Source: Mixia osmundae IAM 14324 (Eukaryota > Basidiomycota > Mixiomycetes > Mixiales > Mixiaceae). Taken from it: DNA of 64,000 nucleotides. The notes beneath the pieces are model-generated. The model worked only from the letters and a program-made list of their open reading frames with translations. It did not search any database and had not been told where the DNA came from. The stretch is from the NCBI RefSeq assembly GCF_000708205.1, contig NW_014575560.1:622501-686500 (forward strand). Direction: 5' to 3'. A program made the translations under genes and the position numbers. This document shows, piece by piece, positions 1 through 64,000 of this stretch. How positions within the stretch are numbered: the first letter of the stretch is position 1; every line of letters begins with the position of its first letter.

Positions 1-723
1 GCAAACGAGACGAACGAGGCACAGACCGGAGAACTTGCCAGGTCCGCAGCGCAGATGGACGAGGCCGCACTCGATGTCCAAGACGAGACTTCACCGACTA
101 TGAACGCTGACGGAGTCGCAATTGACGCCAGCAATGCGCCGGATGCTCCCTCACCCGCTGCCATACCGGACAATATGGCACAAGTCGACGACGCGGCAAA
201 GCAACAAGACATCGTCATGGCACCCTTTGAACCGCAACAGCCTCAAGTGGATGCTGAGAAGCAGCACCTGTATGCGATACACCTAGTAGGCAACAAGTAC
301 AATCCAGAGAACTTCTGGTGCGCCAACCATACATAATAGGATGGCGCCGAAGCTGATCGGTAGGACAGGACCGGGCGTTGGCGCTCAAGCTACTGCATCG
401 ACATCAGCGCGGGCACAATATCCGGTACGAACAAGCTTACCGTGCACTATTACGAACAAGGCAACGTCCAACTGCGAGCTGACAAGGTTGTAGCACTTTC
501 CTTTGGCGCATCGTCAAAATCAGACGATCAAGTCAGCAAGGCCATCGTAAAAGCCATCGCAGACAGCGAGAGAAGCTATCAGACGACACTCAACGCTGCC
601 TACTCAGAGCTGAGCGAGAAGACTTTCAAAGAGCTGCGGCGGGGACTGCCCAAGACGCGCCAGAAGCTAGACTGGGCGAAGATCTCATCGTATCGACTCG
701 GTGCAGAGCTGTCCAGGAACTGA
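1..723 (+). CDS. CAP1: F-actin-capping protein subunit alpha (5' partial)
   Basis: Alpha subunit of the CapZ heterodimer, which caps actin filament barbed ends, mainly at cortical patches. Coding runs in from before base 1 in frame 1; exons are 1-317 and 369-723, with a 51 bp intron (gtgcgc...acag). Splicing restores the family motif NFWTGRWRS. The second exon carries HYYEQGNVQL and the C-terminal LRRGLPKTRQKLDW helix region typical of CapZ alpha, followed by a stop at 721-723. The first visible ~85 residues are acidic and low in complexity, so they may be a lineage-specific insertion. The true start lies outside the window. The next gene is convergent, 42 bp away. The family call rests on the C-terminal signature and is strong. 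Confidence 0.88.
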
Positions 724-765
724 GCGCATCACGGTGCGATCGGCAATTGATCAGCGAGCATGCAA

Positions 766-2197
766 TCAGCATCGACTGGCTTCCAGACTTCTGGGAAACG
801 CAACAACATCTCTCAGATTTGCTGTATCCGTGAGCCAGGCAATGAGGCGATCGAAGCCGAGCCCGAAGCCGCCATGTGGTGTCGAACCATACCGTCTGAG
901 ATCGAGGTACCAAGCATATGCATCTAGATTCATGCCGTCTTGCTCCATCCGCAGCTGCAGTCGGCCAAGATCGTCTTCGCGGAGAGAACCACCCGCAAGC
1001 TCGCCTATGTGTGGGACGAGCAGATCGAAGCATTCGGCTGTCTGAGCTGCTTCGAGTCTCTTCATGTAGAATGGTTTGAGCTCGGCCGGGTAGTCATGAA
1101 CGAATATCGGACTTCGAGCGTGCACCTCTGCCAGCCACTTCTCATGTTCCGAGCTCAGATCTGAGCCAAATTTAACTGATGTCGAAAAGGTCTGCTTCTG
1201 GTCCTGTTCAGCGACGAGAAGCTCGATAGCGCGCGCATAGGTGATTCTAGGCCATCGTGCCGGCTTTGCGAGGAGGGCGGGGCTGAGTGGCAGGTCGGGT
1301 ACTGCTGAGACCATTGCGAGTATGAGCTGCTCGACGTCGTCCATCAGGCCTTGCAAAGAGTCACACACAGACTCTGCCTCGAGCATCCAGAACTCGGCGA
1401 GATGTCTACTTGTGTCTGAGCGCTCTGCGCGGAAAGTAGGCGCGAGTGTCCATACACGACCGAGCGACGCGGCGAGCGCTTCCAGATGCAGCTGTGTCGA
1501 CACTGATAAGAAGCCTGGTCGGCCAAAGAAGTTTGACGGCGGTCCGCTGCCGATGACATCCGTCGGGGTGGACTTGCTTGGTTCGGAGACAGAGAACACC
1601 TGGCCTGCGCCTTCACAATCGCTAGAGGTGATGACGGGAGGGTGTACGTGGAGGTAATCCTGCTCTTCCAGGAAGGTATGTGCGCGTTGCACAAGCCTGT
1701 GTCTGGCTCGAAGCACGTCTGCGAACGTAGCTGTACGCGGTCTGAGGTGAGGTATCTTGCGCAGAAAGGCCATCGATGTGTCCTTCTTCTGAATAGGATA
1801 CTCCTGAGCGGTAGTCCATCAGCTAGCGCATCCTCAGGCACAGCATGCTCACATCGAGATCGCAATGCCCGAGCACGATGAGATCGTCGACCTGAAGCTC
1901 GACCGATTGACCGGTCCCTTGGCTCCTGACGAGACTACCGCTCGCAGTGATGGAGGTGCCAGTGTTGAGCTGTACGGCATGCTCGGGCGTCAAGACTGCC
2001 TGCAAGTTCGTCGAGCTGGAACCATCGTTGAGCTCTGCAAATGCGACTCGCTTCTGCTTGCGGACCGATCTCACCCATGCCGTGACTGTGGCTGAGGATT
2101 GGGGCGAGTCGAGCAGCCGCTTGATCGCTGTGGACTTTGATCGTCTGCCGAGCGTCCGACGGCAGTGATCGCAGAAGCGGCTCAGGCCAGATCGCAT
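766..2197 (-). CDS. SLM5: Asparaginyl-tRNA synthetase, probably mitochondrial
   Basis: Class II aminoacyl-tRNA synthetase charging tRNA-Asn. Exons on the minus strand are 2197-1853 and 1803-766, joined across a 49 bp GT-AG intron (gtgagc...ctcag), giving about 460 aa. An N-terminal OB-fold anticodon-binding domain is seen (VTAWVRSVRKQKRVAFAEL). The catalytic domain contains TFRAERSDTSRHLAEFWMLE (motif 2) and a C-terminal GFGLGFDRLIAWL (motif 3). ATG at 2197 starts an arginine-rich, acid-poor leader (MRSGLSRFCDHCRRTLGRR) that looks like a mitochondrial targeting peptide; together with the short length this favours the organellar rather than the cytosolic enzyme. An upstream in-frame ATG at 2362 would run through the coding start of the divergent neighbour and is less likely. 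Confidence 0.9.
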
Positions 2198-2279
2198 GGT
2201 CGGCGGAAAAGCGCGCGCGCGCGCGTGGGCTGGCGACCCCGAGACGTCGAGGCAGCGAGCCGTCCGGCAAAAGCCAGCA
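2198..2279. promoter_or_regulatory. 82 bp divergent promoter with (GC)n tract
   Basis: Space between the divergent starts of the AsnRS gene and the ARP10-like gene. It holds an alternating GC tract at 2211-2225. No TATA box is visible. Both genes must use this short interval, or sequence inside each other's first exon, for initiation. Confidence 0.45.
2211..2225. repeat. (GC)7 dinucleotide tract
   Basis: Fifteen bases of strictly alternating G and C, able to form Z-DNA. It lies 14 bp upstream of the AsnRS start codon within the divergent promoter. Confidence 0.9.
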
Positions 2280-3822
2280 ATGTCCTCCTCAGGTGCCCCC
2301 TCTGCCGCCAATAGAACGCAGAGGCATCTCGCTCTGTACAGCCAGGACGAACCCATCGTCATCGACCCAGGCTCGCTCGTCTGGAAAGTCGGCTTTGGCA
2401 GCGAACACGAGCCTCGCGCATGCTTTCCACTCGACCAACATCGCCACGCGACGGCCAGCGCTTCCGCTGCTCACGGGACCGCTACCGAGCAAGCATCCTA
2501 TATCGCGATACAGGCCGCTATGCGCTATACCTTTGAGCAGCACGTCGGCAGACCGTCACTCGCGAGCGCCGATGCTGACTTTATGGCACGCAGTGTCTTA
2601 CTCATCGATCCCAAGCCTCGCACAGTCTTGCTCGTCGAGTCTCCCTTCATGACACGCCAGTATAAGCACGACTTGACGAAAGCTTTGCTCGAGAACCTCC
2701 AGGCAAGTGACTCGGCAAGCGCGCGCAGGGCCGGGCTGACGAGCAGCGAGCAGGTGACATCGATGTCTTTTGCGCCCGCTTCACTGTTGTCGCTCCTCGC
2801 GACAGGTCGGACGACTGGACTTGTCGTCGATATCGGCGGAGACTTTACAACTGTCACACCCGTCGGTGCTACTGCTCTCGCGACCGCTACGAATCCCTCA
2901 TGCAAACCAGACAGGTGTTTGCGACCAGGCCGATCTATGCTTCCGTGATGAACACGCGTCGTGCGTCCAAATGGCTCACTCGAAGACTGAGATCGCTACT
3001 GGCACGTCATGCTCGCTTTCTGCCGACGCCAGAGCTATCGTCTCGCGCGCCGCCCTCAAGCACAGCACACTGGACTCGGGTACCCGACGACTTGCTGACC
3101 GATGCGAACATGCATGATCTGCAGGCACGGTCACTGTTTTGCGATGCACGGGCAGCGACAGTGCTCGAAGAGGCGCAGCTTCACTCGCTAGCAGAAACTT
3201 ACAAAGCGAGTGCCACTGCCAGCGACAGCTACGCGAGAGTACGCGTCGAAGACGACGGCGGCCTGCTGCAGATACCCGGCTGGATTCGAGAGTGTGCGGC
3301 AGAGACCTTGCTCGCCGAATCTGACGAGGACGACCTTTGCCTTCCCGAGCTCATCTTGACTTGTCTTGCAAAGGTGAGAATCCCGTGACCTCATGCTGTG
3401 TACCGCTCTCATTCATCTGCGAGCTCTTGCAGCTTCCGATCGATTTACGACGGACGATGGCCAGCAATATCCTCATCACTGGCGGCAGCGCGGCAATACC
3501 CGGTCTAATCACAAGATTGCATCTCACCACGCTCGCCATGCTCGCTCGATCGACGTATAGCGGCGGTCCAAGACGGCCCTCCCATGCCAACAGATTCAGC
3601 TCGCTGTTGCCGCTCAGCAATGCAATTGCCTTCTTGAACGACCCAACACCAGCAATGCATGGGAACGTGCTATCCGGGACAAGCACACCTTTCGCGTCAC
3701 ACCTGCTCGCTTGGACAGGTGGTGCAATCGCCTCCTCGCTACGATCGAGCGGCATGCCTCTTGCGAGGAGCGAATGGCGTTCAGATCACGTCCTCGTAGA
3801 CTGGGCTGTCCATGCATTTTGA
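2280..3822 (+). CDS. ARP10: Actin-related protein, ARP10/ARP11-like
   Basis: Actin-fold ATPase-like protein; ARP10 members cap the pointed end of the dynactin Arp1 filament. Exons 2280-2861, 2915-3373 and 3433-3822 (introns 53 and 59 bp) give 476 aa. The actin-type phosphate-1 region is degenerate (IVIDPGSLVWKVGFG), while the phosphate-2 loop GLVVDIGGDFTTVTP continues across the first intron into VFATRPIYASV. The adenosine-motif region reads SNILITGGSAAIPGL. Introns were placed to restore these motifs; the first uses a weak donor (gtcggt). The divergence from conventional actin and the extended loop after LTRRLR favour ARP10 over ARP1, but other divergent ARPs cannot be excluded by eye. The SDH4 gene follows on the same strand after 81 bp. 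Confidence 0.75.
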
Positions 3823-3903
3823 AAAATCGCGTATTCTGATTGGTCGTTGCACTCGTGGCATCGGTTGACCCGATTCGCGCCTCGAGAGGCTCCCAAGGTC
3901 AAG

Positions 3904-4532
3904 ATGCTTTCGCCAATGCAGCAGGCCTGCAAGCGCCAGGCGACGTCGATGCACTTTGCACGATCATTCCAGACCGCTCCTCGAGCCTTCGTCAAATCGA
4001 GCACGGCCATCAGAGCGGGTGCAGTCGCAGCAGGCAGTCAAGGTCCTTACGTCAAAGGTACCGTCAATGACCCAACGACGTTCCCTCCGCCCAGCAAATC
4101 GCATGGCTCTTATCACTGGACCTTCGAGCGCTTCATCTCCGCCGCTCTCGTGCCGGTCCTAGGCGCTACGGTCGTGACGAGCCCGAATCCAATGCTCGAC
4201 GGCGTTCTGGCCGTCACGCTGGTCATCCACTCGCATCTAGTAAGGCGACCGGATCGTAGCAGGTCCTACTTGTGCTGAGCTGTACGCAAACGCTCGCAGG
4301 GCTTCGACCAGATTTTGATAGATTACCTTCACGATCGCAAGTTTCCTATCATCGGTCCCGTCGCACGATGGGGCGTCAGACTGGCTACCGTCGGCGTCCT
4401 CGTGGGACTGTATCAGTTTAACACCAATGATATCGGCAAGTTCCGTCTCCACATCCAGCAAGCCACGTTTGCTCACTTGTCTCATTGTTCACAGGCATCA
4501 CCGAGCTCACCAAGCGAATCTGGAAGGCATGA
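3904..4532 (+). CDS. SDH4: Succinate dehydrogenase membrane anchor subunit (CybS)
   Basis: Small membrane subunit of respiratory complex II in the mitochondrial inner membrane, helping bind haem b and ubiquinone. Exons 3904-4239, 4300-4435 and 4495-4532 give 169 aa. After a basic presequence, SHGSYHWTFERFISAALVPV starts the CybS domain. Three hydrophobic helices follow, with the HSHL/GFDQILIDYL segment that holds the conserved haem-ligand His and the quinone-site Asp-Tyr. The protein ends NDIGITELTKRIWKA. That ending only forms if the second intron is GC-AG: donor g|gcaagt at 4436, acceptor acag at 4494, 59 bp. No GT donor nearby keeps the conserved C-terminus. Start chosen at the ATG giving a typical presequence. 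Confidence 0.93.
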
Positions 4533-4768
4533 TGTTCCCGCCCTCGCAGCTAGCATAGTGTTGTTCGACATCGTACAGGGATGCATGGCGTTGACAGGTC
4601 TTCTAAGTACAAACTGCGAGCGCACTGAAATTCGTCTTGACGTCGGGCTTTAGGCGTCACGAGATTTAGCCTGTCGAGTCTTACTCTATCGGCATACTTT
4701 GTCACCTTCGGTCACTCACTAGACCGTCTTATCGGATCAGCTCACGCTTTCGAGCCATGCGGCACGAC

Positions 4769-7336
<2,568 letters not shown>

Positions 7337-8177
7337 CTTGAGGTTGAGGAGATAACGTCCTAGTCAGTCTGGTCTCCTGGTCAAGCCCAGGGATCAGCCC
7401 AGCGGAGGTCAGACCAGCGTGATGGACTTGCCTGTCAATGTCGTGGGCGATTCTTGTCGGTCTTTGCACCGGCTGGGATGTCCAAGAGCGAGCTTAACCT
7501 GACGGGATCGGATGGTCTTACTAGCGTGACGGCGTGCGATGCAGTTTACACTGCTCGTCGGCAAGGCGCGAGCTCGGGGGAAGTCTCGACGACGACGTGC
7601 TGTGCTTGATGGCTGTTTGGCCTTTCGACGACCTCAACCGATCCTGCAGTCCGTCAGAGCCTCGACTGCGACTCTACTGAGATGTACGCTCTCGCAGCAG
7701 TGGGCACTCTTGCGTGCTGTCACGCTGACTTGCCTGAACGATGATGAAAGGTGTGGTGCACGAGAAACGAGAAACACGCGTTCGCGGCGCGCGCGTACCT
7801 ACCTGTTCCACGTCCTGTACGTCCGCTCAGGTAAATTTGTCACAATGGAGCGCGCAGCAAGCGAGGTGGCCTCGCTTCTCGGCCATCCATAAGATCTCAT
7901 CTGGCCGGCACTGACTTGCTCTGCCCTCTGGCGGATGTGATGCATACAACCAACGTCCCAAAGCCCATGTCAATGTCTATGTCTTTTTGCGCGTGGCTGC
8001 GCTGCGCCGTGAGGCGCCTGCAGATGTCAATCGTACAAGTTGCGATCGTGTTGAGCTGCGATGATGTAAAATGCAGGCATGAGACCGCTAGCCAATACGC
8101 GGATAGCAGCCAGCAAGGGTCGGGTCATCTTGTAGGTCGGGCAACAGCGAGCAAAATGTGACCTGTCTCTCTTGAGA
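7337..8177. other. 841 bp intergenic stretch upstream of GFA1
   Basis: Lies between the GFA1 start and the RSR1 stop, both on the minus strand, so it should hold the GFA1 promoter and 5' leader. A 117-codon plus-strand frame at 7539-7892 is arginine-rich with no recognisable domain and is probably chance. I see no RNA gene or repeat. It is long for this window, which fits a highly expressed, regulated gene. Confidence 0.5.
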
Positions 8178-8932
8178 CTATAGCACGTTGCATCGCGAGA
8201 ACAGCTTCCGCTTCTTCTTGCCGGTCTGTCCAGGCGGATTTTGCCTGACGACTTGTCGCAGTATATCTTCGAAGAGCTCTTCGACGTTGATCTTGTGCCG
8301 CGCCGAGGCTTCATAGTATGGCTTTGCCCATGCCTGGGAGAGCTGAATGCCTACTTCGCGCGGTACCTGTCGCTCGTGAACGAGATCGCATTTGTTGCCG
8401 ACGAGGACGAGCGGCACCTCTTCCTGTATGCGGACACAGCGCTTGAGACACGCGTACACGTCAAGAACGGCCACCTCTGACTGACCGGCGTGAGGCCCTC
8501 TGCCTCCTTAGTCCGCAGAATCTGTTCCCGGATGGTCTGTAGCTCGTTGATGCTGTCCAGGCTGGTCAGGCTGAACGCGAGCACGAAGCCGTCGCCAGAC
8601 TTCATGTAGAGCGAATGTAGGGCCATGAACTGCTCCGTGCCGGCCGTGTCGAGCAGCTCGACTTGGCAGCGATAGCCATCCACCATGGCCACCTGGTCGC
8701 ATGCCACACCAACTTCAGCCCGCCTTTCTGCCTGCGCCAGCGAGACTGACCGTCCTGAAGCTATCCTCTATCGTTGGATCGTATTTCTCTACGAAATTGT
8801 CGTACACAAACCTGATCGTCAGCGCACTCTTGCCTGTCTCCGCGGTAGACATGAGGGCCTGACAATTGCGCATGAGGTAGCCAACTTGCCAATGCCACCA
8901 CTACCCAAGATGACAATCTTGTAGTCGCGCAT
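8178..8932 (-). CDS. RSR1: Rap-type small GTPase, RSR1/BUD1 homologue
   Basis: Ras-superfamily switch; fungal RSR1/BUD1 marks bud or growth sites at the plasma membrane. Exons 8932-8890, 8833-8751, 8692-8486 and 8423-8178 give 192 aa. P-loop GSGGIGKS, switch [10 protein letters not shown], switch [10 protein letters not shown] (Thr instead of Gln, the Rap signature), NKCD and SARHKIN are all present. The tail is polybasic (KKKRK) and ends CNVL, a CAAX box with terminal Leu predicting geranylgeranylation. The first intron splits the P-loop and only works as GC-AG: donor attg|gcaagt at 8889, acceptor acag at 8834, 56 bp. The remaining introns are GT-AG. ATG11 starts 150 bp away, divergently. 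Confidence 0.92.
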
Positions 8933-9082
8933 CTTCGGGGCCGACCAGTCGCCAGACGAGCGCGAACGAGCAACGGGAACGCTGGCTGGCCGGCTGAGCG
9001 TCAAGGTTGTTGGCGTCGCTGCAAAGCCAATTGACGCGACGAGCCGACTGCGACGGACCAGACCGACGAGCTCGCGCGACCC

Positions 9083-12000
9083 ATGCTGAGCGTGGTCTCG
9101 GCCCACGACGGCGAGACCTACGAGCTCGACGAGCATGCATTGCGCGGCATACACTCTCTCAAGAGCTTCGAAGCCTTGTTGGCAGATCTGATCGGTCTTG
9201 CCGCAGATAGCGTCATCGTTCTTCACAGGTCATGGCAGGTAGACGAGGCAGTCCTGCCCGCACTGCTCGCCGAGGCGCGCGAGCCGGTGTCCACTTCACA
9301 GAGATCGCCACTCTCACGCCAGTCATCGCTCAGGGCCCTCAACGGCGCAAGTCCAAATCGCCGGCAGGCTGCCCTCGTATCGCATACCCCACAGTCGTCC
9401 TCCTCAGAACCCTCAAGACGAGCAGAAGTGTTTGTGTTCTCGAGAGACGCCCTGTCTGGCGACGCAGACGCACTCGTTCAGCCCTGGCTAGTCGACGGGG
9501 TCGTCGCGCTGGGAGGCACCGAGAGCGCTCCGGCTGCACAGATCCAGCCTAGCACGCTGCAGGCCTGGCTAGCTGCACATGACCGTCACGCGACCGTCAA
9601 CCTGTCCAACTCACTCGCCTTGCTCGCCTCCCTCAAAGAGCAGCGTCGTGCGCTCGAGATTGCAGTGGGCAATCTCGAGCAGCATCGAGCCAGCAAGGAG
9701 GGCGCCGTCGCCGTCTTCGAGGTCGGCTTCAGTCACTGCATCAGATCTGCGCGCTGAACGATGTGACCACAGCTCTTTGCCACTCCGCTTTTAACATACT
9801 ATGTCGAGCTGTTGGAGGACTACGCGCCATCGCTTGCAATGCTCGAGCGCATCAAAGTCCACCCATGTTTCGGCAGTGCGAGCGGCCAAGTCGTGCAGCC
9901 TAAAGGCAAGTCAAGGGAGAGCCGATCACTAGCTGATCACGTCAGTCGCGAGAAGCTGGAGAGCGTCAGAGCAGCTTGCGCTCGCATATCAGACGATCTG
10001 CAGACACGGCTCGCACAGCTGCACGTCTACCTCGACGACGTTTCGGCAGGTGCCCAGGACCTACGTCATGCTTTCGAGCAAGACAACCAGGATGATCTCG
10101 CTGACTGCGAAAAGGACGCATACGAAGCAGCTCAGCGTGCGCAAGAGTTGCTTGCGTCCATGTCCAGCGCTTCAGACTCGTCTGCTTCAGCCTTACAGGC
10201 GATGGCGGACGAGCTTGTTCTTCTCGACGAGGAGTCGCGCGACAGGATTCGGTTCCTCGTCGAGCGCAAGAATGCAACATCTCTCCACCTCATTCACGTT
10301 TTGCAGACAGTTGCTCATCTGCAGGAGATCATGACAAAGACGCCCGCGCTCATCACAAGCATGGACACTGATCTCAAATCTCGGTGCGATGGCTTCAAAC
10401 ATCTTGCTCGACTCGCGGGCATAGTACCGGCCTACGCTGCCACCCTTTTTGAGATTATGCGAAGGAATGAGTACGCCTCTCTCATGTCACAGGCCGCTAA
10501 AGAGCACACGACAATATACGGCGAGCAAGCAACAGCCGAACGCAAGCGACGACAGCACTACAAGACTGAATTTGCAGGCAAATTGCCATGGGAGGTCAAG
10601 TCGCTCGACGATAATCTCGCCTATCTGCAAATCGACTTTAAGCGCGAGCCTGCCACTAACGGCGTCAAGGCTGACAGTATCGCTCCCTCGGTCACGATCC
10701 AAGACCTTCAGGAGCTGATCAGCGTCCTCGGCGAGCTCGAGACCTCGCTGAAGCTTGTTGACAGACAACGAGCGCATCCTGCAATAGCGCCTCGTGTTCT
10801 ACTTGTTTCGTCGCTATCATTGATGTCTGCCCTTCACGAGGGCTTTGTACGCGGGCCCGCAGCAGACAGCGACGGTACGCTGCGCGACGAGCTAGCGCGG
10901 CTTCAAAAAGAATTGCAGGATGCGACTATGCGGATAGAAAACCTTCAGAATATGTCGAGAGAGCAGCAGGAGGCGCACGCAAATCAGCAAAAGTCTATAG
11001 CGGATGAGTTAGTATCTTTGCGCAGTGTCGAAGCCGAGAGAGTCCGCCAGCTTCGCGAGACTAGCAGCGAGCACGAAGTCATGGTTCGGCAGCTCCGCAT
11101 TCAGCACACGACCCACGACAGAGAAGTCTCAGCGCTGAAGGACACTGTCGCTCAGCAGGCACAGAAGCTGCGCGTGCGTGACAGCGAGATCTTGACTCTC
11201 AGAGATCAGATCAAAAGCGATGCGATCACGACTGCCGCTCGATATGACGAGCAGCTACGCAAGTATGATCAAGCCCAAGCCCATCTTGCTCGGAGTGAAG
11301 AGCAGAACGGCAAGCTCGCTATCGAGCTGGCAGAAGCAATCACTGTCGCATCCACGGCCAAAACTTTGCACGCGCAAGCCGAAGCAGAGCTGTCCGCGCT
11401 CGCAAATTCGTCGCGGCAGATTCAGGAACGATTACAAGGACGTGACCGAGAGGTCAGACAGCTTCGCATGGATCACGATCTTGAAAGGACAGCCCTTGTT
11501 GAAGAGAGTCAGCGATATCGTAGCAGCGCTCAGGATCTTTCCCAAGAGGTCGAAAAGATGCTTCACAACGTCAATGCGGCACAGCAGCGCGTGTCAGAGC
11601 TCGAAAAGCAGCTCGCCAACCGTATGACATCAGACGCAAGTGTGATAGCCGTTGAACATGCATTATCCGCACTGAGACATGCCAAAAGACTTCAAGATGC
11701 ACAGAACGAGCTGCTCACTTTCGTTCGCGATTCGACCACCACGCCACCCGCAAGTCAAGAAAGCCTCATTCGGTCAGGCGAACTTGCTGTCGGGACTTTC
11801 AACGACACTCTAGCAGCTCTAAGTCGGCACGATCCGCTTGCTTTGGATCGTGCTATCAAGGAACGTCTGTCCAGCGCGGCAACGACAACGCGCAAATGGC
11901 AGAAAGAATGCAAAATCTATCGCGAGCGCGCCAGTCGGGCTGCGGAGCAGTCGGGAGAGAAGTTATCGTTTCGCAAGTAAGTCATATGCTCTACTCAAGT

Positions 12001-13039
12001 GCACGGCTCTGATTGTGATGGCCTTAGCTTTGCTAAAGGCGATCTCGCGCTCTTTTTACCGACGCGAAATACTGTTGCACAGGTCTGGGCCGCTTTCAAC
12101 ATCGCCTTTCCGCACTACTTCCTCCAGCCGACAGGGCCGATTGCAGAGCAGATCAGAACGCGAGAGTGGATTGTTGCCCGTATCTCCTCGCTGACCGAAT
12201 GCGTCGTCGAGATAGACGAGGCCAGCTCAAACCGCTTCGGTCTCTCGCCAGGCACCAAATATTGGCTTATCGAGACAGAGCCTTGGACGCCTCAGCCCCC
12301 CAAGCTAGCTCGTGCGCGTCGCTCAACGGGTGATTCTGCGGTCAATCGTTCGCCTTCTGATGCAGGCAAGAACCCCCGCAGCCTGACGAGGTCTCAGAAT
12401 GCTCGAAGTGACCCTAAAGACGCACGCATGGTGGCATCGCTCATAATGTCTGCGTCGCCGTCGAACGCAGAAGTCGTTGCGCGTCCGCTCAGCTTGACTT
12501 ATGGTGTCGAATTGCCGCTCTCAATACCAGAAGGCTCGGAAGCGCTCGCCACAGTGACGAACACCGCTAATCCTACGTCAGCTGATGCAGCCGTGTCACT
12601 CGAACTCGGGTCAGGCGTAATATCGGCCGTGGAGCCCACACCTTTTGTTGCCGCTCCGGAAGACTCTCTGGGACCGCGACCACCTATGCTCCGCTCTGTC
12701 AAGTCTCGTTCTGGCATCGCTCGCTCCCTGTCTTCGCGTTTCGTACCGACCGGGAGCAGTCCAAGCAAGGCTGCCTCAACAACAGCAATTGCGGAGCTCG
12801 AAAATACAGGCCCAATACATCGTACGAGCTCCCTCGAGGACGCCCGACACATTCCCGCGAGCTCGCCCAGCGCTGCGTCTGTGATAAGCTCTCGGTCGGG
12901 TCGTTTCAGCTTTGGCTCTGCTGCCTCACCACGCATACCTGGCGGCTTCAGCTTGATGCGAGCCGGCAGCGATCCGGCCTCCACGCATGTCAAGGCAGCA
13001 GACGTGCTCAAAAAGTACAGCGGCAGCAAGAAGCGGTAA
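9083..13039 (+). CDS. ATG11: Autophagy scaffold protein ATG11
   Basis: Scaffold for selective autophagy that bridges cargo receptors, the Atg1 kinase and Atg9 vesicles at the phagophore assembly site. Exons 9083-9721, 9773-11976 and 12028-13039 (two 51 bp introns) give 1284 aa. A ubiquitin-like N-terminus (residues 1-55) is followed by the Atg17-like region with YVELLEDYAPSLAMLERI, then long coiled coils (about residues 560-880). The C-terminal ATG11 domain contains FAKGDLALFLPTR, VWAAFNIAFPHYFL and YWLIETEPW. The last ~250 residues are Ser/Pro-rich and disordered. The second intron interrupts the start of the C-terminal domain; joining gives SFRNFAKGDLALF, which matches the family. Shares a 150 bp divergent promoter with RSR1. 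Confidence 0.92.
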
Positions 13040-13167
13040 GCGCTACCATGTAGATGTACATATGCTGTTGTTGCTCTGTCTATTGCGATCACGGCTTACA
13101 CTGGGGCCTCATTGCCTCGAAGTGGCTTGGATGCTCGCACTCGGGCTACAGTGCCACGAAGCGGGTT

Positions 13168-14343
13168 TTATGATCTCGCCTGAGCCTTTTGGAGCGCCTC
13201 TGCTGCTGCTGTGATGGTCGCCTTGCCGTCCTGGACGTCCTTGACCGAGACTTTGCCGTCTACAACGTCTCTGACTGAATCGCGGATCTGATCCCAGGCC
13301 AAGAAAGGCACGAACGGCACGCCCTTCTTCTGGCAGTGAGCGGCCAGATCGTTATGGCCGTCCGGCACGATCTTGACGTAGAGTATGTCGGATTCGCCCG
13401 CTGCGGACTGGTCTGATACGCCATCGCCAGCGCTAATCGATGTCAGATCAGCGACACTCTCGGCGAGACAAGACAGCGCACAAGAAGATGGTCGGACGAG
13501 GCTTGTGAGCAGCATAGGGGCGGAGCGCGCGAGATTTATCGTGACCATAATGACTTTGAGGAGCATCAGATCTGACAGCGTGCGTGGCAGAGCATGCGAC
13601 ACTGACCTGTCAGGATGTCGATACTTGATCTCCCATGACTTATCACTGTGGATCGTCACATCGTTGGCGACAATCTCGAGCTTGTCTGCTCGCTCCTGTC
13701 CGATCAAATTTGACAGTATGGATCGAATGATAGGCCTGCGTGCGATTCAGTCTAGCCGAGGAGACGATGCTTGCGATGTTGGACGAACACCATGCCACTT
13801 GAGACAATGACGACCGGTATGCCAGCCTGATCGGCATAATCGAGGAAAGCCTTGAAGCCCGGATCAAGCTTAATGTCTGCGCGCGTTGAGAGTGAGGAAG
13901 CGATGGCAAATGGGACGATGAAGGCGAACTCTTCTTCAGAACGGACTGACAGTCTGGAAAGGAGTGATTCTTAGATACGCTCTGAAGCTCTTCCGCGAAT
14001 GCGTCTCTGTCTTGTGTCGGCTTGAGGCAGGTCCATGCAGGCGCGAGAGCCCGCGACTTGCCTGAACGACATTGAACCGTTCAAGATGGCCTCGTTGTAC
14101 TTGCGCCGCTCGGTGACGCCCATACCGAGGTTGTCTGTCATGTGATCATTGCTATCCTGCACGCCTTGGCGGTCAGAGGGCCGGCTAGCAGGACTGACGG
14201 ACGGCAGTCGACCTCTGTAGTGATCGTGCCTGTCGAGTGAATCACGCTGTGAGATGTGCGCCCGCAGATCTAGCGACCAGCGTACCATCAAAGTCAGAGA
14301 ACATGATGAACCGTGCATCTGGATAGCTCAGCTCGCTCGCCAT
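13168..14343 (-). CDS. HAD-superfamily phosphatase, phosphoserine-phosphatase-like
   Basis: Small haloacid-dehalogenase phosphatase of the fungal phosphoserine phosphatase-like group; natural substrate unknown. Eight exons (14343-14286, 14229-14213, 14156-14062, 14006-13930, 13876-13789, 13735-13607, 13553-13482, 13432-13168) give 266 aa. Motif I FSDFDGTITTEDSNDHMTDN has both catalytic Asp residues, motif II is PVVIVSSGM, the Lys of motif III is in HYGHDKSRALRPY, and motif IV is FFAGDGVSD. Exon 2 is a 17 nt microexon that completes motif I. Intron 3 is GC-AG (donor ag|gcaagt at 14061, acceptor acag). The other six are GT-AG. The exon chain is supported because each join restores conserved sequence and phase. 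Confidence 0.85.
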
Positions 14344-14471
14344 CTCGATCGCAAGCTGTCCCAAGGGAGCCAACTTGTGCTGTCGCCGTCGTCGACTGCT
14401 GTCTGGAGAGCTGTCGCGCCCCACGACGAAGCCGACCGACCAACCTGGCTCGAGCTCACCGAGGCAGCGTG
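14344..14471. promoter_or_regulatory. 128 bp divergent promoter
   Basis: Interval between the start codons of the HAD phosphatase (minus) and the PY-motif protein (plus). It is the only upstream space for both genes. No clear TATA box or repeat is seen. Confidence 0.4.
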
Positions 14472-16340
14472 ATGGAGCAGTCCAGACGGCGAGAGGACGA
14501 GGCTCAGGACGTCGCCAGCCTGGGCCCTGCTCCGAGTCTGCCGAGCTTTCCGGCTCAGATGAGGGACGCCGACGAATCTGGTCGCCGGTCGAGTGATCCC
14601 GCCGGCCGCCAAGCCAAGCGACCAAGCCAGCTCGACCTCTCCAAGGCCAGAGAAGCCCACTCGAAGCTCGGACAGGGCGTGCCTATGACGGCAAGCTCGT
14701 CTCATGCCACCTCACAGGTCAGTCGTCGCTCACGCACCATGCCGAGGCTTGCTCATCGGTCACTGGCTCGTCGATAGTCCCTGCAGCAGGAGGACGAGGA
14801 CCAGACGCTCGACTGCCTCCTCACTGCTCAGCAAGCCTTCCACGCCACGCTCAACGGACTCTTGCCGCCTTCTGCGCCATCTCTCTTCGACTCACGCGCG
14901 ACGGGTGCCTTTGAGAGTGCAGAGCTCAAGGAGGAGCGCTTGCTCGCCGAAGACAGTGAGCGACTAGAATCAGCATCCTCTACAGGGTCGCTCGAGGGGA
15001 GCCCTCTTGAGCTCTCAAAGCAAATCGTCGAACTCCTTCGGTGCCTCCATCGCCTCATCTTGCTCGTTTCCGGCGGGGGTTACGATGAGGAACGGATCCA
15101 GATGTCGCAGTCACGTCGCGCGTCCGTTGCGCCCACCGCGTTTCGACAGGCAGACACTCCCGCTGAGCTCTCGCGTGCTTCCAGCCTCGACGGTACGCCC
15201 GAAGCGCATGCAGCCCTCTCGCACGCCTTGGCCAGCCAAGTCGAAGCCCTCCGTCTTCAGTCTCCTTCTCCGTCCAAGCCAAGATTCCCACCCTTGCAGC
15301 CTGTCCTTACTGATGACAATGGAACTCCGCGAAGACCAGCCTCAATCTCGAGCTTGCCCAAAGCAATGTCGCCCAGTACGCCCATGCACGCCGATTCCTA
15401 CTCGTCCGCTCGCGAAGTGATTGACGCCGAATCAGACCTGCTCTGGGGACGGGTCAACGATCTGCTCGAGCAAGTGACGCAGATCTGCGCAGAGCACGTT
15501 TCGACAGGTAGACACAGGCAAGCGCGAGCTCAGGACGAAGGCTCAAGATACGACAGAGCAACACTGGCCCAGCCGACACAAGGTGACTTGCCGAGCTATG
15601 AAGATGCAGAGAACCTGCCGGACTACGAAACAGGCGATGCGCGCCAGCCGAGTACGCCTGAGCGCGACGTCAAGCAAAGCTCTCGATCGGATGAGAAGCA
15701 CGCGCACCAATTTGCAGACGTTGCCTCTGCCATAGAGCGGCTATACACAGTCGCACCCCAGCTCGCAAACCAGCGCACCTCGCTGCGGGCCATACCAACA
15801 GACAGACAAGAGATCAGACAACGCCAGCTTGTCCGTCTTGGCCGAGCCATCGAACGTTTGTCTGATACCCGCCTGGAAGGCCAGCGCGCCGAAAGTCAGC
15901 CACAGACGCCAGCTACGATCGGAAAAGCCTCGGTCAGATTAGCTGACAGCCTCGATGACATCCTGTCGAGAATCAACAAAGCTTCATCACGCACAATGGG
16001 TCAGCGAGCTGAGCTGACACCGCGTCAATGCGAAGTCCTCCAGCAGGCAAAGAGAACGGCGGAGATCGTTGCTTCTGGCTTGACCCCAATCAATGAGCGT
16101 CAAGAGCACGATAGGATGGAGCGTATCATCAAGAAGACCGGCCAAGGAAGGCTCAGTCGGCAAGACGCTTCGTTCATGTCCTCGACGCCTTTTGCCGATC
16201 AAGGCAGACGAGGCTCGACGTTGGCCGAATTCCTCATACAGGATGGCCAAGCAATATCGCCGCATGGGAGCAGACCGCCGAGCCAGCTCAGCGCCGATCG
16301 CATGTCGACTGAGCGCAAGGAGGCCACCTCAGGTCAGTGA
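14472..16340 (+). CDS. Conserved fungal protein with PY motifs, function unknown
   Basis: Not recognised. Exons 14472-14717 and 14778-16340 (60 bp GT-AG intron) give about 602 aa. The N-terminal 80 residues are charged and disordered. Residues about 85-200 contain helical segments (LDCLLTAQQAFHATLNGLLP, KQIVELLRCLHRLILLVSGG). A Ser/Pro-rich linker has PSYEDAENLPDYE, two PxY-like motifs of the kind bound by WW domains of Rsp5/NEDD4 ligases. A second helical block follows (SAIERLYTVAPQLANQRTSL, then VRLADSLDDILSRINKAS). It ends 12 bp before the UBE3D-like gene in the same direction. A candidate 39 bp intron (16334-16372) would remove this stop and fuse the two proteins in frame; see findings. 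Confidence 0.65.
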
Positions 16341-16352
16341 CGGCTCCCAGCG

Positions 16353-17827
16353 ATGTCGACGCCTTGCTCAGGCGCATCAAAAGACCACATACAGATCTAC
16401 GCAGAGGCAGCAAATGCTTCGAAAACACTCTCAGTCTACCTTTGGTCGAACGAGCCGCTTTCGCTCGCATGCCGCGAGCTGCGATCGAATATGCTGGCGC
16501 TTGCGGCCACTCGGCATCAGGTATACTCCGTAAAATTACCAGGCGCTCTGGAAACATACGAGCCACTAGCTCTAAACGACAATGCAGGTCTCATCACAAT
16601 CAAGTATCGCCTTCAACCGGAGGACACATCTTCATCGCAGCGCTCCTTCGAGATCTGGCCGGCATCCCAGCTGAATGATGTCCGGCCGACTGCGCTTCAC
16701 TGTAAACAATGTCACACTGTACTTGCAGCTCTACGAGATTCCCCAGCATACCTGGCGTTGCCTTCAGAAGGCTGGAACGATCTCGTGGATACATGGCTTT
16801 GCCACAAAACTCGCACTGTCGAGAATCGCGTCGAGGCCGACTCAATACAGGCATTCAGTGGCCTCGACGGCACGACCCGCTTTACACCGACCAAAACATC
16901 CTTGCTGGTCTCATCTGCCTACCTACTCATCGATGGTAACGCGACGGAAAGTTGGCATGCACTCTCAAACCAGGTGAGAGTCAATGCACCTCTCACTCCC
17001 CGTTCAAGGACTCAAAGAAAGTTGGATGCTTGCTCCGCTCGCCCGCTCGATAGCCCTCTGCGGCCAGTCTGCGGCATGTGCAAAATCTTCTTGCTCTAGC
17101 TGATACACTTGTCCGAAAGCGACCCTCATTTGCGAACATCCTCGCTCGCCTTAGCATCCCGCGCAGGGAGGCTACTCGCGAACGAACAACCATCCCATAG
17201 GCCCATGATTGATCTGACGGTATGCTGACACAAGTCATGCAGTCGCAAATCGCGCAAGATGGCTCGCGCTGGTATCCTGTCGGCTGTTCAACGTGCGAAA
17301 GTCCGGTAGCCGAGGCGCGAGCCCAGGCGATGTCTGACAGACTGATACCTGCCCCTCAACGCAAAGCAGATGCTTGTCTCAAGTTCTGGAAGCACGCCGT
17401 CACCTTCGACGCGACAGCGACTGTGCAATTAGGAACGTACAGCTCACCGACATTCATAGTCAATCAATTGCTGCAGCTGTCTCGTGATACTGGCTCGTAC
17501 CGCTTCAGGTTGACGTGCAATGGCCACACGAAAGTGCTTCTATGGCTGTTCAACCCAGACATGTCTGTCATGACGAGTCAAGCCGTGATCGACGCAGGCT
17601 TTGCGAAGCTGCACAAGAGTGTCAAGATCTTCTTCGAAACAGCAGAGCGTGTTCAAGCTTCCGTCGCAAAGAGTTTCGAAGGATATCAGACCGAGAGCCT
17701 AGAGCTTGCAGATGCGACCTGTAGCTTGATGGTGGCAGAGCTCGAGGAGAAGCATAGAAGCCTGCCTGGGCATATACTTCCTGTTGTATTTGCCGGCCTG
17801 CGTGCCTCGTATCTGCATCGCACTTAG
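16353..17827 (+). CDS. HECT-like E3 ubiquitin ligase, UBE3D family
   Basis: Resembles the UBE3D / E2-binding family (HECT_2 domain), proteins that bind E2 enzymes and act as ubiquitin ligases. Exon 1 (16353-16973) has IYAEAANASKTLSVYLWSNE at the start and LPSEGWNDLVDTWLCHKTRT, the family's conserved W-x-CH signature. The last exon (17243-17827) has a Cys pair (VGCSTCESPV), SSPTFIVNQLLQLSRDTGSY and VLLWLFNPDM, typical of the C-terminal part. The join from 16973 to 17243 is in frame, but the implied intron of 269 bp is far longer than any other here, so a small missed exon is possible. The acceptor side has a good branch-like CTGAC before catgcag. The stop is 5 bp from the UTP7 stop on the other strand. 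Confidence 0.7.
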
Positions 17828-17832
17828 CTATG

Positions 17833-19674
17833 CTATAGCTTGCGGTTGCCGAAGCGGGAAAGGGCGCCTGTAGACACGACTGCCGATTGCTGAGTATTGA
17901 CACCTGCGAGACGGGCTTCGCGCTGCTTCGCAAGCTTGGCTCTGATCGCGAGCGTCTGCTCATCGACAACATTTTTCCGTCTGCGCAGGAGTCGCTTCAT
18001 CTCCTTGCTTCGCCCTTTGACTCGACGATTGACCTCTGGCTTTACCTGCGCCCTCTGCTCCTCATCAATGCTCTCGGCGTCCTCGTCTTCATCGTCGATG
18101 TCCGCTTTGCCGGAGACCTTCAGACGTTCTGTGCGCGGTAAGCGAGCAAACGGCGTCGCTCGAGCAGCTTTTCGTCTTTCATCGAAAGCAGCCGTGGCAG
18201 CTAACTCCTTGGGCTTCAGCAGCTTGCCGATGATGTCTTGGTCAACAGTGATCTGGTCAGCAGGTATCTTATCGAGCAAGCTCTGCACTTGTCGCTCCCT
18301 GCGAGCAGTCTTGCCTTGGAACGGATCAGCCTCGAGAGAGTCGTAATGAGGCTCGCCAGCGCCAGGCACAATGAGAGAAGTGAAGCCCTTTGCATGTCCC
18401 AGGCCGAGCACGTCGTCGAACGGACAAAATCGGAGTGATTGGGTGGCCGAGCCAGGCGTAGCATGAGTAAGATACAAGCCAGGCTTCTCAGCGCCGTCTC
18501 TCTTCAGTGACGAGGTAGCAGAACGATAGACGCCGAGCTGATTGCCCCAGCCTGCTGCGAGAAGGCCTCTCTGGCTCCAGGCGACTTGACCGGCCGGCCG
18601 GCGGGTTTGCCATTCGTTGAGGACAGACCACGTCCTGCAATCCCAGACCTTGAGCTTGCCGTCGAGGCCCGAAGTTGCCATATAAGGCGAGCCTGACACG
18701 CTAGGCATGACACTGATGGCCTTGACAGGACCCGCATGCGCCAGTAGAGTGACTTGAGCATGTGGCAGATTCGGCGTCCAGAGCGTTACGGTACCTACGG
18801 CGATGCAAGTCAGCCTCTGCCGCTGTAGCCACCGCCGGAAAGACATACCGTTTGCGTGACCGACATTGATGACCGCAGTGGCGGGGTCCTGTGTCATGGC
18901 ACCCGGCTGTCCGAGTCGGGTACGGGTCTCTGTGACGATCTGGCCGGTCGAAGTGTCCTGCCACTTGAGATAGCCGGCATTGCCGATGGTGGCGAGCAAG
19001 TAGTGGTACCGCAAGAACTCCATGTGAGTCACCTCCATATGGTTTCTGAGCTGATGTATCTCGAGGCCTTGCTGATCGTAGATGTAGACATACTGACGTT
19101 GTGCGACGGCCAAGAAGCCATCCGAGAGCCATTTTGCATCCCTGCAAGTCTCCTTGAGCTGTATCTCCGTCTCGAGCTTGTATGTGGCCGTGTCAAAGGT
19201 GGCGACGTGACCCTTGCGGCCACATAGCGCCAGCCGGCGTCCATCGTGCGTATATTCGCCCACGTAGGGACCTAGGTCGTCTAGTTGCAAGTCGAATGCT
19301 TTGCTAGCAGAAGACAAGCCGACGGAGTCCTGTATCTCGCGCTGCCTGACCCGCCAGGTCCGCTCGAGGTCATTCTCTGGCTCGAGGAGTCCAGAAGCAG
19401 ATCGGTCGAGCAAAAGATCGTCGTGCTCATGTGCGGCTGCCGCTGAGCGATAGTGCTGAGAGGACAGCTCCGAGAGATGACTGGCCAGCTTGCGATCTCG
19501 TATGCTGTGCTTGTAGTCTCGCTTCAGCTGTCGAGGCCGAGTCTTGAGGTACTTTGCAAGCTCTGCTGCCGGCGGCTCATAATCGCTCATCTCAGCTCGT
19601 GCAGCCGTCCCACCAGAGATGCGAGTCGCTCGCTCGGCATCCTCATCGATCTGACGCTCTTTGCCCTTGGACAT
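17833..19674 (-). CDS. UTP7: U3 snoRNP WD40 protein UTP7 (WDR46)
   Basis: Component of the small-subunit processome in the nucleolus, needed for early 18S rRNA maturation. Exons 19674-18849 and 18794-17833 give 595 aa. The region after residue 70 has GLLEPENDLERTWRVRQREI, a UTP7/WDR46 signature, then WD repeats (GPYVGEYTHDGRRLALCG, TSGLDGKLKVWDCRTW). The C-terminal BING4CT domain has LRFCPFDDVLGLGHAKGF and GAGEPHYDSLEADPFQ. The 54 bp intron (gtatgt...gtag) is a stop-free multiple of three, so retention would add 18 residues inside the beta-propeller; splicing gives the expected GHANGTVTLWTPN. Start taken at ATG 19674; an in-frame ATG at 19761 would add 29 residues. Confidence 0.93.
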   Translation of the reverse strand: MSKGKERQIDEDAERATRISGGTAARAEMSDYEPPAAELAKYLKTRPRQLKRDYKHSIRDRKLASHLSELSSQHYRSAAAAHEHDDLLLDRSASGLLEPENDLERTWRVRQREIQDSVGLSSASKAFDLQLDDLGPYVGEYTHDGRRLALCGRKGHVATFDTATYKLETEIQLKETCRDAKWLSDGFLAVAQRQYVYIYDQQGLEIHQLRNHMEVTHMEFLRYHYLLATIGNAGYLKWQDTSTGQIVTETRTRLGQPGAMTQDPATAVINVGHANGMSFRRWLQRQRLTCIAVGTVTLWTPNLPHAQVTLLAHAGPVKAISVMPSVSGSPYMATSGLDGKLKVWDCRTWSVLNEWQTRRPAGQVAWSQRGLLAAGWGNQLGVYRSATSSLKRDGAEKPGLYLTHATPGSATQSLRFCPFDDVLGLGHAKGFTSLIVPGAGEPHYDSLEADPFQGKTARRERQVQSLLDKIPADQITVDQDIIGKLLKPKELAATAAFDERRKAARATPFARLPRTERLKVSGKADIDDEDEDAESIDEEQRAQVKPEVNRRVKGRSKEMKRLLRRRKNVVDEQTLAIRAKLAKQREARLAGVNTQQSAVVSTGALSRFGNRKL

Positions 19675-20187
19675 CGACACGCTCTCGGTCGGCTGAAATT
19701 CTCTCCGTTCGTCGTCGCTTCGTGCAGCGCAGAAGCAGCGCGCGGTCAGCAACTTCCCCACTTCGGCCGAAAAAGGGTTTTGTCGCTCTCTCTGAAGGCC
19801 AAGTCGGCTAGCTCGTTTGGTACTCGAAGCCGCTGCACGAGGCCTGCAACAATCACTGCCCGGCAGTCGCAGTCACGGCTGACTGACTGTTCCCAGATAG
19901 CCACGACTGCTTGCACGCCGGGAGACCATCTTTGTTTTGGTGGGGCGAGACGAGTGACTCAGCGGCGCGAGTCAAAGCCATCCGAGACTCGTCAGCGCCA
20001 GCAACCACACTCTTTGGTCTGACTCCACGACAAGCCTTGTCACTACTCAGGGCACACACCCCTACACGTCAGCAGAGCGACTAGCCAGTCATGACCGGCG
20101 CGCAACTGTCAAGCCTCGTCTGAGTCGTGGTGGTTCCACAATCTACTGTGCCAACAAAGTGCTCACCAGCGAAGGAGACACGGCACC
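19675..20187. promoter_or_regulatory. 513 bp divergent promoter of UTP7 and MUB1
   Basis: Non-coding interval between two head-to-head genes. It contains short open frames on both strands without domain content. No RNA gene or repeat recognised. Confidence 0.45.
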
Positions 20188-23013
20188 ATGAGAGAGTCCA
20201 ATCACTCTCTCGTCCATCAGAACAGAGCCTGTGTCTGCGTCTCGTCTGCTCTCTACGACCGTCGAGGTAAGTGGCGCGTGATCAGTCAGCCAAGCCCTCG
20301 CTCAGACTGCTGTCTCGTGCCTTGCAGCGCTCGATGCACCCGTCCCGTCTCTGCCGCTCATATCCAGCTTGACCCATCTCTCGTACCTGACGACGACGAG
20401 CTCGAGAATACGAGAGATCATCTCTGTCGATGGCGGTCTCGAGCGACTCGTCAGGATCGTCGTGGCTTCCCTCGACGCTGCCGGTCGACTCGAACACTCT
20501 GCCGCGCTCGTCGTGGCCAGCTGTCCGCATGCCCCTGGCTTCGATCGACATGTCACGCCAGACCAGCGCGCTCAGAACAAGCAAAAGGCGATGCGTAAGG
20601 TCCTTCAGGACCGACTGCGCACGCTCAAGCCGACCTCGAAGCACACTGGCAGTGTCAGATCACCCTTCAGGCCCTTCTCCGCCTACTCGACCGAGCCACC
20701 CCTCCTGCCGAGCTTGACGCCCATTACGGGCAGCATCAGATCTCTACCCAATCCTCCCACCTGGTCGCCTGTCTCGGCTGCCGACGAGCCGAGAGCGCGC
20801 TGCCTGCTGTCGACCTACTCACTCGCCCTTCAAACGTTGATGAACATTGGTGTCAGAGGCAGCGAAGCGATCCGCACGCGTGTCGTCGAAGCAGGCATCC
20901 TCGAGCCCATCATCCGCATTCTCGAGGGCCACCTCGACATTCGCAAGCGTGCCGCAGACAGGCGATATGCTGCCCTCAAAGCTGCCAATCTACTACCATT
21001 CAGTCAGACCAGCTCCTGTAGTAGTCATGGCTCCAGTCGCAAGCTCACTCATCGGGCCCATCCTGCGGCCTCAGGCTCGTGCTCAACGATTCGCATCTCA
21101 CCCGATGAGAACGAGGAACTTGCTGCAGAGCCAGTCACTGCCTCTCGGACGATGGATTTACAAGAGACACCGCGGCCTCAACGTGCAGCTAGACATCTTG
21201 CCAGCATGACCCAGATAGCTTCGCCTCCCTTGATTCCCCTTGCATCGCCTCAGGCCCCTGTCTTGATGGTACCGACCGCTCGAATGGCGGCTCAAAATGC
21301 TTCACTAGGCATTTCTCCACCTCGTCGCACGCAGTCGCCTAGTGATACAGAGACCGAAGATCTGGATGGCTCAGCAACAGAGACCGATGCCGGCTTAGAC
21401 GTCATGCTGGTCGTCAGACCGTCATCGGCTGCCTCGTCTGCCTCATCATCTCGCGGTGTCGTTCCGGAGCGCGCGGAGATAGACTCCTCGCAGATCTCAA
21501 TCAAACCAGACCCATCCTCCGAGCACTCGCCAGACGACAATGCTGGGCCAGCTCCTGCAACTACCGATAATAATGATGGCGATGTGCAGATGGACGATGC
21601 CGTCGAGGCTATTGACCTCGATTCACAGCCCGCAGCCCGCTCTGTGCATGAAATCCTCGTCGAGCAAGAGACACCCAGGCAAGCCACTCGCCCGATACCA
21701 GAACAGTCGTCGCAGCAAGCCGAAAATCGATCGCGTTCGGCCATCACAGACGCCCAATCACAGATTTTGACCGATCTTCTAGCGGAGCCTCTTCGTGTGA
21801 CACCAGTCGATCCTCACTTCCGCGACCAGGACGTCTTTTTGTGCTTGCAGCTCTTGGCCTATCTATCAAAGTATCCTCATGTCCGCACGGTCCTTCACGA
21901 TCCTGATGATGTCGACTCGCACTACGAATCTGCTGCTCACTATGAGCGCTATCAGCAAGATATGCGCCAATATCGTCAACGCGATGCTCTCGCGCTTGCG
22001 GATCCTGACTTCATGCTCGGCGTCATTCCGACGGAGTCGCCGCGCGGCAAGCATCCGCGTGACCATGGCAAGCCGCGACTGCCCGCACCGATACAGCCAC
22101 GCTCAGATGCGAGAAACGTGTTCAATCTCGTCGAGAAGTTCACAGTGCGACCCGGGCCGAATGATAAATGGACACCCAGGCTACCTTCGACGGTGCAGTA
22201 CTGGGCAGGCGTCATTATGCGTAATGCCTGCAGGAAGGACGAGACGCGCGATGGCATCAGACAGTGCGCTAACACGCAATGCGGCAAGTGGGAAGCATAC
22301 GCGCGAGAGTTTGCAAAGTGTCGACGCTGTCGCAAAGCCAAGTACTGTTCAAAAGAATGTCAGTCCAAGGCTTGGCAAGGAGGTCATCGGTCAGTGCTTT
22401 TGAGTGGTATCTGCACGAATTTTACTCACGCGTGGCTACTAGCTACTGGTGCTCTGCGCGACATGAGGATCATGCCCAGCCGGCACATGGGGCTGCATCG
22501 AGCGGGGCAGAGGCCAGTACGACGACCACGGGCTCTAGCGAACGATCGCGCCATCGCCGTCGTGGTGCATCGGCCGTCGACGGACTGGCGGTGGCTCACA
22601 ATCGATTGACGCAAGGCTCAGAGGATGATGACGAATCCTCCGCTGTGGAATCAAGAACGGCCACTCCGCTCAATGGCTCGCCCGCGCGCTTCGAGCGTAC
22701 GCTCCGTCGAGCTGACGGTAGTCTTGCTCCTCAAGGTCCTCATCGCCCTCACCGAACGCATCGCGACTTGGCAACTGCGGGACAGATTGCTCGTCATCCG
22801 TTGGCGCACAATCTGCAGCCTGATCCAGCTGCGCTCGCGGACCCTACCAACGAAGGCGTCAACGTGGACGAGGTGGATGTCGCACGACAGATGATTGACG
22901 AAGGCAATGCTTTCGGGGTTCGTGTCGAAACTAGCGCCACGACTGTGGCCACCACAGACAGTCCGAGCGAGTTTGGTCAGTTCGAGGCAGCGACTGACGC
23001 CGAGGAAGAGTAG
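20188..23013 (+). CDS. MUB1: MYND zinc-finger protein MUB1/SamB
   Basis: Homologue of yeast Mub1 (with Ubr2 and Rad6 it forms an E3 that degrades Rpn4) and Aspergillus samB, a polarity regulator. Exons 20188-20266, 20328-22389 and 22443-23013 give 903 aa. The start is fixed by the conserved N-terminus MRESNHSLVHQNRACVCVSS, which splices into ALDAPVPSLPLISSLTHLSY. An armadillo-like region follows (LALQTLMNIGVRGSEAIRTR), then a long Ser/Pro-rich insert. The MYND finger has CANTQCGKWEAYAREFAKCR and CRKAKYCSKECQSKAWQGG; the second intron interrupts it and exon 3 restores the final HRYWCSARH zinc ligands. Ends 39 bp from the VPS71 stop (convergent). Confidence 0.9.
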
Positions 23014-23052
23014 TAGTGAGAGTGTTGTGCCAATGGCATCCTGTGCACCAGT

Positions 23053-23728
23053 CTAGCCTATCCGTCGCTCGCAGCGAGACTCGTCGTGCGTGGCTCGACA
23101 GGTCAGATCGCAATATTCGATCCCGCAGCGAATGCAGCTATAGGCAGGCTTGCTGCCACAGACCGAGCAGAGCCTCAAGGGCGGATACCGCGAAGGCTTC
23201 GCTTGAGCAGTACGATAGTTTGGCTGGTCGAGAGGCAAGTTCTGGGCGCTCAATTCAGCCAAAGGTGTACGTAGCGGCGCATCGACTGACCGCTTCTGAC
23301 ACGAGGGTGTTGTAATTCTTCGAGTACATGAGCAGCATCCTGACCGCAGTCGTCATCTTCTTGCGCCGCTTGCTGCCTGCACAGAACTTGAGCCGTCCGC
23401 AAGAGCTGCAGTACATGCCCCCGCGCTTACCCTCCTCGGCCGCAGCGCGCAGATGTCGTGAGCCCGTCGGTCGCTCTGCACCTTCGTCGCCGTCGAGCCC
23501 GTCGATATTGCCGCCTCTCGCTGCACTGGACGACACGCCAGGCTCGGTGTAGTTGCTCTTCTCAAGGTCGTCGAGGTGCCGCTTGTTGCTGATCGCACGC
23601 CTCTCTTCGGACAGCAATGATTGGCCTTGGTGGGCGGCCAGCACTGCAGCAGCTCGCGCAGCTACACGGACAGACCATCAGATCAGGTACACATCCTCGC
23701 TGTTGGACTCACGCTGCTTGCGGCCCAT
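23053..23728 (-). CDS. VPS71: HIT zinc-finger protein VPS71/ZNHIT1 (SWR1 complex)
   Basis: Subunit of the SWR1 chromatin remodeller that deposits H2A.Z. Exons 23728-23713 (16 nt), 23661-23291 and 23241-23053 give 191 aa. After MGRKQP the protein has a basic RRAISNKRHLDDLEKSNY helix matching ZNHIT1, a middle Cys-containing insert, then the zf-HIT domain (LCSVCGSKPAYSCIRCGIEY, CDLTCRATHDESRC) at the very C-terminus, as in the family. The 16 nt first exon is inferred: no suitable ATG exists in the second exon, and donor gtgagt with acceptor gtgtag lets it join in frame. The divergent methyltransferase gene starts 112 bp upstream. Confidence 0.85.
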
Positions 23729-23840
23729 CGCTGTCCTCCAGCACCGGCTTCTCGGTGACTTCGGTCGTCGCGTCGAGCGTCGCACGCCGACCGTCGAAGC
23801 TTCAGAGCTGCACGCATCTCCACCCTTACACGCACCCACC
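23729..23840. promoter_or_regulatory. 112 bp divergent promoter of VPS71 and MGT1
   Basis: Short head-to-head interval. It pairs a chromatin-remodelling gene with a DNA-repair gene. No obvious sequence motif seen. Confidence 0.4.
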
Positions 23841-24358
23841 ATGGCGCCGGATAGGCCGACGCGAGTGCATTACATGCCAGTGATGCTGCCATCGAGCGCA
23901 CAATCAGAAAAACTCAGCTTGCCTAACTATCCTCGAACACCTGCAATGCGCTCGGCTTATCGTCTCACCGCGTTCCAGTGGCGAGTCTATGACTTGCTGC
24001 ACAGTCAGATCATCCCTGCCGGTCGCGTGACATCATACGAAAGTCTGGCACGTAGGCTGAGCTCTTCACCGCGCGCAGTTGGCGGCGCCTTGAGGTCCGT
24101 ATGCTTGACGAGAGCTCACGTAGGATCTGTGTTCACGCTGGGATGTGCAGACGGAACCCTTTCGCGCCCGTGGTACCTTGTCATCGCGTCGTCAAAGCAA
24201 GCGGCCAGTTGGGCGGCTATATGGGCCAGTCGAGCAGCCGCAGCAGCAGCAGCCAGGGCGATCAGAAGCGACTGCAGAAGAAGATAGAGCTGCTTGCTGA
24301 AGAGGGTGTGCTCTTCGACGGAAAAGGCATGCTCAGGGATCCCAGCCAGCTCATATGA
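23841..24358 (+). CDS. MGT1: O6-alkylguanine-DNA alkyltransferase-like protein
   Basis: Small DNA-binding alkyltransferase domain protein. Exons 23841-24094 and 24151-24358 give 153 aa. FQWRVYDLLHSQIIPAGRVT and YESLARRLSSSPRAVGGAL form the winged-helix DNA-binding part, and the active-site loop reads VPCHRVV. The Cys is present, so this is a candidate active suicide methyltransferase rather than an alkyltransferase-like (ATL) protein, in which it is usually Trp. The overall length is close to ATL proteins because the N-terminal domain of classical MGMT is absent. The join at Arg (GGALRRNPFAPVVPCHR) restores the conserved order. A Ser-rich insert sits after GGYMGQ. Convergent with the MFS gene, 69 bp away. 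Confidence 0.85.
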
Positions 24359-24427
24359 GACGGAATGCAGGCGTGTTGTACCTATGTATACACTGAACCG
24401 ATTTACAGAGCTACAATGCGTGCGTCG

Positions 24428-27400
24428 TCAGCGAAGTCGGAAGGACCAGACGAGACCGAGGAAGCAGACGACAGCGATCAGGAAGAAACCGAATGCGTAA
24501 TTGGCTGGATAAGGGTAGTAGTCCGGCCCGCGAGAGATGGACCAACTCCAGATCTGGCCGCCGAGGGATTAGCCTTTTTGATTTCGTCAATGGGATGACA
24601 CACTGACGAAACCTCCCGACAGTGGACCGATGAAGCGTGCCAGAGATGCTGCGGACTGTGCGAGGCCGTTGCTCATCGGGATCAGGTGCGGCGGGGTGAG
24701 TGCGTTCGTCTGCGACTCTTTCGTCAGTACGCACAGTGCACGACCGCAGCAGGAAGCGTACTAGAATCATGACCGCAGAATATGCACATGTCTGAGCGCC
24801 GGGACCGCTTCAGCTCAGCATAGAGGGATCAGCGGACAGCTCACATTTGCGAGGAAGCGAATCGCGCTGAGCAAGATCATGCCGAACATGACGAGCCCAT
24901 TGCCTGATGGAATCAACGCACGCAACTCTGGGAAGAGCAGGTACGCCTACACCAGCTCGTCAGTCACGTCCCGGACAGAGAATGGTATGACGTACAGGTA
25001 TGTATAGGCACAGGCCCAATCTGAACATCGCAAGATGCGAGAGCTTGCCAAGCGGGGGCCCGACGTTCGGGTAGAACTTGAACTGAAAGATCATCTGTCC
25101 AATCGACAAATGAGCACGAGTACTTCTATCTTCAGATAGACCCACCTGAAAGAAGCACATCACGGCGACAAGCTCGGCGTAGTGTCCGGCAGTGAGCTCG
25201 AGTCCGCCCATGTCTTGCTTGGTCACAAGGAAGCTCATGAAGATCTGATCGCAAGTTGTACCATGCAACGCGAGGATAGCATACTGAGCGATCAATCCCA
25301 TTGGCAGATCTGCAAAGATCGACGGCTTCTCCGTACGCGAAGGCGGCTCAGGTGAGGCTTCTGTGTGGATCGCAGACTTGTTCTCCGGAATAGCCGCAAG
25401 GGGAGCCGTCGTGTCCGGCATGCCGTCAAAGTACTGCTCTCGCTCGCGTCCATAGGATGGACTGAGCATAGGCAGAGGCTGACTGAGACCGGTATTGGCA
25501 AAGATGGCCGGCACGCGCGAGGCAGTGCTGAAGCGTCGCGAAGTTTGACCGAAGCCAGTCGAAGGCGGAAAATTCTGGGAGAAGGATGGCCTCTCACGCG
25601 TAGCTGGTAAGGCCCGATCACGGGGTTCCGGCGAGCGCGTGCTATATCGACTGATGTTGCGAGAGGCCCGTCGAGAGGCAGGCACGCTGAGGTTCTGATC
25701 TTGCTGATACGACTGTATGCTGACGGCGCTCTCCGAAGCAAGCTGCTGCTCCGCTGCTCGGCCTCGCAAACTTGTCATGGACGGAGGTTGTGAACGGTCG
25801 TAAGCGGAGCTCATTCGATCACCTTCGCGGGACTCCTCGTCAGGCTGAGATCCTTCGTCGTCATAATCCGCATCATCCATCACGCTCTGTCCCTCTTCCC
25901 AGTCTGCCTGACTGTACTGGTCATCATCTCGCGTAGCTGCAGCAACCCAAAGATCCGAAATCTGAAACACTGCGTCTTCGTTTGCGAGCAGCAGACGTTG
26001 TACAAAGTTGAGATTCTGCGAGTCGTCATGCATGTCATCCTGGTCGGGTGCATAGCGCGTCGTTGTGGCAAAGCTGGAGGCTCTCGGTCGTCCAGTGTAC
26101 CGAGATCTGAATGATGCCTCATAGCCATACGCACTGCCCGGCATCTGACTTGTGGTCGTCTGCCTGGTCGCTGTGCGAGGTATCGCCAATGGGTTCTGCG
26201 TCGGCGCAGGCAGCAGTGCAGATGTGCGCTGCTCTGGCGAGAGATTGACAGTCTCTGATGGTGCTGATACGGGGCGATGACGACGAGAGAGACATCCGAG
26301 GAAACGATCGCGTATTCGCAGAGGTAGACTTTTTGCGCGTTCGAGATCCTTCTCCATAGCTAGCTTGATCCCTCCGGTACGCTCTCCGCCGTCGTAGCCA
26401 AGGAAAAGCGTGAGGATGCATCCGATTGCCGTGACGGACGAGCTGATGATGCAGGGGAGCAAGTAGGGATACTCCGCAAACAGGCTTGACTTGCTGAACA
26501 GCCACGGGTAGTTCTCTACGGGATGCTCGAGCAGGCCACCGATGATGGGACCAATGATACCGCCGATAGACCAGCAGAAGCCGAGCAAGGTGTAAGCGCG
26601 CCCTTCGTTGGTCGGATCCGTCACATCTCTGACTGCGCCACGAGCGACGCCGACCGCGCCATTGAAAAGTCCTTGACCCATACGAATGCAGATGGCCATC
26701 GCTAGATTGGTCGAGAGACCGAAGCAGAACAGTGTGACCGCATTGCCGAGCAGCGCAACGAAAAGCACGGCACGACGGCCGTACTTGTCAGCTGCGGAGG
26801 CCCAGAGCAAGGACACAAAGAACTGGGCCAGGAAGAAGCTACTTCCCTGCAGTTGCGCGCGTCAGATGGCTGTCATGGAGTGGAGACACACAAGACGTAC
26901 GACGATGCCCGCCCAGAGGCCAACTGCTGCCTCCCCTTGGACCTCACCAAAGTCGGCGATCATGAAGAAGATGAAGGGGGCCGTCGTCGAAGCGGAGAGA
27001 AACTCGCCAACCATGCAGATACAGAGTACGATGATGGGTATCGTCGGTAGGGGCGTCGAATAGGGCGGCACCGATCCAGTCGGTAATGCAGAGGGTATGA
27101 CGGGTGGCGCGATGGATGTATCTCTAGGTGGACCGCCTGCCTGCGAATCGTCGTAGGCATCCGTTACGGGCTGATACATCGATCGACGTGCAGGCGATGA
27201 CCACTGACTGCGGCGGCGCGACGAAGTACTCATGAGTCGCGTGCTCGAGCGCCCGGGCTGGGTGGGTAAGAGCTGGGAGATTCGTTTGCTCTGAGCGCGT
27301 GTGCGAGCGCTCAAACCTGCAGGATGGGTGTCCGTGGGTGTCTTCTGGGGGTCGTCAAAGTCATCATCTGCTTCATCGTCATCTGCAAACTCGCGCGTGT

Positions 27401-27728
27401 CGTCCGTCGCCATGGCCTCTTCCTCGCCTGATTCCGAGTCGTTCTCGATGGCAGACGTGTCTTGAGCCAGCAGACGTCGATCGGAGTATTGTGACGTTGA
27501 GCCGCGTCGAGGACCGAAGCCTGCCCGTGGTGAGGAGGAGTACATGCCGCCCAGGCCTCCTCGCGATCGACCAATGCCCGAGCCGGTACCTGCAGCGGGA
27601 ATGCTCTGTCGCTTGGCTTTGCCGAGAGGTGAGCTCGTGACAGACTCGAGCCGCGATGTTCTCGCAGGCCCAGGAGCAGGACTGTGGCGCGAATCGAGCC
27701 TGGACGAGCCGCTCGGTGGTGTCGACAT
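24428..27728 (-). CDS. Major facilitator superfamily transporter with very large central loop
   Basis: Twelve-helix secondary transporter of the DHA/ZIFL-like fungal group (YCR023C-like); substrate unknown. Seven exons (27728-26901, 26846-25146, 25094-24996, 24946-24845, 24791-24762, 24709-24608, 24553-24428) give 995 aa. Residues 1-225 are a Ser/Arg/Asp-rich cytosolic tail. Helix 1 starts PIIVLCICMVGEFLSAS, and the motif A loop is ASAADKYGRRAVLF. Helices 4-6 include GQGLFNGAVGVARGAVRD and GGIIGPIIGG. The loop between helices 6 and 7 is about 330 residues, Ser/Arg/Tyr-rich. Later helices include PTLPPHL-like TNALTPPHLIPMSNGLAQS. Intron 2 (25095-25145) is in frame and stop-free. Exon 5 is only 30 nt. 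Confidence 0.85.
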
Positions 27729-28018
27729 CTCGTCGACCGAGTCGGCGTTTCTGTGAGCCTCCGCGCTCAGGCCTGACCGCACTAGCGCCGACGAGAATAG
27801 ACGGCTAGCGTGAGAGGCGCGAGGCGATGCTGCTACGCGAGCAGGAGCAGCAGCAGCAGTAGCCGAGCGGCAAGGTGAGTGAGTGAGTAGTCTCCAATGA
27901 ATGCAACGTCGCGACTCGGTCAGCTTGTCGAATTGCCCCTGCGCTGTTGATCATGATGACATCTTGATGATGACCTCCTCTGCGCGATCGATCGAGACAG
28001 CCATGCTCTAGCGATGCA
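27729..28018. promoter_or_regulatory. 290 bp divergent promoter, MFS transporter and GPI14
   Basis: Head-to-head interval. A run of CAG/GCA triplets (about 27845-27861) is visible, with an adjacent gtga gtga gtag repeat. No gene is seen. Confidence 0.4.
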
Positions 28019-29357
28019 ATGCCGAGCTTCTGGCAATGGGCAGTGATCGGCGTCTCTCTCAGACTGAGCCTGATCGTCTACTCGGTGTACCACGACGCTC
28101 ACTCGACGCTCAAGTATACAGACGTAGACTACTATGTCTTCACTGACGCTGCGCGATACATCGTCGAGCCTGAAGCCGACGACAGGCTGGGCATTGGCAG
28201 TCCCTACCGTCGCTCGACGTACCGCTACACGCCTCTGCTCGCGCTTCTGCTCACGCCCAACGTTTGGTTGCACGAAGCATGGGGCAAATCGCTCTTTGCG
28301 CTCGCCGACCTCGGCGTTGCCTGCATACTCGAAAGGCTTCTGAAGAAGAAAGCTTTGTTATCGCAGCACAAGCGGAGATGGCTGCTCAACGCAGTCTGGT
28401 GGCTCAATCCAATCGCGATGAACATCTCCACGCGCGGCTCGTCTGAATCTCTGCTGGGCCTGCTCGTCGTCGGCTCGCTCTATGCATTCGAGACGGGTGC
28501 ACTGGCTGCATCAGCCTGTTTGCTCGGTGTTGCCATCCATCTGAAGCTGTATCCTGTCATCTACGGACTCGCATGCTGGTCTGCGCTTCACCGACGCGAC
28601 GCCCTCCTGAACTCGACCCAGATCCGATACGCCTTGATCAGCGCTTCGACGCTTGCAGCGCTCAATGCAGCCTGCTACCTCATGCGAGTCTGCTCGCTAG
28701 CAGCATCACCTGAAGCTGACTGCCACACAGATGGTCTTGGGACTTCATCGAGCATACGTACCTCTACCATTTGCACAGGCTTGATCACCGCCACAATTTC
28801 TCAGTCTACCACTACTCGATCTATCTGAGCTACGGACTCGACAGTGCGAGTTGGCTTGACTTGCCCTGGGTGTCCTTCGTGCCTCAATTGGGTGCCTGTA
28901 CCGCGCTCGGCCTCCTGCTCGGTAGCCGCTCGCTGGGCTTGGCATGGTTTGCTCAGACTGTGGCATTCGTGGCCCTCAACAAGGTGTGCACATCTCAAGT
29001 AAGTCTTGGCGAGCGCAAAAGCTGTATTCGAGGCTGACGAGCTGTCAGTACTTCATGTGGTATTTGTGGCTCCTCCCGCTCATTCTTGCAAGCGTACGGG
29101 TCAGTCGAGTGGAAGGCTCACTTTGGCTCCTTGGCTGGATAGCAGGTCAGGTATGCTCAACTCTTGCCTGTACGTCGCTCGTAGCTCATAAGACGCAGGC
29201 GCTTTGGCTATCCGCTGCCTTTCGGCTCGAGATGCTGGGTCACACGACGTACTATCAGCTGTGGCAGGCAAGCGTGCTCTTCCTGCTCACCAACATCGCG
29301 ATTCTCTGTCGCATTCTCTCGACGTACGAAATTGGACACAAAGTCAAGGCAAGCTAA
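28019..29357 (+). CDS. GPI14: GPI mannosyltransferase I (PIG-M)
   Basis: ER multi-pass enzyme adding the first mannose to the GPI precursor from dolichol-phosphate-mannose. Exons 28019-28683, 28731-28998, 29049-29150 and 29199-29357 give 397 aa. The lumenal catalytic motif TDVDYYVFTDAA follows helix 1. Others are SPYRRSTYRYTPLLALLL, WWLNPIAMNISTRGS and HRLDHRHNFSVYHYSIYLSY. Intron 1 works only as GC-AG (donor at|gcgagt at 28684, acceptor acag at 28730, 47 bp), giving CYLIWSWDFIEHTYLYH. Intron 3 (48 bp) is in frame and stop-free; removing it gives WIAGQALWLSAAFRLE, as expected. The stop codon lies inside a pentanucleotide repeat. Confidence 0.9.
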
Positions 29358-29373
29358 GCTAAGCTAAGCTAAG
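29351..29373. repeat. Pentanucleotide repeat (AAGCT)4 across the GPI14 stop codon
   Basis: Four and a half perfect AAGCT units. The TAA stop of GPI14 at 29355-29357 is built from the first and second units, so repeat-length changes would alter only the 3' UTR. Confidence 0.9.
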
Positions 29374-29432
29374 GGCAGCCGATGCATTGCGATGCAAATC
29401 CGGATCTACGCGTTGCAAGAGATGAGCGAAAC

Positions 29433-29936
29433 TCAGTAGCGAGCGCTCGCAGCTTGACATTGCTTCAGCTGCTCGAGGTAGAAATTGCAAGCCGAGACGT
29501 CATTTTGAGTGGCATTGAGGCATTGTGTGAACTCCTGCAGCAGGGCCGAATCTGCATGAGCAGCTGACGTGACCCATATGCTCGCAAGCAACTCACCTTG
29601 GCATGATTGCTGCATGCATCTTGACCGTTCTGCTGGACCGGCTGAGCAGGCTGCTCCTGTCCGGCAGCGGCAGCCGATGAGCCACCCCAGATCATGTTAC
29701 TGATGCCATGCCCGAGAGCGACACCGCCTGCCGTCGAGGCGACCTGACTCAAGAAACCGCCACCTTGCGATCCAGTCTGAGGTGGATGCGCGGGCACGTT
29801 GGACTTTTGTTGCTGCTGAGCAGGCGGTCCCGATTTAGCGGGCGCAGAGCGAGGAGCCGAGGATCGGCCGCGCGATTGACGCTGTGGACCAGTCAGTGAG
29901 CGCCCTATGCGGGTTGATCCGTGTACGCACAGGCAT
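29433..29936 (-). CDS. MIX17: Twin CX9C mitochondrial protein MIX17/CHCHD2
   Basis: CHCH-domain protein of the mitochondrial intermembrane space, imported by Mia40 and linked to respiration. Exons 29936-29931 (6 nt), 29881-29597 and 29534-29433 give 130 aa. The N-terminus MPRQSRGRSSAPRSAP matches the basic start of the family. GGVALGHGISNMIWGG is the glycine-rich hydrophobic segment. The C-terminus has two CX9C pairs: ACSNHAKEFTQC formed across intron 2, and CNFYLEQLKQC. The first coding exon is just ATGCCT, followed by gtgcgt; the acceptor ccacag then gives the family start. An alternative downstream start is not available. GPI14 ends 75 bp away (convergent). Confidence 0.85.
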
Positions 29937-30042
29937 CTTGCTGCAAAAGTATTGGTCGGTGTTGGCGCGAAGGAAGAAGAGTCGAGATCGTCGCGACTCG
30001 GCTGGCTCGTTGCCGTACACGTCAGCTGGCCGGCCGGCACCA
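29937..30042. promoter_or_regulatory. 106 bp divergent promoter, MIX17 and PEX22 candidate
   Basis: Head-to-head interval between two organelle-related genes. No TATA box seen. Confidence 0.35.
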
Positions 30043-30674
30043 ATGAGCAAGGTCAAGCGGCAGTATGTCGCCCTTGCCGGTGGGCTGGCTTTGCTCGGAT
30101 CAGCAGCCTTCTGGATCTACAGCAAGGCCGTCAGCACGCAAGAGCTCGAAGACGACTCTACCCCGTCATCGACGCAGCTTGCATTGCCAAAGTCAAGAGG
30201 CAGACGACTACGTGCCTCGCTAGCATGTCCAACTGTCAGCTTGATTCGGCGGATCTGCCTTGTGGCACAGCTGACGCCAGGGAACAGCTACCGCCGCCCA
30301 GTGTCCTGCAAAAACTGTCAGAGGGCTATACGCTCCACATCATCCTGCCATGCGATGCACCCAGCGATGACAGGAACATCGTGCTGCCCAGCGTGCCCCA
30401 GGAGCTCCTTGACCTCGCTGGTTTCGACACGCGCAGACTCCTCTGGCACTCGCTAGACGAAGGAAAGCTTCATCTGACGCGCCACCTGGCCGCAGACGTG
30501 CACATCGAAGCCCTCTTGCCCGAAGCGAGCTATGCAGACCTGACGAAGCTCACAGACGGTATCAAGACTTTTGTCGGTCGACTCAATGTCATCATGCCAT
30601 CTTCCGGCGGCCCAACGCCAGCCGGAGTACGCCTGTTCGCGTCGTGGCAGCGACTCCAAGACACGCTTGCTTGA
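30043..30674 (+). CDS. PEX22: Peroxin-22-like membrane protein (candidate)
   Basis: Candidate peroxisomal membrane anchor for the ubiquitin-conjugating enzyme Pex4, used in receptor recycling. An N-terminal helix (YVALAGGLALLGSAAFWIYS) follows a short basic stretch. The C-terminal domain has LHIILPCDAP, GFDTRRLLWHSLDEGKLHL, RHLAADVHIEALLP and IKTFVGRLNVI, a pattern like fungal Pex22. Best exon model: 30043-30234 and 30288-30674 (192 aa), with a 53 bp GT-AG intron that has a CTGAC branch-like site near its end. At least two other in-frame joins are possible, so residues around 50-80 are uncertain. Pex22 is poorly conserved, so the name is tentative. Convergent with ZW10, 39 bp apart. Confidence 0.6.
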
Positions 30675-30713
30675 TATGCATAAGCCTGGCGCATACAGCT
30701 ATGCAAGCAAGCC

Positions 30714-33700
30714 TCAGCCGGCCGCGAGAATCGCTTCGATGTTCTTCTGCCGCGTCGGACTCTCGGAGAACAGCGCTCGCACGAGTGCAACTAGTTCTTG
30801 CTTCGAAAAGTCGACGAGGTGACCCTCTTGATGCAAGAACATAATGTCGACCTGCGCCCCAGGTCAGCCAGGACGGAGCTGCATCATCTCAGGCGTACCA
30901 TAGATGCCTCGAGTAGCTCCGACAGAAAGTTGAACTTGAACCAGACCGGCACGAACAATGAGATCGTCGATTGCTCGTTCGCTGGGTTGTAGTAGATCTC
31001 TTCGAACGTATGCAAGATCTTGCAGAGCGCATTGAGCCTCGACGATTCCTCTGCCGCAATGTCGGCCAGGTTCTCGATATCGCTTAGCACGCGCAGCAGC
31101 ACATCATTGATCAGTGTGCCCATCAGAGTCTGATAGACCAGCTGAACCATCATCGGCTGTCAAGCCCCGTCAGATAGACTTCGCGATTTTACGGCCAGGC
31201 TGACCTTCCAGGCTTGCGAGAGACGCTTAAGCGTGAACACAATCTGCTTCAGCGCCCGCTCGCACGCCTCGTTGTGCTCGTCGTCGGACGTATTCCTGAG
31301 ATGATCTGTTTCGTCGAGCATCGACATGATGAGAGCCTTTTGCAGATCCTGCGCGCGTGTGTCAGCATTGCACATAAGAGTACGAGGCGACCGCATACAG
31401 CCTGTCCGGTCAAGGCGTCTCGATGAACCCGTTCGTATGACTCCTGCACAATCTGCATATCGGCAAGAACGCTAGCGGTGATGTCCCACGATTTTGCCGC
31501 AGTACGCAGCTCGTCGATCTCCTTCGCAAGCCACTGACAGTCGTTGGCGAATTGCATGCCAAGAGACGGCACGGACTCGATCGATCTCGCGTGATGAACC
31601 GGCAAGGTAGCTCTAAAGACATCGAGCAGATCAAGACCCGACGAGACGAAGCTGGCAACATCGATCGACATGCCAAGCTCCGCCGTCGAGAAGCGACAAG
31701 TCGACTGTCCTTCTCTTATAACCGACTTTACGAGCTCGATCAATCGTTCCGATTTCGTCGAAATTGCAATCTTCTCCTGATGTGAAGTAGGCACAGCTGC
31801 AGAAGGCTGGACGACAAGATGCGAATTTGCGGAGCGCTTGCTATGTCGCGATGAGGCCGGCGAAGGCAGTGTGAGCTCTTTGTCATCATCCCAGCCCCAG
31901 GCGTCTCCTGTCTCGTCGTCTTGGCTCGTGCCATTTGCGACCTGTGGTACTACTGTGTCCTGCTCGAGCATGCGGGCAGAAGACAGTGCTGACGCCTTGC
32001 TTTGCGCGGGACTAGCTGGCCCACTGTCGTCAAAGCCCCATGCACCATCTGATCCGGCACTCTCGCTTGGCATTGGCGAAGGAGGCGGCAATGACGGCGG
32101 ATCGGGCAGATATGCCTCGTCGAAATCCCAAGCATCATCGTCTTCATCCTGATCAGCTTGAGCCGGTGCTGGAGGAGGCACAGGCTCTGGTGTCCGGGAT
32201 AGCGACCGAGGTGCGCTGGGCGATACGCCGTTGCGAGTGAGTCGTGAGGCCCCGAGTCGCCCCGTGGCTTTGCTGGGCGTGACTGTCTGGCTTCGATCGG
32301 CCGGCTCGACCGACAGCTGTCGGACAGGCGGAAAGACGGTTTCGGTCGATGGCACTGGAGAATCGTCCGCAGGCTTAGTAGAGATTGCCTCAACTGGAGG
32401 ATCGATGACGGTCCAGTCGACCATGCTGGCCTCCCAGTCGCTCGACATGACGTCACGGCGGACCTGCTCGAGGGCCTGGCGAGCAATCTTGCGAGTCCAT
32501 GAGACTCCTGCTTGATCTGCCCATCGCGACAGAACGCGATCTTCGGTGCTGACTAGATACCCCGTCGAAGAGAGCTCGGTTTCGAACAACCTTGCTCGGT
32601 CCAAGAGGGCTCTGTAGTCAACGAGTCCATCGAACGAAGACGGCAATTGCGCTTCTAAATGCTTATCAATCAATAGCGGCAGTAGCAGAGACATGAGTGC
32701 TGCAGCAAAGAGCGCGAAAGCGTCCGTCGCAATACCGAAGCGTTGCCGAAGGAAGGCGAGAAGCATCGCGACATCGTCTAGCACCGCCAGTCTAGAGGTC
32801 GCGCTACCACTTGATAGGTCGATTGTCGATTCACCAGTCTGTACCAAACGAGGCATCGCGCCGCTTTTGCTATTACCGACGGGCTGACGAATGAGGAAAG
32901 GCTCGACGATGCCTTCGATGATGCGCCGAGCTAGCTTGGTCAGGTGTGCTTCGAGCGCTGTCCGTTTAGCGAGGGTCTCAAGGACGTCGACAAGGGCGAT
33001 GGGCTCGGCGTTTGGCGCCTGTGAGCCTGGAACGACCTCTCTCACAGTAAGAGAGGCCGTACCCGATTTTTTGGCGCCTTCGACATGAGCCGCGCCATGG
33101 AAGGCATCCACGAGACTCTGCGTGAGCAAAGCATCCATCTCTCGATATGATGACTGTCAGTGTCAGCCTGAGCAGCATAAAATTGGAGAGATTGGCGAAG
33201 GACGCACTAGATTTTCCTCCCATTGCATGGTCTGCTGGATCCAGACTGTCTCGTGCTCGTCTGATGCTGCCTGACGGAATAGCAAGCTTGCATGCTGTAT
33301 GCTTGTCTCTGCCTCTCTCAACCGTCCGGCATCGATGGTGCTTTTCAAGCTGGCCAAGGTAGACCGCGCTTCGACAATGCGCGTCAAGCCTCGTGCAAGC
33401 GTCTTTGCACGCAAGTGTTCTTCTTGCAGCGCTGCGTGCCGTTGTAGCGTCTGTATCAATCGCGGTGCAAATGCATCTGTCTGGTCTGCTAGGTCATCCG
33501 TCTCTGCGTCGAGCCGCACGAGACGATCTTGCAACTCCAAAGTCGTTCGGTATTGCGCAACAAAGTCGGGAAAGGCTTTCTGTATGCGCGAGCGAGCGGC
33601 CAGCCGAAGCGAGATAATTTCTTCTTGGACACGGGCGACATGTCGTGCTATCGTCGGCTCATCTGAGGGTATGCCGGGCTGGGGCGGCGGGCTCTGTGCG

Positions 33701-34125
33701 CCATGTGCAGACGAGCTAGACGTCGACAGACTCTTGCGTCGAGCCCGGGCTGCCGAATGGGAGAACTTGCCTTGGGCGGGGCCAGGTACCAATGAGGCAG
33801 CGCCCACATCCTGCAGAAAGTTGGCCAGATAGGTCTCTGGCTCAAAGGGACCTGCTGAACGTCGCGTGGTCTGTTGCTGCGAGCGACTCAGTCCGTTCGC
33901 TGGCGACTTCCTGACATGACTCGTTCGAGCAAACGACTGCGTTGAAGCGGATTCAGGCGAGCGAGCTGCATCTGAGACCGCTTGACTTGATCCAAAGCGA
34001 GGACTGTCGAATGAACGGGGTGAGCTTGAGCTCGGTGACCACGGTGCGGCCGCTGGCCGTTGTCCCAGCTGCTGCTCTGAGCCGACCGAGCTGCCCGACG
34101 TCTGTCGAGCTCTCAAGTCTGCCAT
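30714..34125 (-). CDS. Centromere/tethering protein ZW10 homologue (DSL1 family)
   Basis: ZW10/Dsl1 family subunit that tethers Golgi-derived vesicles at the ER and, in animals, works at kinetochores. Exons 34125-33208, 33138-31399, 31348-31205, 31156-30899 and 30851-30714 give 1065 aa. The N-terminal helical domain has VQEEIISLRLAARSRIQKAF. The middle contains a long acidic Trp-rich linker (DDDAWDFDEAYLPD, DAWGWDDDKE), the kind of unstructured lasso used by yeast Dsl1 to bind COPI coats. The C-terminus has QLVYQTLMGTLINDVLLRVL and EESSRLNALCKILHTFEEI. An in-frame ATG at 34242 would add 39 residues but overlap the AOS1 coding region on the other strand, so 34125 is preferred. The acidic-lasso function is inference. 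Confidence 0.87.
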
Positions 34126-34224
34126 GGCCGAGCTATTGCCAGGCAAGCCAGCTGTCGGCGTCGTCGCTTTCGGCAACACGTCGCGACTCGAATCGACTGG
34201 ACGACGGGCGAGAAGGGCAGCAGC
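34126..34224. promoter_or_regulatory. 99 bp divergent promoter, ZW10 and AOS1
   Basis: Head-to-head interval if ZW10 begins at 34125 and AOS1 at 34225. No repeat or TATA box seen. Confidence 0.35.
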
Positions 34225-35741
34225 ATGGCGACGAACGGCCATGCTGAACCAGTGTCGACTCAGGAGGGCATCTCAGAAGGCACGCTCGGCTCGATCCGTG
34301 CCAGCTGCTCCAAGCTGATGGTACATCGTTGCAGCGGAAGCGGCTCTTTATGATCGGCAAAGTCAGTTCTCATGTACTCCCCTGGGCTCGTTCAACGCTG
34401 ACGGCGAGCACAACATTTCCGCAGTACGATTATGGGGTGTCGAAGCTCAGAACAGGTTCGACGTCGAGCTCAAAGTGGGCCAACACGACTCATTGAGCGC
34501 GCGACAGGATGCGCAAAGCCGCTGTGCTGCTCGTCTGCTTGCGAGGCATAGCCACAGAGATTACAAAGAACATCGTCTTGGCCGGCATCGGTTCACTCAG
34601 TATCCTCGACGACCAGGCAGTCACTGAAGAAGACCTAGCGACGGGTTTCTTTCTACGCGAATCTGATATTGGAGCCAATGTCAGTCCGCTAGGTCGATGT
34701 CATCGCGCGCGGTATTCCTGAGGCGCTCGCCTGCGAGCAGAGAGCGCAAGCAGCGCAAGAGCGCATACAGCTCCTCAATCCTCGTGTCCAGATCAGCATT
34801 CTTCATGACATGTCGCTCCTCTCGGACGAGCACTTTTACTCACGCTTCGACCTCATCTGCCTCACCGACTCTTCCGTCGAACTGATAGTGCGTCGCCGTT
34901 TCCATCCGGTGTTGTCGCGCTCATCTGGCCTGCAGGAGCGAGTCAATGCATTGACGCATAAGATGGGAAAGCAATTCTACGCGACAGGCTCATTTGGTAT
35001 GAACGGCTATGCTTTCTGCGATCTAGGCAAACACAGCTACGTCATGTCAGTAGCCGGCCCTGACCTTCCTCCAAATCGCTGACATCAGCACAGCGAGCAA
35101 CAGGAGCGACGGCCAGATGGCACGCTGTCCGAGGACGCAAAGAAGCTGACCGTCCAACGCTCAGTCGACTTTGTAGATTTTGCTACTGCACAAGCATACG
35201 TCTGGAATCTGTCCCCAAAGAAGCGTCGAAAGCTCAACCCAGCTCTGTCAGCGCTTTTTGGTTCGTCGAAGCTTGTCGTTGTGGCACTTGCTGCCCAACT
35301 CATTACTCTTATAAACAGTGCTCTGGGAATATCAGAGGCAACACCATGGTCTGATGCCTGCAAATGAATCAGTCGCTTCGGCTCTCAGCGCGATAGGGAC
35401 GACAACGTTACCAGCCAAAGGACTTGAGATCGCATCGGATCTCGATGCGTTTTACAGGTAAGATCAGTCCTTGAGCTTGCCCGTGCTGCGCTCATTGTCA
35501 GGTGATCTGCAGAGACATAGCTCGCACGGCCAGCTATGATTTCATGCCATCTTGCGCCGTATTGGGCGGCATTGTTGGACAAGACATTCTCAATGCGCTC
35601 GGTGGAAGAGAGGCGCCATTGGTCAACCTGCTCGCTTTTGACGGACATTCAAGCGAGTACTTGCTTCGTCACGGGAGCATCGTATTGACGCTTAGACTTA
35701 CAGACGCGGCGGACATCTATGCTTGCATCCCAGAGGCGTAA
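34225..35741 (+). CDS. AOS1: SUMO-activating enzyme subunit AOS1 (E1 adenylation half)
   Basis: Partner of Uba2 in ATP-dependent SUMO activation in the nucleus. Nine exons (34225-34279, 34335-34361, 34425-34455, 34508-34679, 34723-35045, 35094-35260, 35319-35457, 35513-35652, 35704-35741) give 363 aa. Joined exons read GISEAEAALYDRQIRLWGVE at the start, then AQNRMRKAAVLLVCL, the GIGSLSILDDQAVTEEDL nucleotide region, SRFDLICLTDSSVE, FCDLGKHSYVIE and FMPSCAVLGGIVGQDILNAL. The end is FDGHSNAADIYACIPEA. Two introns need GC donors: intron 1 (gcacgc at 34280, 55 bp) and intron 8 (gcgagt at 35653, 51 bp). Exons 2 and 3 are 27 and 31 nt. The last exon overlaps the convergent PPR gene by 25 bp. Confidence 0.88.
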
Positions 35742-37886
35742 GGCAGGGACAACACTGGCCCATTTGCCTGAACGGCATGCTTAAGCGTGGCGCGCGTATC
35801 GCTATCGCTCTTGAAGCCAAAGGCTTCGGCTTCTGCGAGCATCTCATTCGCTGCGCGTGGCGAGTGGCGAGCAACGAAGTACAAGGTCGCATTGAAATGT
35901 GCTACGTCTGGCACCAGCCGAAGCTGTTGTTGTAGGTGCAAAACACGTCTTGCCTTGGTTCTTTGGCCGGTCAGCGCGTAGCCATATAAGAGCATCGTCA
36001 GATCCGACAAAGGCACGCGAGATAGCTTGGCTGTCCCTCCAGACTCTTTGCTCGATATCGCAGCTGCTAGGTCTTCTCTGCCATTAAGGAAGCTGCCGAG
36101 TATACGCTCGCTGGAAGCCGGTAGCGCGTCGATTAATATGGCGCATACATGGCTACTGAACTTGGTCTTCTGTCCGTCCAGACGCACAAAGAAGGCGTTT
36201 GCGTCAATGAGTCTTCGCTGGAATGCAACGGTGACCAGCTCGTCGTAGGTTATCAAGTTTTGACCATCTTGTGCTGCTTGTAGCATCTTGGGCAACAGTA
36301 CAGTCACCAGCTGTCGAGTCCTCGGATGAGGAGCGATCTGAGCAAGCAACAAGAGATGTTGAGGCTTAGGCCGCCAGAGAGATCGTGTCATGAGCAGATG
36401 GCTCGTCAGCTCTACCATGTCAATCTGGGCACGCTGCAAAACCTTCTGTCGCGCCGTTGCGAGATCAAAGAAGCGATCGATGCCTCGCTCGCCCAGGAAG
36501 TATGGCACCTCGGCCGGTGATACTTGTATACGATTTTCGAGCAGGCAAAGGATGGTACGAGCGGTCAGATCGAAACCTTCGCGACCCGTAAGGCCACAGG
36601 AGGCATCATAGAGCTCTCGTAAGCAGCTTGAGATTTCCGAGTCGATTGGCAGGCCCAGTCGACGGCGCTGTCTCTCGTATTTTATCATGACGGGCAGGGC
36701 GCGTCGCAAGTAGCCCTTCTGGAGCGACAGGCGCATTTCCGCTCGCCAGAGCGCAAAACCATAGACTGCCGACTTTGCCAGAGTAGTATGGCTATTCGTG
36801 AGATCTTCGATAGCGGAGGTCAAGAGGCCGTCGTCCACATAGCCGTGTCGAGCAAAGAAGAGATACATCCTGAGCGGCAACTGGACGCGTTCCTCGCTAC
36901 TAGAGAAAGCGCCGGGCACGAGTGCGCTCAGCCAGCGCAGATATAAGCGCGAATTGGCTCCCTTTGGCTGCAAGAGGAGCAAGACGGCCGCCCGGTCCCA
37001 TAGAGCCTTTGCAGCCTCATGAGCATCGTCTGATGATAGGGTCGACATTGGCCGCTCGGACTGCGTCGAAGCAGCAACGATCATCTCGACGTCCTCGAGG
37101 TTGAGCGAATCTGCGCTGCGCTCCCGCCGTCTGCGCCAGAGGGAATCCCATCGATTGAGAATTAGAGGCGCGAGCCTTTGTGAGGCTTTCAAGTCGCTGC
37201 CGTGCCGCGCTTGCATGGCCCTTTGCCAATCTGGAAGGTACGATTGTAGCATCTGGACGAGTGCTTGCGTCTCTGCAAGTTCTGCTGGGCGAAGCAAGTC
37301 TGCGACGATGTCCTGCAAGAGCGCGTCGTCTTGTATGCGCACTGTCAAGCAATGAGCCAGCCGCACGAGCGCTCGATTGCTGACGAGCTTGATCGTTTCT
37401 TGATGTTCCGGTTGATCTCTGATGAGACAGTAGGCACCGATGGCCGACATGTCGTCCAAGCTCGACCTCGCTGTCCCATAGGCGTTCAATGTATCGATTG
37501 CCCGATAGATCGGGCTCATCTCTCGCACTGCGGTGCCCCCCGATGGCCTCTGAGGTAGTCGCTTTGGCACCATTGCGCTCAGGCTTCCGTCGTGGCCGCC
37601 AAGCTCGTCGGACAAATTCGATGGTTGTGCCAATGTCGCTCTCGAGCTGTTTGCTCCTGTCAGACGGCGATCGTGCGAGCTCACATGGCAGAGGAGCGCA
37701 CCGAGTATGTAGCGCCGAGCTTGGCCATGCTCTAGTAGGAGCGGGGGCACCTGAAACGTCCCATTGAGGACGATTGAAGAAGGTCGAGATCGAGGTCCAG
37801 CTTGATCGTCGAGCGGCTGCAGACGAGCTTGCAGCCGTTTTGAGCGTGCCCTGCGCTCTCACAATGCTCCGAACATAGCCTGACAT
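35717..37886 (-). CDS. Probable mitochondrial PPR-like helical repeat protein
   Basis: Not assigned to a named family. Exons 37886-37751 and 37656-35717 (94 bp intron gtgccc...gacag) give 691 aa. The N-terminus MSGYVRSIVRAQGTLKTAAS is basic and Ser/Ala-rich, typical of a mitochondrial presequence. The rest is almost wholly alpha-helical. The C-terminal part has PPR-like units (LTMLLYGYALTGQRTKARRV, then LVPDVAHFNATLYFVARHSP), suggesting an organellar RNA-binding protein. The large frame lacks its own ATG until well inside, which supports the small first exon. The stop codon lies within the last exon of AOS1 on the opposite strand. Function beyond mitochondrial RNA metabolism is not deducible. 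Confidence 0.65.
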
Positions 37887-38044
37887 GTCCCTCGCTGGCT
37901 ACTGGCATCACTTGTGGCTGTAGAGGCCAGGCTAAGTCGACGTCATCGTCCTTTCCCTGTCTTGCTGTCAGCGGCAAGGCGCGACTGCTCGGCTGCTCAG
38001 CTTGAGCCGCCACAGCTCCTCCTACAGTGCTGCCGGATGAGTCG
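37887..38044. promoter_or_regulatory. 158 bp divergent promoter, PPR-like gene and COQ8
   Basis: Head-to-head interval between two probable mitochondrial protein genes. No clear motif seen. Confidence 0.4.
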
Positions 38045-40093
38045 ATGAGCAAGCTGTATACGCTCTATGCGATCGCACAGGGAGCATTCAAGGTTGCCCG
38101 AGCGAGCGGCGAGCTCTCGCTCAAGCATGCACCACCGGGTCCACCGGCGTGGCCGCAATCACCTCGAGTGCCGCCTCGTGACATCCTCAAACGAGTTCTC
38201 AAACAGCAAGCGGCCGCTCGACCTCCGACAAGTCGAGAGGTCCACCCCGATGTCAGCATATTCGCCGAGCCTGCAAGTCTGAACAAGTCGTCCATTGCAA
38301 TAGAGCCATCGTCGGGTCAACTTCCACAAGGCGCTACAGCTACCGAGTCGACAGCCACTGCAGGAGATATACCGCGTCAGGCGTATACTGAGCCGCTTCG
38401 ACCGTCAGAGCGCCCTGCCGAGCCCATATCTCTCGAGCCGTCAGGGACATCGCCAGTGCCATCCGAACTTACGCGCCAAGTCGATCTGCCCCAAGTATCT
38501 GTCAGTGGGGCAGAACCCACTGCGACTTCATCCCAACAGGACGAAGACCTGCCGCAGGACATAGAGCAACCCGAGTCTGCTGTCATCCTTCGCGCCTCTA
38601 AAGTGCCGTCCTCGAGACTCGGACGTCTTTTTCACTATGGCGGCCTGGCTGCTGGTCTCAGTATGGGTGCTGCCTCTGAGGCCTTCAGGCAGGCACGAGC
38701 AGGCGGTAACAGATCTTCACTCCTCCTCAGCCCATCAAATATCCGCCGACTTGTCGATAAGCTAACGAGAATGCGCGGCGCTGCCCTCAAGCTCGGTCAA
38801 TTTATGTCCATCCAAGGCTAGTAACTCATCTGTCATGCATTGGCAGCACGAATCTGATGCAGCGAGCGACGAGCAGATTCGGCTATGCTGCCGCCCCAGC
38901 TCGAGCAGATCCTGCTGCAAGTGCAGAACAATGCAAATTACATGCCAGAATGGCAGACGCGCGTCAGTCCTCCTCCCGAATTTGGACACGCTCTTGAGCT
39001 GACTGACAGTGTAGAGCGTCCTTGAGACTGGCCTAGGTCAAGATTGGGAAGAGAGACTTGCAGACTTTTCTTTCGTGCCCTTCGCTTCAGCTTCTATCGG
39101 ACAGGTCCATCGCGCGACTCAGGTCTCCACCGGTCTGCCTGTCGCCATCAAGATCCAGTTTCCTGGCGTGCGAAACAGCATCGAATCAGACCTGTCGAAC
39201 CTCAAGCTTCTCCTGACTGCTTCTGCTCTTCTACCGCGCGGCTTGTATCTGGAGAACACGCTCAAAGTCCTGTCGCGCGAGTTGGACGACGAATGTGACT
39301 ATACTCGAGAAGCGCAATGCGGCCAGAGGTTCGCTGATCTGCTGCAGGGCGACACGCGCTTTTCTGTGCCTGCAATCATACCCGAGCTTTGCTCAGAGCA
39401 AGTCTTGACGACCGAGATGATGCAAGGCATCCCCCTTACAAAGACAGTCCGACTCGCCCAAGATACCCGCAACCGCATCGCCTCCGACATTTTACGTCTT
39501 TGCTTTCGCGAACTGTTCCATTTTGGCTTTATGCAGACAGATCCCAACTGGACGAACTTTCTCTACAACAAGGCCAACGGCAAGATCGAGCTCATCGACT
39601 TCGGCGCATCACGATCATACAGCACCGACTTTATCGACGGTTATCTCAAGCTGCTCCAAGCAGCCATCAAAGGTGACCGACAAGCATGCATTGACGAATC
39701 TCTCGCGCTCGGCTATCTCACGGGCAACGAAAGCGAGGTGTGTTCGAAGAGCAGGACTTGTGCACAGGCTGAAGGTGCTTTTAGGTCATGCTGGATGCGC
39801 ACGTCGAGTCAATGGTCGCCTTAGGCGAGCCTTTCCGACCCGACGCACCGTCACCCTATCCCTTTGCTCAGCAGACCATCACAGATCGCATCCGAGCTCA
39901 GATACCCATCATGCTGCGACATCGGTTGACGCCGCCGCCAGTGGAGACTTACAGCCTCAATCGCAAGCTATCTGGCTGCTTCTTGCTCTGCGCCCGTCTC
40001 GGCGCCCATATCGACTGTCGCACAGTCTTGCAAGAAGTGCTGGACGAAGCCCCAGCAGCTCGTGTTCGTTCAAGATCTTTTGCGACAATCTAG
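38045..40093 (+). CDS. COQ8: Atypical kinase COQ8/ADCK (ubiquinone biosynthesis)
   Basis: UbiB-family ATPase/kinase of the mitochondrial inner membrane that supports coenzyme Q assembly. Exons 38045-38816, 38877-38962, 39015-39737 and 39785-40093 give 629 aa. Hallmarks: RLGRLFHYGGLAAGLSMGAA before the KxGQ motif (ALKLGQFMSIQD), PFASASIGQVHRAT (Ala-rich nucleotide loop), VAIKIQFPG (Lys), ELDDECDYTREA, and QTDPNWTNFLYN with IDFGASRSY (the catalytic and metal-binding motifs). Intron 1 needs a GC donor (caag|gctagt at 38817, acceptor gcag at 38876, 60 bp) to give SIQDSAMLPPQLEQI. The 185 residues before the kinase domain are Pro/Ser-rich. The stop is 4 bp from that of the convergent mannosyltransferase. 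Confidence 0.93.
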
Positions 40094-40097
40094 TCGT

Positions 40098-41351
40098 CTA
40101 GCCGTACAGCCCGTGAAAGACGTGATACTTCGGCAGGCCAACCATCCGACCGCCAAGTCTTTTGACCATCTGTGCGAAGCCTTCCGTCTCGATCTGATTG
40201 TCGAACGCGTAGGCTGGAAACGTTGCGCCATTGCGATGCATCTCGGCTCTGACAAAGGTGCAACAGCCGCCGACGCCATCGAGCTCCATCTCATCCGGAG
40301 ACGTCTCTGGCCGCTCCCGCGAGTAGGCATCTGCCAGAAGATACCGCCCAGTCTGCAGCTCAGGGTAGCCTAGATCACGCATCAGCCTCCCATTGTCGGA
40401 TTGCATCGAAGGCACATACCCTCAATGAGAATATCTGAGGGCTGCAACGAAGCTTTGATGGCCATGCTCTCGTCAGTTTCGGCCCAATTGTTCTTATCAT
40501 AAGGGCTGTCCCCACCGCTTCAGCGCAAGTGGCTAGAGATATGACGTGACTGACCCCATATCATCATACGTCTTCCACATGCAATTTGGCACGATGACGT
40601 CTGCAGTCTTGAGCCTTCGTGACCAGGACAGGAGGTCCTCGATCAGTGTCGGCTTGTAGTCGACAATGTCCACATCCATCCAGAGCGCCCAGTCGACCTC
40701 TGGACTCAGACCAGCCGACAGCAAGCTCGCACGCGACTTGGCTAGCAGCGTTCGTCGATGAATCTGCAGCTCGAAAGAATGCCTCGTCTTGCCGATATTC
40801 TCGATACCCGCTGCAGGCATAGCAGGAGAGTCTGCAAAGTTTTTGTTGAGCACGCTGATCTTGTTGTAGCGGAGATGACGTCGCCATTTGGTCTGGCGCT
40901 CGTTGGCGAGCTCTTTTGCGCGTTTGAATGTGCCGTCGTGAGAGTCACTCACGAGGACAGCGATCTGGATCAAGTGACGTGGATAGGTGAGCGAGTCAAT
41001 GAGGTGAAAGTAGTGCCAGATGTGTTCGATCGCATTCTTCATTGGACAGAGAATCAAGACCATTTCGTTCGGATGTGCAGCTGCTTCATGCTTCGTGCGT
41101 TCTCCTATGGGAGCGGAAAGATCCCTGCTGACAAACAGTGATGTGTGACTGGCTCTGATACCCTTGAGCGCCGGTAGAGGAGGTCCAAAGGTCCATGTGA
41201 TTGCCAATAAAGAGCCAAGGGCCAGCAAGGTCATCGCTAAGCCTCTCAGCGACGAGCGAGCCTTTTGACGGCGTGCGAGTCCAGCCGTTGAGCTGTTGCC
41301 ATTCGCGCCACTGAATGGCAGCGACTTGGAGTCTCGACGGCGAGCCTTCAT
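40098..41351 (-). CDS. ANP1/MNN9/VAN1-family alpha-mannosyltransferase
   Basis: Golgi type II membrane glycosyltransferase of the mannan polymerase family (GT62), extending N-glycan mannan. Exons 41351-40555, 40505-40420 and 40369-40098 give 384 aa. A basic cytosolic tail precedes one membrane anchor (LRGLAMTLLALGSLLAITWT). The catalytic domain has VLILCPMKNAIEHIWHYFHL, WALWMDVDIVDY (DxD metal site), MGPYDKNNWAETDESMAI, GVGGCCTFVRAEMHRNGATF and NQIETEGFAQMVKRLG. It ends KYHVFHGLYG. An upstream in-frame ATG at 41480 would extend the tail by 43 residues, but it shares the palindrome CATG with an upstream ATG of DPB11 on the other strand. Which of the three family members it is cannot be decided here. 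Confidence 0.9.
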
Positions 41352-41508
41352 GGCTCCACAGCTTTGACTGCCGACCCCGTCTTTGACGTCACGAGGCGAT
41401 CGACGCGTCGCGCTTTCGCGTGTCTTCGCTGGCTTTGGCCGCGAGTTGGTCGGCGCGCCCGAGTCCGGTGAGTCAGGCATGGCGCCTCATGGCAGTCGCA
41501 AGGGCCAC
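41352..41508. promoter_or_regulatory. 157 bp divergent promoter, mannosyltransferase and DPB11
   Basis: Interval between the preferred starts at 41351 and 41509. Both reading frames remain open through it, and their next ATGs upstream overlap at 41478-41481, so it could also be coding on both strands. Confidence 0.4.
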
Positions 41509-44500
41509 ATGTCCGTCAAGGACAAGCGAATCAAGCTCCGACCGGCGCCTGAGAGCCAAGCCTGCACACTGACAGAGGAAGAGCGATCGGCGCAAGTCCA
41601 AGCTGCCATTCGAGCCAGAGAGGCTAGTCGTGTCGACTGTCTGTACGGACAAGAAGCCGCGACGTCATTCAGGAAGGGGAAAGCGAGAGCGCTAGGTGGT
41701 ATGTACACCATTGTGCAAATCTCTGGACAGAGGAAGCTGACCACAAGCGCAGAGGAGAGCGAGCCAGAAGAAGAGGACCGTCTGCCACTCCATGGCGTCA
41801 AGATCTCTGCGACGGGCATACAAGACGATGCGCGGACCAAGCTGGGAGAACAAGTCACTGCGCTGGGCGGCAGCATGTCGTCTTCGCTCATGACGACAAC
41901 GTCGATCCTCCTCGTGCCTTCCCTGGGCTTACAGGACGAGTCAGAGGAGAATGTCCTGGCCAGACAGCACCTGCAAGTCACCTTGCGCGACAGTGACAAG
42001 TTCAGAACAGCAGTCAGGCGCGGCATACTTGTGCTCTCCATCGACTGGATTGATGACTTGCACCAGTGCTGGCTACAAGCTGAAGCCATCGATCTGCTGG
42101 AATCGATCAAGCTGCACCGAGTAAGACCATTGGAGACCCTCAAAATCAGCATCACCGGGTTTCCAAAGGAGCCCGAGTCGACCCGCAATGACTATCTGCG
42201 GCTACTAGAGGAACAAGGCGCAGACACATCCTCTCGACTGAAATTAGGCGTCTCTCACCTCGTCGTCTACGCGACTCCAGAGATCGTCAAGGCTCATCAA
42301 GAGACCGGCGAGCTAGAGCCATCGAGCAAGTTGAAGGTCGACTGGCTTCCCAAGCTCAATGGACGCATCGCTGCCAATCTCGCAAAGACCCCAGATGAGC
42401 GAGGCATGGTCTTGGTCGACGATGTTCTCACTGCCCAAAGACTCCTGCGAACCTGTCGTGCGGTCTGGTCGACATGGGTCGAAGATTCATTGGCAGCCGG
42501 CTATGCTCTGCCAGAGGACGCATACGATCTCTCGAAGAAAAATACCAAACTGGCAGAGCGTCAGGTACCCTTGCCGATCGACCTACCAGCCTATCTTGCT
42601 ACTCACTTCAGGCCCCGTACCTCCCGCGCATCGGCGCCGCAGCTAAAGCGCAAGCAGCCTGACGATGACCCTTCCGTCGTACTGGCAGACGCCACAATCG
42701 TAGATGAAGGCGCAAGCACGAGGGAGAAAGCGATCATACGCAGATCGGCGAGTGCTACCCGCGTTCGCCTCGCACCTGAGGACCTCTCACAGCTCCTAGG
42801 CTCGAGCACATCCAGCAAGCCAGCTGTTTTGGCTGATTCGACTCAGCTGCATCAAACTGCTAAATCAGTGGCTATGAAGGTCGATAGCAAGCCTCATGCG
42901 ACACCAAGCACTCATCTGGGCGGCGTCAGAAACGGCCAGACTATCGCGGCAACGCCGAGGAATCCGAACTTACCCAGTCTCATGAGTACACTTGCCAAAC
43001 CAGAAGCTGCACCCCGACCAGCGCGCCAGATCTTCGCCGGCTACCGCTTTCAGCATTGCGGGCTCGCAGGGATATCCTGCACGCGCTTCGTCGAATGCGT
43101 CATCGAGCATGGAGGAACTTTCGTTGAGGAGGATGACATGGCCACTCCAGATTGGATCGTCGTGCCGTTTGCGAAGTAAGCCTGGCTCCTTGAGAGCTGT
43201 GCCATGCTGACACTTGTGCAGCCCGCCTGAGAGCATCGATCTCTCTGATACCCGCGTAGTCAGCCAATATTGGGTCGAACGGTGCCTCTACATTGGCTCG
43301 ATATCTAACCCTGATGCGCATCACATGAGCCGCGCCGTCAGGTTCGCTTTGCCGATAGCTGGCGCAGATCTAATCCATTGCACCGGCTCAGGTCTTGACG
43401 AGCTCGACAGAGCGCTACTCAAACGACTTGGGCGACTTTTCGGTCTACATGTCACTGCTTCTATCGAGCCGCAGACAAATCTCGTCATTGTGCCGCCGAT
43501 GGTCAGTGTCCTTGAAGAGGGTCGCAAGGTTGGCTACGCTCGCGAACACGGCATCGAGATCGCGGGCTTTGATCGTCTGATCCGTCTTGCTCGCGCTTCA
43601 CCGTCGGGGCTTACAGAGCCACCGGCTACTACAGAAAGCGTGCAGGTCGATGCTCTACCGCCATTGCATGGCTGCGTCATCACGACTAGTCAGCGTTTTG
43701 AGCATCAAGCGGAGAGCATGAGAAGCATTGCGCAGAAGCTCGGCGGCCTCTTTGTTCGGACCATGACGGACAGTGTGACTCATCTAATCCATTGCAGCAC
43801 TCAGACAGGCATGGTCCTGCCAGAATGGCAGCCTTTGCTCGATCGTGGCGGATTCATCGTCCACCCAAAATGGCTGGAAGACTCGCTCGCAGAAAGCACA
43901 CGCAAAGTGGAGCGTGACTATCCTCAATCCTACAGTGTCTCGCGACTGATCGCAAGAGCTGGCTCAGCGCCTGTCCTGCCTTGCTCTGCAGCTCTCGCGA
44001 AAAGACTGACGAACTCGGCGCAGCCGGCCTCAGCGAGCGCGCCTTCATTCGCTGTCCCTGTACCACTGAAGGCGCAAGACGATCAATCGCAATCGCCAGA
44101 TGATCGTCAGCGCAGTCCACTCTCGCAGATTGATCAGACATCGAATGCTGATACCGGTGCGCGTCGTCTCAGCCAGTCACATACTGAATGCCAGCTCCGC
44201 ACACCTTCAAGAGCGAATCAAGAGAACGAGGGCGTTCAGCTTACGGCTGATACATCAGCGCCTGTGACTGAAACCGTCATGGCGAACCAGATCTTCTCAA
44301 AAATTTACGAAAATGGGCTACCGACGTCAGCCTCTCGCAAAGTAGATCGCCGCAAAGTCAGGCCGACTTCGAGACCCGCTGATCCATCCGCACCCACTAC
44401 GGGTCAACGACGCAGACCTTTCGAGATCAGTCAAGTACAACCCTACAATGATGCCGTCAACCACGAGACGCAAGAGCAAAGCGTCGTCTTCGGCTGGGGA

Positions 44501-44584
44501 GCCTCATCTGGCTCTCGCGCGCGGCTACAAGGCGTACAAGAGGGAGTCAGTGAACATTCTCAAAGACAGACGAGGCAGCGATAG
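41509..44584 (+). CDS. DPB11: Multi-BRCT replication/checkpoint protein DPB11/Rad4/TopBP1
   Basis: Scaffold that links CDK-phosphorylated Sld3/Sld2 at origins and activates the ATR/Mec1 checkpoint. Exons 41509-43175 and 43222-44584 (46 bp intron) give 1009 aa. At least four BRCT domains can be seen: about residues 85-190 (LHGVKISATGIQDDARTKL ... LSIDWIDDLHQCW), 200-320 (LKISITGFPKEPESTRNDY ... TCRAVWSTWVEDSLAAGY), 490-580 (IFAGYRFQHCGLAGISCTRF ... VVSQYWVERCLYIGS), and 700-790 (LHGCVITTSQRFEHQA ... FIVHPKWLEDSLAE). A further BRCT-like stretch lies between the third and fourth. The N-terminal 60 residues are basic and the C-terminus disordered with KR-rich patches. An ATG at 41479 would add 10 residues. 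Confidence 0.88.
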
Positions 44585-44712
44585 ACCGTAGAGAACAGCA
44601 CTGCTGCAATGATGAATGTTGTCGTAGCAACTTAACGTATCGTTTCGTTTTCCCCCTCTACATGCTGCCCTGCTTGCGCATCGTACCGACCTCTCGACTC
44701 TTTTTCCTCTTC

Positions 44713-46396
44713 TTACTTGGCTGGTTCTTCTATTGCGATACCTTCGTCGTCGCTGCGATGCAGCACATGTAAGGGCGCGGCGCTCGTCGGCGAAGAGGCT
44801 GTGCCGGACGCTGTCGATTTGTCGTCGCTGCCCGTGCGCGAGAAGCTGTTGACTTCAACCTGCTCGCGCTTCTCTCTGCGTGCTTGTCGCCTATGCCATG
44901 CGGCAGACTTCAGACCAAAGAAGTGCGTCCTGCCCTCTGACCACTTCATGTAGACAAGCACGACCGTGACGGCGATCCAGTAGAAGACGTATGACAGAAT
45001 CGTCCCGACTGTTGCGCTGTTTGTCCATCCGAGAATAGCATTGAAGATGAGCCAGCCTAGGCCAACGTCGGTCTTGAGTTCGGGGTTGCCATAGTTGACA
45101 TGCCACACATTGCCTGCCACAGGATATGAGCCCGGGCCCGACCCGCTCTCGGACGCGTCGCCGCCAGTCCTGCAGCAAGCGATGAGCTTCGTAAGAAGCC
45201 CGGCCAGGGTAAACCACGCACAATTGGTTGAATTTGTAATTCTGGAAGTTGAGAACGGCTTTGCTGAACAGGCCAGCACCGATGAGGAGTAAGAAATTGG
45301 TCGAGACGACCAGGAAAATCGACAAATTTATCCTACTGGAAGACTTATAGATGAGAAAGCCGACGAGGAAGCCACAAAGGATGCCGACGATAGCAGCAAT
45401 CGGGATCGATGTAGCCTGTTGACCAAGAGTGACCTGCGAGTCTGTTAGTCTTAGCCTCCTCGGCTCGCAACATGTGGCGTACACCGGCAACAAATACGAC
45501 CGCTTCGAGGCCCTCTCGCAGCACGGTGATGAGCGGCAGGATGAACAGAGCCCATCTGCTTGATCTGCCCTCGGAAGACACTGTCTCATGGCGATCAGCC
45601 TGGAAGTCGGACGAGCCATCATAACGACCTACCTCCTTTGCCCTTGTTCATGAAGGCAGTCTGTAGCTTATACTTCCATTGGATCTTGGCGCGATCGACT
45701 CGCATCATCGTGATACCCATGATGAAGATCATGACGGATCTGCATAGGGTTCGAGACCTTTCCAAGCTGAGAAGGTGGGGCTTACGCGACGAGAGAGAAG
45801 ATCCCCTCCCAGAGGTCCTCTGACTGACCATAGAGGTCGTTGAGTGTAGTATAGAAGACAGCAATGAAAGCAGCGCCACTGTAGAGGACAAGTAAGCCTA
45901 CGTCAAATCGCCCGACCCAGTGGCTTACATGCAGAGCGCGATGAATAGGCCGGTCAAGGCGCCCGCCCAGATCTGGAGCGCGTGTCAGTGTCAGCTAGCA
46001 GGAGAAGAACTACCTACTTGGATGTAGAGGCGCTTGAGAAGCTTCCTCTGGCGTCCTTCGGCGTGGCTGATGTCTTCGTCGACTAATTCGTGCACATCCA
46101 CTTCATGGTTACCGTGAGGGAACTTTGGCGCGTCTTCTTTCTCGGCTTCTTTCGATTGGATGAGGGTGGTGTCGCCGCCTGTGTCGGCAGATGCGAGCGA
46201 GGTTCTGACGGGCACGACGTGGACTACGAGCTGCTTCGCCAGGGAAAGCAGGACGGAGATGATAATAGCCGCTTCTAGTGTTTCTCTGAAAAGGATGAAG
46301 AAGATGGCTATGAGGCAGTATGCAACGTTAGCAAAGTGTTTGCACGCGTAGACGGTACGAAAGTCACGTACGAACTGAGAAAAGGTCTTTCGTCAT
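44713..46396 (-). CDS. FTR1: High-affinity iron permease FTR1
   Basis: Plasma-membrane Fe3+ permease that works with a Fet3-type multicopper oxidase. Eight exons (46396-46372, 46307-46018, 45972-45929, 45878-45786, 45739-45633, 45580-45483, 45433-45222, 45169-44713) give 441 aa. Both REGLE-type iron motifs are present: FRETLEAAIIISVLL in helix 1 and LREGLEAVVFVAGV in helix 4. Also seen are MGITMMRVDRAKIQWK, TSIPIAAIVGILCGFLVG and NVWHVNYGNPE before the last helix. The N-terminus MTKDLFSVPIFFILF is split by a 64 bp intron after 25 nt. All seven introns are GT-AG and 45-64 bp. No ferroxidase gene is found in the window. A basic, Ser-rich cytosolic tail follows the last helix. Confidence 0.95.
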
Positions 46397-48635
46397 TGTG
46401 GGCGAGGTCTCCTGAAAAGTTTGCAGTCTGCAAGCGCGCGACTCTTGACTCGCTGTCTTGTTTGAGGCTGAGCCTGTTCATGCATGATGAGTCCGAGCTC
46501 GCGAATGTTACGGCTGTAGCGACCTACTCTACCCTACTGATTGATTGTCAAGATGAGATAGGAAGAGATCGATCTGATCCGATATTCCGCAGTAAACGCC
46601 ACAACGCCAAGCCCGGCTTGAGCCGCGGGAGACAGTGCTGGCTCACCGGCTGCAGCAGGCTACATGTCGATCAACGTGGACCTACTGTGTCTCAAGGGTT
46701 GCTTTGTGCATTTGGTAACAATGATGTTGATCTCTGACTCACGCTACAGCCCGTCTGGTGTCGTTCTCGACGGCCTGCTTGGTCCGTTTCGTCAGTACAC
46801 GATGTCAGCATGCACATAGTTCAGTGCACGCAGTATTGGTCAGAAGCCCGGAATCCCAGAAGATGGCAGGCCTTTTGGGTGCCCGCCATCTCATTTGCTA
46901 CCCGCCATCTTTTTCTCACTCATTCGCGGACTGTTGTGCAACTTTCCCACCACTGGCAAATTTATGCACACCAAGTACCAAGGCGACAAATGTACTGCCA
47001 GACCGACACTTATCAATGACCCTGGCCCGCCTCTGAGTCTGCCATGTGTCGCAGCATGGGGATCACGCGTCTCTCGTGAGATGATCGGTTTGTCAACAAG
47101 AAGATCAGTACATCGCGGCCCGCGAGCGAGTCGCTCTGACACTGCCACCTTGAGGTTATGATCGCAACATGACCGGTGACGGGTGAGTACTCAATGCGTG
47201 AGCGGGTCGTGGGCAAGACCAGCAAATGTACTGCCAGACCGACACTTATCAATGACCCTGGCCCGCCTCTGAGTCTGCCATGTGTCGCAGCATGGGGATC
47301 ACGCGTCTCTCGTGAGATGATCGGTTTGTCAACAAGAAGATCAGTACATCGCGGCCCGCGAGCGAGTCGCTCTGACACTGCCACCTTGAGGTTATGATCG
47401 CAACATGACCGGTGACGGGTGAGTACTCAATGCGTGAGCGGGTCGTAGGCAAGAGCAGCACACCTTCCATCTACAAGTCCTCATTCCCACAACGCAATGC
47501 ATGATCATCATCAGTCTATCGTGTAAACTTCATGCCTCGTGGAAAGATCACGCCGAGAGTGCAGAAGGTAATATGCATATCATTTCGCGGCTTGACGTAC
47601 CCTGCGCGCGGCACACCTACCGTTACCCTGACGGCTCCTAACGCAGCTCTTGATGCGCCTGAGCCAGCTTTCCAGCGACAGCATGCTCATTTGCATGATC
47701 TTTGGGGGCAGGCACCTGCATCGTTGGTTTTGGAACCGCGTATTACGAGCTACAGGACGGCAACGAGCTCTGCTCTGGACTGCCGAGACTCGTAGTCGTG
47801 CGGATGAGGCATGCCTTGAGCTCGCGAGCTGGCTGAGACTCAGCTTGCTGTGAGCCTCTGGCGGCACGCGCGTTCTGCGAGACGGACTTGAAACACACTT
47901 GGCTAGGTTGCAGCCTCGAAACGCCGTGCCCCGGCAATGAAGCATCTCGAATTGTTTATCGTTGTACTCGATGAATCTACAGACGGGATCAGCTCGCTTG
48001 CCACTGGGAGGCTGTCCGGCTGCTGCCAATCCGAGCCCGAGAATGGCGGCCTGCGATCATGCCACTGTAGGGAGGCCATTGATGTATGCAGTAGCTCCTC
48101 TCGATCAGTGATTTCGAGGTGCAGCCGTCTACCAGCTGTTGCTGCTGCAATTCGACGAGGTGTTCGTTGGTGACTGATTGCTTGACGGTGGACTCGACGG
48201 CGCGCACCTTTCTGTCGAGAGATCAGATGCTCTCATCAATATCATCGACTTAGCACAGCCATAAGTTAGTCTTCCGCCTGGAGGGCCTTGCTCGCATCAC
48301 TGTGTAACGACAATGGCCTGCTGGCATGCAATGTACCAAGACGACTTTGCTCGAGATCTTGTGGCATACACTCGTCCGCTCTGGTCTCGTTGCTGCCAGG
48401 ACCAGCACGCATGGCAAACTCTGCGTCATCGTCATGATCATCATACGGAAAGAATCAGCTTCTCTCCATCGAATTTGCATTTATACCATCGATCGCGTTA
48501 CGCCCAGCACGCGACGATATCAACTTTGGAAAGGCATCAATGTGCCTTTGATAGTCCTTCAGACTCTCCACAGAAAGGCGCAGCGAGCGTAGCAGGATGC
48601 GATTGCCAGTGTGAGCAGACGAGACGACGAAGGCG
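46397..48635. other. 2.2 kb gene-poor region upstream of FTR1 and GH5 glucanase
   Basis: Longest stretch without a convincing gene in this otherwise dense window. It lies between two divergent genes and so holds both promoters. Contents: two direct copies of a 10 bp motif cccgccatct near 46888-46918, the 236 bp tandem duplication at 46988-47459, and scattered frames of 70-150 codons with no recognisable domain. The largest, 47580-48029 on the minus strand, is Arg/Ser-rich and probably chance. No tRNA-like A/B boxes were found by eye. A small spliced gene or non-coding RNA at 47.5-48.3 kb cannot be excluded. Confidence 0.55.
46988..47459. repeat. Direct tandem duplication, two 236 bp units
   Basis: Units 46988-47223 and 47224-47459 are identical except for two substitutions in the last 12 bases. 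Each unit contains TTATCA (GATA-type site on the minus strand) at about 47010 and 47246. The near identity indicates a recent duplication. It lies in the shared upstream region of FTR1 and the glucanase gene. Confidence 0.95.
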
Positions 48636-50423
48636 ATGCCGCACTGGAGATTAGCAGCAGCTCTACTGCTTTCGAGCTTTGCAGCCGCGCAAGATGCCGG
48701 ACTGTCCGGCCCCGTGGACGATACAGACCCGGGCGGTCTGCAGCTCATCGTAGCAAATGCGACTGCCACCCCAGACGATATGGCCGCTGTGACGGTGACA
48801 ATGACGAGCACGCACTGGGTCGTGGCTGCGACAAGTCATCAACAAATGGCATTCGCAACTCCACACGCCAAGGCTACCGCCAAGCAAAACAAGAAAGCGC
48901 ATTCGAAATCAAGTGCGTCTCCACAAGCGAGCACAACGAGGATTGCACGGGGCAAAGCGAAAGCGTCTGTGCCTGCCAATACAACACAGAATGCAGTCTC
49001 GCTCAGCAAGCTCATCAACGTCACAGACGAATGGGATTGGACCACATTCAAAGCCAACGGCGTCAACATAGGCAATTGGCAAGTTCTCGAAAGCTGGATG
49101 GTGCGTCGTCTGTACCGTCTACGGGTTGCATGCTGACACGACAGCCAGAACCCGACATGGTTTGCTTCCATTGCCGCCGGTACAGGCGCAGTAGACGAAT
49201 GGACGCTGGCGGAGTATCGCGGGCACAAGATAATGGGACCCATTCTCACACAGCACTGGGATACCTGGATAACAGAGAAAGACGTCCAAACGCTGTCCGA
49301 TCTCAATGTCAACATGATGCGCATACCGGTCGGCTTCTGGGCCTGGGGCAACGTGACGGGCGTCATGGCAGGCGAGCCTTACTACATCGGCGACCGCTTG
49401 TCGAGGATACAGAGACTCATCGAATGGGGAGCGCTGCATAACATCTATAGCGTCATCGACATGCACGGAATGCCAGGATCACAATCTGGCAACGATCATA
49501 CCGGGCATGTCGGCCCGAAACTGTTCTTTCAGCCTGCGAACCAACAGCGCTCGCGTAGAGTCATCCAGGTCGTCTCTGACTGGATCGACGCATTGCCCAA
49601 GACGACGCGGAGCTGGGTTGCCGGTCTCGAAGTCGTCAATGAACCGCAGCTGTACGCGCACCGCATCTGAAGCAGGTGATTCGAGCTGAGCTTGGATTCG
49701 ACAGGTCTGCGACAGGCTCATGGTACGACAAGACATACGAGCCCGTCTTAAAGAGCTTCTACCACGACTCATACAACATCATCCAGAATGGCAACACGCC
49801 TAAGAAGACGACCGTCATCCATGATGCCTTCTACCCGTACGTACCATCAGCCTCCACGCAGACGCACAAGTCTCAAGCGTCCAGCAGACCTGGCACAGGC
49901 GTGTGGGATGATTTCATGCTCAACGTTCCAAAGAACAACCTCGTTCTTAGCAGTCATCCATGTCGGGGCATCTCGCACAATCTTGCGTCAAGCTGACTTG
50001 CATTGCAGACTACCACTGGGACACGTACAGCGATGCAGAGGCTGCCATCAACACCTACAAGTCGGCCGACTGGTTTAACTACCCCCGACCGCTCTGGCTC
50101 AACGAATGGTCACTCAGCCTGCCAGATGATTGCGTCAATTCGTACACCGAATCGAGCGATTGGTACCAGCGCTTCTGGCAGCACCAAGGTAAGCGTTGGG
50201 CCAGGCATTTGCGGCAGCAAGCTGACGTGCTTACTGCAGTCGGCGAGTGGTATCAGTTTGCAGGGTGCGTCTGCTATGCGCCCTCGCATGCATGTGCTGA
50301 ACAGGTTGCCCTTGCAGACATGCATTCTGGTCGATCAAGACGATCGACAATCCGCCGTGGTCGTTGGAGATCTTGGCCAATGCGATTCCGACGGCGATAG
50401 AGACGGTAACGACGCCCGAATGA
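48636..50423 (+). CDS. Secreted exo-beta-1,3-glucanase, glycoside hydrolase family 5
   Basis: Cell-wall glucan hydrolase of the EXG1/GH5_9 type. Seven exons (48636-49100, 49149-49651, 49705-49836, 49888-49952, 50009-50188, 50240-50264, 50318-50423) give 491 aa. A signal peptide (MPHWRLAAALLLSSFAAAQ) is followed by ~110 Ala/Thr/Lys-rich residues. The catalytic barrel has NGVNIGNWQVLESWMNPTWF, MMRIPVGFW, VIDMHGMPGSQSG, LEVVNEPQL (acid/base Glu) and LWLNEWSL (nucleophile Glu), ending FAGHAFWSIKTIDNPPWSLE. Exon 6 is 25 nt. Intron 3 (49837-49887) is in frame and stop-free. Several introns were placed by restoring barrel motifs; the loop around intron 2 (NEPQLSATGSWYDKTYEP) is shorter than in yeast Exg1. 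Confidence 0.88.
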
Positions 50424-50494
50424 GTGACGAGAGACGCTAGCGCAATGCCCGTAGATGTGTTTGTTCAGTCGCAGTCGCAGAATGTATGTATTGT

Positions 50495-51265
50495 TTAGCT
50501 TGGCCGGATACGTTTGCGGTCGCGATTGTCATCTGTGAGCGTGTCTGTCCTTGCATGTTTGCGGAGCTTTCTCGTCTTTGAATCTCGGTACGTCTTTGAC
50601 CATGTTGCCGGGTCAAAACCAGGCAAGACGCCAGCTTTGAGCGTGAAGGCCTCTCTGATCGCGCTTTCGTCAAAGTCGTGAATAGGCCCAGGTTCTTTGT
50701 TGGGGTCGAAGAGGAGGTCCTGTAGCAAGTGAGTCTGACTGTCCTTTGCTGGCTTGACGTACGCTGTCGAACAGACTGACTCAGACGTTGCGGTTGGAGT
50801 CAGCAATGCAAGACCGACCTGGTTCGTCCATCGCGTAGGCATACAGACTCTTGTCCATCTTGTTCTTTCTCCCGTCTGGCTGCGATGGCGAAGAAGGCTG
50901 ACCGAGCGTCGCTGCCTTCTTGCTGGGTCCTACGCTCCAAGCGGGCATGCCCAGGGTGATATCGACCGGTTTAAACTTGTCGGTCTGGTCAGCCGGCTCA
51001 GTATCGTTGACGCTGTCTTGGGCTGCCTTTTTGTACGGCCGCACAAAGTGGTCATAGAGCGGCAACAGGTCGAACACGCCGAGAAGATCCTGTCGACCGC
51101 TGAATGCGGGCGAGATCTGATCTGCTTTGAGCGTAAGCTGTCGCACGAGCTAGAGATGGCCAAAGTGGTACTTGAGACGGGGCACGGGTAGGCTGCCGTC
51201 GAGTCCAGCTCGGCTGCCGGACGAGACGCTGGAGCATCAGGCTTGATCTCCTCGGCCGGCGACAT
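50495..51265 (-). CDS. MED19: Mediator complex subunit 19 (Rox3)
   Basis: Head-module-proximal subunit of the RNA polymerase II Mediator. Exons 51265-51179, 51137-50819 and 50763-50495 give 224 aa. The core has RQDLLGVFDLLPLYDHFVRP, which matches the MED19/Rox3 signature, then the KMDKSLYAYAMDEPAYVKPA segment formed across intron 2, and LLQDLLFDPNKEPGPIHDFD followed by FTLKAGVLPGFDPATW. The C-terminal tail is basic (RKLRKHARTD ... RDRKRIRPS), as in other MED19 proteins. The first exon and its 41 bp intron are tentative; the frame shift between exon 1 and exon 2 requires an intron there. GH5 ends 71 bp away and ZNF830 starts 132 bp upstream. Confidence 0.75.
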
Positions 51266-51397
51266 GCTCAAGCCCGGCGAAGTGAGCCGGCCAGTGAGCA
51301 GCTTTGCGCCCGCGTCGCCGTTCGCGCTGACGGCAGATTTGTCGAGCGCTCGAGCTCGAGCTTGATCCCTGCTGGCCGGTGACAGCCCGCGATCAAG
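51266..51397. promoter_or_regulatory. 132 bp divergent promoter, MED19 and ZNF830
   Basis: Head-to-head interval between two nuclear-factor genes. The MED19 frame stays open through it without an ATG. No TATA box seen. Confidence 0.35.
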
Positions 51398-52215
51398 ATG
51401 AGCGATTTGCGCTCCCTGATGAAGAGCGCTCGCCGGCTCGAGCACCCGCAGGCAAAGTATGATCGTACCGGCAAGCTGACTTGCTCCTTGTGCGCCTTGC
51501 CCGTCAAAGTAAGGCCTTTCGTGCCTTGTAGCCAGACAAGTAGCTCATCCTAAAGCAGCACGAGAGCCTCTGGGCAGCCCATACCACTTCAAAACTTCAT
51601 CGGGGCAATGCTCAACGAGCACAGGAAGCTTTGCAGAAGCGTGCGCTCGAAGAAGAGGATGACGACGGAGGAGTGGAGTCAGACGAGGAGCCTGCGCCCA
51701 AGCGAGCACGGAAAGCATCCGAACCTGCACCTGAAGTCCAAGGCTTGCCAGCTGGGTTCTTCGACGACGCATCAGATGCTCAAGCTGCTGCTGCTCAGGA
51801 CCTACATCCTGCCGCTTCAACTCGAGCAGAAGAACAGGAGGCACCGGTGGAGGAGGAAGAGGAAGAAGATCCCGAGTGGGCAGCATTCAAGCAGACCATC
51901 GCAGCCCCGGAAGATGAACTAGCAGGCTATTCGAACGCGGCGATGACCGTTCGCGGAGAGCCAGTCATGTTCGACGCGCCTGCTGCTCGAGCCGACGAGA
52001 CGCAAGATGGAGGCGACGACGATGATGATGGCGACGGGAAGCCAGAGGAGAGTGAAGCAGAGCGGAAGGATCGAGAAGAACGCGAGGAGCTCATGGAACG
52101 CATCGAGAACGAAGAGCGCGAACAGCTAGAGGCAGATGAGCGCGTTGAGGCGCTCAAGAAGCGGATGGCTCTCCTCAAGTCTGCCCGTCTAGCGAAAGCC
52201 AAGGTGACAACCTGA
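51398..52215 (+). CDS. Zinc-finger protein ZNF830/CCDC16 homologue
   Basis: Nuclear C2H2-type protein of the CCDC16 family, which associates with spliceosomes. Exons 51398-51508 and 51559-52215 (50 bp intron) give 255 aa. The N-terminal MSDLRSLMKSARR precedes a U1-like zinc finger: CSLC, then after the splice HESLWAAHTTSKLHR. The middle is acidic (EEEDDDGG, EEEEEDPEWAAFKQTI). GLPAGFFDD is a conserved family patch. The C-terminal half is a Glu/Arg coiled coil ending in a basic ARLAKAK tail. Splicing is required to bring the Cys pair and the His pair together, which supports the intron. Ends 8 bp from the COG6 stop. Confidence 0.85.
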
Positions 52216-52223
52216 ATGCTAGA

Positions 52224-54634
52224 CTACACGCCCAATACATTGGCAGCGTCCTCTGGACTTCTCGTCAGCAGAGTCGTCGTATCCTCGAACCCGCTGTCTG
52301 CTTCTCGGACGGCGAGCCAGATTTGTTTGTAAGCCTCGGCAAGCTTGACGAGCGCCTGCCGGTGGATCTGTGACGCCAATAGGTTCGACGAGAGTAGCGC
52401 AAGCCGGTTCGAGCTCAGCGTATCGAGCTGGGTCAGGAATGCGTCGAATACTTTGGCGGCCGTGATGAGCGCGCTGGCAGGACAGCGCTTCGCCAGTGAG
52501 GCCTATCAGATCCCATAAGCTGCCTTTGCTTACCATGGATGCACAGCCTACCTCCGAGCTGTCCACGACTGCTTTGTGTGGCACAGTGAGACCACTGTCC
52601 TTGAGAAGACCGGTGAACTGCAAGGCTGGTCAAGCGAGCCGCGCATAACAATCATCTGCTGACTTACGTGCTCGTCAATCAAGATGTCGACAAACTTGTC
52701 TTGATCTTTTGTGAGGGAAGCGATGCGCTCCGACGTGAAACTGAACGGCTCGAGGCTCTCCTGCTCGTCATCTCGTAAGCCTTGTCTTGACGAAAAGTCT
52801 GTCGATAACCACCGACTTTGACAAGACCGATGCAGTTGAGACCGAAGATAGCACGATCCCATGGCTGTGGTCGCATCTCGCCCATCTCCTTGCACATCAT
52901 CAATGCAGGATCGAGCGCAGCGTCCAGTACGTCTCTGAACTCGTTCTCGCGATCTTGCTCGTCGACGAGTGAAGAGTCGTACACTTGCATGATCTCTCTG
53001 AGCGTGACGAGTGTATCCCTGAGCGACAGAGGCGGCGAGAGATCGATGCTAGGTGGCTGTATGAAGCGCAACAGACTGCGACCCTGCGTGTCGACAGTCT
53101 CGAAGAAAGACTCGTATGCCTCCGTATTGATGCTGACAAGGCGCATTAGTATCGAGCCGAAGACAGCGACTGATAGGACGTACTCAGTCAGGGTTTTGCT
53201 CAGCAGTGCGTCTGCTCCTATGGTGCGATCCATAGTAATCTTATAGAAAGTGATGAGGTTGGCGATCTGATAGGCAGGTATGCTGCCCTTTTGTGAGTCC
53301 ACCGTCTGCTTGATCCGTAACCGCAGCGGACGACCGCAGCCTTCCAGACATCGATCGAGCAAATTGCGTATCCTCACTTCATCAAGACCGCGTTCATCGT
53401 CCGGTTTGAGCTCGCCTCGCGCTTGGCCAGTCTTGCGGCCGTCCGACTTTGTATCAAACAGCGAGTCGAGAAATTCTCGCTCGCCTGCCGTGGCCTGATG
53501 GACCCATGCAAGCATGTCGCCCACGTAACGTATGGGATCGTGCGCATGCATCTCTATCGGCCGGGGCAACCCGTTCAGCCCTCCTCTGGTCAGAGCGGCC
53601 AGGAACGCGTTGAGCACCGTCGTCGAGCGAGATTGGCCGAGAAGGTCCGTTATCTCGCTGCCAGGCGTCATGAACACCAAGGCATGATAGATGAAGAAGC
53701 TGAGCTAACCTGAGCAGATCCGGTCGCGCTTTCAACCGTCGGATTGCATCTTTCATCCTCGGCGAGACTTCGAGCACATCGGAAGCATAGCCGCGCACTT
53801 GGAAAGCGCACCATTTGTAGATCTTCTGATAGGCCGTCTCGAGGTACTGGGAAGACGAAGCCATAATGTCAAGACCTGCTTGGCTGGACGTGCCCGACTC
53901 GCCGCCCATGAGGACGCGACAGTCTTGACGGATCCTCTCGACCTTGTCCATGACGGCAAAGAGCGAAGGACCGACGTTAACTTCGCGAGAGTTGAGCAGC
54001 CTGAGCTCGTCGTCATCGAGGGTGAAGCGCGCCGTGAAGACATCCGCTAGCAGTTGTCGCTGTGTTGTGATGGTCCTGCTTGTGGCTGTCAGCAGATACT
54101 CAGAGCTGGGCCACGGAGCCTGCCTTTGCTGACGCAGACCATCCGCATGCTCGAGCAAGTGGCGCGTGCTGTCATGGGCAGATTTCAATCGTTGCTCGAC
54201 GTCACTGCAGGCAGAATGCATCTCGTCGACGTGACTTTGCAACGATGAGAGATCCTGCCAAGGCGGGGTCATATTCAGCGCGAAGTTTGTCTGAGCGAAG
54301 AGCTATCGCTGACGCTGTTGACCTGAGCAAACGCTTCCAAGAACTTCTTGCTCTCGAGCTGCATCCGTCGCTCGACCTCTCGCCGCAAGCTGAGCTGTCC
54401 CGTCCGAGTCTGAGCAGGCGTATCGTTCGTAGCGTTGCTTGCAGAGAGTGTACTCGGGGCAAGCTGACATTGTGCGAGGGTGTCGAGAGCAGCAATAGCA
54501 GCTGAATCCTCATAGGCTGTCGAGAGTATCTTGCTCACTTTGAGCGCGATGGCGTTTCTTGATAGGCCGCCGCTGGACCCGACGATCGAAACATCGCCGC
54601 CGGCCGTCGTGGGACTGGCTGGCGAGCGCATCAT
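52224..54634 (-). CDS. COG6: Conserved oligomeric Golgi complex subunit 6
   Basis: Lobe B subunit of the COG tether for retrograde traffic within the Golgi. Exons 54634-54314, 54254-53710 (probably interrupted), 53657-52817, 52760-52668, 52617-52552 and 52502-52224 give about 700 aa. Signatures: MDKVERIRQDCRVLMGGES, LDIMASSSQYLETAYQKIYK, FLAALTRGGLNGLPRPIEMH and AHDPIRYVGDMLAWVHQATA. The C-terminus, built from three small exons, has LEPFSFTSERIASL and SALITAAKVFDAFLTQLDTL. Within exon 2 an in-frame stretch ending at 54076 looks like an intron, with either a GC donor at 54123 (48 bp) or a GT donor giving 39 bp; removal yields GLRQQRTITTQRQLLADVF. The N-terminal start is at a double Met. Confidence 0.85.
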
Positions 54635-54833
54635 GGTCTCATGGCGCAGGCAAAGGGGGACGTTGCTGTAGCAGGCACACGCGCAGGCACGCGCCAAAGT
54701 GAGCGGACCGGTGACGGCAAGCAGCAAGTGGGCCGCTCAGTTCCGGGCCAACAACATGATGCAAAGTGTCATACTGCTCGACGTGCACACTGCTGACGAG
54801 CACAGACACACGCTCGTTCGGGCGTGCGAGACT

Positions 54834-55310
54834 TCATATCTTGAGCTCAGAGATTGGCTCTGCCCTGATCGTACTCAGATCCATCTCGCGCTCACGTTCT
54901 CCATCTAGCTCCCCCACAAGTGTCCTGTCATTCAAGCCGGCCGTGGTCAGCAAACCATCTGAGAGCGGATGAAGCTGGTAGACTGACACATTGTCGCCTC
55001 GCACGACAAAGAGGCCTAGTGGTACCTCCTCCACTGGCTCCTCCAGACTGTAGACGCGCTCGATGGAGTCGCTCAGGATGACATTGGTCGTCTGATCGAA
55101 GCCTTTGAGATCGCCCTGTCAAGCAGCCAGGGCCATGAGTCTCAGGGCAGAGGATCGTCAGGTGCTCGGTCGACTGACGAGGATGGTCCTTCCATCGGCA
55201 GTGATGACGAGCACGCGTTCTGCGCGCAGCATGGCCAAGTCAGTCGGACGACGGCAGGCAAGCAAGATGAGTCGTCACGCACTGTCGATGTAGCCCTGCA
55301 AAGAGCTCAT
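54834..55310 (-). CDS. LSM8: U6 snRNA-associated Sm-like protein LSM8
   Basis: Defines the nuclear LSM2-8 ring that binds the U6 snRNA 3' end. Exons 55310-55283, 55219-55179, 55115-54988 and 54924-54834 give 95 aa, the normal length. The Sm1 motif spans the first three exons: SSLQGYIDKRVLVITADGRT then GDLKGFDQTTNVILSD. Sm2 reads EEVPLGLFVVRGDNVTLVGE, and the tail has the LSM8-type STIRAEPI. All three introns are 63 bp GT-AG. Exons 1 and 2 are only 28 and 41 nt. The small exons make the gene easy to miss. MAK16 starts 76 bp away on the other strand. Confidence 0.93.
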
Positions 55311-55386
55311 TCGACCCGACGCTGGCCGGCCAAAGCAACGACGACACGCGCGCGCAGAAATTTTGCTGGACTTGCCCCCGACAGAG
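55311..55386. promoter_or_regulatory. 76 bp bidirectional promoter of LSM8 and MAK16
   Basis: Shortest divergent interval in the window, separating two RNA-processing genes. It is GC-rich with a cacgcgcgcg-like stretch. Co-regulation is plausible but inferred from layout only. Confidence 0.5.
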
Positions 55387-56621
55387 ATGCAGAGTGATCC
55401 GCTGATCTGGCAGATCATCAACAACCAGCACTGCAGCTACAAGGTCAAGACAGTCAAGCAGAACTTCTGGTGACTTGGTCGCATCCCCGAACGTCGACAA
55501 GCGTGCTGACTCCCAAGCTGAACGGCAGCCGAAATCAGTACAATGTCACCGGTCTGTGCAACCGACAGAGCTGTCCGCTCGCCAACTCTCGCTATGCGAC
55601 CATCAGAGAGCAAGAAGGCACGTCCCTGTCGGAGTTCGTAGCCGTCCAAAGGCTCACATCAGAGCTGCAGGAGCTGTGTACCTGTTCATGAAGACGATAG
55701 AAAGAGCTCATACGCCAAAGCATATGTGGGAGAAGGTCCGGCTGTCGAGCGACTATGCGAAAGCACTCGAACAGGTACGCTCTCGTGGTCGCGCTCGCCA
55801 AGACCGGTCAGGGTCTGAAGGCACACGCACAGATTGACAAGAATCTGGTATACTGGCCGAGTTTTACAATTCACAAGTGCAAGCAACGACTGACAAAGAT
55901 CACACAATATCTCATCAAGATGCGCAAGCTTCGCCTCCGAGAGACGTGCGCTTCTCATCCTTGCTCAACGTGACCTTGTTCTGACGCGATACACAGGGGC
56001 AAAATGGTGTCGATCAAGCCCAAGCTCGAGAAGCGCGAGAGAGCTCGAGAGACAAAGGCACTGACAGCTGCGCGACTCGAGAAATCACTCGAGAAGGAGC
56101 TTGTCAGCCGGTTGAAGTCTCGTGCCTACGGCGACGCTCCTCTCAATGTCAACGAAGAAGTCTGGGCTCGCGTGCTCGAAGCCGAGCGATTAGGCGAGAA
56201 GGGCGACCAGGATCTCCTTGAGATGGAAGACGACATCACAGACGAGGAGGACGAAGCGTTGTACGAGGACGAGGAGGAAGACGAGGAAGAGGCAAGAAGA
56301 GAATTTGTATCTGACCTCGAAGAAAGTGACGAGGAGGATCTCGAGGACGATCTTGGCAGTATGGCATCTTTCGATGACGATGAGGCGAGCGTATCGATTG
56401 ACGACGACGACGATGATGATGACGACGAAGAAGCCACACCGAAAGCCAAGGGCAAGCGGAAACAACCTCCGCCATCTGCTCGCGTCCGTCCGACAAAGCG
56501 TAAGCCCTTCAGATCGTTTCGCTTGCTGCGCTCAATCGTGCATTCAGGGGGCCCACGACTGGAAGTCGAATACGAGCAAGAGACAGAGTCTCTTGCACGC
56601 GAGAGGCTCGTCGCTCGATAG
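55387..56621 (+). CDS. MAK16: 60S ribosome biogenesis protein MAK16
   Basis: Nucleolar factor for 25S/5.8S rRNA processing. Exons 55387-55469, 55529-55617, 55671-55774, 55833-55945, 55997-56499 and 56548-56621 give 321 aa. The N-terminus [20 protein letters not shown] and the Cys-rich [20 protein letters not shown] (a predicted zinc/iron site) are highly conserved, as are [33 protein letters not shown] and [13 protein letters not shown]. The C-terminus is strongly acidic (long Asp/Glu runs at 56218-56430) and ends [14 protein letters not shown]. Intron 2 needs a GC donor (gaag|gcacgt at 55618, acceptor gcag, 53 bp). Intron 5 (48 bp) is in frame and stop-free. Confidence 0.93.
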
Positions 56622-56775
56622 TGACCTGTACACTGTCCCCTGTTGTATGTATGTCCAAGATCGTATTCGAGAATGCGCCAGTGTGAAATGGGGGCCGGAA
56701 CGGTAAAGGTGGGGAACAGCGCGTCGCGCTTCGCGCTAAGACGTGCGCAGGAAGTGGGCCAGATACTTTGCAAAG

Positions 56776-58592
56776 ATGTCTAATCCGACGGCCATCACAC
56801 CCATCAAAGGTGCATTTTCGTCTTACTTCTTGCATGTGCAGATGTTGACAAAGCCTCGGGGTGTACAGTCAAAGCTATCGCTTGTATTGGCGCAGGGTGA
56901 GTTCGCCCGTCCTTCAGCCCCCAGTGGCGGCCAGGCTCACAACATTGCTACAGCTATGTCGGTGGCCCAACATGCAGCTTGCTCTCTCACTTCTGTCCCC
57001 ATGTCAAAGTCACCATCGTCGACGTCAATCCTGCACGCATTGCTCAATGGAACTCAGACACGCTGCCGATCTACGAGCCTGGCCTAGACGAGATCGTCAA
57101 GAGCTGCAGGGGTCGCAACCTCTTCTTCTCGACCGAGATCGACAAGGCTATCCTCGAGGCTGATCTCATCTTTGTCTCTGTCAATACGCCTACCAAAGAG
57201 ACGGGCGTTGGTGCAGGTTACGCAGCTGATCTGAGGTCAGCATCACCATCTGATCCCTATCAACGAGCTTCCTGACTGGTCGCAAAACACAGCTACGTCG
57301 AGCTCTCCACTCGTCGTATTGCGTCAGTCGCGCAGAGCTCAAAGATTGTCGTCGAAAAGTCAACCGTGCCTTGCCGCACCGCTCAGTCGATGAGGACCAT
57401 CCTCGAAGCAAATTCGCGCCCCGGTCTCCGCTTTGACATCCTCTCCAACCCAGAATTCCTCGCAGAGGGCACAGCCGTCGAGGATCTCAAGAATCCAGAT
57501 CGTGTCCTGATTGGCAGCTTACAAACACCAGAAGGTATCGCTGCTGCCGCTGCTCTCACAGAGGTATACGCCAACTGGGTCCCTCGCGAACGTGTTGTCA
57601 CGACCGGTCTCTGGAGTTCAGAGTTGACCAAGCTGGTATGTGTTGCGTCTCACCGATCGAAGCCGAACGTTGGCTCACGGTCCGACGCAGGCTGCCAACG
57701 CGCTCCTGGCTCAACGTATCTCTTCGATCAATTCGCTTTCTGCCATCTGCGAAGCCACAGGCGCCAACATCGACGAAGTCGCCTACGCTTGCGGTCTCGA
57801 TGACCGTATCGGACCACGTTTCCTCAAGTCATCCGTCGGCTTTGGCGGCTCATGCTTCCAGAAGGATATCCTCAACCTTGTCTACCTGTCCGAGTCACTC
57901 CATCTACCCGAAGTCGCTCAATATTGGCGGGGTGTGGTCGAGATGAACGAGTATCAGAAGAAGCGCTTTGCTAAGACGGTCGTGTCGAGCTTGTTCAATA
58001 CCATCACTCACAAGAAGATTGCCGTGCTCGGCTTTGCATTCAAGGCCGACACGGGCGATACCCGAGCCAGTCCTGCTATCACGATCTGCCAGGCTTTCAG
58101 AGCAGAGAATGCACTCATCAGCATTTACGACCCCAAGTAGGGCATGCCCTCCTGACAGCGACGATCCATGACTGACTGGCAATGCGTGCAGAGTACCAGC
58201 CGAACAGATATACAAGGATCTCACAGATGTTCGCGTCGCAGACGATCGCGAGAAGAGTCAGTGCATGATTTGGCAGGCACGGCGCACAAACTGACTCTCT
58301 GATGTCCATAGTGATGAAGCAGATTACCCTTTGCGATAGCGCGCTCGAGGCCTGCAAGGGCGCAGCAGGCGTCATCGTGGCAACCGAGTGGAAGGAGTTC
58401 AAGACGATCGACTGGCAAAAGGTTTACGATAACATGTAGATGGCCTCTAGCTTCTGTCTGACGAGACTGACCGGGTCGGGCAGGTATCGTCCTGCATTCA
58501 TCTTTGATGGGCGAGGCATCCTCGACGTCAAGGCACTCGAGAAGATTGGCTTCCAAGTTCACGTCATCGGTCGTGGCAAAGAGAGCAACTAG
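56776..58592 (+). CDS. UGD1: UDP-glucose 6-dehydrogenase
   Basis: Oxidises UDP-glucose to UDP-glucuronate with two NAD+, feeding capsule and glucuronoxylomannan-type wall polymers and UDP-xylose. Eight exons (56776-56809, 56869-56896, 56954-57235, 57293-57635, 57691-58136, 58192-58256, 58312-58435, 58484-58592) give 476 aa. The Rossmann loop reads [15 protein letters not shown] across introns 1 and 2. [28 protein letters not shown], and the catalytic Cys loop [13 protein letters not shown] are intact, as are [13 protein letters not shown] and [10 protein letters not shown]. All seven introns are GT-AG, 48-59 bp. Exons 1 and 2 are 34 and 28 nt. The upstream gap to MAK16 is 154 bp on the same strand. 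Confidence 0.96.
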
Positions 58593-59029
58593 CCCAAATC
58601 AGAGCCCCATTCGCATTTCTGTAAAGCGGGCAGGCTCCCTCAAAGCGCAGTAGAGAACTACTAAACCCTCGAGCGGGCTCGTTATTAGATCATTGATATT
58701 GCACAAGCATGCAGTCCTCTGTCTTTGAGCGATGCGGACGATCTACAAGCATGGCCTGTGGTCGACACTGATTCGACGTCGCGAGCTCTGATCTGGCACG
58801 GCAGGGCGGACCTGCCGTGCCAGCTGCTGGATCCGCCTCGCTCTACCAGAACCGACGGCATCTCGCTGCACATGAGATCGTCGCTCGCTACCGCACACAG
58901 GCAGCTGCCAAAAGGAATGTGCTGCGCACGCATACCCTCGTATGTCGGCAGGTAGCCGAGCTGATACCTGGTCAAGCGTGCCGATGGGCGTCGACGACGT
59001 GCGGTCGATTGGACGACAATGTCTCACAG
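58593..59029. other. 437 bp convergent intergenic stretch
   Basis: Lies between the stops of UGD1 and the LAMTOR1-like gene. It holds frames without recognisable domains on both strands and an inverted pair ggcacggcagg / cctgccgtgcc around 58796-58820 that could form a hairpin. No gene is called. Confidence 0.45.
58795..58821. terminator. Inverted repeat able to form a hairpin between UGD1 and LAMTOR1-like genes
   Basis: The arms read ggcacggcagg and cctgccgtgcc, perfectly complementary over about 11 bp with a 5 bp loop. It sits about 200 bp past each stop codon. A role in transcript ending is only a guess; it may equally be chance in GC-rich DNA. Confidence 0.3.
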
Positions 59030-59701
59030 CTACATGCCAAAGTCGAAACCAGAATGGATGGCATGGTCCAGCTTGGCGAGAGCGTCGCTCATCTGCAGTG
59101 CGCAATGAGCAGGCAGTTCGAAGCGAACAGACAAGACGAGACGTACAAAGGCTCTGTCCTCATCTGACATATCGACCAGTGTGCCACGCTTGGGCACAGA
59201 GGCTTCCTCACTGCTTGACGGCGTAGGCTGCTGATCGTCAGAGACGGCAGACGTCGCATGTTGCTGTCGCATCGTCTTGAGCGAATGAGCGCTCACGCCC
59301 GCTCTGAGCGAATCTACATGTCGAAAGCGTACGGGGCTATCGACGCTGTCTTCTGGCAGAGCACTGATCAGCCGTGTCGGACTAGCGGGTCGCGACGATG
59401 CCGCGGAGGATAGGTCAGACGAGTTAGCAGACCTGCCGGTGTCGTCCTGGGAGTTCTCCTCCATTGCGAGTTGCCAGAGCGGGTGAGGAGCGTTCAGGTC
59501 AACGATCTGCTCTGTAGCCCTGTCGACGAGCTTGAGCAGCCTCTCCTGATGGGCTACTTCGTCGAGGTTGCTGCTCGTCGTGGGCCTGACAGGCGGCAAT
59601 GATCTCGAGAGTTGATCGTCGTCTAGAAGGCCCGTACGCTCGTCTGGCAGTCTGTCAGACTTGGTGCGCCTCTTGCCGCAGCATGCAGCAAGCCAGTCCA
59701 T
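59030..59701 (-). CDS. LAMTOR1/Ego1-like TORC1 anchor protein (candidate)
   Basis: Candidate fungal LAMTOR1 (p18)/Ego1, which anchors the Ragulator/EGO complex and TORC1 signalling at the vacuole. Exons 59701-59147 and 59092-59030 give about 205 aa. The N-terminus MDWLAACCGKRRTKS has a vicinal Cys pair for palmitoylation, then the family's ERTGLLDD and a helix LLKLVDRATEQIVDLN that matches the conserved LAMTOR1 start. The remainder is Ser-rich. The usual N-myristoylation Gly2 is absent. The 54 bp intron has gtacgt and gcag ends but is in frame and stop-free, so the unspliced form is also possible. Assignment rests on a short motif and is moderate. Confidence 0.6.
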   Translation of the reverse strand: MDWLAACCGKRRTKSDRLPDERTGLLDDDQLSRSLPPVRPTTSSNLDEVAHQERLLKLVDRATEQIVDLNAPHPLWQLAMEENSQDDTGRSANSSDLSSAASSRPASPTRLISALPEDSVDSPVRFRHVDSLRAGVSAHSLKTMRQQHATSAVSDDQQPTPSSSEEASVPKRGTLVDMSDEDRAFVRLVLSVRFELPAHCALQMSDALAKLDHAIHSGFDFGM

Positions 59702-59837
59702 CGACGGCCGCCAAGCAGCTGGCTCAGCAGCCGGGCAAGAGGACAAAGAGCCCGAGCGCCGTTGAGCAGGGCGCAGAAGCGCAGCAGTCTCGGGCTCGCG
59801 CTGTCTCTGTCGGCCGACAAGTGACAGCCTGCCCGCG
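59702..59837. promoter_or_regulatory. 136 bp divergent promoter, LAMTOR1-like and DUF1769 genes
   Basis: Head-to-head interval. The frame of the minus gene stays open into it. No motif seen. Confidence 0.35.
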
Positions 59838-60815
59838 ATGCCACCTCACCTCAAGATCACGGCAGGTCCCTCCCAGCACCAGCTAGCGACTCTCGCAGTC
59901 AACCATGATGTGTCCAAGCCGACGAGGATCGAGTCTGACGAGTTCGATGGCTACATCACAGTGCGGATAGCCTCTTTTGAAGGAGACTCGGGCAATGTCG
60001 AGCGCTTGTCAAGCCCGGAGAGTGGCTACTTTGAGAAACACAAGGGACTGACCTGGTCCATCCATATACAAGGCCGTTTCCTCAAGCCCGTCAAGTCACA
60101 CGAGCTCGTCTTTGGCAATACTTTCGATCGGCCTCTACGCGATTCACTACCGTACGGCACAAGTGTCGCACTGCGATTCGTCAACCTCATAGATCCTTCG
60201 CTCAAGCATGACCTCTACGGTGACAAGCCGTGGGCATTCTCCCCCCTCCTTGCGACGATGAACTTTGTCAACACGCGCCGACTCGAATCCGACGAGTCAA
60301 CGCCGGAGTGGCAACCTGACCAGCCGAAAGAGGACGCTACCTCGCTATTGCCGTCAGAAGATGCCGAGAAGGAGCACCTGCTGGGACAGGTCAACGCAAG
60401 GCGAAAGTACTTTGGCAATGCTCAGCACAGTATCGAACTTACGTCGACTGATCTCGTCTCTTGCGATTTCTGCAACGGATTCATCGACTTCAACACGCTA
60501 TCTGTGCACCTGCCTGGTTTCTCGATCAGTCTGGCCAAGTACTGGGACGGTCAGCCCGTTCGCTATGTCTGTCAGACCGAGGACGGCAAGCGAACGTTCT
60601 TCGTTGTCGTCTTTGACATCATCGATGAGTCCATATTGGCCGAGAAGGGACTCGCCGCAGCTGACAGGCAACCTAGCAAGACTTCCGCTGAGACCGAAGC
60701 TACGGCATCAGAGAGCAAGCCAGAGCCATCACCTCACGCGACAGTTGGCGAGCAGGCTACGACCAGCAAAGCAGACCTACCACCCAGCGACGGTCTCGAT
60801 CTGGGCATAGACTAG
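59838..60815 (+). CDS. DUF1769-domain protein (fungal, UPF0590-like)
   Basis: Intronless gene of 325 aa. The central segment HIQGRFLKPVKSHELVFGNT plus FDRPLRDSLPYGTSVALRFV and LYGDKPWAFSPLLATMNFVN is the hallmark of the fungal DUF1769 domain. The C-terminal part has VSCDFCNGFIDFNTLSVHLP and RYVCQTEDGKRTFFVVVFD, also part of the domain. The fold and biochemical role are unknown; fungal relatives have been described as possible lipid-interacting proteins, but nothing in the sequence proves it. The last 60 residues are Ser/Glu-rich. It is the only clearly single-exon gene in the window. Convergent with MON2, 33 bp apart. Confidence 0.85.
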   Translation: MPPHLKITAGPSQHQLATLAVNHDVSKPTRIESDEFDGYITVRIASFEGDSGNVERLSSPESGYFEKHKGLTWSIHIQGRFLKPVKSHELVFGNTFDRPLRDSLPYGTSVALRFVNLIDPSLKHDLYGDKPWAFSPLLATMNFVNTRRLESDESTPEWQPDQPKEDATSLLPSEDAEKEHLLGQVNARRKYFGNAQHSIELTSTDLVSCDFCNGFIDFNTLSVHLPGFSISLAKYWDGQPVRYVCQTEDGKRTFFVVVFDIIDESILAEKGLAAADRQPSKTSAETEATASESKPEPSPHATVGEQATTSKADLPPSDGLDLGID

Positions 60816-60848
60816 ACAATGCACATGTTGTACAATCTATCCATGCAA

Positions 60849-63800
60849 CTAGAGCACAAGTGTGTCGCCGAGCGCAATGGTCCGGCCGACTCGCTCTAGG
60901 CACAACCGGCTGAGCGTCCTCGCATCTCGAGGTTCAGAAGTAAGTGTTGCAGTGGCATTGCTTGACGTCCGCCTCGAGAACATTCCGGAAGACTTCTGTC
61001 GCACTGGTGGAGGCATCGTCAGCGCAATCTCCGTCATCCCGTTGAGCGTGAGCAATAAAGGATAGATGTGGAATAGATGGGCCGCCGGAGAGCGTTGTAG
61101 CTCGTCCACGAGAATCGCGCGATGGTGAGTCGCTTTGCCGTTCTTTTGGCCATGATGATCGGCGAATGCCGCTTGGAAGCATCCTTCCCGAAGCTCAAGA
61201 TCAAGCAAGCTCTTCATCACGTAGCTGAGCTCGTCGACTCGTATCCTGTATGACTTTATGAGAATCCATCCGGGCGTCAACGGTGCTTTCCTTACCTCGG
61301 AAAAGGTAGCTTGCCCCGACACGTCGCATCGGCAATGTACGTCTTGACGGCAGCGATACAGCGACTTAGATAGATCGGCAAAGCTAGCCTCGCCATTCTG
61401 CTCGCCTCTGCAGTGTCGTTGGTAGGATCGGCAGCGACGAGCTTGGCAAGCACGTTGAAAGACCAGAATGCCCAACGCGGACGAGTGACCTCCTCGATCT
61501 CAGCCGTTGTGCCGATGCAATGTCCAGCCGCTTGCTCCTCAAAGGATTGTGCGAAACGCGCTTCGCTCGCACCATCTTGCATTGCAAGCGCTTTTGCCTT
61601 TGCCTTGCGACTGTCATGGCTGGGCAGGATGAGATCGTATAGCCGGGAGCAATTTTGAAGGGTCGTCGCCAATCTGAGCAGCGTTGTGTCTTCAATAGAG
61701 ACATGGCTGACGTGGGGCAATATGGACGCTTCGATGAAATTGAGGAGCTGACGATCGTACTCCTCGGCCTCGATCTGGGCTGCGCTCGAGAGGTTACGAA
61801 CGGGCTTGTTGTCAGCTAACAAGCCGCCCGCGATGGTCGAGACGAGCTGTTGCCATATCATTGCATACGTCTTTGGAGGTAAATCGGATCGAATCTTGAC
61901 GATCGTGCGGATGAGAAGAGTTGCCAGATCCATGAAGAGATTGGTGGCCGTCTTCCAGAGCGGCAGATCATTGCCGAATTTGGCTGGCGGGGGACATTCA
62001 TACTTGAGCTTCATGGGTATGGCAAATGCAGCGAGCACATGCTCAACAGCGGCACTGGTGTACAGTTCGAGCGAGCCGGCGTGCTTCGTGTACAGGCCAC
62101 CGATTCGAGGCATTGTGTCCTTTGCCAGCGCAACGAAGGTAAGCCTTCGCACTGGACTTGGAGATGTCGGAGAGGGTAGCGCAGTCGTATAAGCGAAAGT
62201 CGCGTAATCTGAAAGCTCGACCAGCACACGCGAAGATACGCCGGGCACGGACAGATCGAGCAGGTCTATGACCTCCAGAACAGATTGTTGCACGTTCGTG
62301 AGTGAGTCGACATCAGGCCGATAGTCGTCGCTACGGTTCCAAAGCTGCACGTCGTGCATGATCGCTAGAACCTGAACGCTGCGCTGGAGATTGAGAGATA
62401 GTAGCGACCTTCCGAGCAGGGGCTTTGCAACCTCGACAAATGCACGCAAAGTAGCCTGACTGAAGCTTGCGTCTTTGCTCTCGACAGGCACGCCGGGTCG
62501 CAGCAATGCGCCCATCGATGCCCAAGCATCCCACGCTGCTTGCCATGCCTCTCCGAGCCTTTCTGAATAGCTGGAGCTATCCTCCATTGGCGCAGCAAGC
62601 ATTTTGCCTAGCGAAGTCATCGCCGCCGTTGCGACTGCGTCTTGGCCCGAGGTATACGCCTCGACGAGTTGGGCCAGCATCATCCGCCAAGCCTCGGCGA
62701 AGCGTTCGGTATTCGCAATCTTCAGTATGTAGTCGTGAAAAAGCTGGCCGTTGAAGCCCATCGCTAGGATTCTGCTGTCACTCCATTGCTTAACCAGCAA
62801 AGTGCGCGCCTCTTCTGCCTCCTTGCTGACGCTCTGCTCAGGTACTCGCGAAGCGCTTGCATAGCTCGAGCTCGACAATGAGCGGAAGAGCGGAAAGATG
62901 ATATCCCACAGGACCTTATCCCAAGTGGAAGCGTCAAGCGCGCCGCCATATAGCAGGACGCAGCGATACAGAGTCTGGATAGAGCCGTCCCGGACCTCTT
63001 GCCTCTCGTCCTGCTGCAGCGTGAGCAGTCGCGCCAACAAAGTCAACCAGAGAGTGCCGAATCCGAGTTCATCCTCGCTCCTGCGCCCTTGTATGTGATC
63101 AGAGACATTCCACAGCAGGCCCCCCGACTGTAAGTCGATTTAGCTGCTTCAGCTACACAAGCAAGTCTCACGAACCGTAAGAGCAACGTTGATGTCTGCA
63201 GTCTGCTTGGCATAATCTGCTAGCGTATCGACGCACATGTGGAGAGCCTGTGGATCCAGTGACGCCAGAAAGTCGGAGCAGATCAGTTGAAGCGACGGAA
63301 AGCTCATCCTGACAAGCGCCGGTACACGAGCTGAGTCGTCATTGAGCGGACATGCAGCTCTGAGCATAGTAAAGACACGATGCCAATTTCCGACGAATGA
63401 GTGTCCCGATGATTCGATGATCTTGAATAAGGTCTCGAGTGATAGTCGGCGTACTTCGACATCAGTGGAGCTAGGTGGCGACTGAGGCGATGCTTGCTGA
63501 GCAAGGACAAGCAATACCTGCTCCTGAACTTGACTGCGATGCTCTTCGCTGCTATTGCTGACATTTCGCGGTGCGACTGCCAAGATCTGATCTAGCGCAT
63601 CGGCTGCCTGTGTCCGCGTAAGATGGTTACCTTCCGGCCACTGTGCGATAGCGAGTAGGTGAGAGGTGACGAGGCTCCACCCCATGCGAGCATCGCGATA
63701 GATCAGACGATGAATATTGAGCACAGCGATGTCGCAGATCTTGGTCATGGCAAAGGATGATTCGCCCTGCCGCAAGATCCTGACGACGCTTGCATCTGCT

Positions 63801-64000
63801 TGACGCCGTCGTCCTGTCTTTGCGGTGACAGGTGACTCAGCAGGCGCAGGCTCCGCTGATTTGGAAAGATCGGCGGGCTCGCCCAAGTCGTTGACGGCCA
63901 ATCCAAGCATCTCGCCATTGAGCCGGCAAAGCGCGGCAATGAACCACCTGAACGCTTCGTCTTCTAGCGTCTTCGAAGCGTCAAAGACCTTTGTCATGCC
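60849..64000 (-). CDS. MON2: Golgi/endosome traffic protein MON2 (5' partial)
   Basis: Large HEAT-repeat protein related to Arf-GEFs that acts at the trans-Golgi and endosomes with Dop1 and Neo1. The gene enters from beyond base 64000. Exons 64000-63176, 63127-61296 and 61245-60849 give the last ~1017 aa. The frame shows SFPSLQLICSDFLASL and the MON2-typical LTSGGLLWNVSDHIQGRRSE formed across the first intron, then LGFGTLWLTLLARLLTLQQD and EVRDGSIQTLYRCVLLYGG. HEAT-like helices continue to LPFPRIRVDELSYVMKSL and the end ALGDTLVL. Introns are 48 and 50 bp GT-AG. The N-terminal DCB/HUS regions lie outside the window. Confidence 0.88.

What the first reader, a model, noticed from the sequence alone, without database searches (positions are those of the whole stretch)
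16353..54634. Twenty consecutive genes alternate strand without exception
From the UBE3D-like gene to COG6 the order is + - + - through 20 genes over 38 kb. With random orientation, 19 alternations in a row have probability 2^-19. Every gene thus has a divergent partner at its 5' end and a convergent partner at its 3' end. This would force shared promoters and overlapping 3' ends, a possible genome-wide rule for gene regulation or antisense control in this compact genome.
Basis: seen in the sequence. Interest (0 to 1): 0.75.

Follow-up and report, generated by a model that had tools for sequence, protein, structure and literature searches.

The report
Twenty strand-alternating genes in Mixia
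A fungus with a very tightly packed genome has twenty neighbouring genes that strictly alternate DNA strands; the pattern is real, but it looks like the expected longest run of a mild packing-driven preference rather than a special regulatory rule.

Summary
In Mixia osmundae IAM 14324 (contig C4), 20 consecutive protein genes from a HECT_2/UBE3D-like gene (16353+) to COG6 (ends 54634-) alternate strand 19 times; breaks are 14472+ on the left and an LSM gene at 54834- on the right. I found no tRNA, Rfam RNA or further gene inside. 19 of 20 genes have family, PDB or deposited-protein support, two of them only below Pfam cut-offs.

The 2^-19 odds do not hold, because alternation is not a fair coin here. 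Outside the run, 78/110 or 74/110 junctions of the surrounding 200 kb alternate (two gene-finder settings), against 0.49-0.50 when genes are re-oriented at random. At 0.63-0.71, a run of 20 or more among 6,700 genes has a 32-94% chance. Alternation is memoryless outside the run and concentrated at spacers under 800 bp. A neutral inversion model with breaks proportional to spacer length, fed Mixia spacer lengths, gives 0.66-0.74 alternation and a mean longest run of 20-27.

So this is a packing bias of a compact genome, known in kind, not a rule. Against a genome-wide bias: 60 kb from three other contigs gave only 15/27 or 15/31. I analysed 2.4% of the genome, and no related fungal genome was held.

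The parts
16353..17827 (+). run gene 1: UBE3D-like (HECT_2); two ORFs of one gene
   Evidence: HECT_2 profile 24-193 in 16353-17075 and 202-358 in 17222-17824
17833..19674 (-). run gene 2: BING4/UTP7-type WD40 protein
   Evidence: BING4CT 8.7e-34
20188..23013 (+). run gene 3: MYND protein (MUB1-like), one 903-aa gene
   Evidence: deposited protein P0003 L969DRAFT_47271, 100%; zf-MYND
23053..23728 (-). run gene 4: zf-HIT protein (SWC6/VPS71-like, name recalled)
   Evidence: zf-HIT 4e-6 in exon 23056-23253; upstream exons predicted; stop codon at 23053-23055
23841..24358 (+). run gene 5: methylguanine-methyltransferase-like
   Evidence: DNA_binding_1 6.1e-24
24428..27728 (-). run gene 6: MFS transporter
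   Evidence: MFS_1 4.9e-21 across the exon junction
28019..29357 (+). run gene 7: PIG-M-like GPI mannosyltransferase
   Evidence: Mannosyl_trans in 28019-28687 and 28786-29034; stop at 29357 chosen by eye from the frame
29433..29936 (-). run gene 8: CHCH-domain protein
   Evidence: CHCH 1e-5, 25.9 bits against cut-off 27.2
30043..30674 (+). run gene 9: 192-aa protein seen only in Mixia
   Evidence: deposited P0001 L969DRAFT_93950, identical to the prediction
30714..34125 (-). run gene 10: Zw10-like
   Evidence: Zw10_middle 1.4e-4 and ZW10_C 1.8e-3, both below cut-off; N-terminal exon no match
34509..35741 (+). run gene 11: SUMO E1 subunit 1 (AOS1)-like; last exon overlaps gene 12 by 25 bp
   Evidence: ThiF 8.3e-18; PDB SUMO-activating enzyme subunit 1 for both parts; frame runs to stop at 35741
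35717..37886 (-). run gene 12: 704-aa protein seen only in Mixia
   Evidence: deposited P0002 L969DRAFT_47591, identical to the prediction
38045..40093 (+). run gene 13: COQ8-type ABC1 kinase
   Evidence: ABC1 8.8e-64; first exon matches COQ8A/B
40098..41351 (-). run gene 14: Anp1-family mannosyltransferase
   Evidence: Anp1 6.4e-39
41479..44584 (+). run gene 15: multi-BRCT protein
   Evidence: BRCT in 41755-43173 and 43619-44581
44713..46481 (-). run gene 16: FTR1 iron permease
   Evidence: FTR1 2.1e-63
48636..50423 (+). run gene 17: GH5 exo-1,3-beta-glucanase-like
   Evidence: PDB glucan 1,3-beta-glucosidases, best 3.2e-22; Cellulase 8.3e-5, below cut-off
50495..51265 (-). run gene 18: Mediator subunit 19-like
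   Evidence: PDB 5n9j_C Med19, E 8.1e-4; no Pfam match
51398..52215 (+). run gene 19: predicted protein with a weak C2H2 finger
   Evidence: coding score 41; zf-C2H2_jaz 0.0049, below cut-off; no PDB match
52224..54634 (-). run gene 20: COG6
   Evidence: COG6_C 1e-51; 54275-54634 taken as its N-terminal exon by eye, no Pfam match
54834..55232 (-). LSM-domain gene (LSM8-like, name recalled) that ends the run
   Evidence: LSM 6.7e-17
14472..16340 (+). gene left of the run, same strand as gene 1
   Evidence: coding score 57-59; main exon has no Pfam family above cut-off

Best explanation
The run is the upper tail of a pairwise strand-alternation bias (0.63-0.68 per junction outside the run, where sampled) in a very compact fungal genome. 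Convergent junctions carry no promoter and shrink to tens of bp (shown). Short junctions are hit less often by rearrangement breakpoints and so persist (reported for yeasts, inferred here). On a linear chromosome convergent and divergent junctions must be equal in number to within one, so keeping convergent pairs also raises divergent ones, which fit one shared promoter spacer of 100-300 bp (spacing shown, promoter sharing inferred). Junctions behave independently, so a run of about 20 somewhere in the genome is expected. No long-range organiser is needed.
For: Flanks of the run on C4: 78/110 and 74/110 junctions alternate at cut-off 10 (0.644-0.736 over 8 settings, p 0.005 to 2e-7). Re-orienting the same gene units at random and re-predicting gives 0.486 and 0.499 (24 repeats each, maxima 0.569 and 0.591) against 0.685 and 0.731 for the real block, run included, so merging of tandem genes does not create the bias. 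Reversed sequence gives 0 and 3 genes at that cut-off, against 131 and 131. No memory outside the run: P(alt after alt) 53/76 or 48/72, P(alt after same) 24/32 or 25/36. With the run left out, alternation is 88/116 or 79/114 at spacers under 800 bp and 5/21 or 10/27 above (p 8e-6 and 0.003), and convergent spacers are shortest (medians 70 or 95 bp, against 193 or 262 divergent and 285 or 347 tandem). The inversion model with breaks proportional to spacer length gives 0.66-0.71 alternation, 0.8-3.4 runs of 20 or more and a mean longest run of 20.4-25.2 with spacers of the whole sample, and 0.68-0.74, 1.3-5.8 and 21.6-27.1 with run spacers left out; with equal spacers 0.50, none and 13. At p=0.63-0.71 the chance of a run of 20 or more in 6,700 genes is 32-94%.
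Against: Three remote 20 kb samples (C1, C3, C7) alternate at only 15/27 or 15/31 at cut-off 10 (0.45-0.52 at cut-offs 5 and 15). The difference from the C4 flanks is not significant (p 0.17 and 0.06), but a regional effect is not excluded; if the genome average were 0.50 to 0.55 the run would be exceptional (0.4-3%). Even at 0.71 a run of 20 within this one 131-gene block has only a 5% chance. Divergent spacers are not significantly shorter than tandem ones (p 0.14-0.15). The model takes spacer lengths from the same sample, predicts slightly more than the observed 0.63-0.68 in its higher versions, and does not separate cause from effect. Long spacers may hide missed genes.
Confidence: 0.64

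Rival explanations
1. Selection for compactness or insulation: tandem pairs are selected against because read-through from an upstream gene disturbs the downstream promoter, while alternating pairs need only one promoter spacer per two genes. Same pattern, but adaptive.
For: 2 of 41 and 3 of 35 tandem spacers are under 50 bp, against 14 of 44 and 20 of 47 convergent ones (looser and stricter setting). A convergent plus a divergent junction need about 264 bp (70.5 + 193) where two tandem junctions need about 506 bp (stricter-setting medians).
Against: The neutral length-dependent model already gives the observed level without selection on orientation. Short tandem spacers do occur (11 of 47 and 12 of 57 at 100 bp or less).
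Confidence: 0.2
2. A genome-wide regulatory rule: alternation is kept because neighbours are co-regulated from shared promoters and by antisense from overlapping 3' ends, possibly through RNA interference.
For: Median divergent spacer in the run is 158 bp, convergent 39 bp with one 25-bp coding overlap. The genome holds an Argonaute-type Piwi domain (C5) and an ORF with two RNase III domains (Dicer-like, C2).
Against: 32/110 or 36/110 flanking junctions do not alternate. No serial dependence. The run mixes unrelated functions. [quoted passage not shown] No expression data here.
Confidence: 0.08
3. Local chance: the genome is near 0.50 and this stretch of contig C4 simply drew a long run in a scan of many windows.
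For: Remote samples are near 0.5 (15/27, 15/31), and the window was picked for its run.
Against: The flanks of the run, not picked for alternation, are at 0.64-0.74 with p 0.005 to 2e-7. At p=0.5 a run of 20 or more arises in 0.4% of 6,700-gene genomes.
Confidence: 0.1

Closest known systems
Tail-to-tail excess in Cryptococcus neoformans var. grubii (PMC3990503; section 11 read, passages on gene counts)
   Same: Gene-dense basidiomycete genome (genes occupy 85%). 2,189 tail-to-tail pairs with annotated 3' UTRs over 6,962 genes; by my arithmetic at least 31% convergent and, by topology, about 63% alternating. 72.7% of these pairs overlap in transcription.
   Different: No alternation rate or run lengths in the section and passages I saw; overlap was measured by RNA there and is only inferred from spacing in Mixia.
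Opposite-strand neighbours in the brown alga Ectocarpus (PMC7784034; passages)
   Same: Strong tendency of adjacent genes to lie on opposite strands; 61.7% of genes flanking TSS-adjacent intergenic regions are in divergent pairs; divergent spacers under about 600 bp share one nucleosome-depleted region.
   Different: Called unusual for a genome of its size there; the genome is much larger and unrelated (recalled); chromatin measured there, not here.
Minimal regulatory spaces and length-dependent rearrangement in yeasts (PMC3128071; passages and section 12)
   Same: Convergent spacers shortest and without a hard lower limit; divergent and unidirectional ones bounded by promoters; a break probability proportional to spacer length fits old convergent pairs.
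   Different: In the parts I saw, alternation runs are not treated, and its fit was less good for promoter-containing spacers; my simulation is an extension of its rule.

Membership tests
Strand-alternation bias of compact genomes | Adjacent genes on opposite strands more often than 50% | tested here: met
   Outside the run, C4 flanks and remote samples together: 93/137 (0.679, CI 0.594-0.756) or 89/141 (0.631, CI 0.546-0.711); re-orientation null 0.49-0.50. Remote samples alone 15/27 and 15/31, inconclusive
Strand-alternation bias of compact genomes | Convergent spacers shortest, no promoter-sized lower limit | tested here: met
   Median 70.5 or 95 bp; shorter than tandem, p 2e-6 and 4e-5; 14/44 and 20/47 under 50 bp; holds with the run left out
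Strand-alternation bias of compact genomes | Divergent pairs share one promoter or nucleosome-depleted region | not testable with these tools
   Spacing fits (run median 158 bp); no TSS or nucleosome data for these loci held
Strand-alternation bias of compact genomes | Overlapping 3' transcripts at convergent pairs | tested here: inconclusive
   Ten stop-to-stop spacers: nine of 4-128 bp and one 25-bp coding overlap make overlap likely; no transcripts seen
A strict alternation rule or long-range organiser | Serial dependence: alternation more likely after alternation | tested here: not met
   53/76 against 24/32, and 48/72 against 25/36, run left out
A strict alternation rule or long-range organiser | Near-complete alternation outside the run | tested here: not met
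   0.64-0.74 in C4 flanks, 15/27 or 15/31 in remote samples

The most novel reading that the evidence does not exclude
In Mixia (and perhaps other compact basidiomycetes) alternating stretches form functional chains in which each gene shares its promoter spacer with one neighbour and its 3' end with the other, so that expression and dsRNA/RNAi effects pass along the chain and select for alternation regionally (stronger on this part of C4 than on the sampled parts of C1, C3 and C7).
Probability: 0.08. Interest if true: 0.65.

Novelty: new member of a known kind. Interest (0 to 1): 0.27.

Why it matters
It offers a simple quantitative account of why compact genomes alternate strands: spacer lengths alone, through length-dependent breakage and the topological tie between convergent and divergent pairs, give about the observed rate and the length of the longest run. 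That is testable across fungi with gene tables alone. If it fails in Mixia, selection on neighbour orientation becomes the interesting alternative.

Tried and rejected
First gene finder over-predicted introns and fragments (366-415 calls in the block) and was dropped; a stricter donor, branch-point and intron model replaced it. Considered and not upheld: artefact by merging tandem genes (genes already merged in the first prediction would stay merged there); artefact by false genes (reversed sequence); missed RNA genes; split or merged genes inside the run, for the genes where I tested it. RdRP search gave nothing, but its control genomes were empty too, so it says nothing. Literature: searches returned no paper; the listings (titles and starts of abstracts) named no alternation runs in Mixia. 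Passages seen but not used: PMC7789003, PMC7181583, PMC5515960. Related fungal genomes were not held (one search says the genome has no relatives here). L001-L008 were not used in any count.
Full report
What it is. The window is C4:622501-686500 of a 13.5 Mb, 19-contig genome. Three of its proteins match deposited proteins of Mixia osmundae IAM 14324 at 100%, so the organism is that basidiomycete. Published counts are 13.39 Mb and 6,726 coding sequences (PMC3376729, section 3.1 read). My gene finder gives 0.496 genes per kb at cut-off 10, which scales to about 6,700 genes.

Checking the run. I fetched 100 kb on either side, wrote an HMM gene finder with introns and trained it on the resulting 264 kb. 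In the stricter setting, with all predictions kept, 20 genes from 16353 to COG6 alternate + -. Weak points were tested one by one. The two ORFs at 16353 and 17222 are the two halves of one HECT_2 gene. 20188-23013 is one 903-aa deposited protein. 23255- has its zf-HIT exon further down at 23056-23253. 28019+ has a further PIG-M exon, and I chose its stop at 29357 by eye from the frame. 34509+ has its last exon at 35508-35741. The first exon of 38045+ is COQ8-like, so it belongs with the ABC1 exon. MFS_1 spans the exon junction of 24428-. Of the 20 genes, 19 have family, PDB or deposited-protein support, for CHCH and Zw10 only below Pfam cut-offs; 51398+ rests on coding score and a sub-threshold zinc finger. 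No tRNA (bacterial settings) and no Rfam family is in the window. Seven gaps were examined for open frames; apart from the exons just named the best coding score was 2.4. The gene finder alone is not unanimous: the stricter setting gives 20, 20, 18 and 18 genes at no cut-off, 0, 5 and 10; the looser one breaks the stretch into pieces of at most 14, 7, 11 and 8, partly because it splits HECT_2 and COQ8. At cut-offs 15 and 25 both settings give a 20-gene run, but a different one (8178- to 56621+) that skips several small genes.

Is it more than chance? Against a fair coin, yes: 0.4% of simulated 6,700-gene genomes have a run of 20 or more. But the coin is not fair. Outside the run, the C4 flanks alternate at 78/110 or 74/110 (cut-off 10; 0.644-0.736 over eight settings). 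Random re-orientation of the same gene units followed by re-prediction gives 0.486 (sd 0.040) and 0.499 (sd 0.050), 24 repeats each, so the gene finder does not create the excess. Reversed sequence yields 0 and 3 genes at the cut-off against 131 and 131. Adding the remote samples, the rate outside the run is 93/137 (0.679) or 89/141 (0.631). At such rates a run of 20 or more somewhere in the genome is likely: 32% at 0.63, 48% at 0.65, 75% at 0.68. Within this one block of 131 genes it would still be a 1-5% event at 0.65-0.71, which matters little because the window was picked for it.

Result against a genome-wide bias. The three remote 20 kb samples (C1, C3, C7) alone give 15/27 or 15/31 at cut-off 10. 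They do not differ significantly from the C4 flanks (p 0.17 and 0.06), and their intervals run from 0.30 to 0.75.

Anatomy. Inside the run the ten convergent stop-to-stop spacers, after correcting three gene ends, are 5, 39, 69, 75, 39, -25, 4, 128, 71 and 8 bp; the nine divergent ATG-to-ATG spacers are 513, 112, 290, 106, 383, 158, 127, 2154 and 132 bp. The six convergent spacers of 39 bp or more are 49-52% GC, the nine divergent ones 55-67%. Over all sampled junctions, run included, convergent spacers are shortest (medians 70.5 or 95 bp), then divergent (193 or 290), then tandem (253 or 331); the divergent-tandem difference is not significant. With the run left out the order is the same (70 or 95, 193 or 262, 285 or 347), and alternation is 88/116 or 79/114 at spacers under 800 bp and 5/21 or 10/27 above (p 8e-6 and 0.003). 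Outside the run the junctions look independent: P(alt after alt) is 53/76 or 48/72, and after a same-strand junction 24/32 or 25/36. The run is therefore a streak and not evidence of an organiser.

Mechanism. In yeasts, promoter-free convergent spacers are shortest, and a break probability proportional to length explains which convergent neighbours survive, less well for the other classes (PMC3128071, passages and section 12 read). I put that rule into an inversion simulation of 6,700 genes. With equal spacers it stays at 0.50 and a mean longest run of 13. With Mixia spacer means or medians it settles at 0.66-0.71, 0.8-3.4 runs of 20 or more and a mean longest run of 20.4-25.2; with run spacers left out, 0.68-0.74, 1.3-5.8 and 21.6-27.1. 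The upper end is above the observed 0.63-0.68 outside the run but within or near its confidence limits. Shown: spacer classes, bias on C4, independence. Inferred: that breakage scales with length in Mixia, and that divergent partners share promoters. Selection against short tandem pairs would look alike and is my main rival.

Regulation. The genome encodes a Piwi domain (Argonaute-type) and a 1273-aa open frame with two RNase III domains, so RNA interference from overlapping 3' ends is possible; nothing here shows it. In Cryptococcus 72.7% of 2,189 tail-to-tail pairs overlap in transcription (PMC3990503, section 11 read). In Ectocarpus short divergent spacers share a nucleosome-depleted region (PMC7784034, passages). 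The Mixia nucleosome paper reports depletion upstream of TSSs and just downstream of ORF ends (sections read); a word search of its main text found neither 'strand' nor 'bidirectional'.

Known or new. Excess of opposite-strand neighbours is known in kind: stated for Ectocarpus, and implied for C. neoformans by 2,189 tail-to-tail pairs over 6,962 genes, at least 31% convergent and so about 63% alternating (my arithmetic; numbers). The Mixia case is a further, compact example.

Noticed in passing
35717-35741: The coding sequences of the convergent AOS1-like gene (+) and the 704-aa gene (-) overlap by 25 bp at their 3' ends.
   Followed up: yes
46482-48635: A 2.15 kb divergent spacer between FTR1 iron permease and a GH5 exoglucanase is the one long gap of the run; no coding signal, tRNA or Rfam match found in it.
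   Followed up: partly
30043-30674 and 35717-37886: Two run genes had no relative beyond Mixia itself in the protein searches (1 hit each, their own deposited copies; in 49 only the 7999 best candidates were scored).
   Followed up: partly
G000:C5:846130-846914 and G000:C2:1078843-1079700: A Piwi domain and an open frame with two RNase III domains: the core of RNA interference appears present.
   Followed up: partly
L031-L032 (C3:600001-620000) and L033-L034 (C7:300001-320000): Both remote samples contain stretches of four or more same-strand genes at cut-off 10, unlike the C4 run.
   Followed up: no
16353-54634, spacers: Six convergent spacers are 49-52% GC, nine divergent (promoter) spacers 55-67% GC.
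   Followed up: no
8178-56621: If only well-scoring genes are kept (cut-off 15 or 25), a second, partly different 20-gene alternating run appears that skips several small genes.
   Followed up: partly
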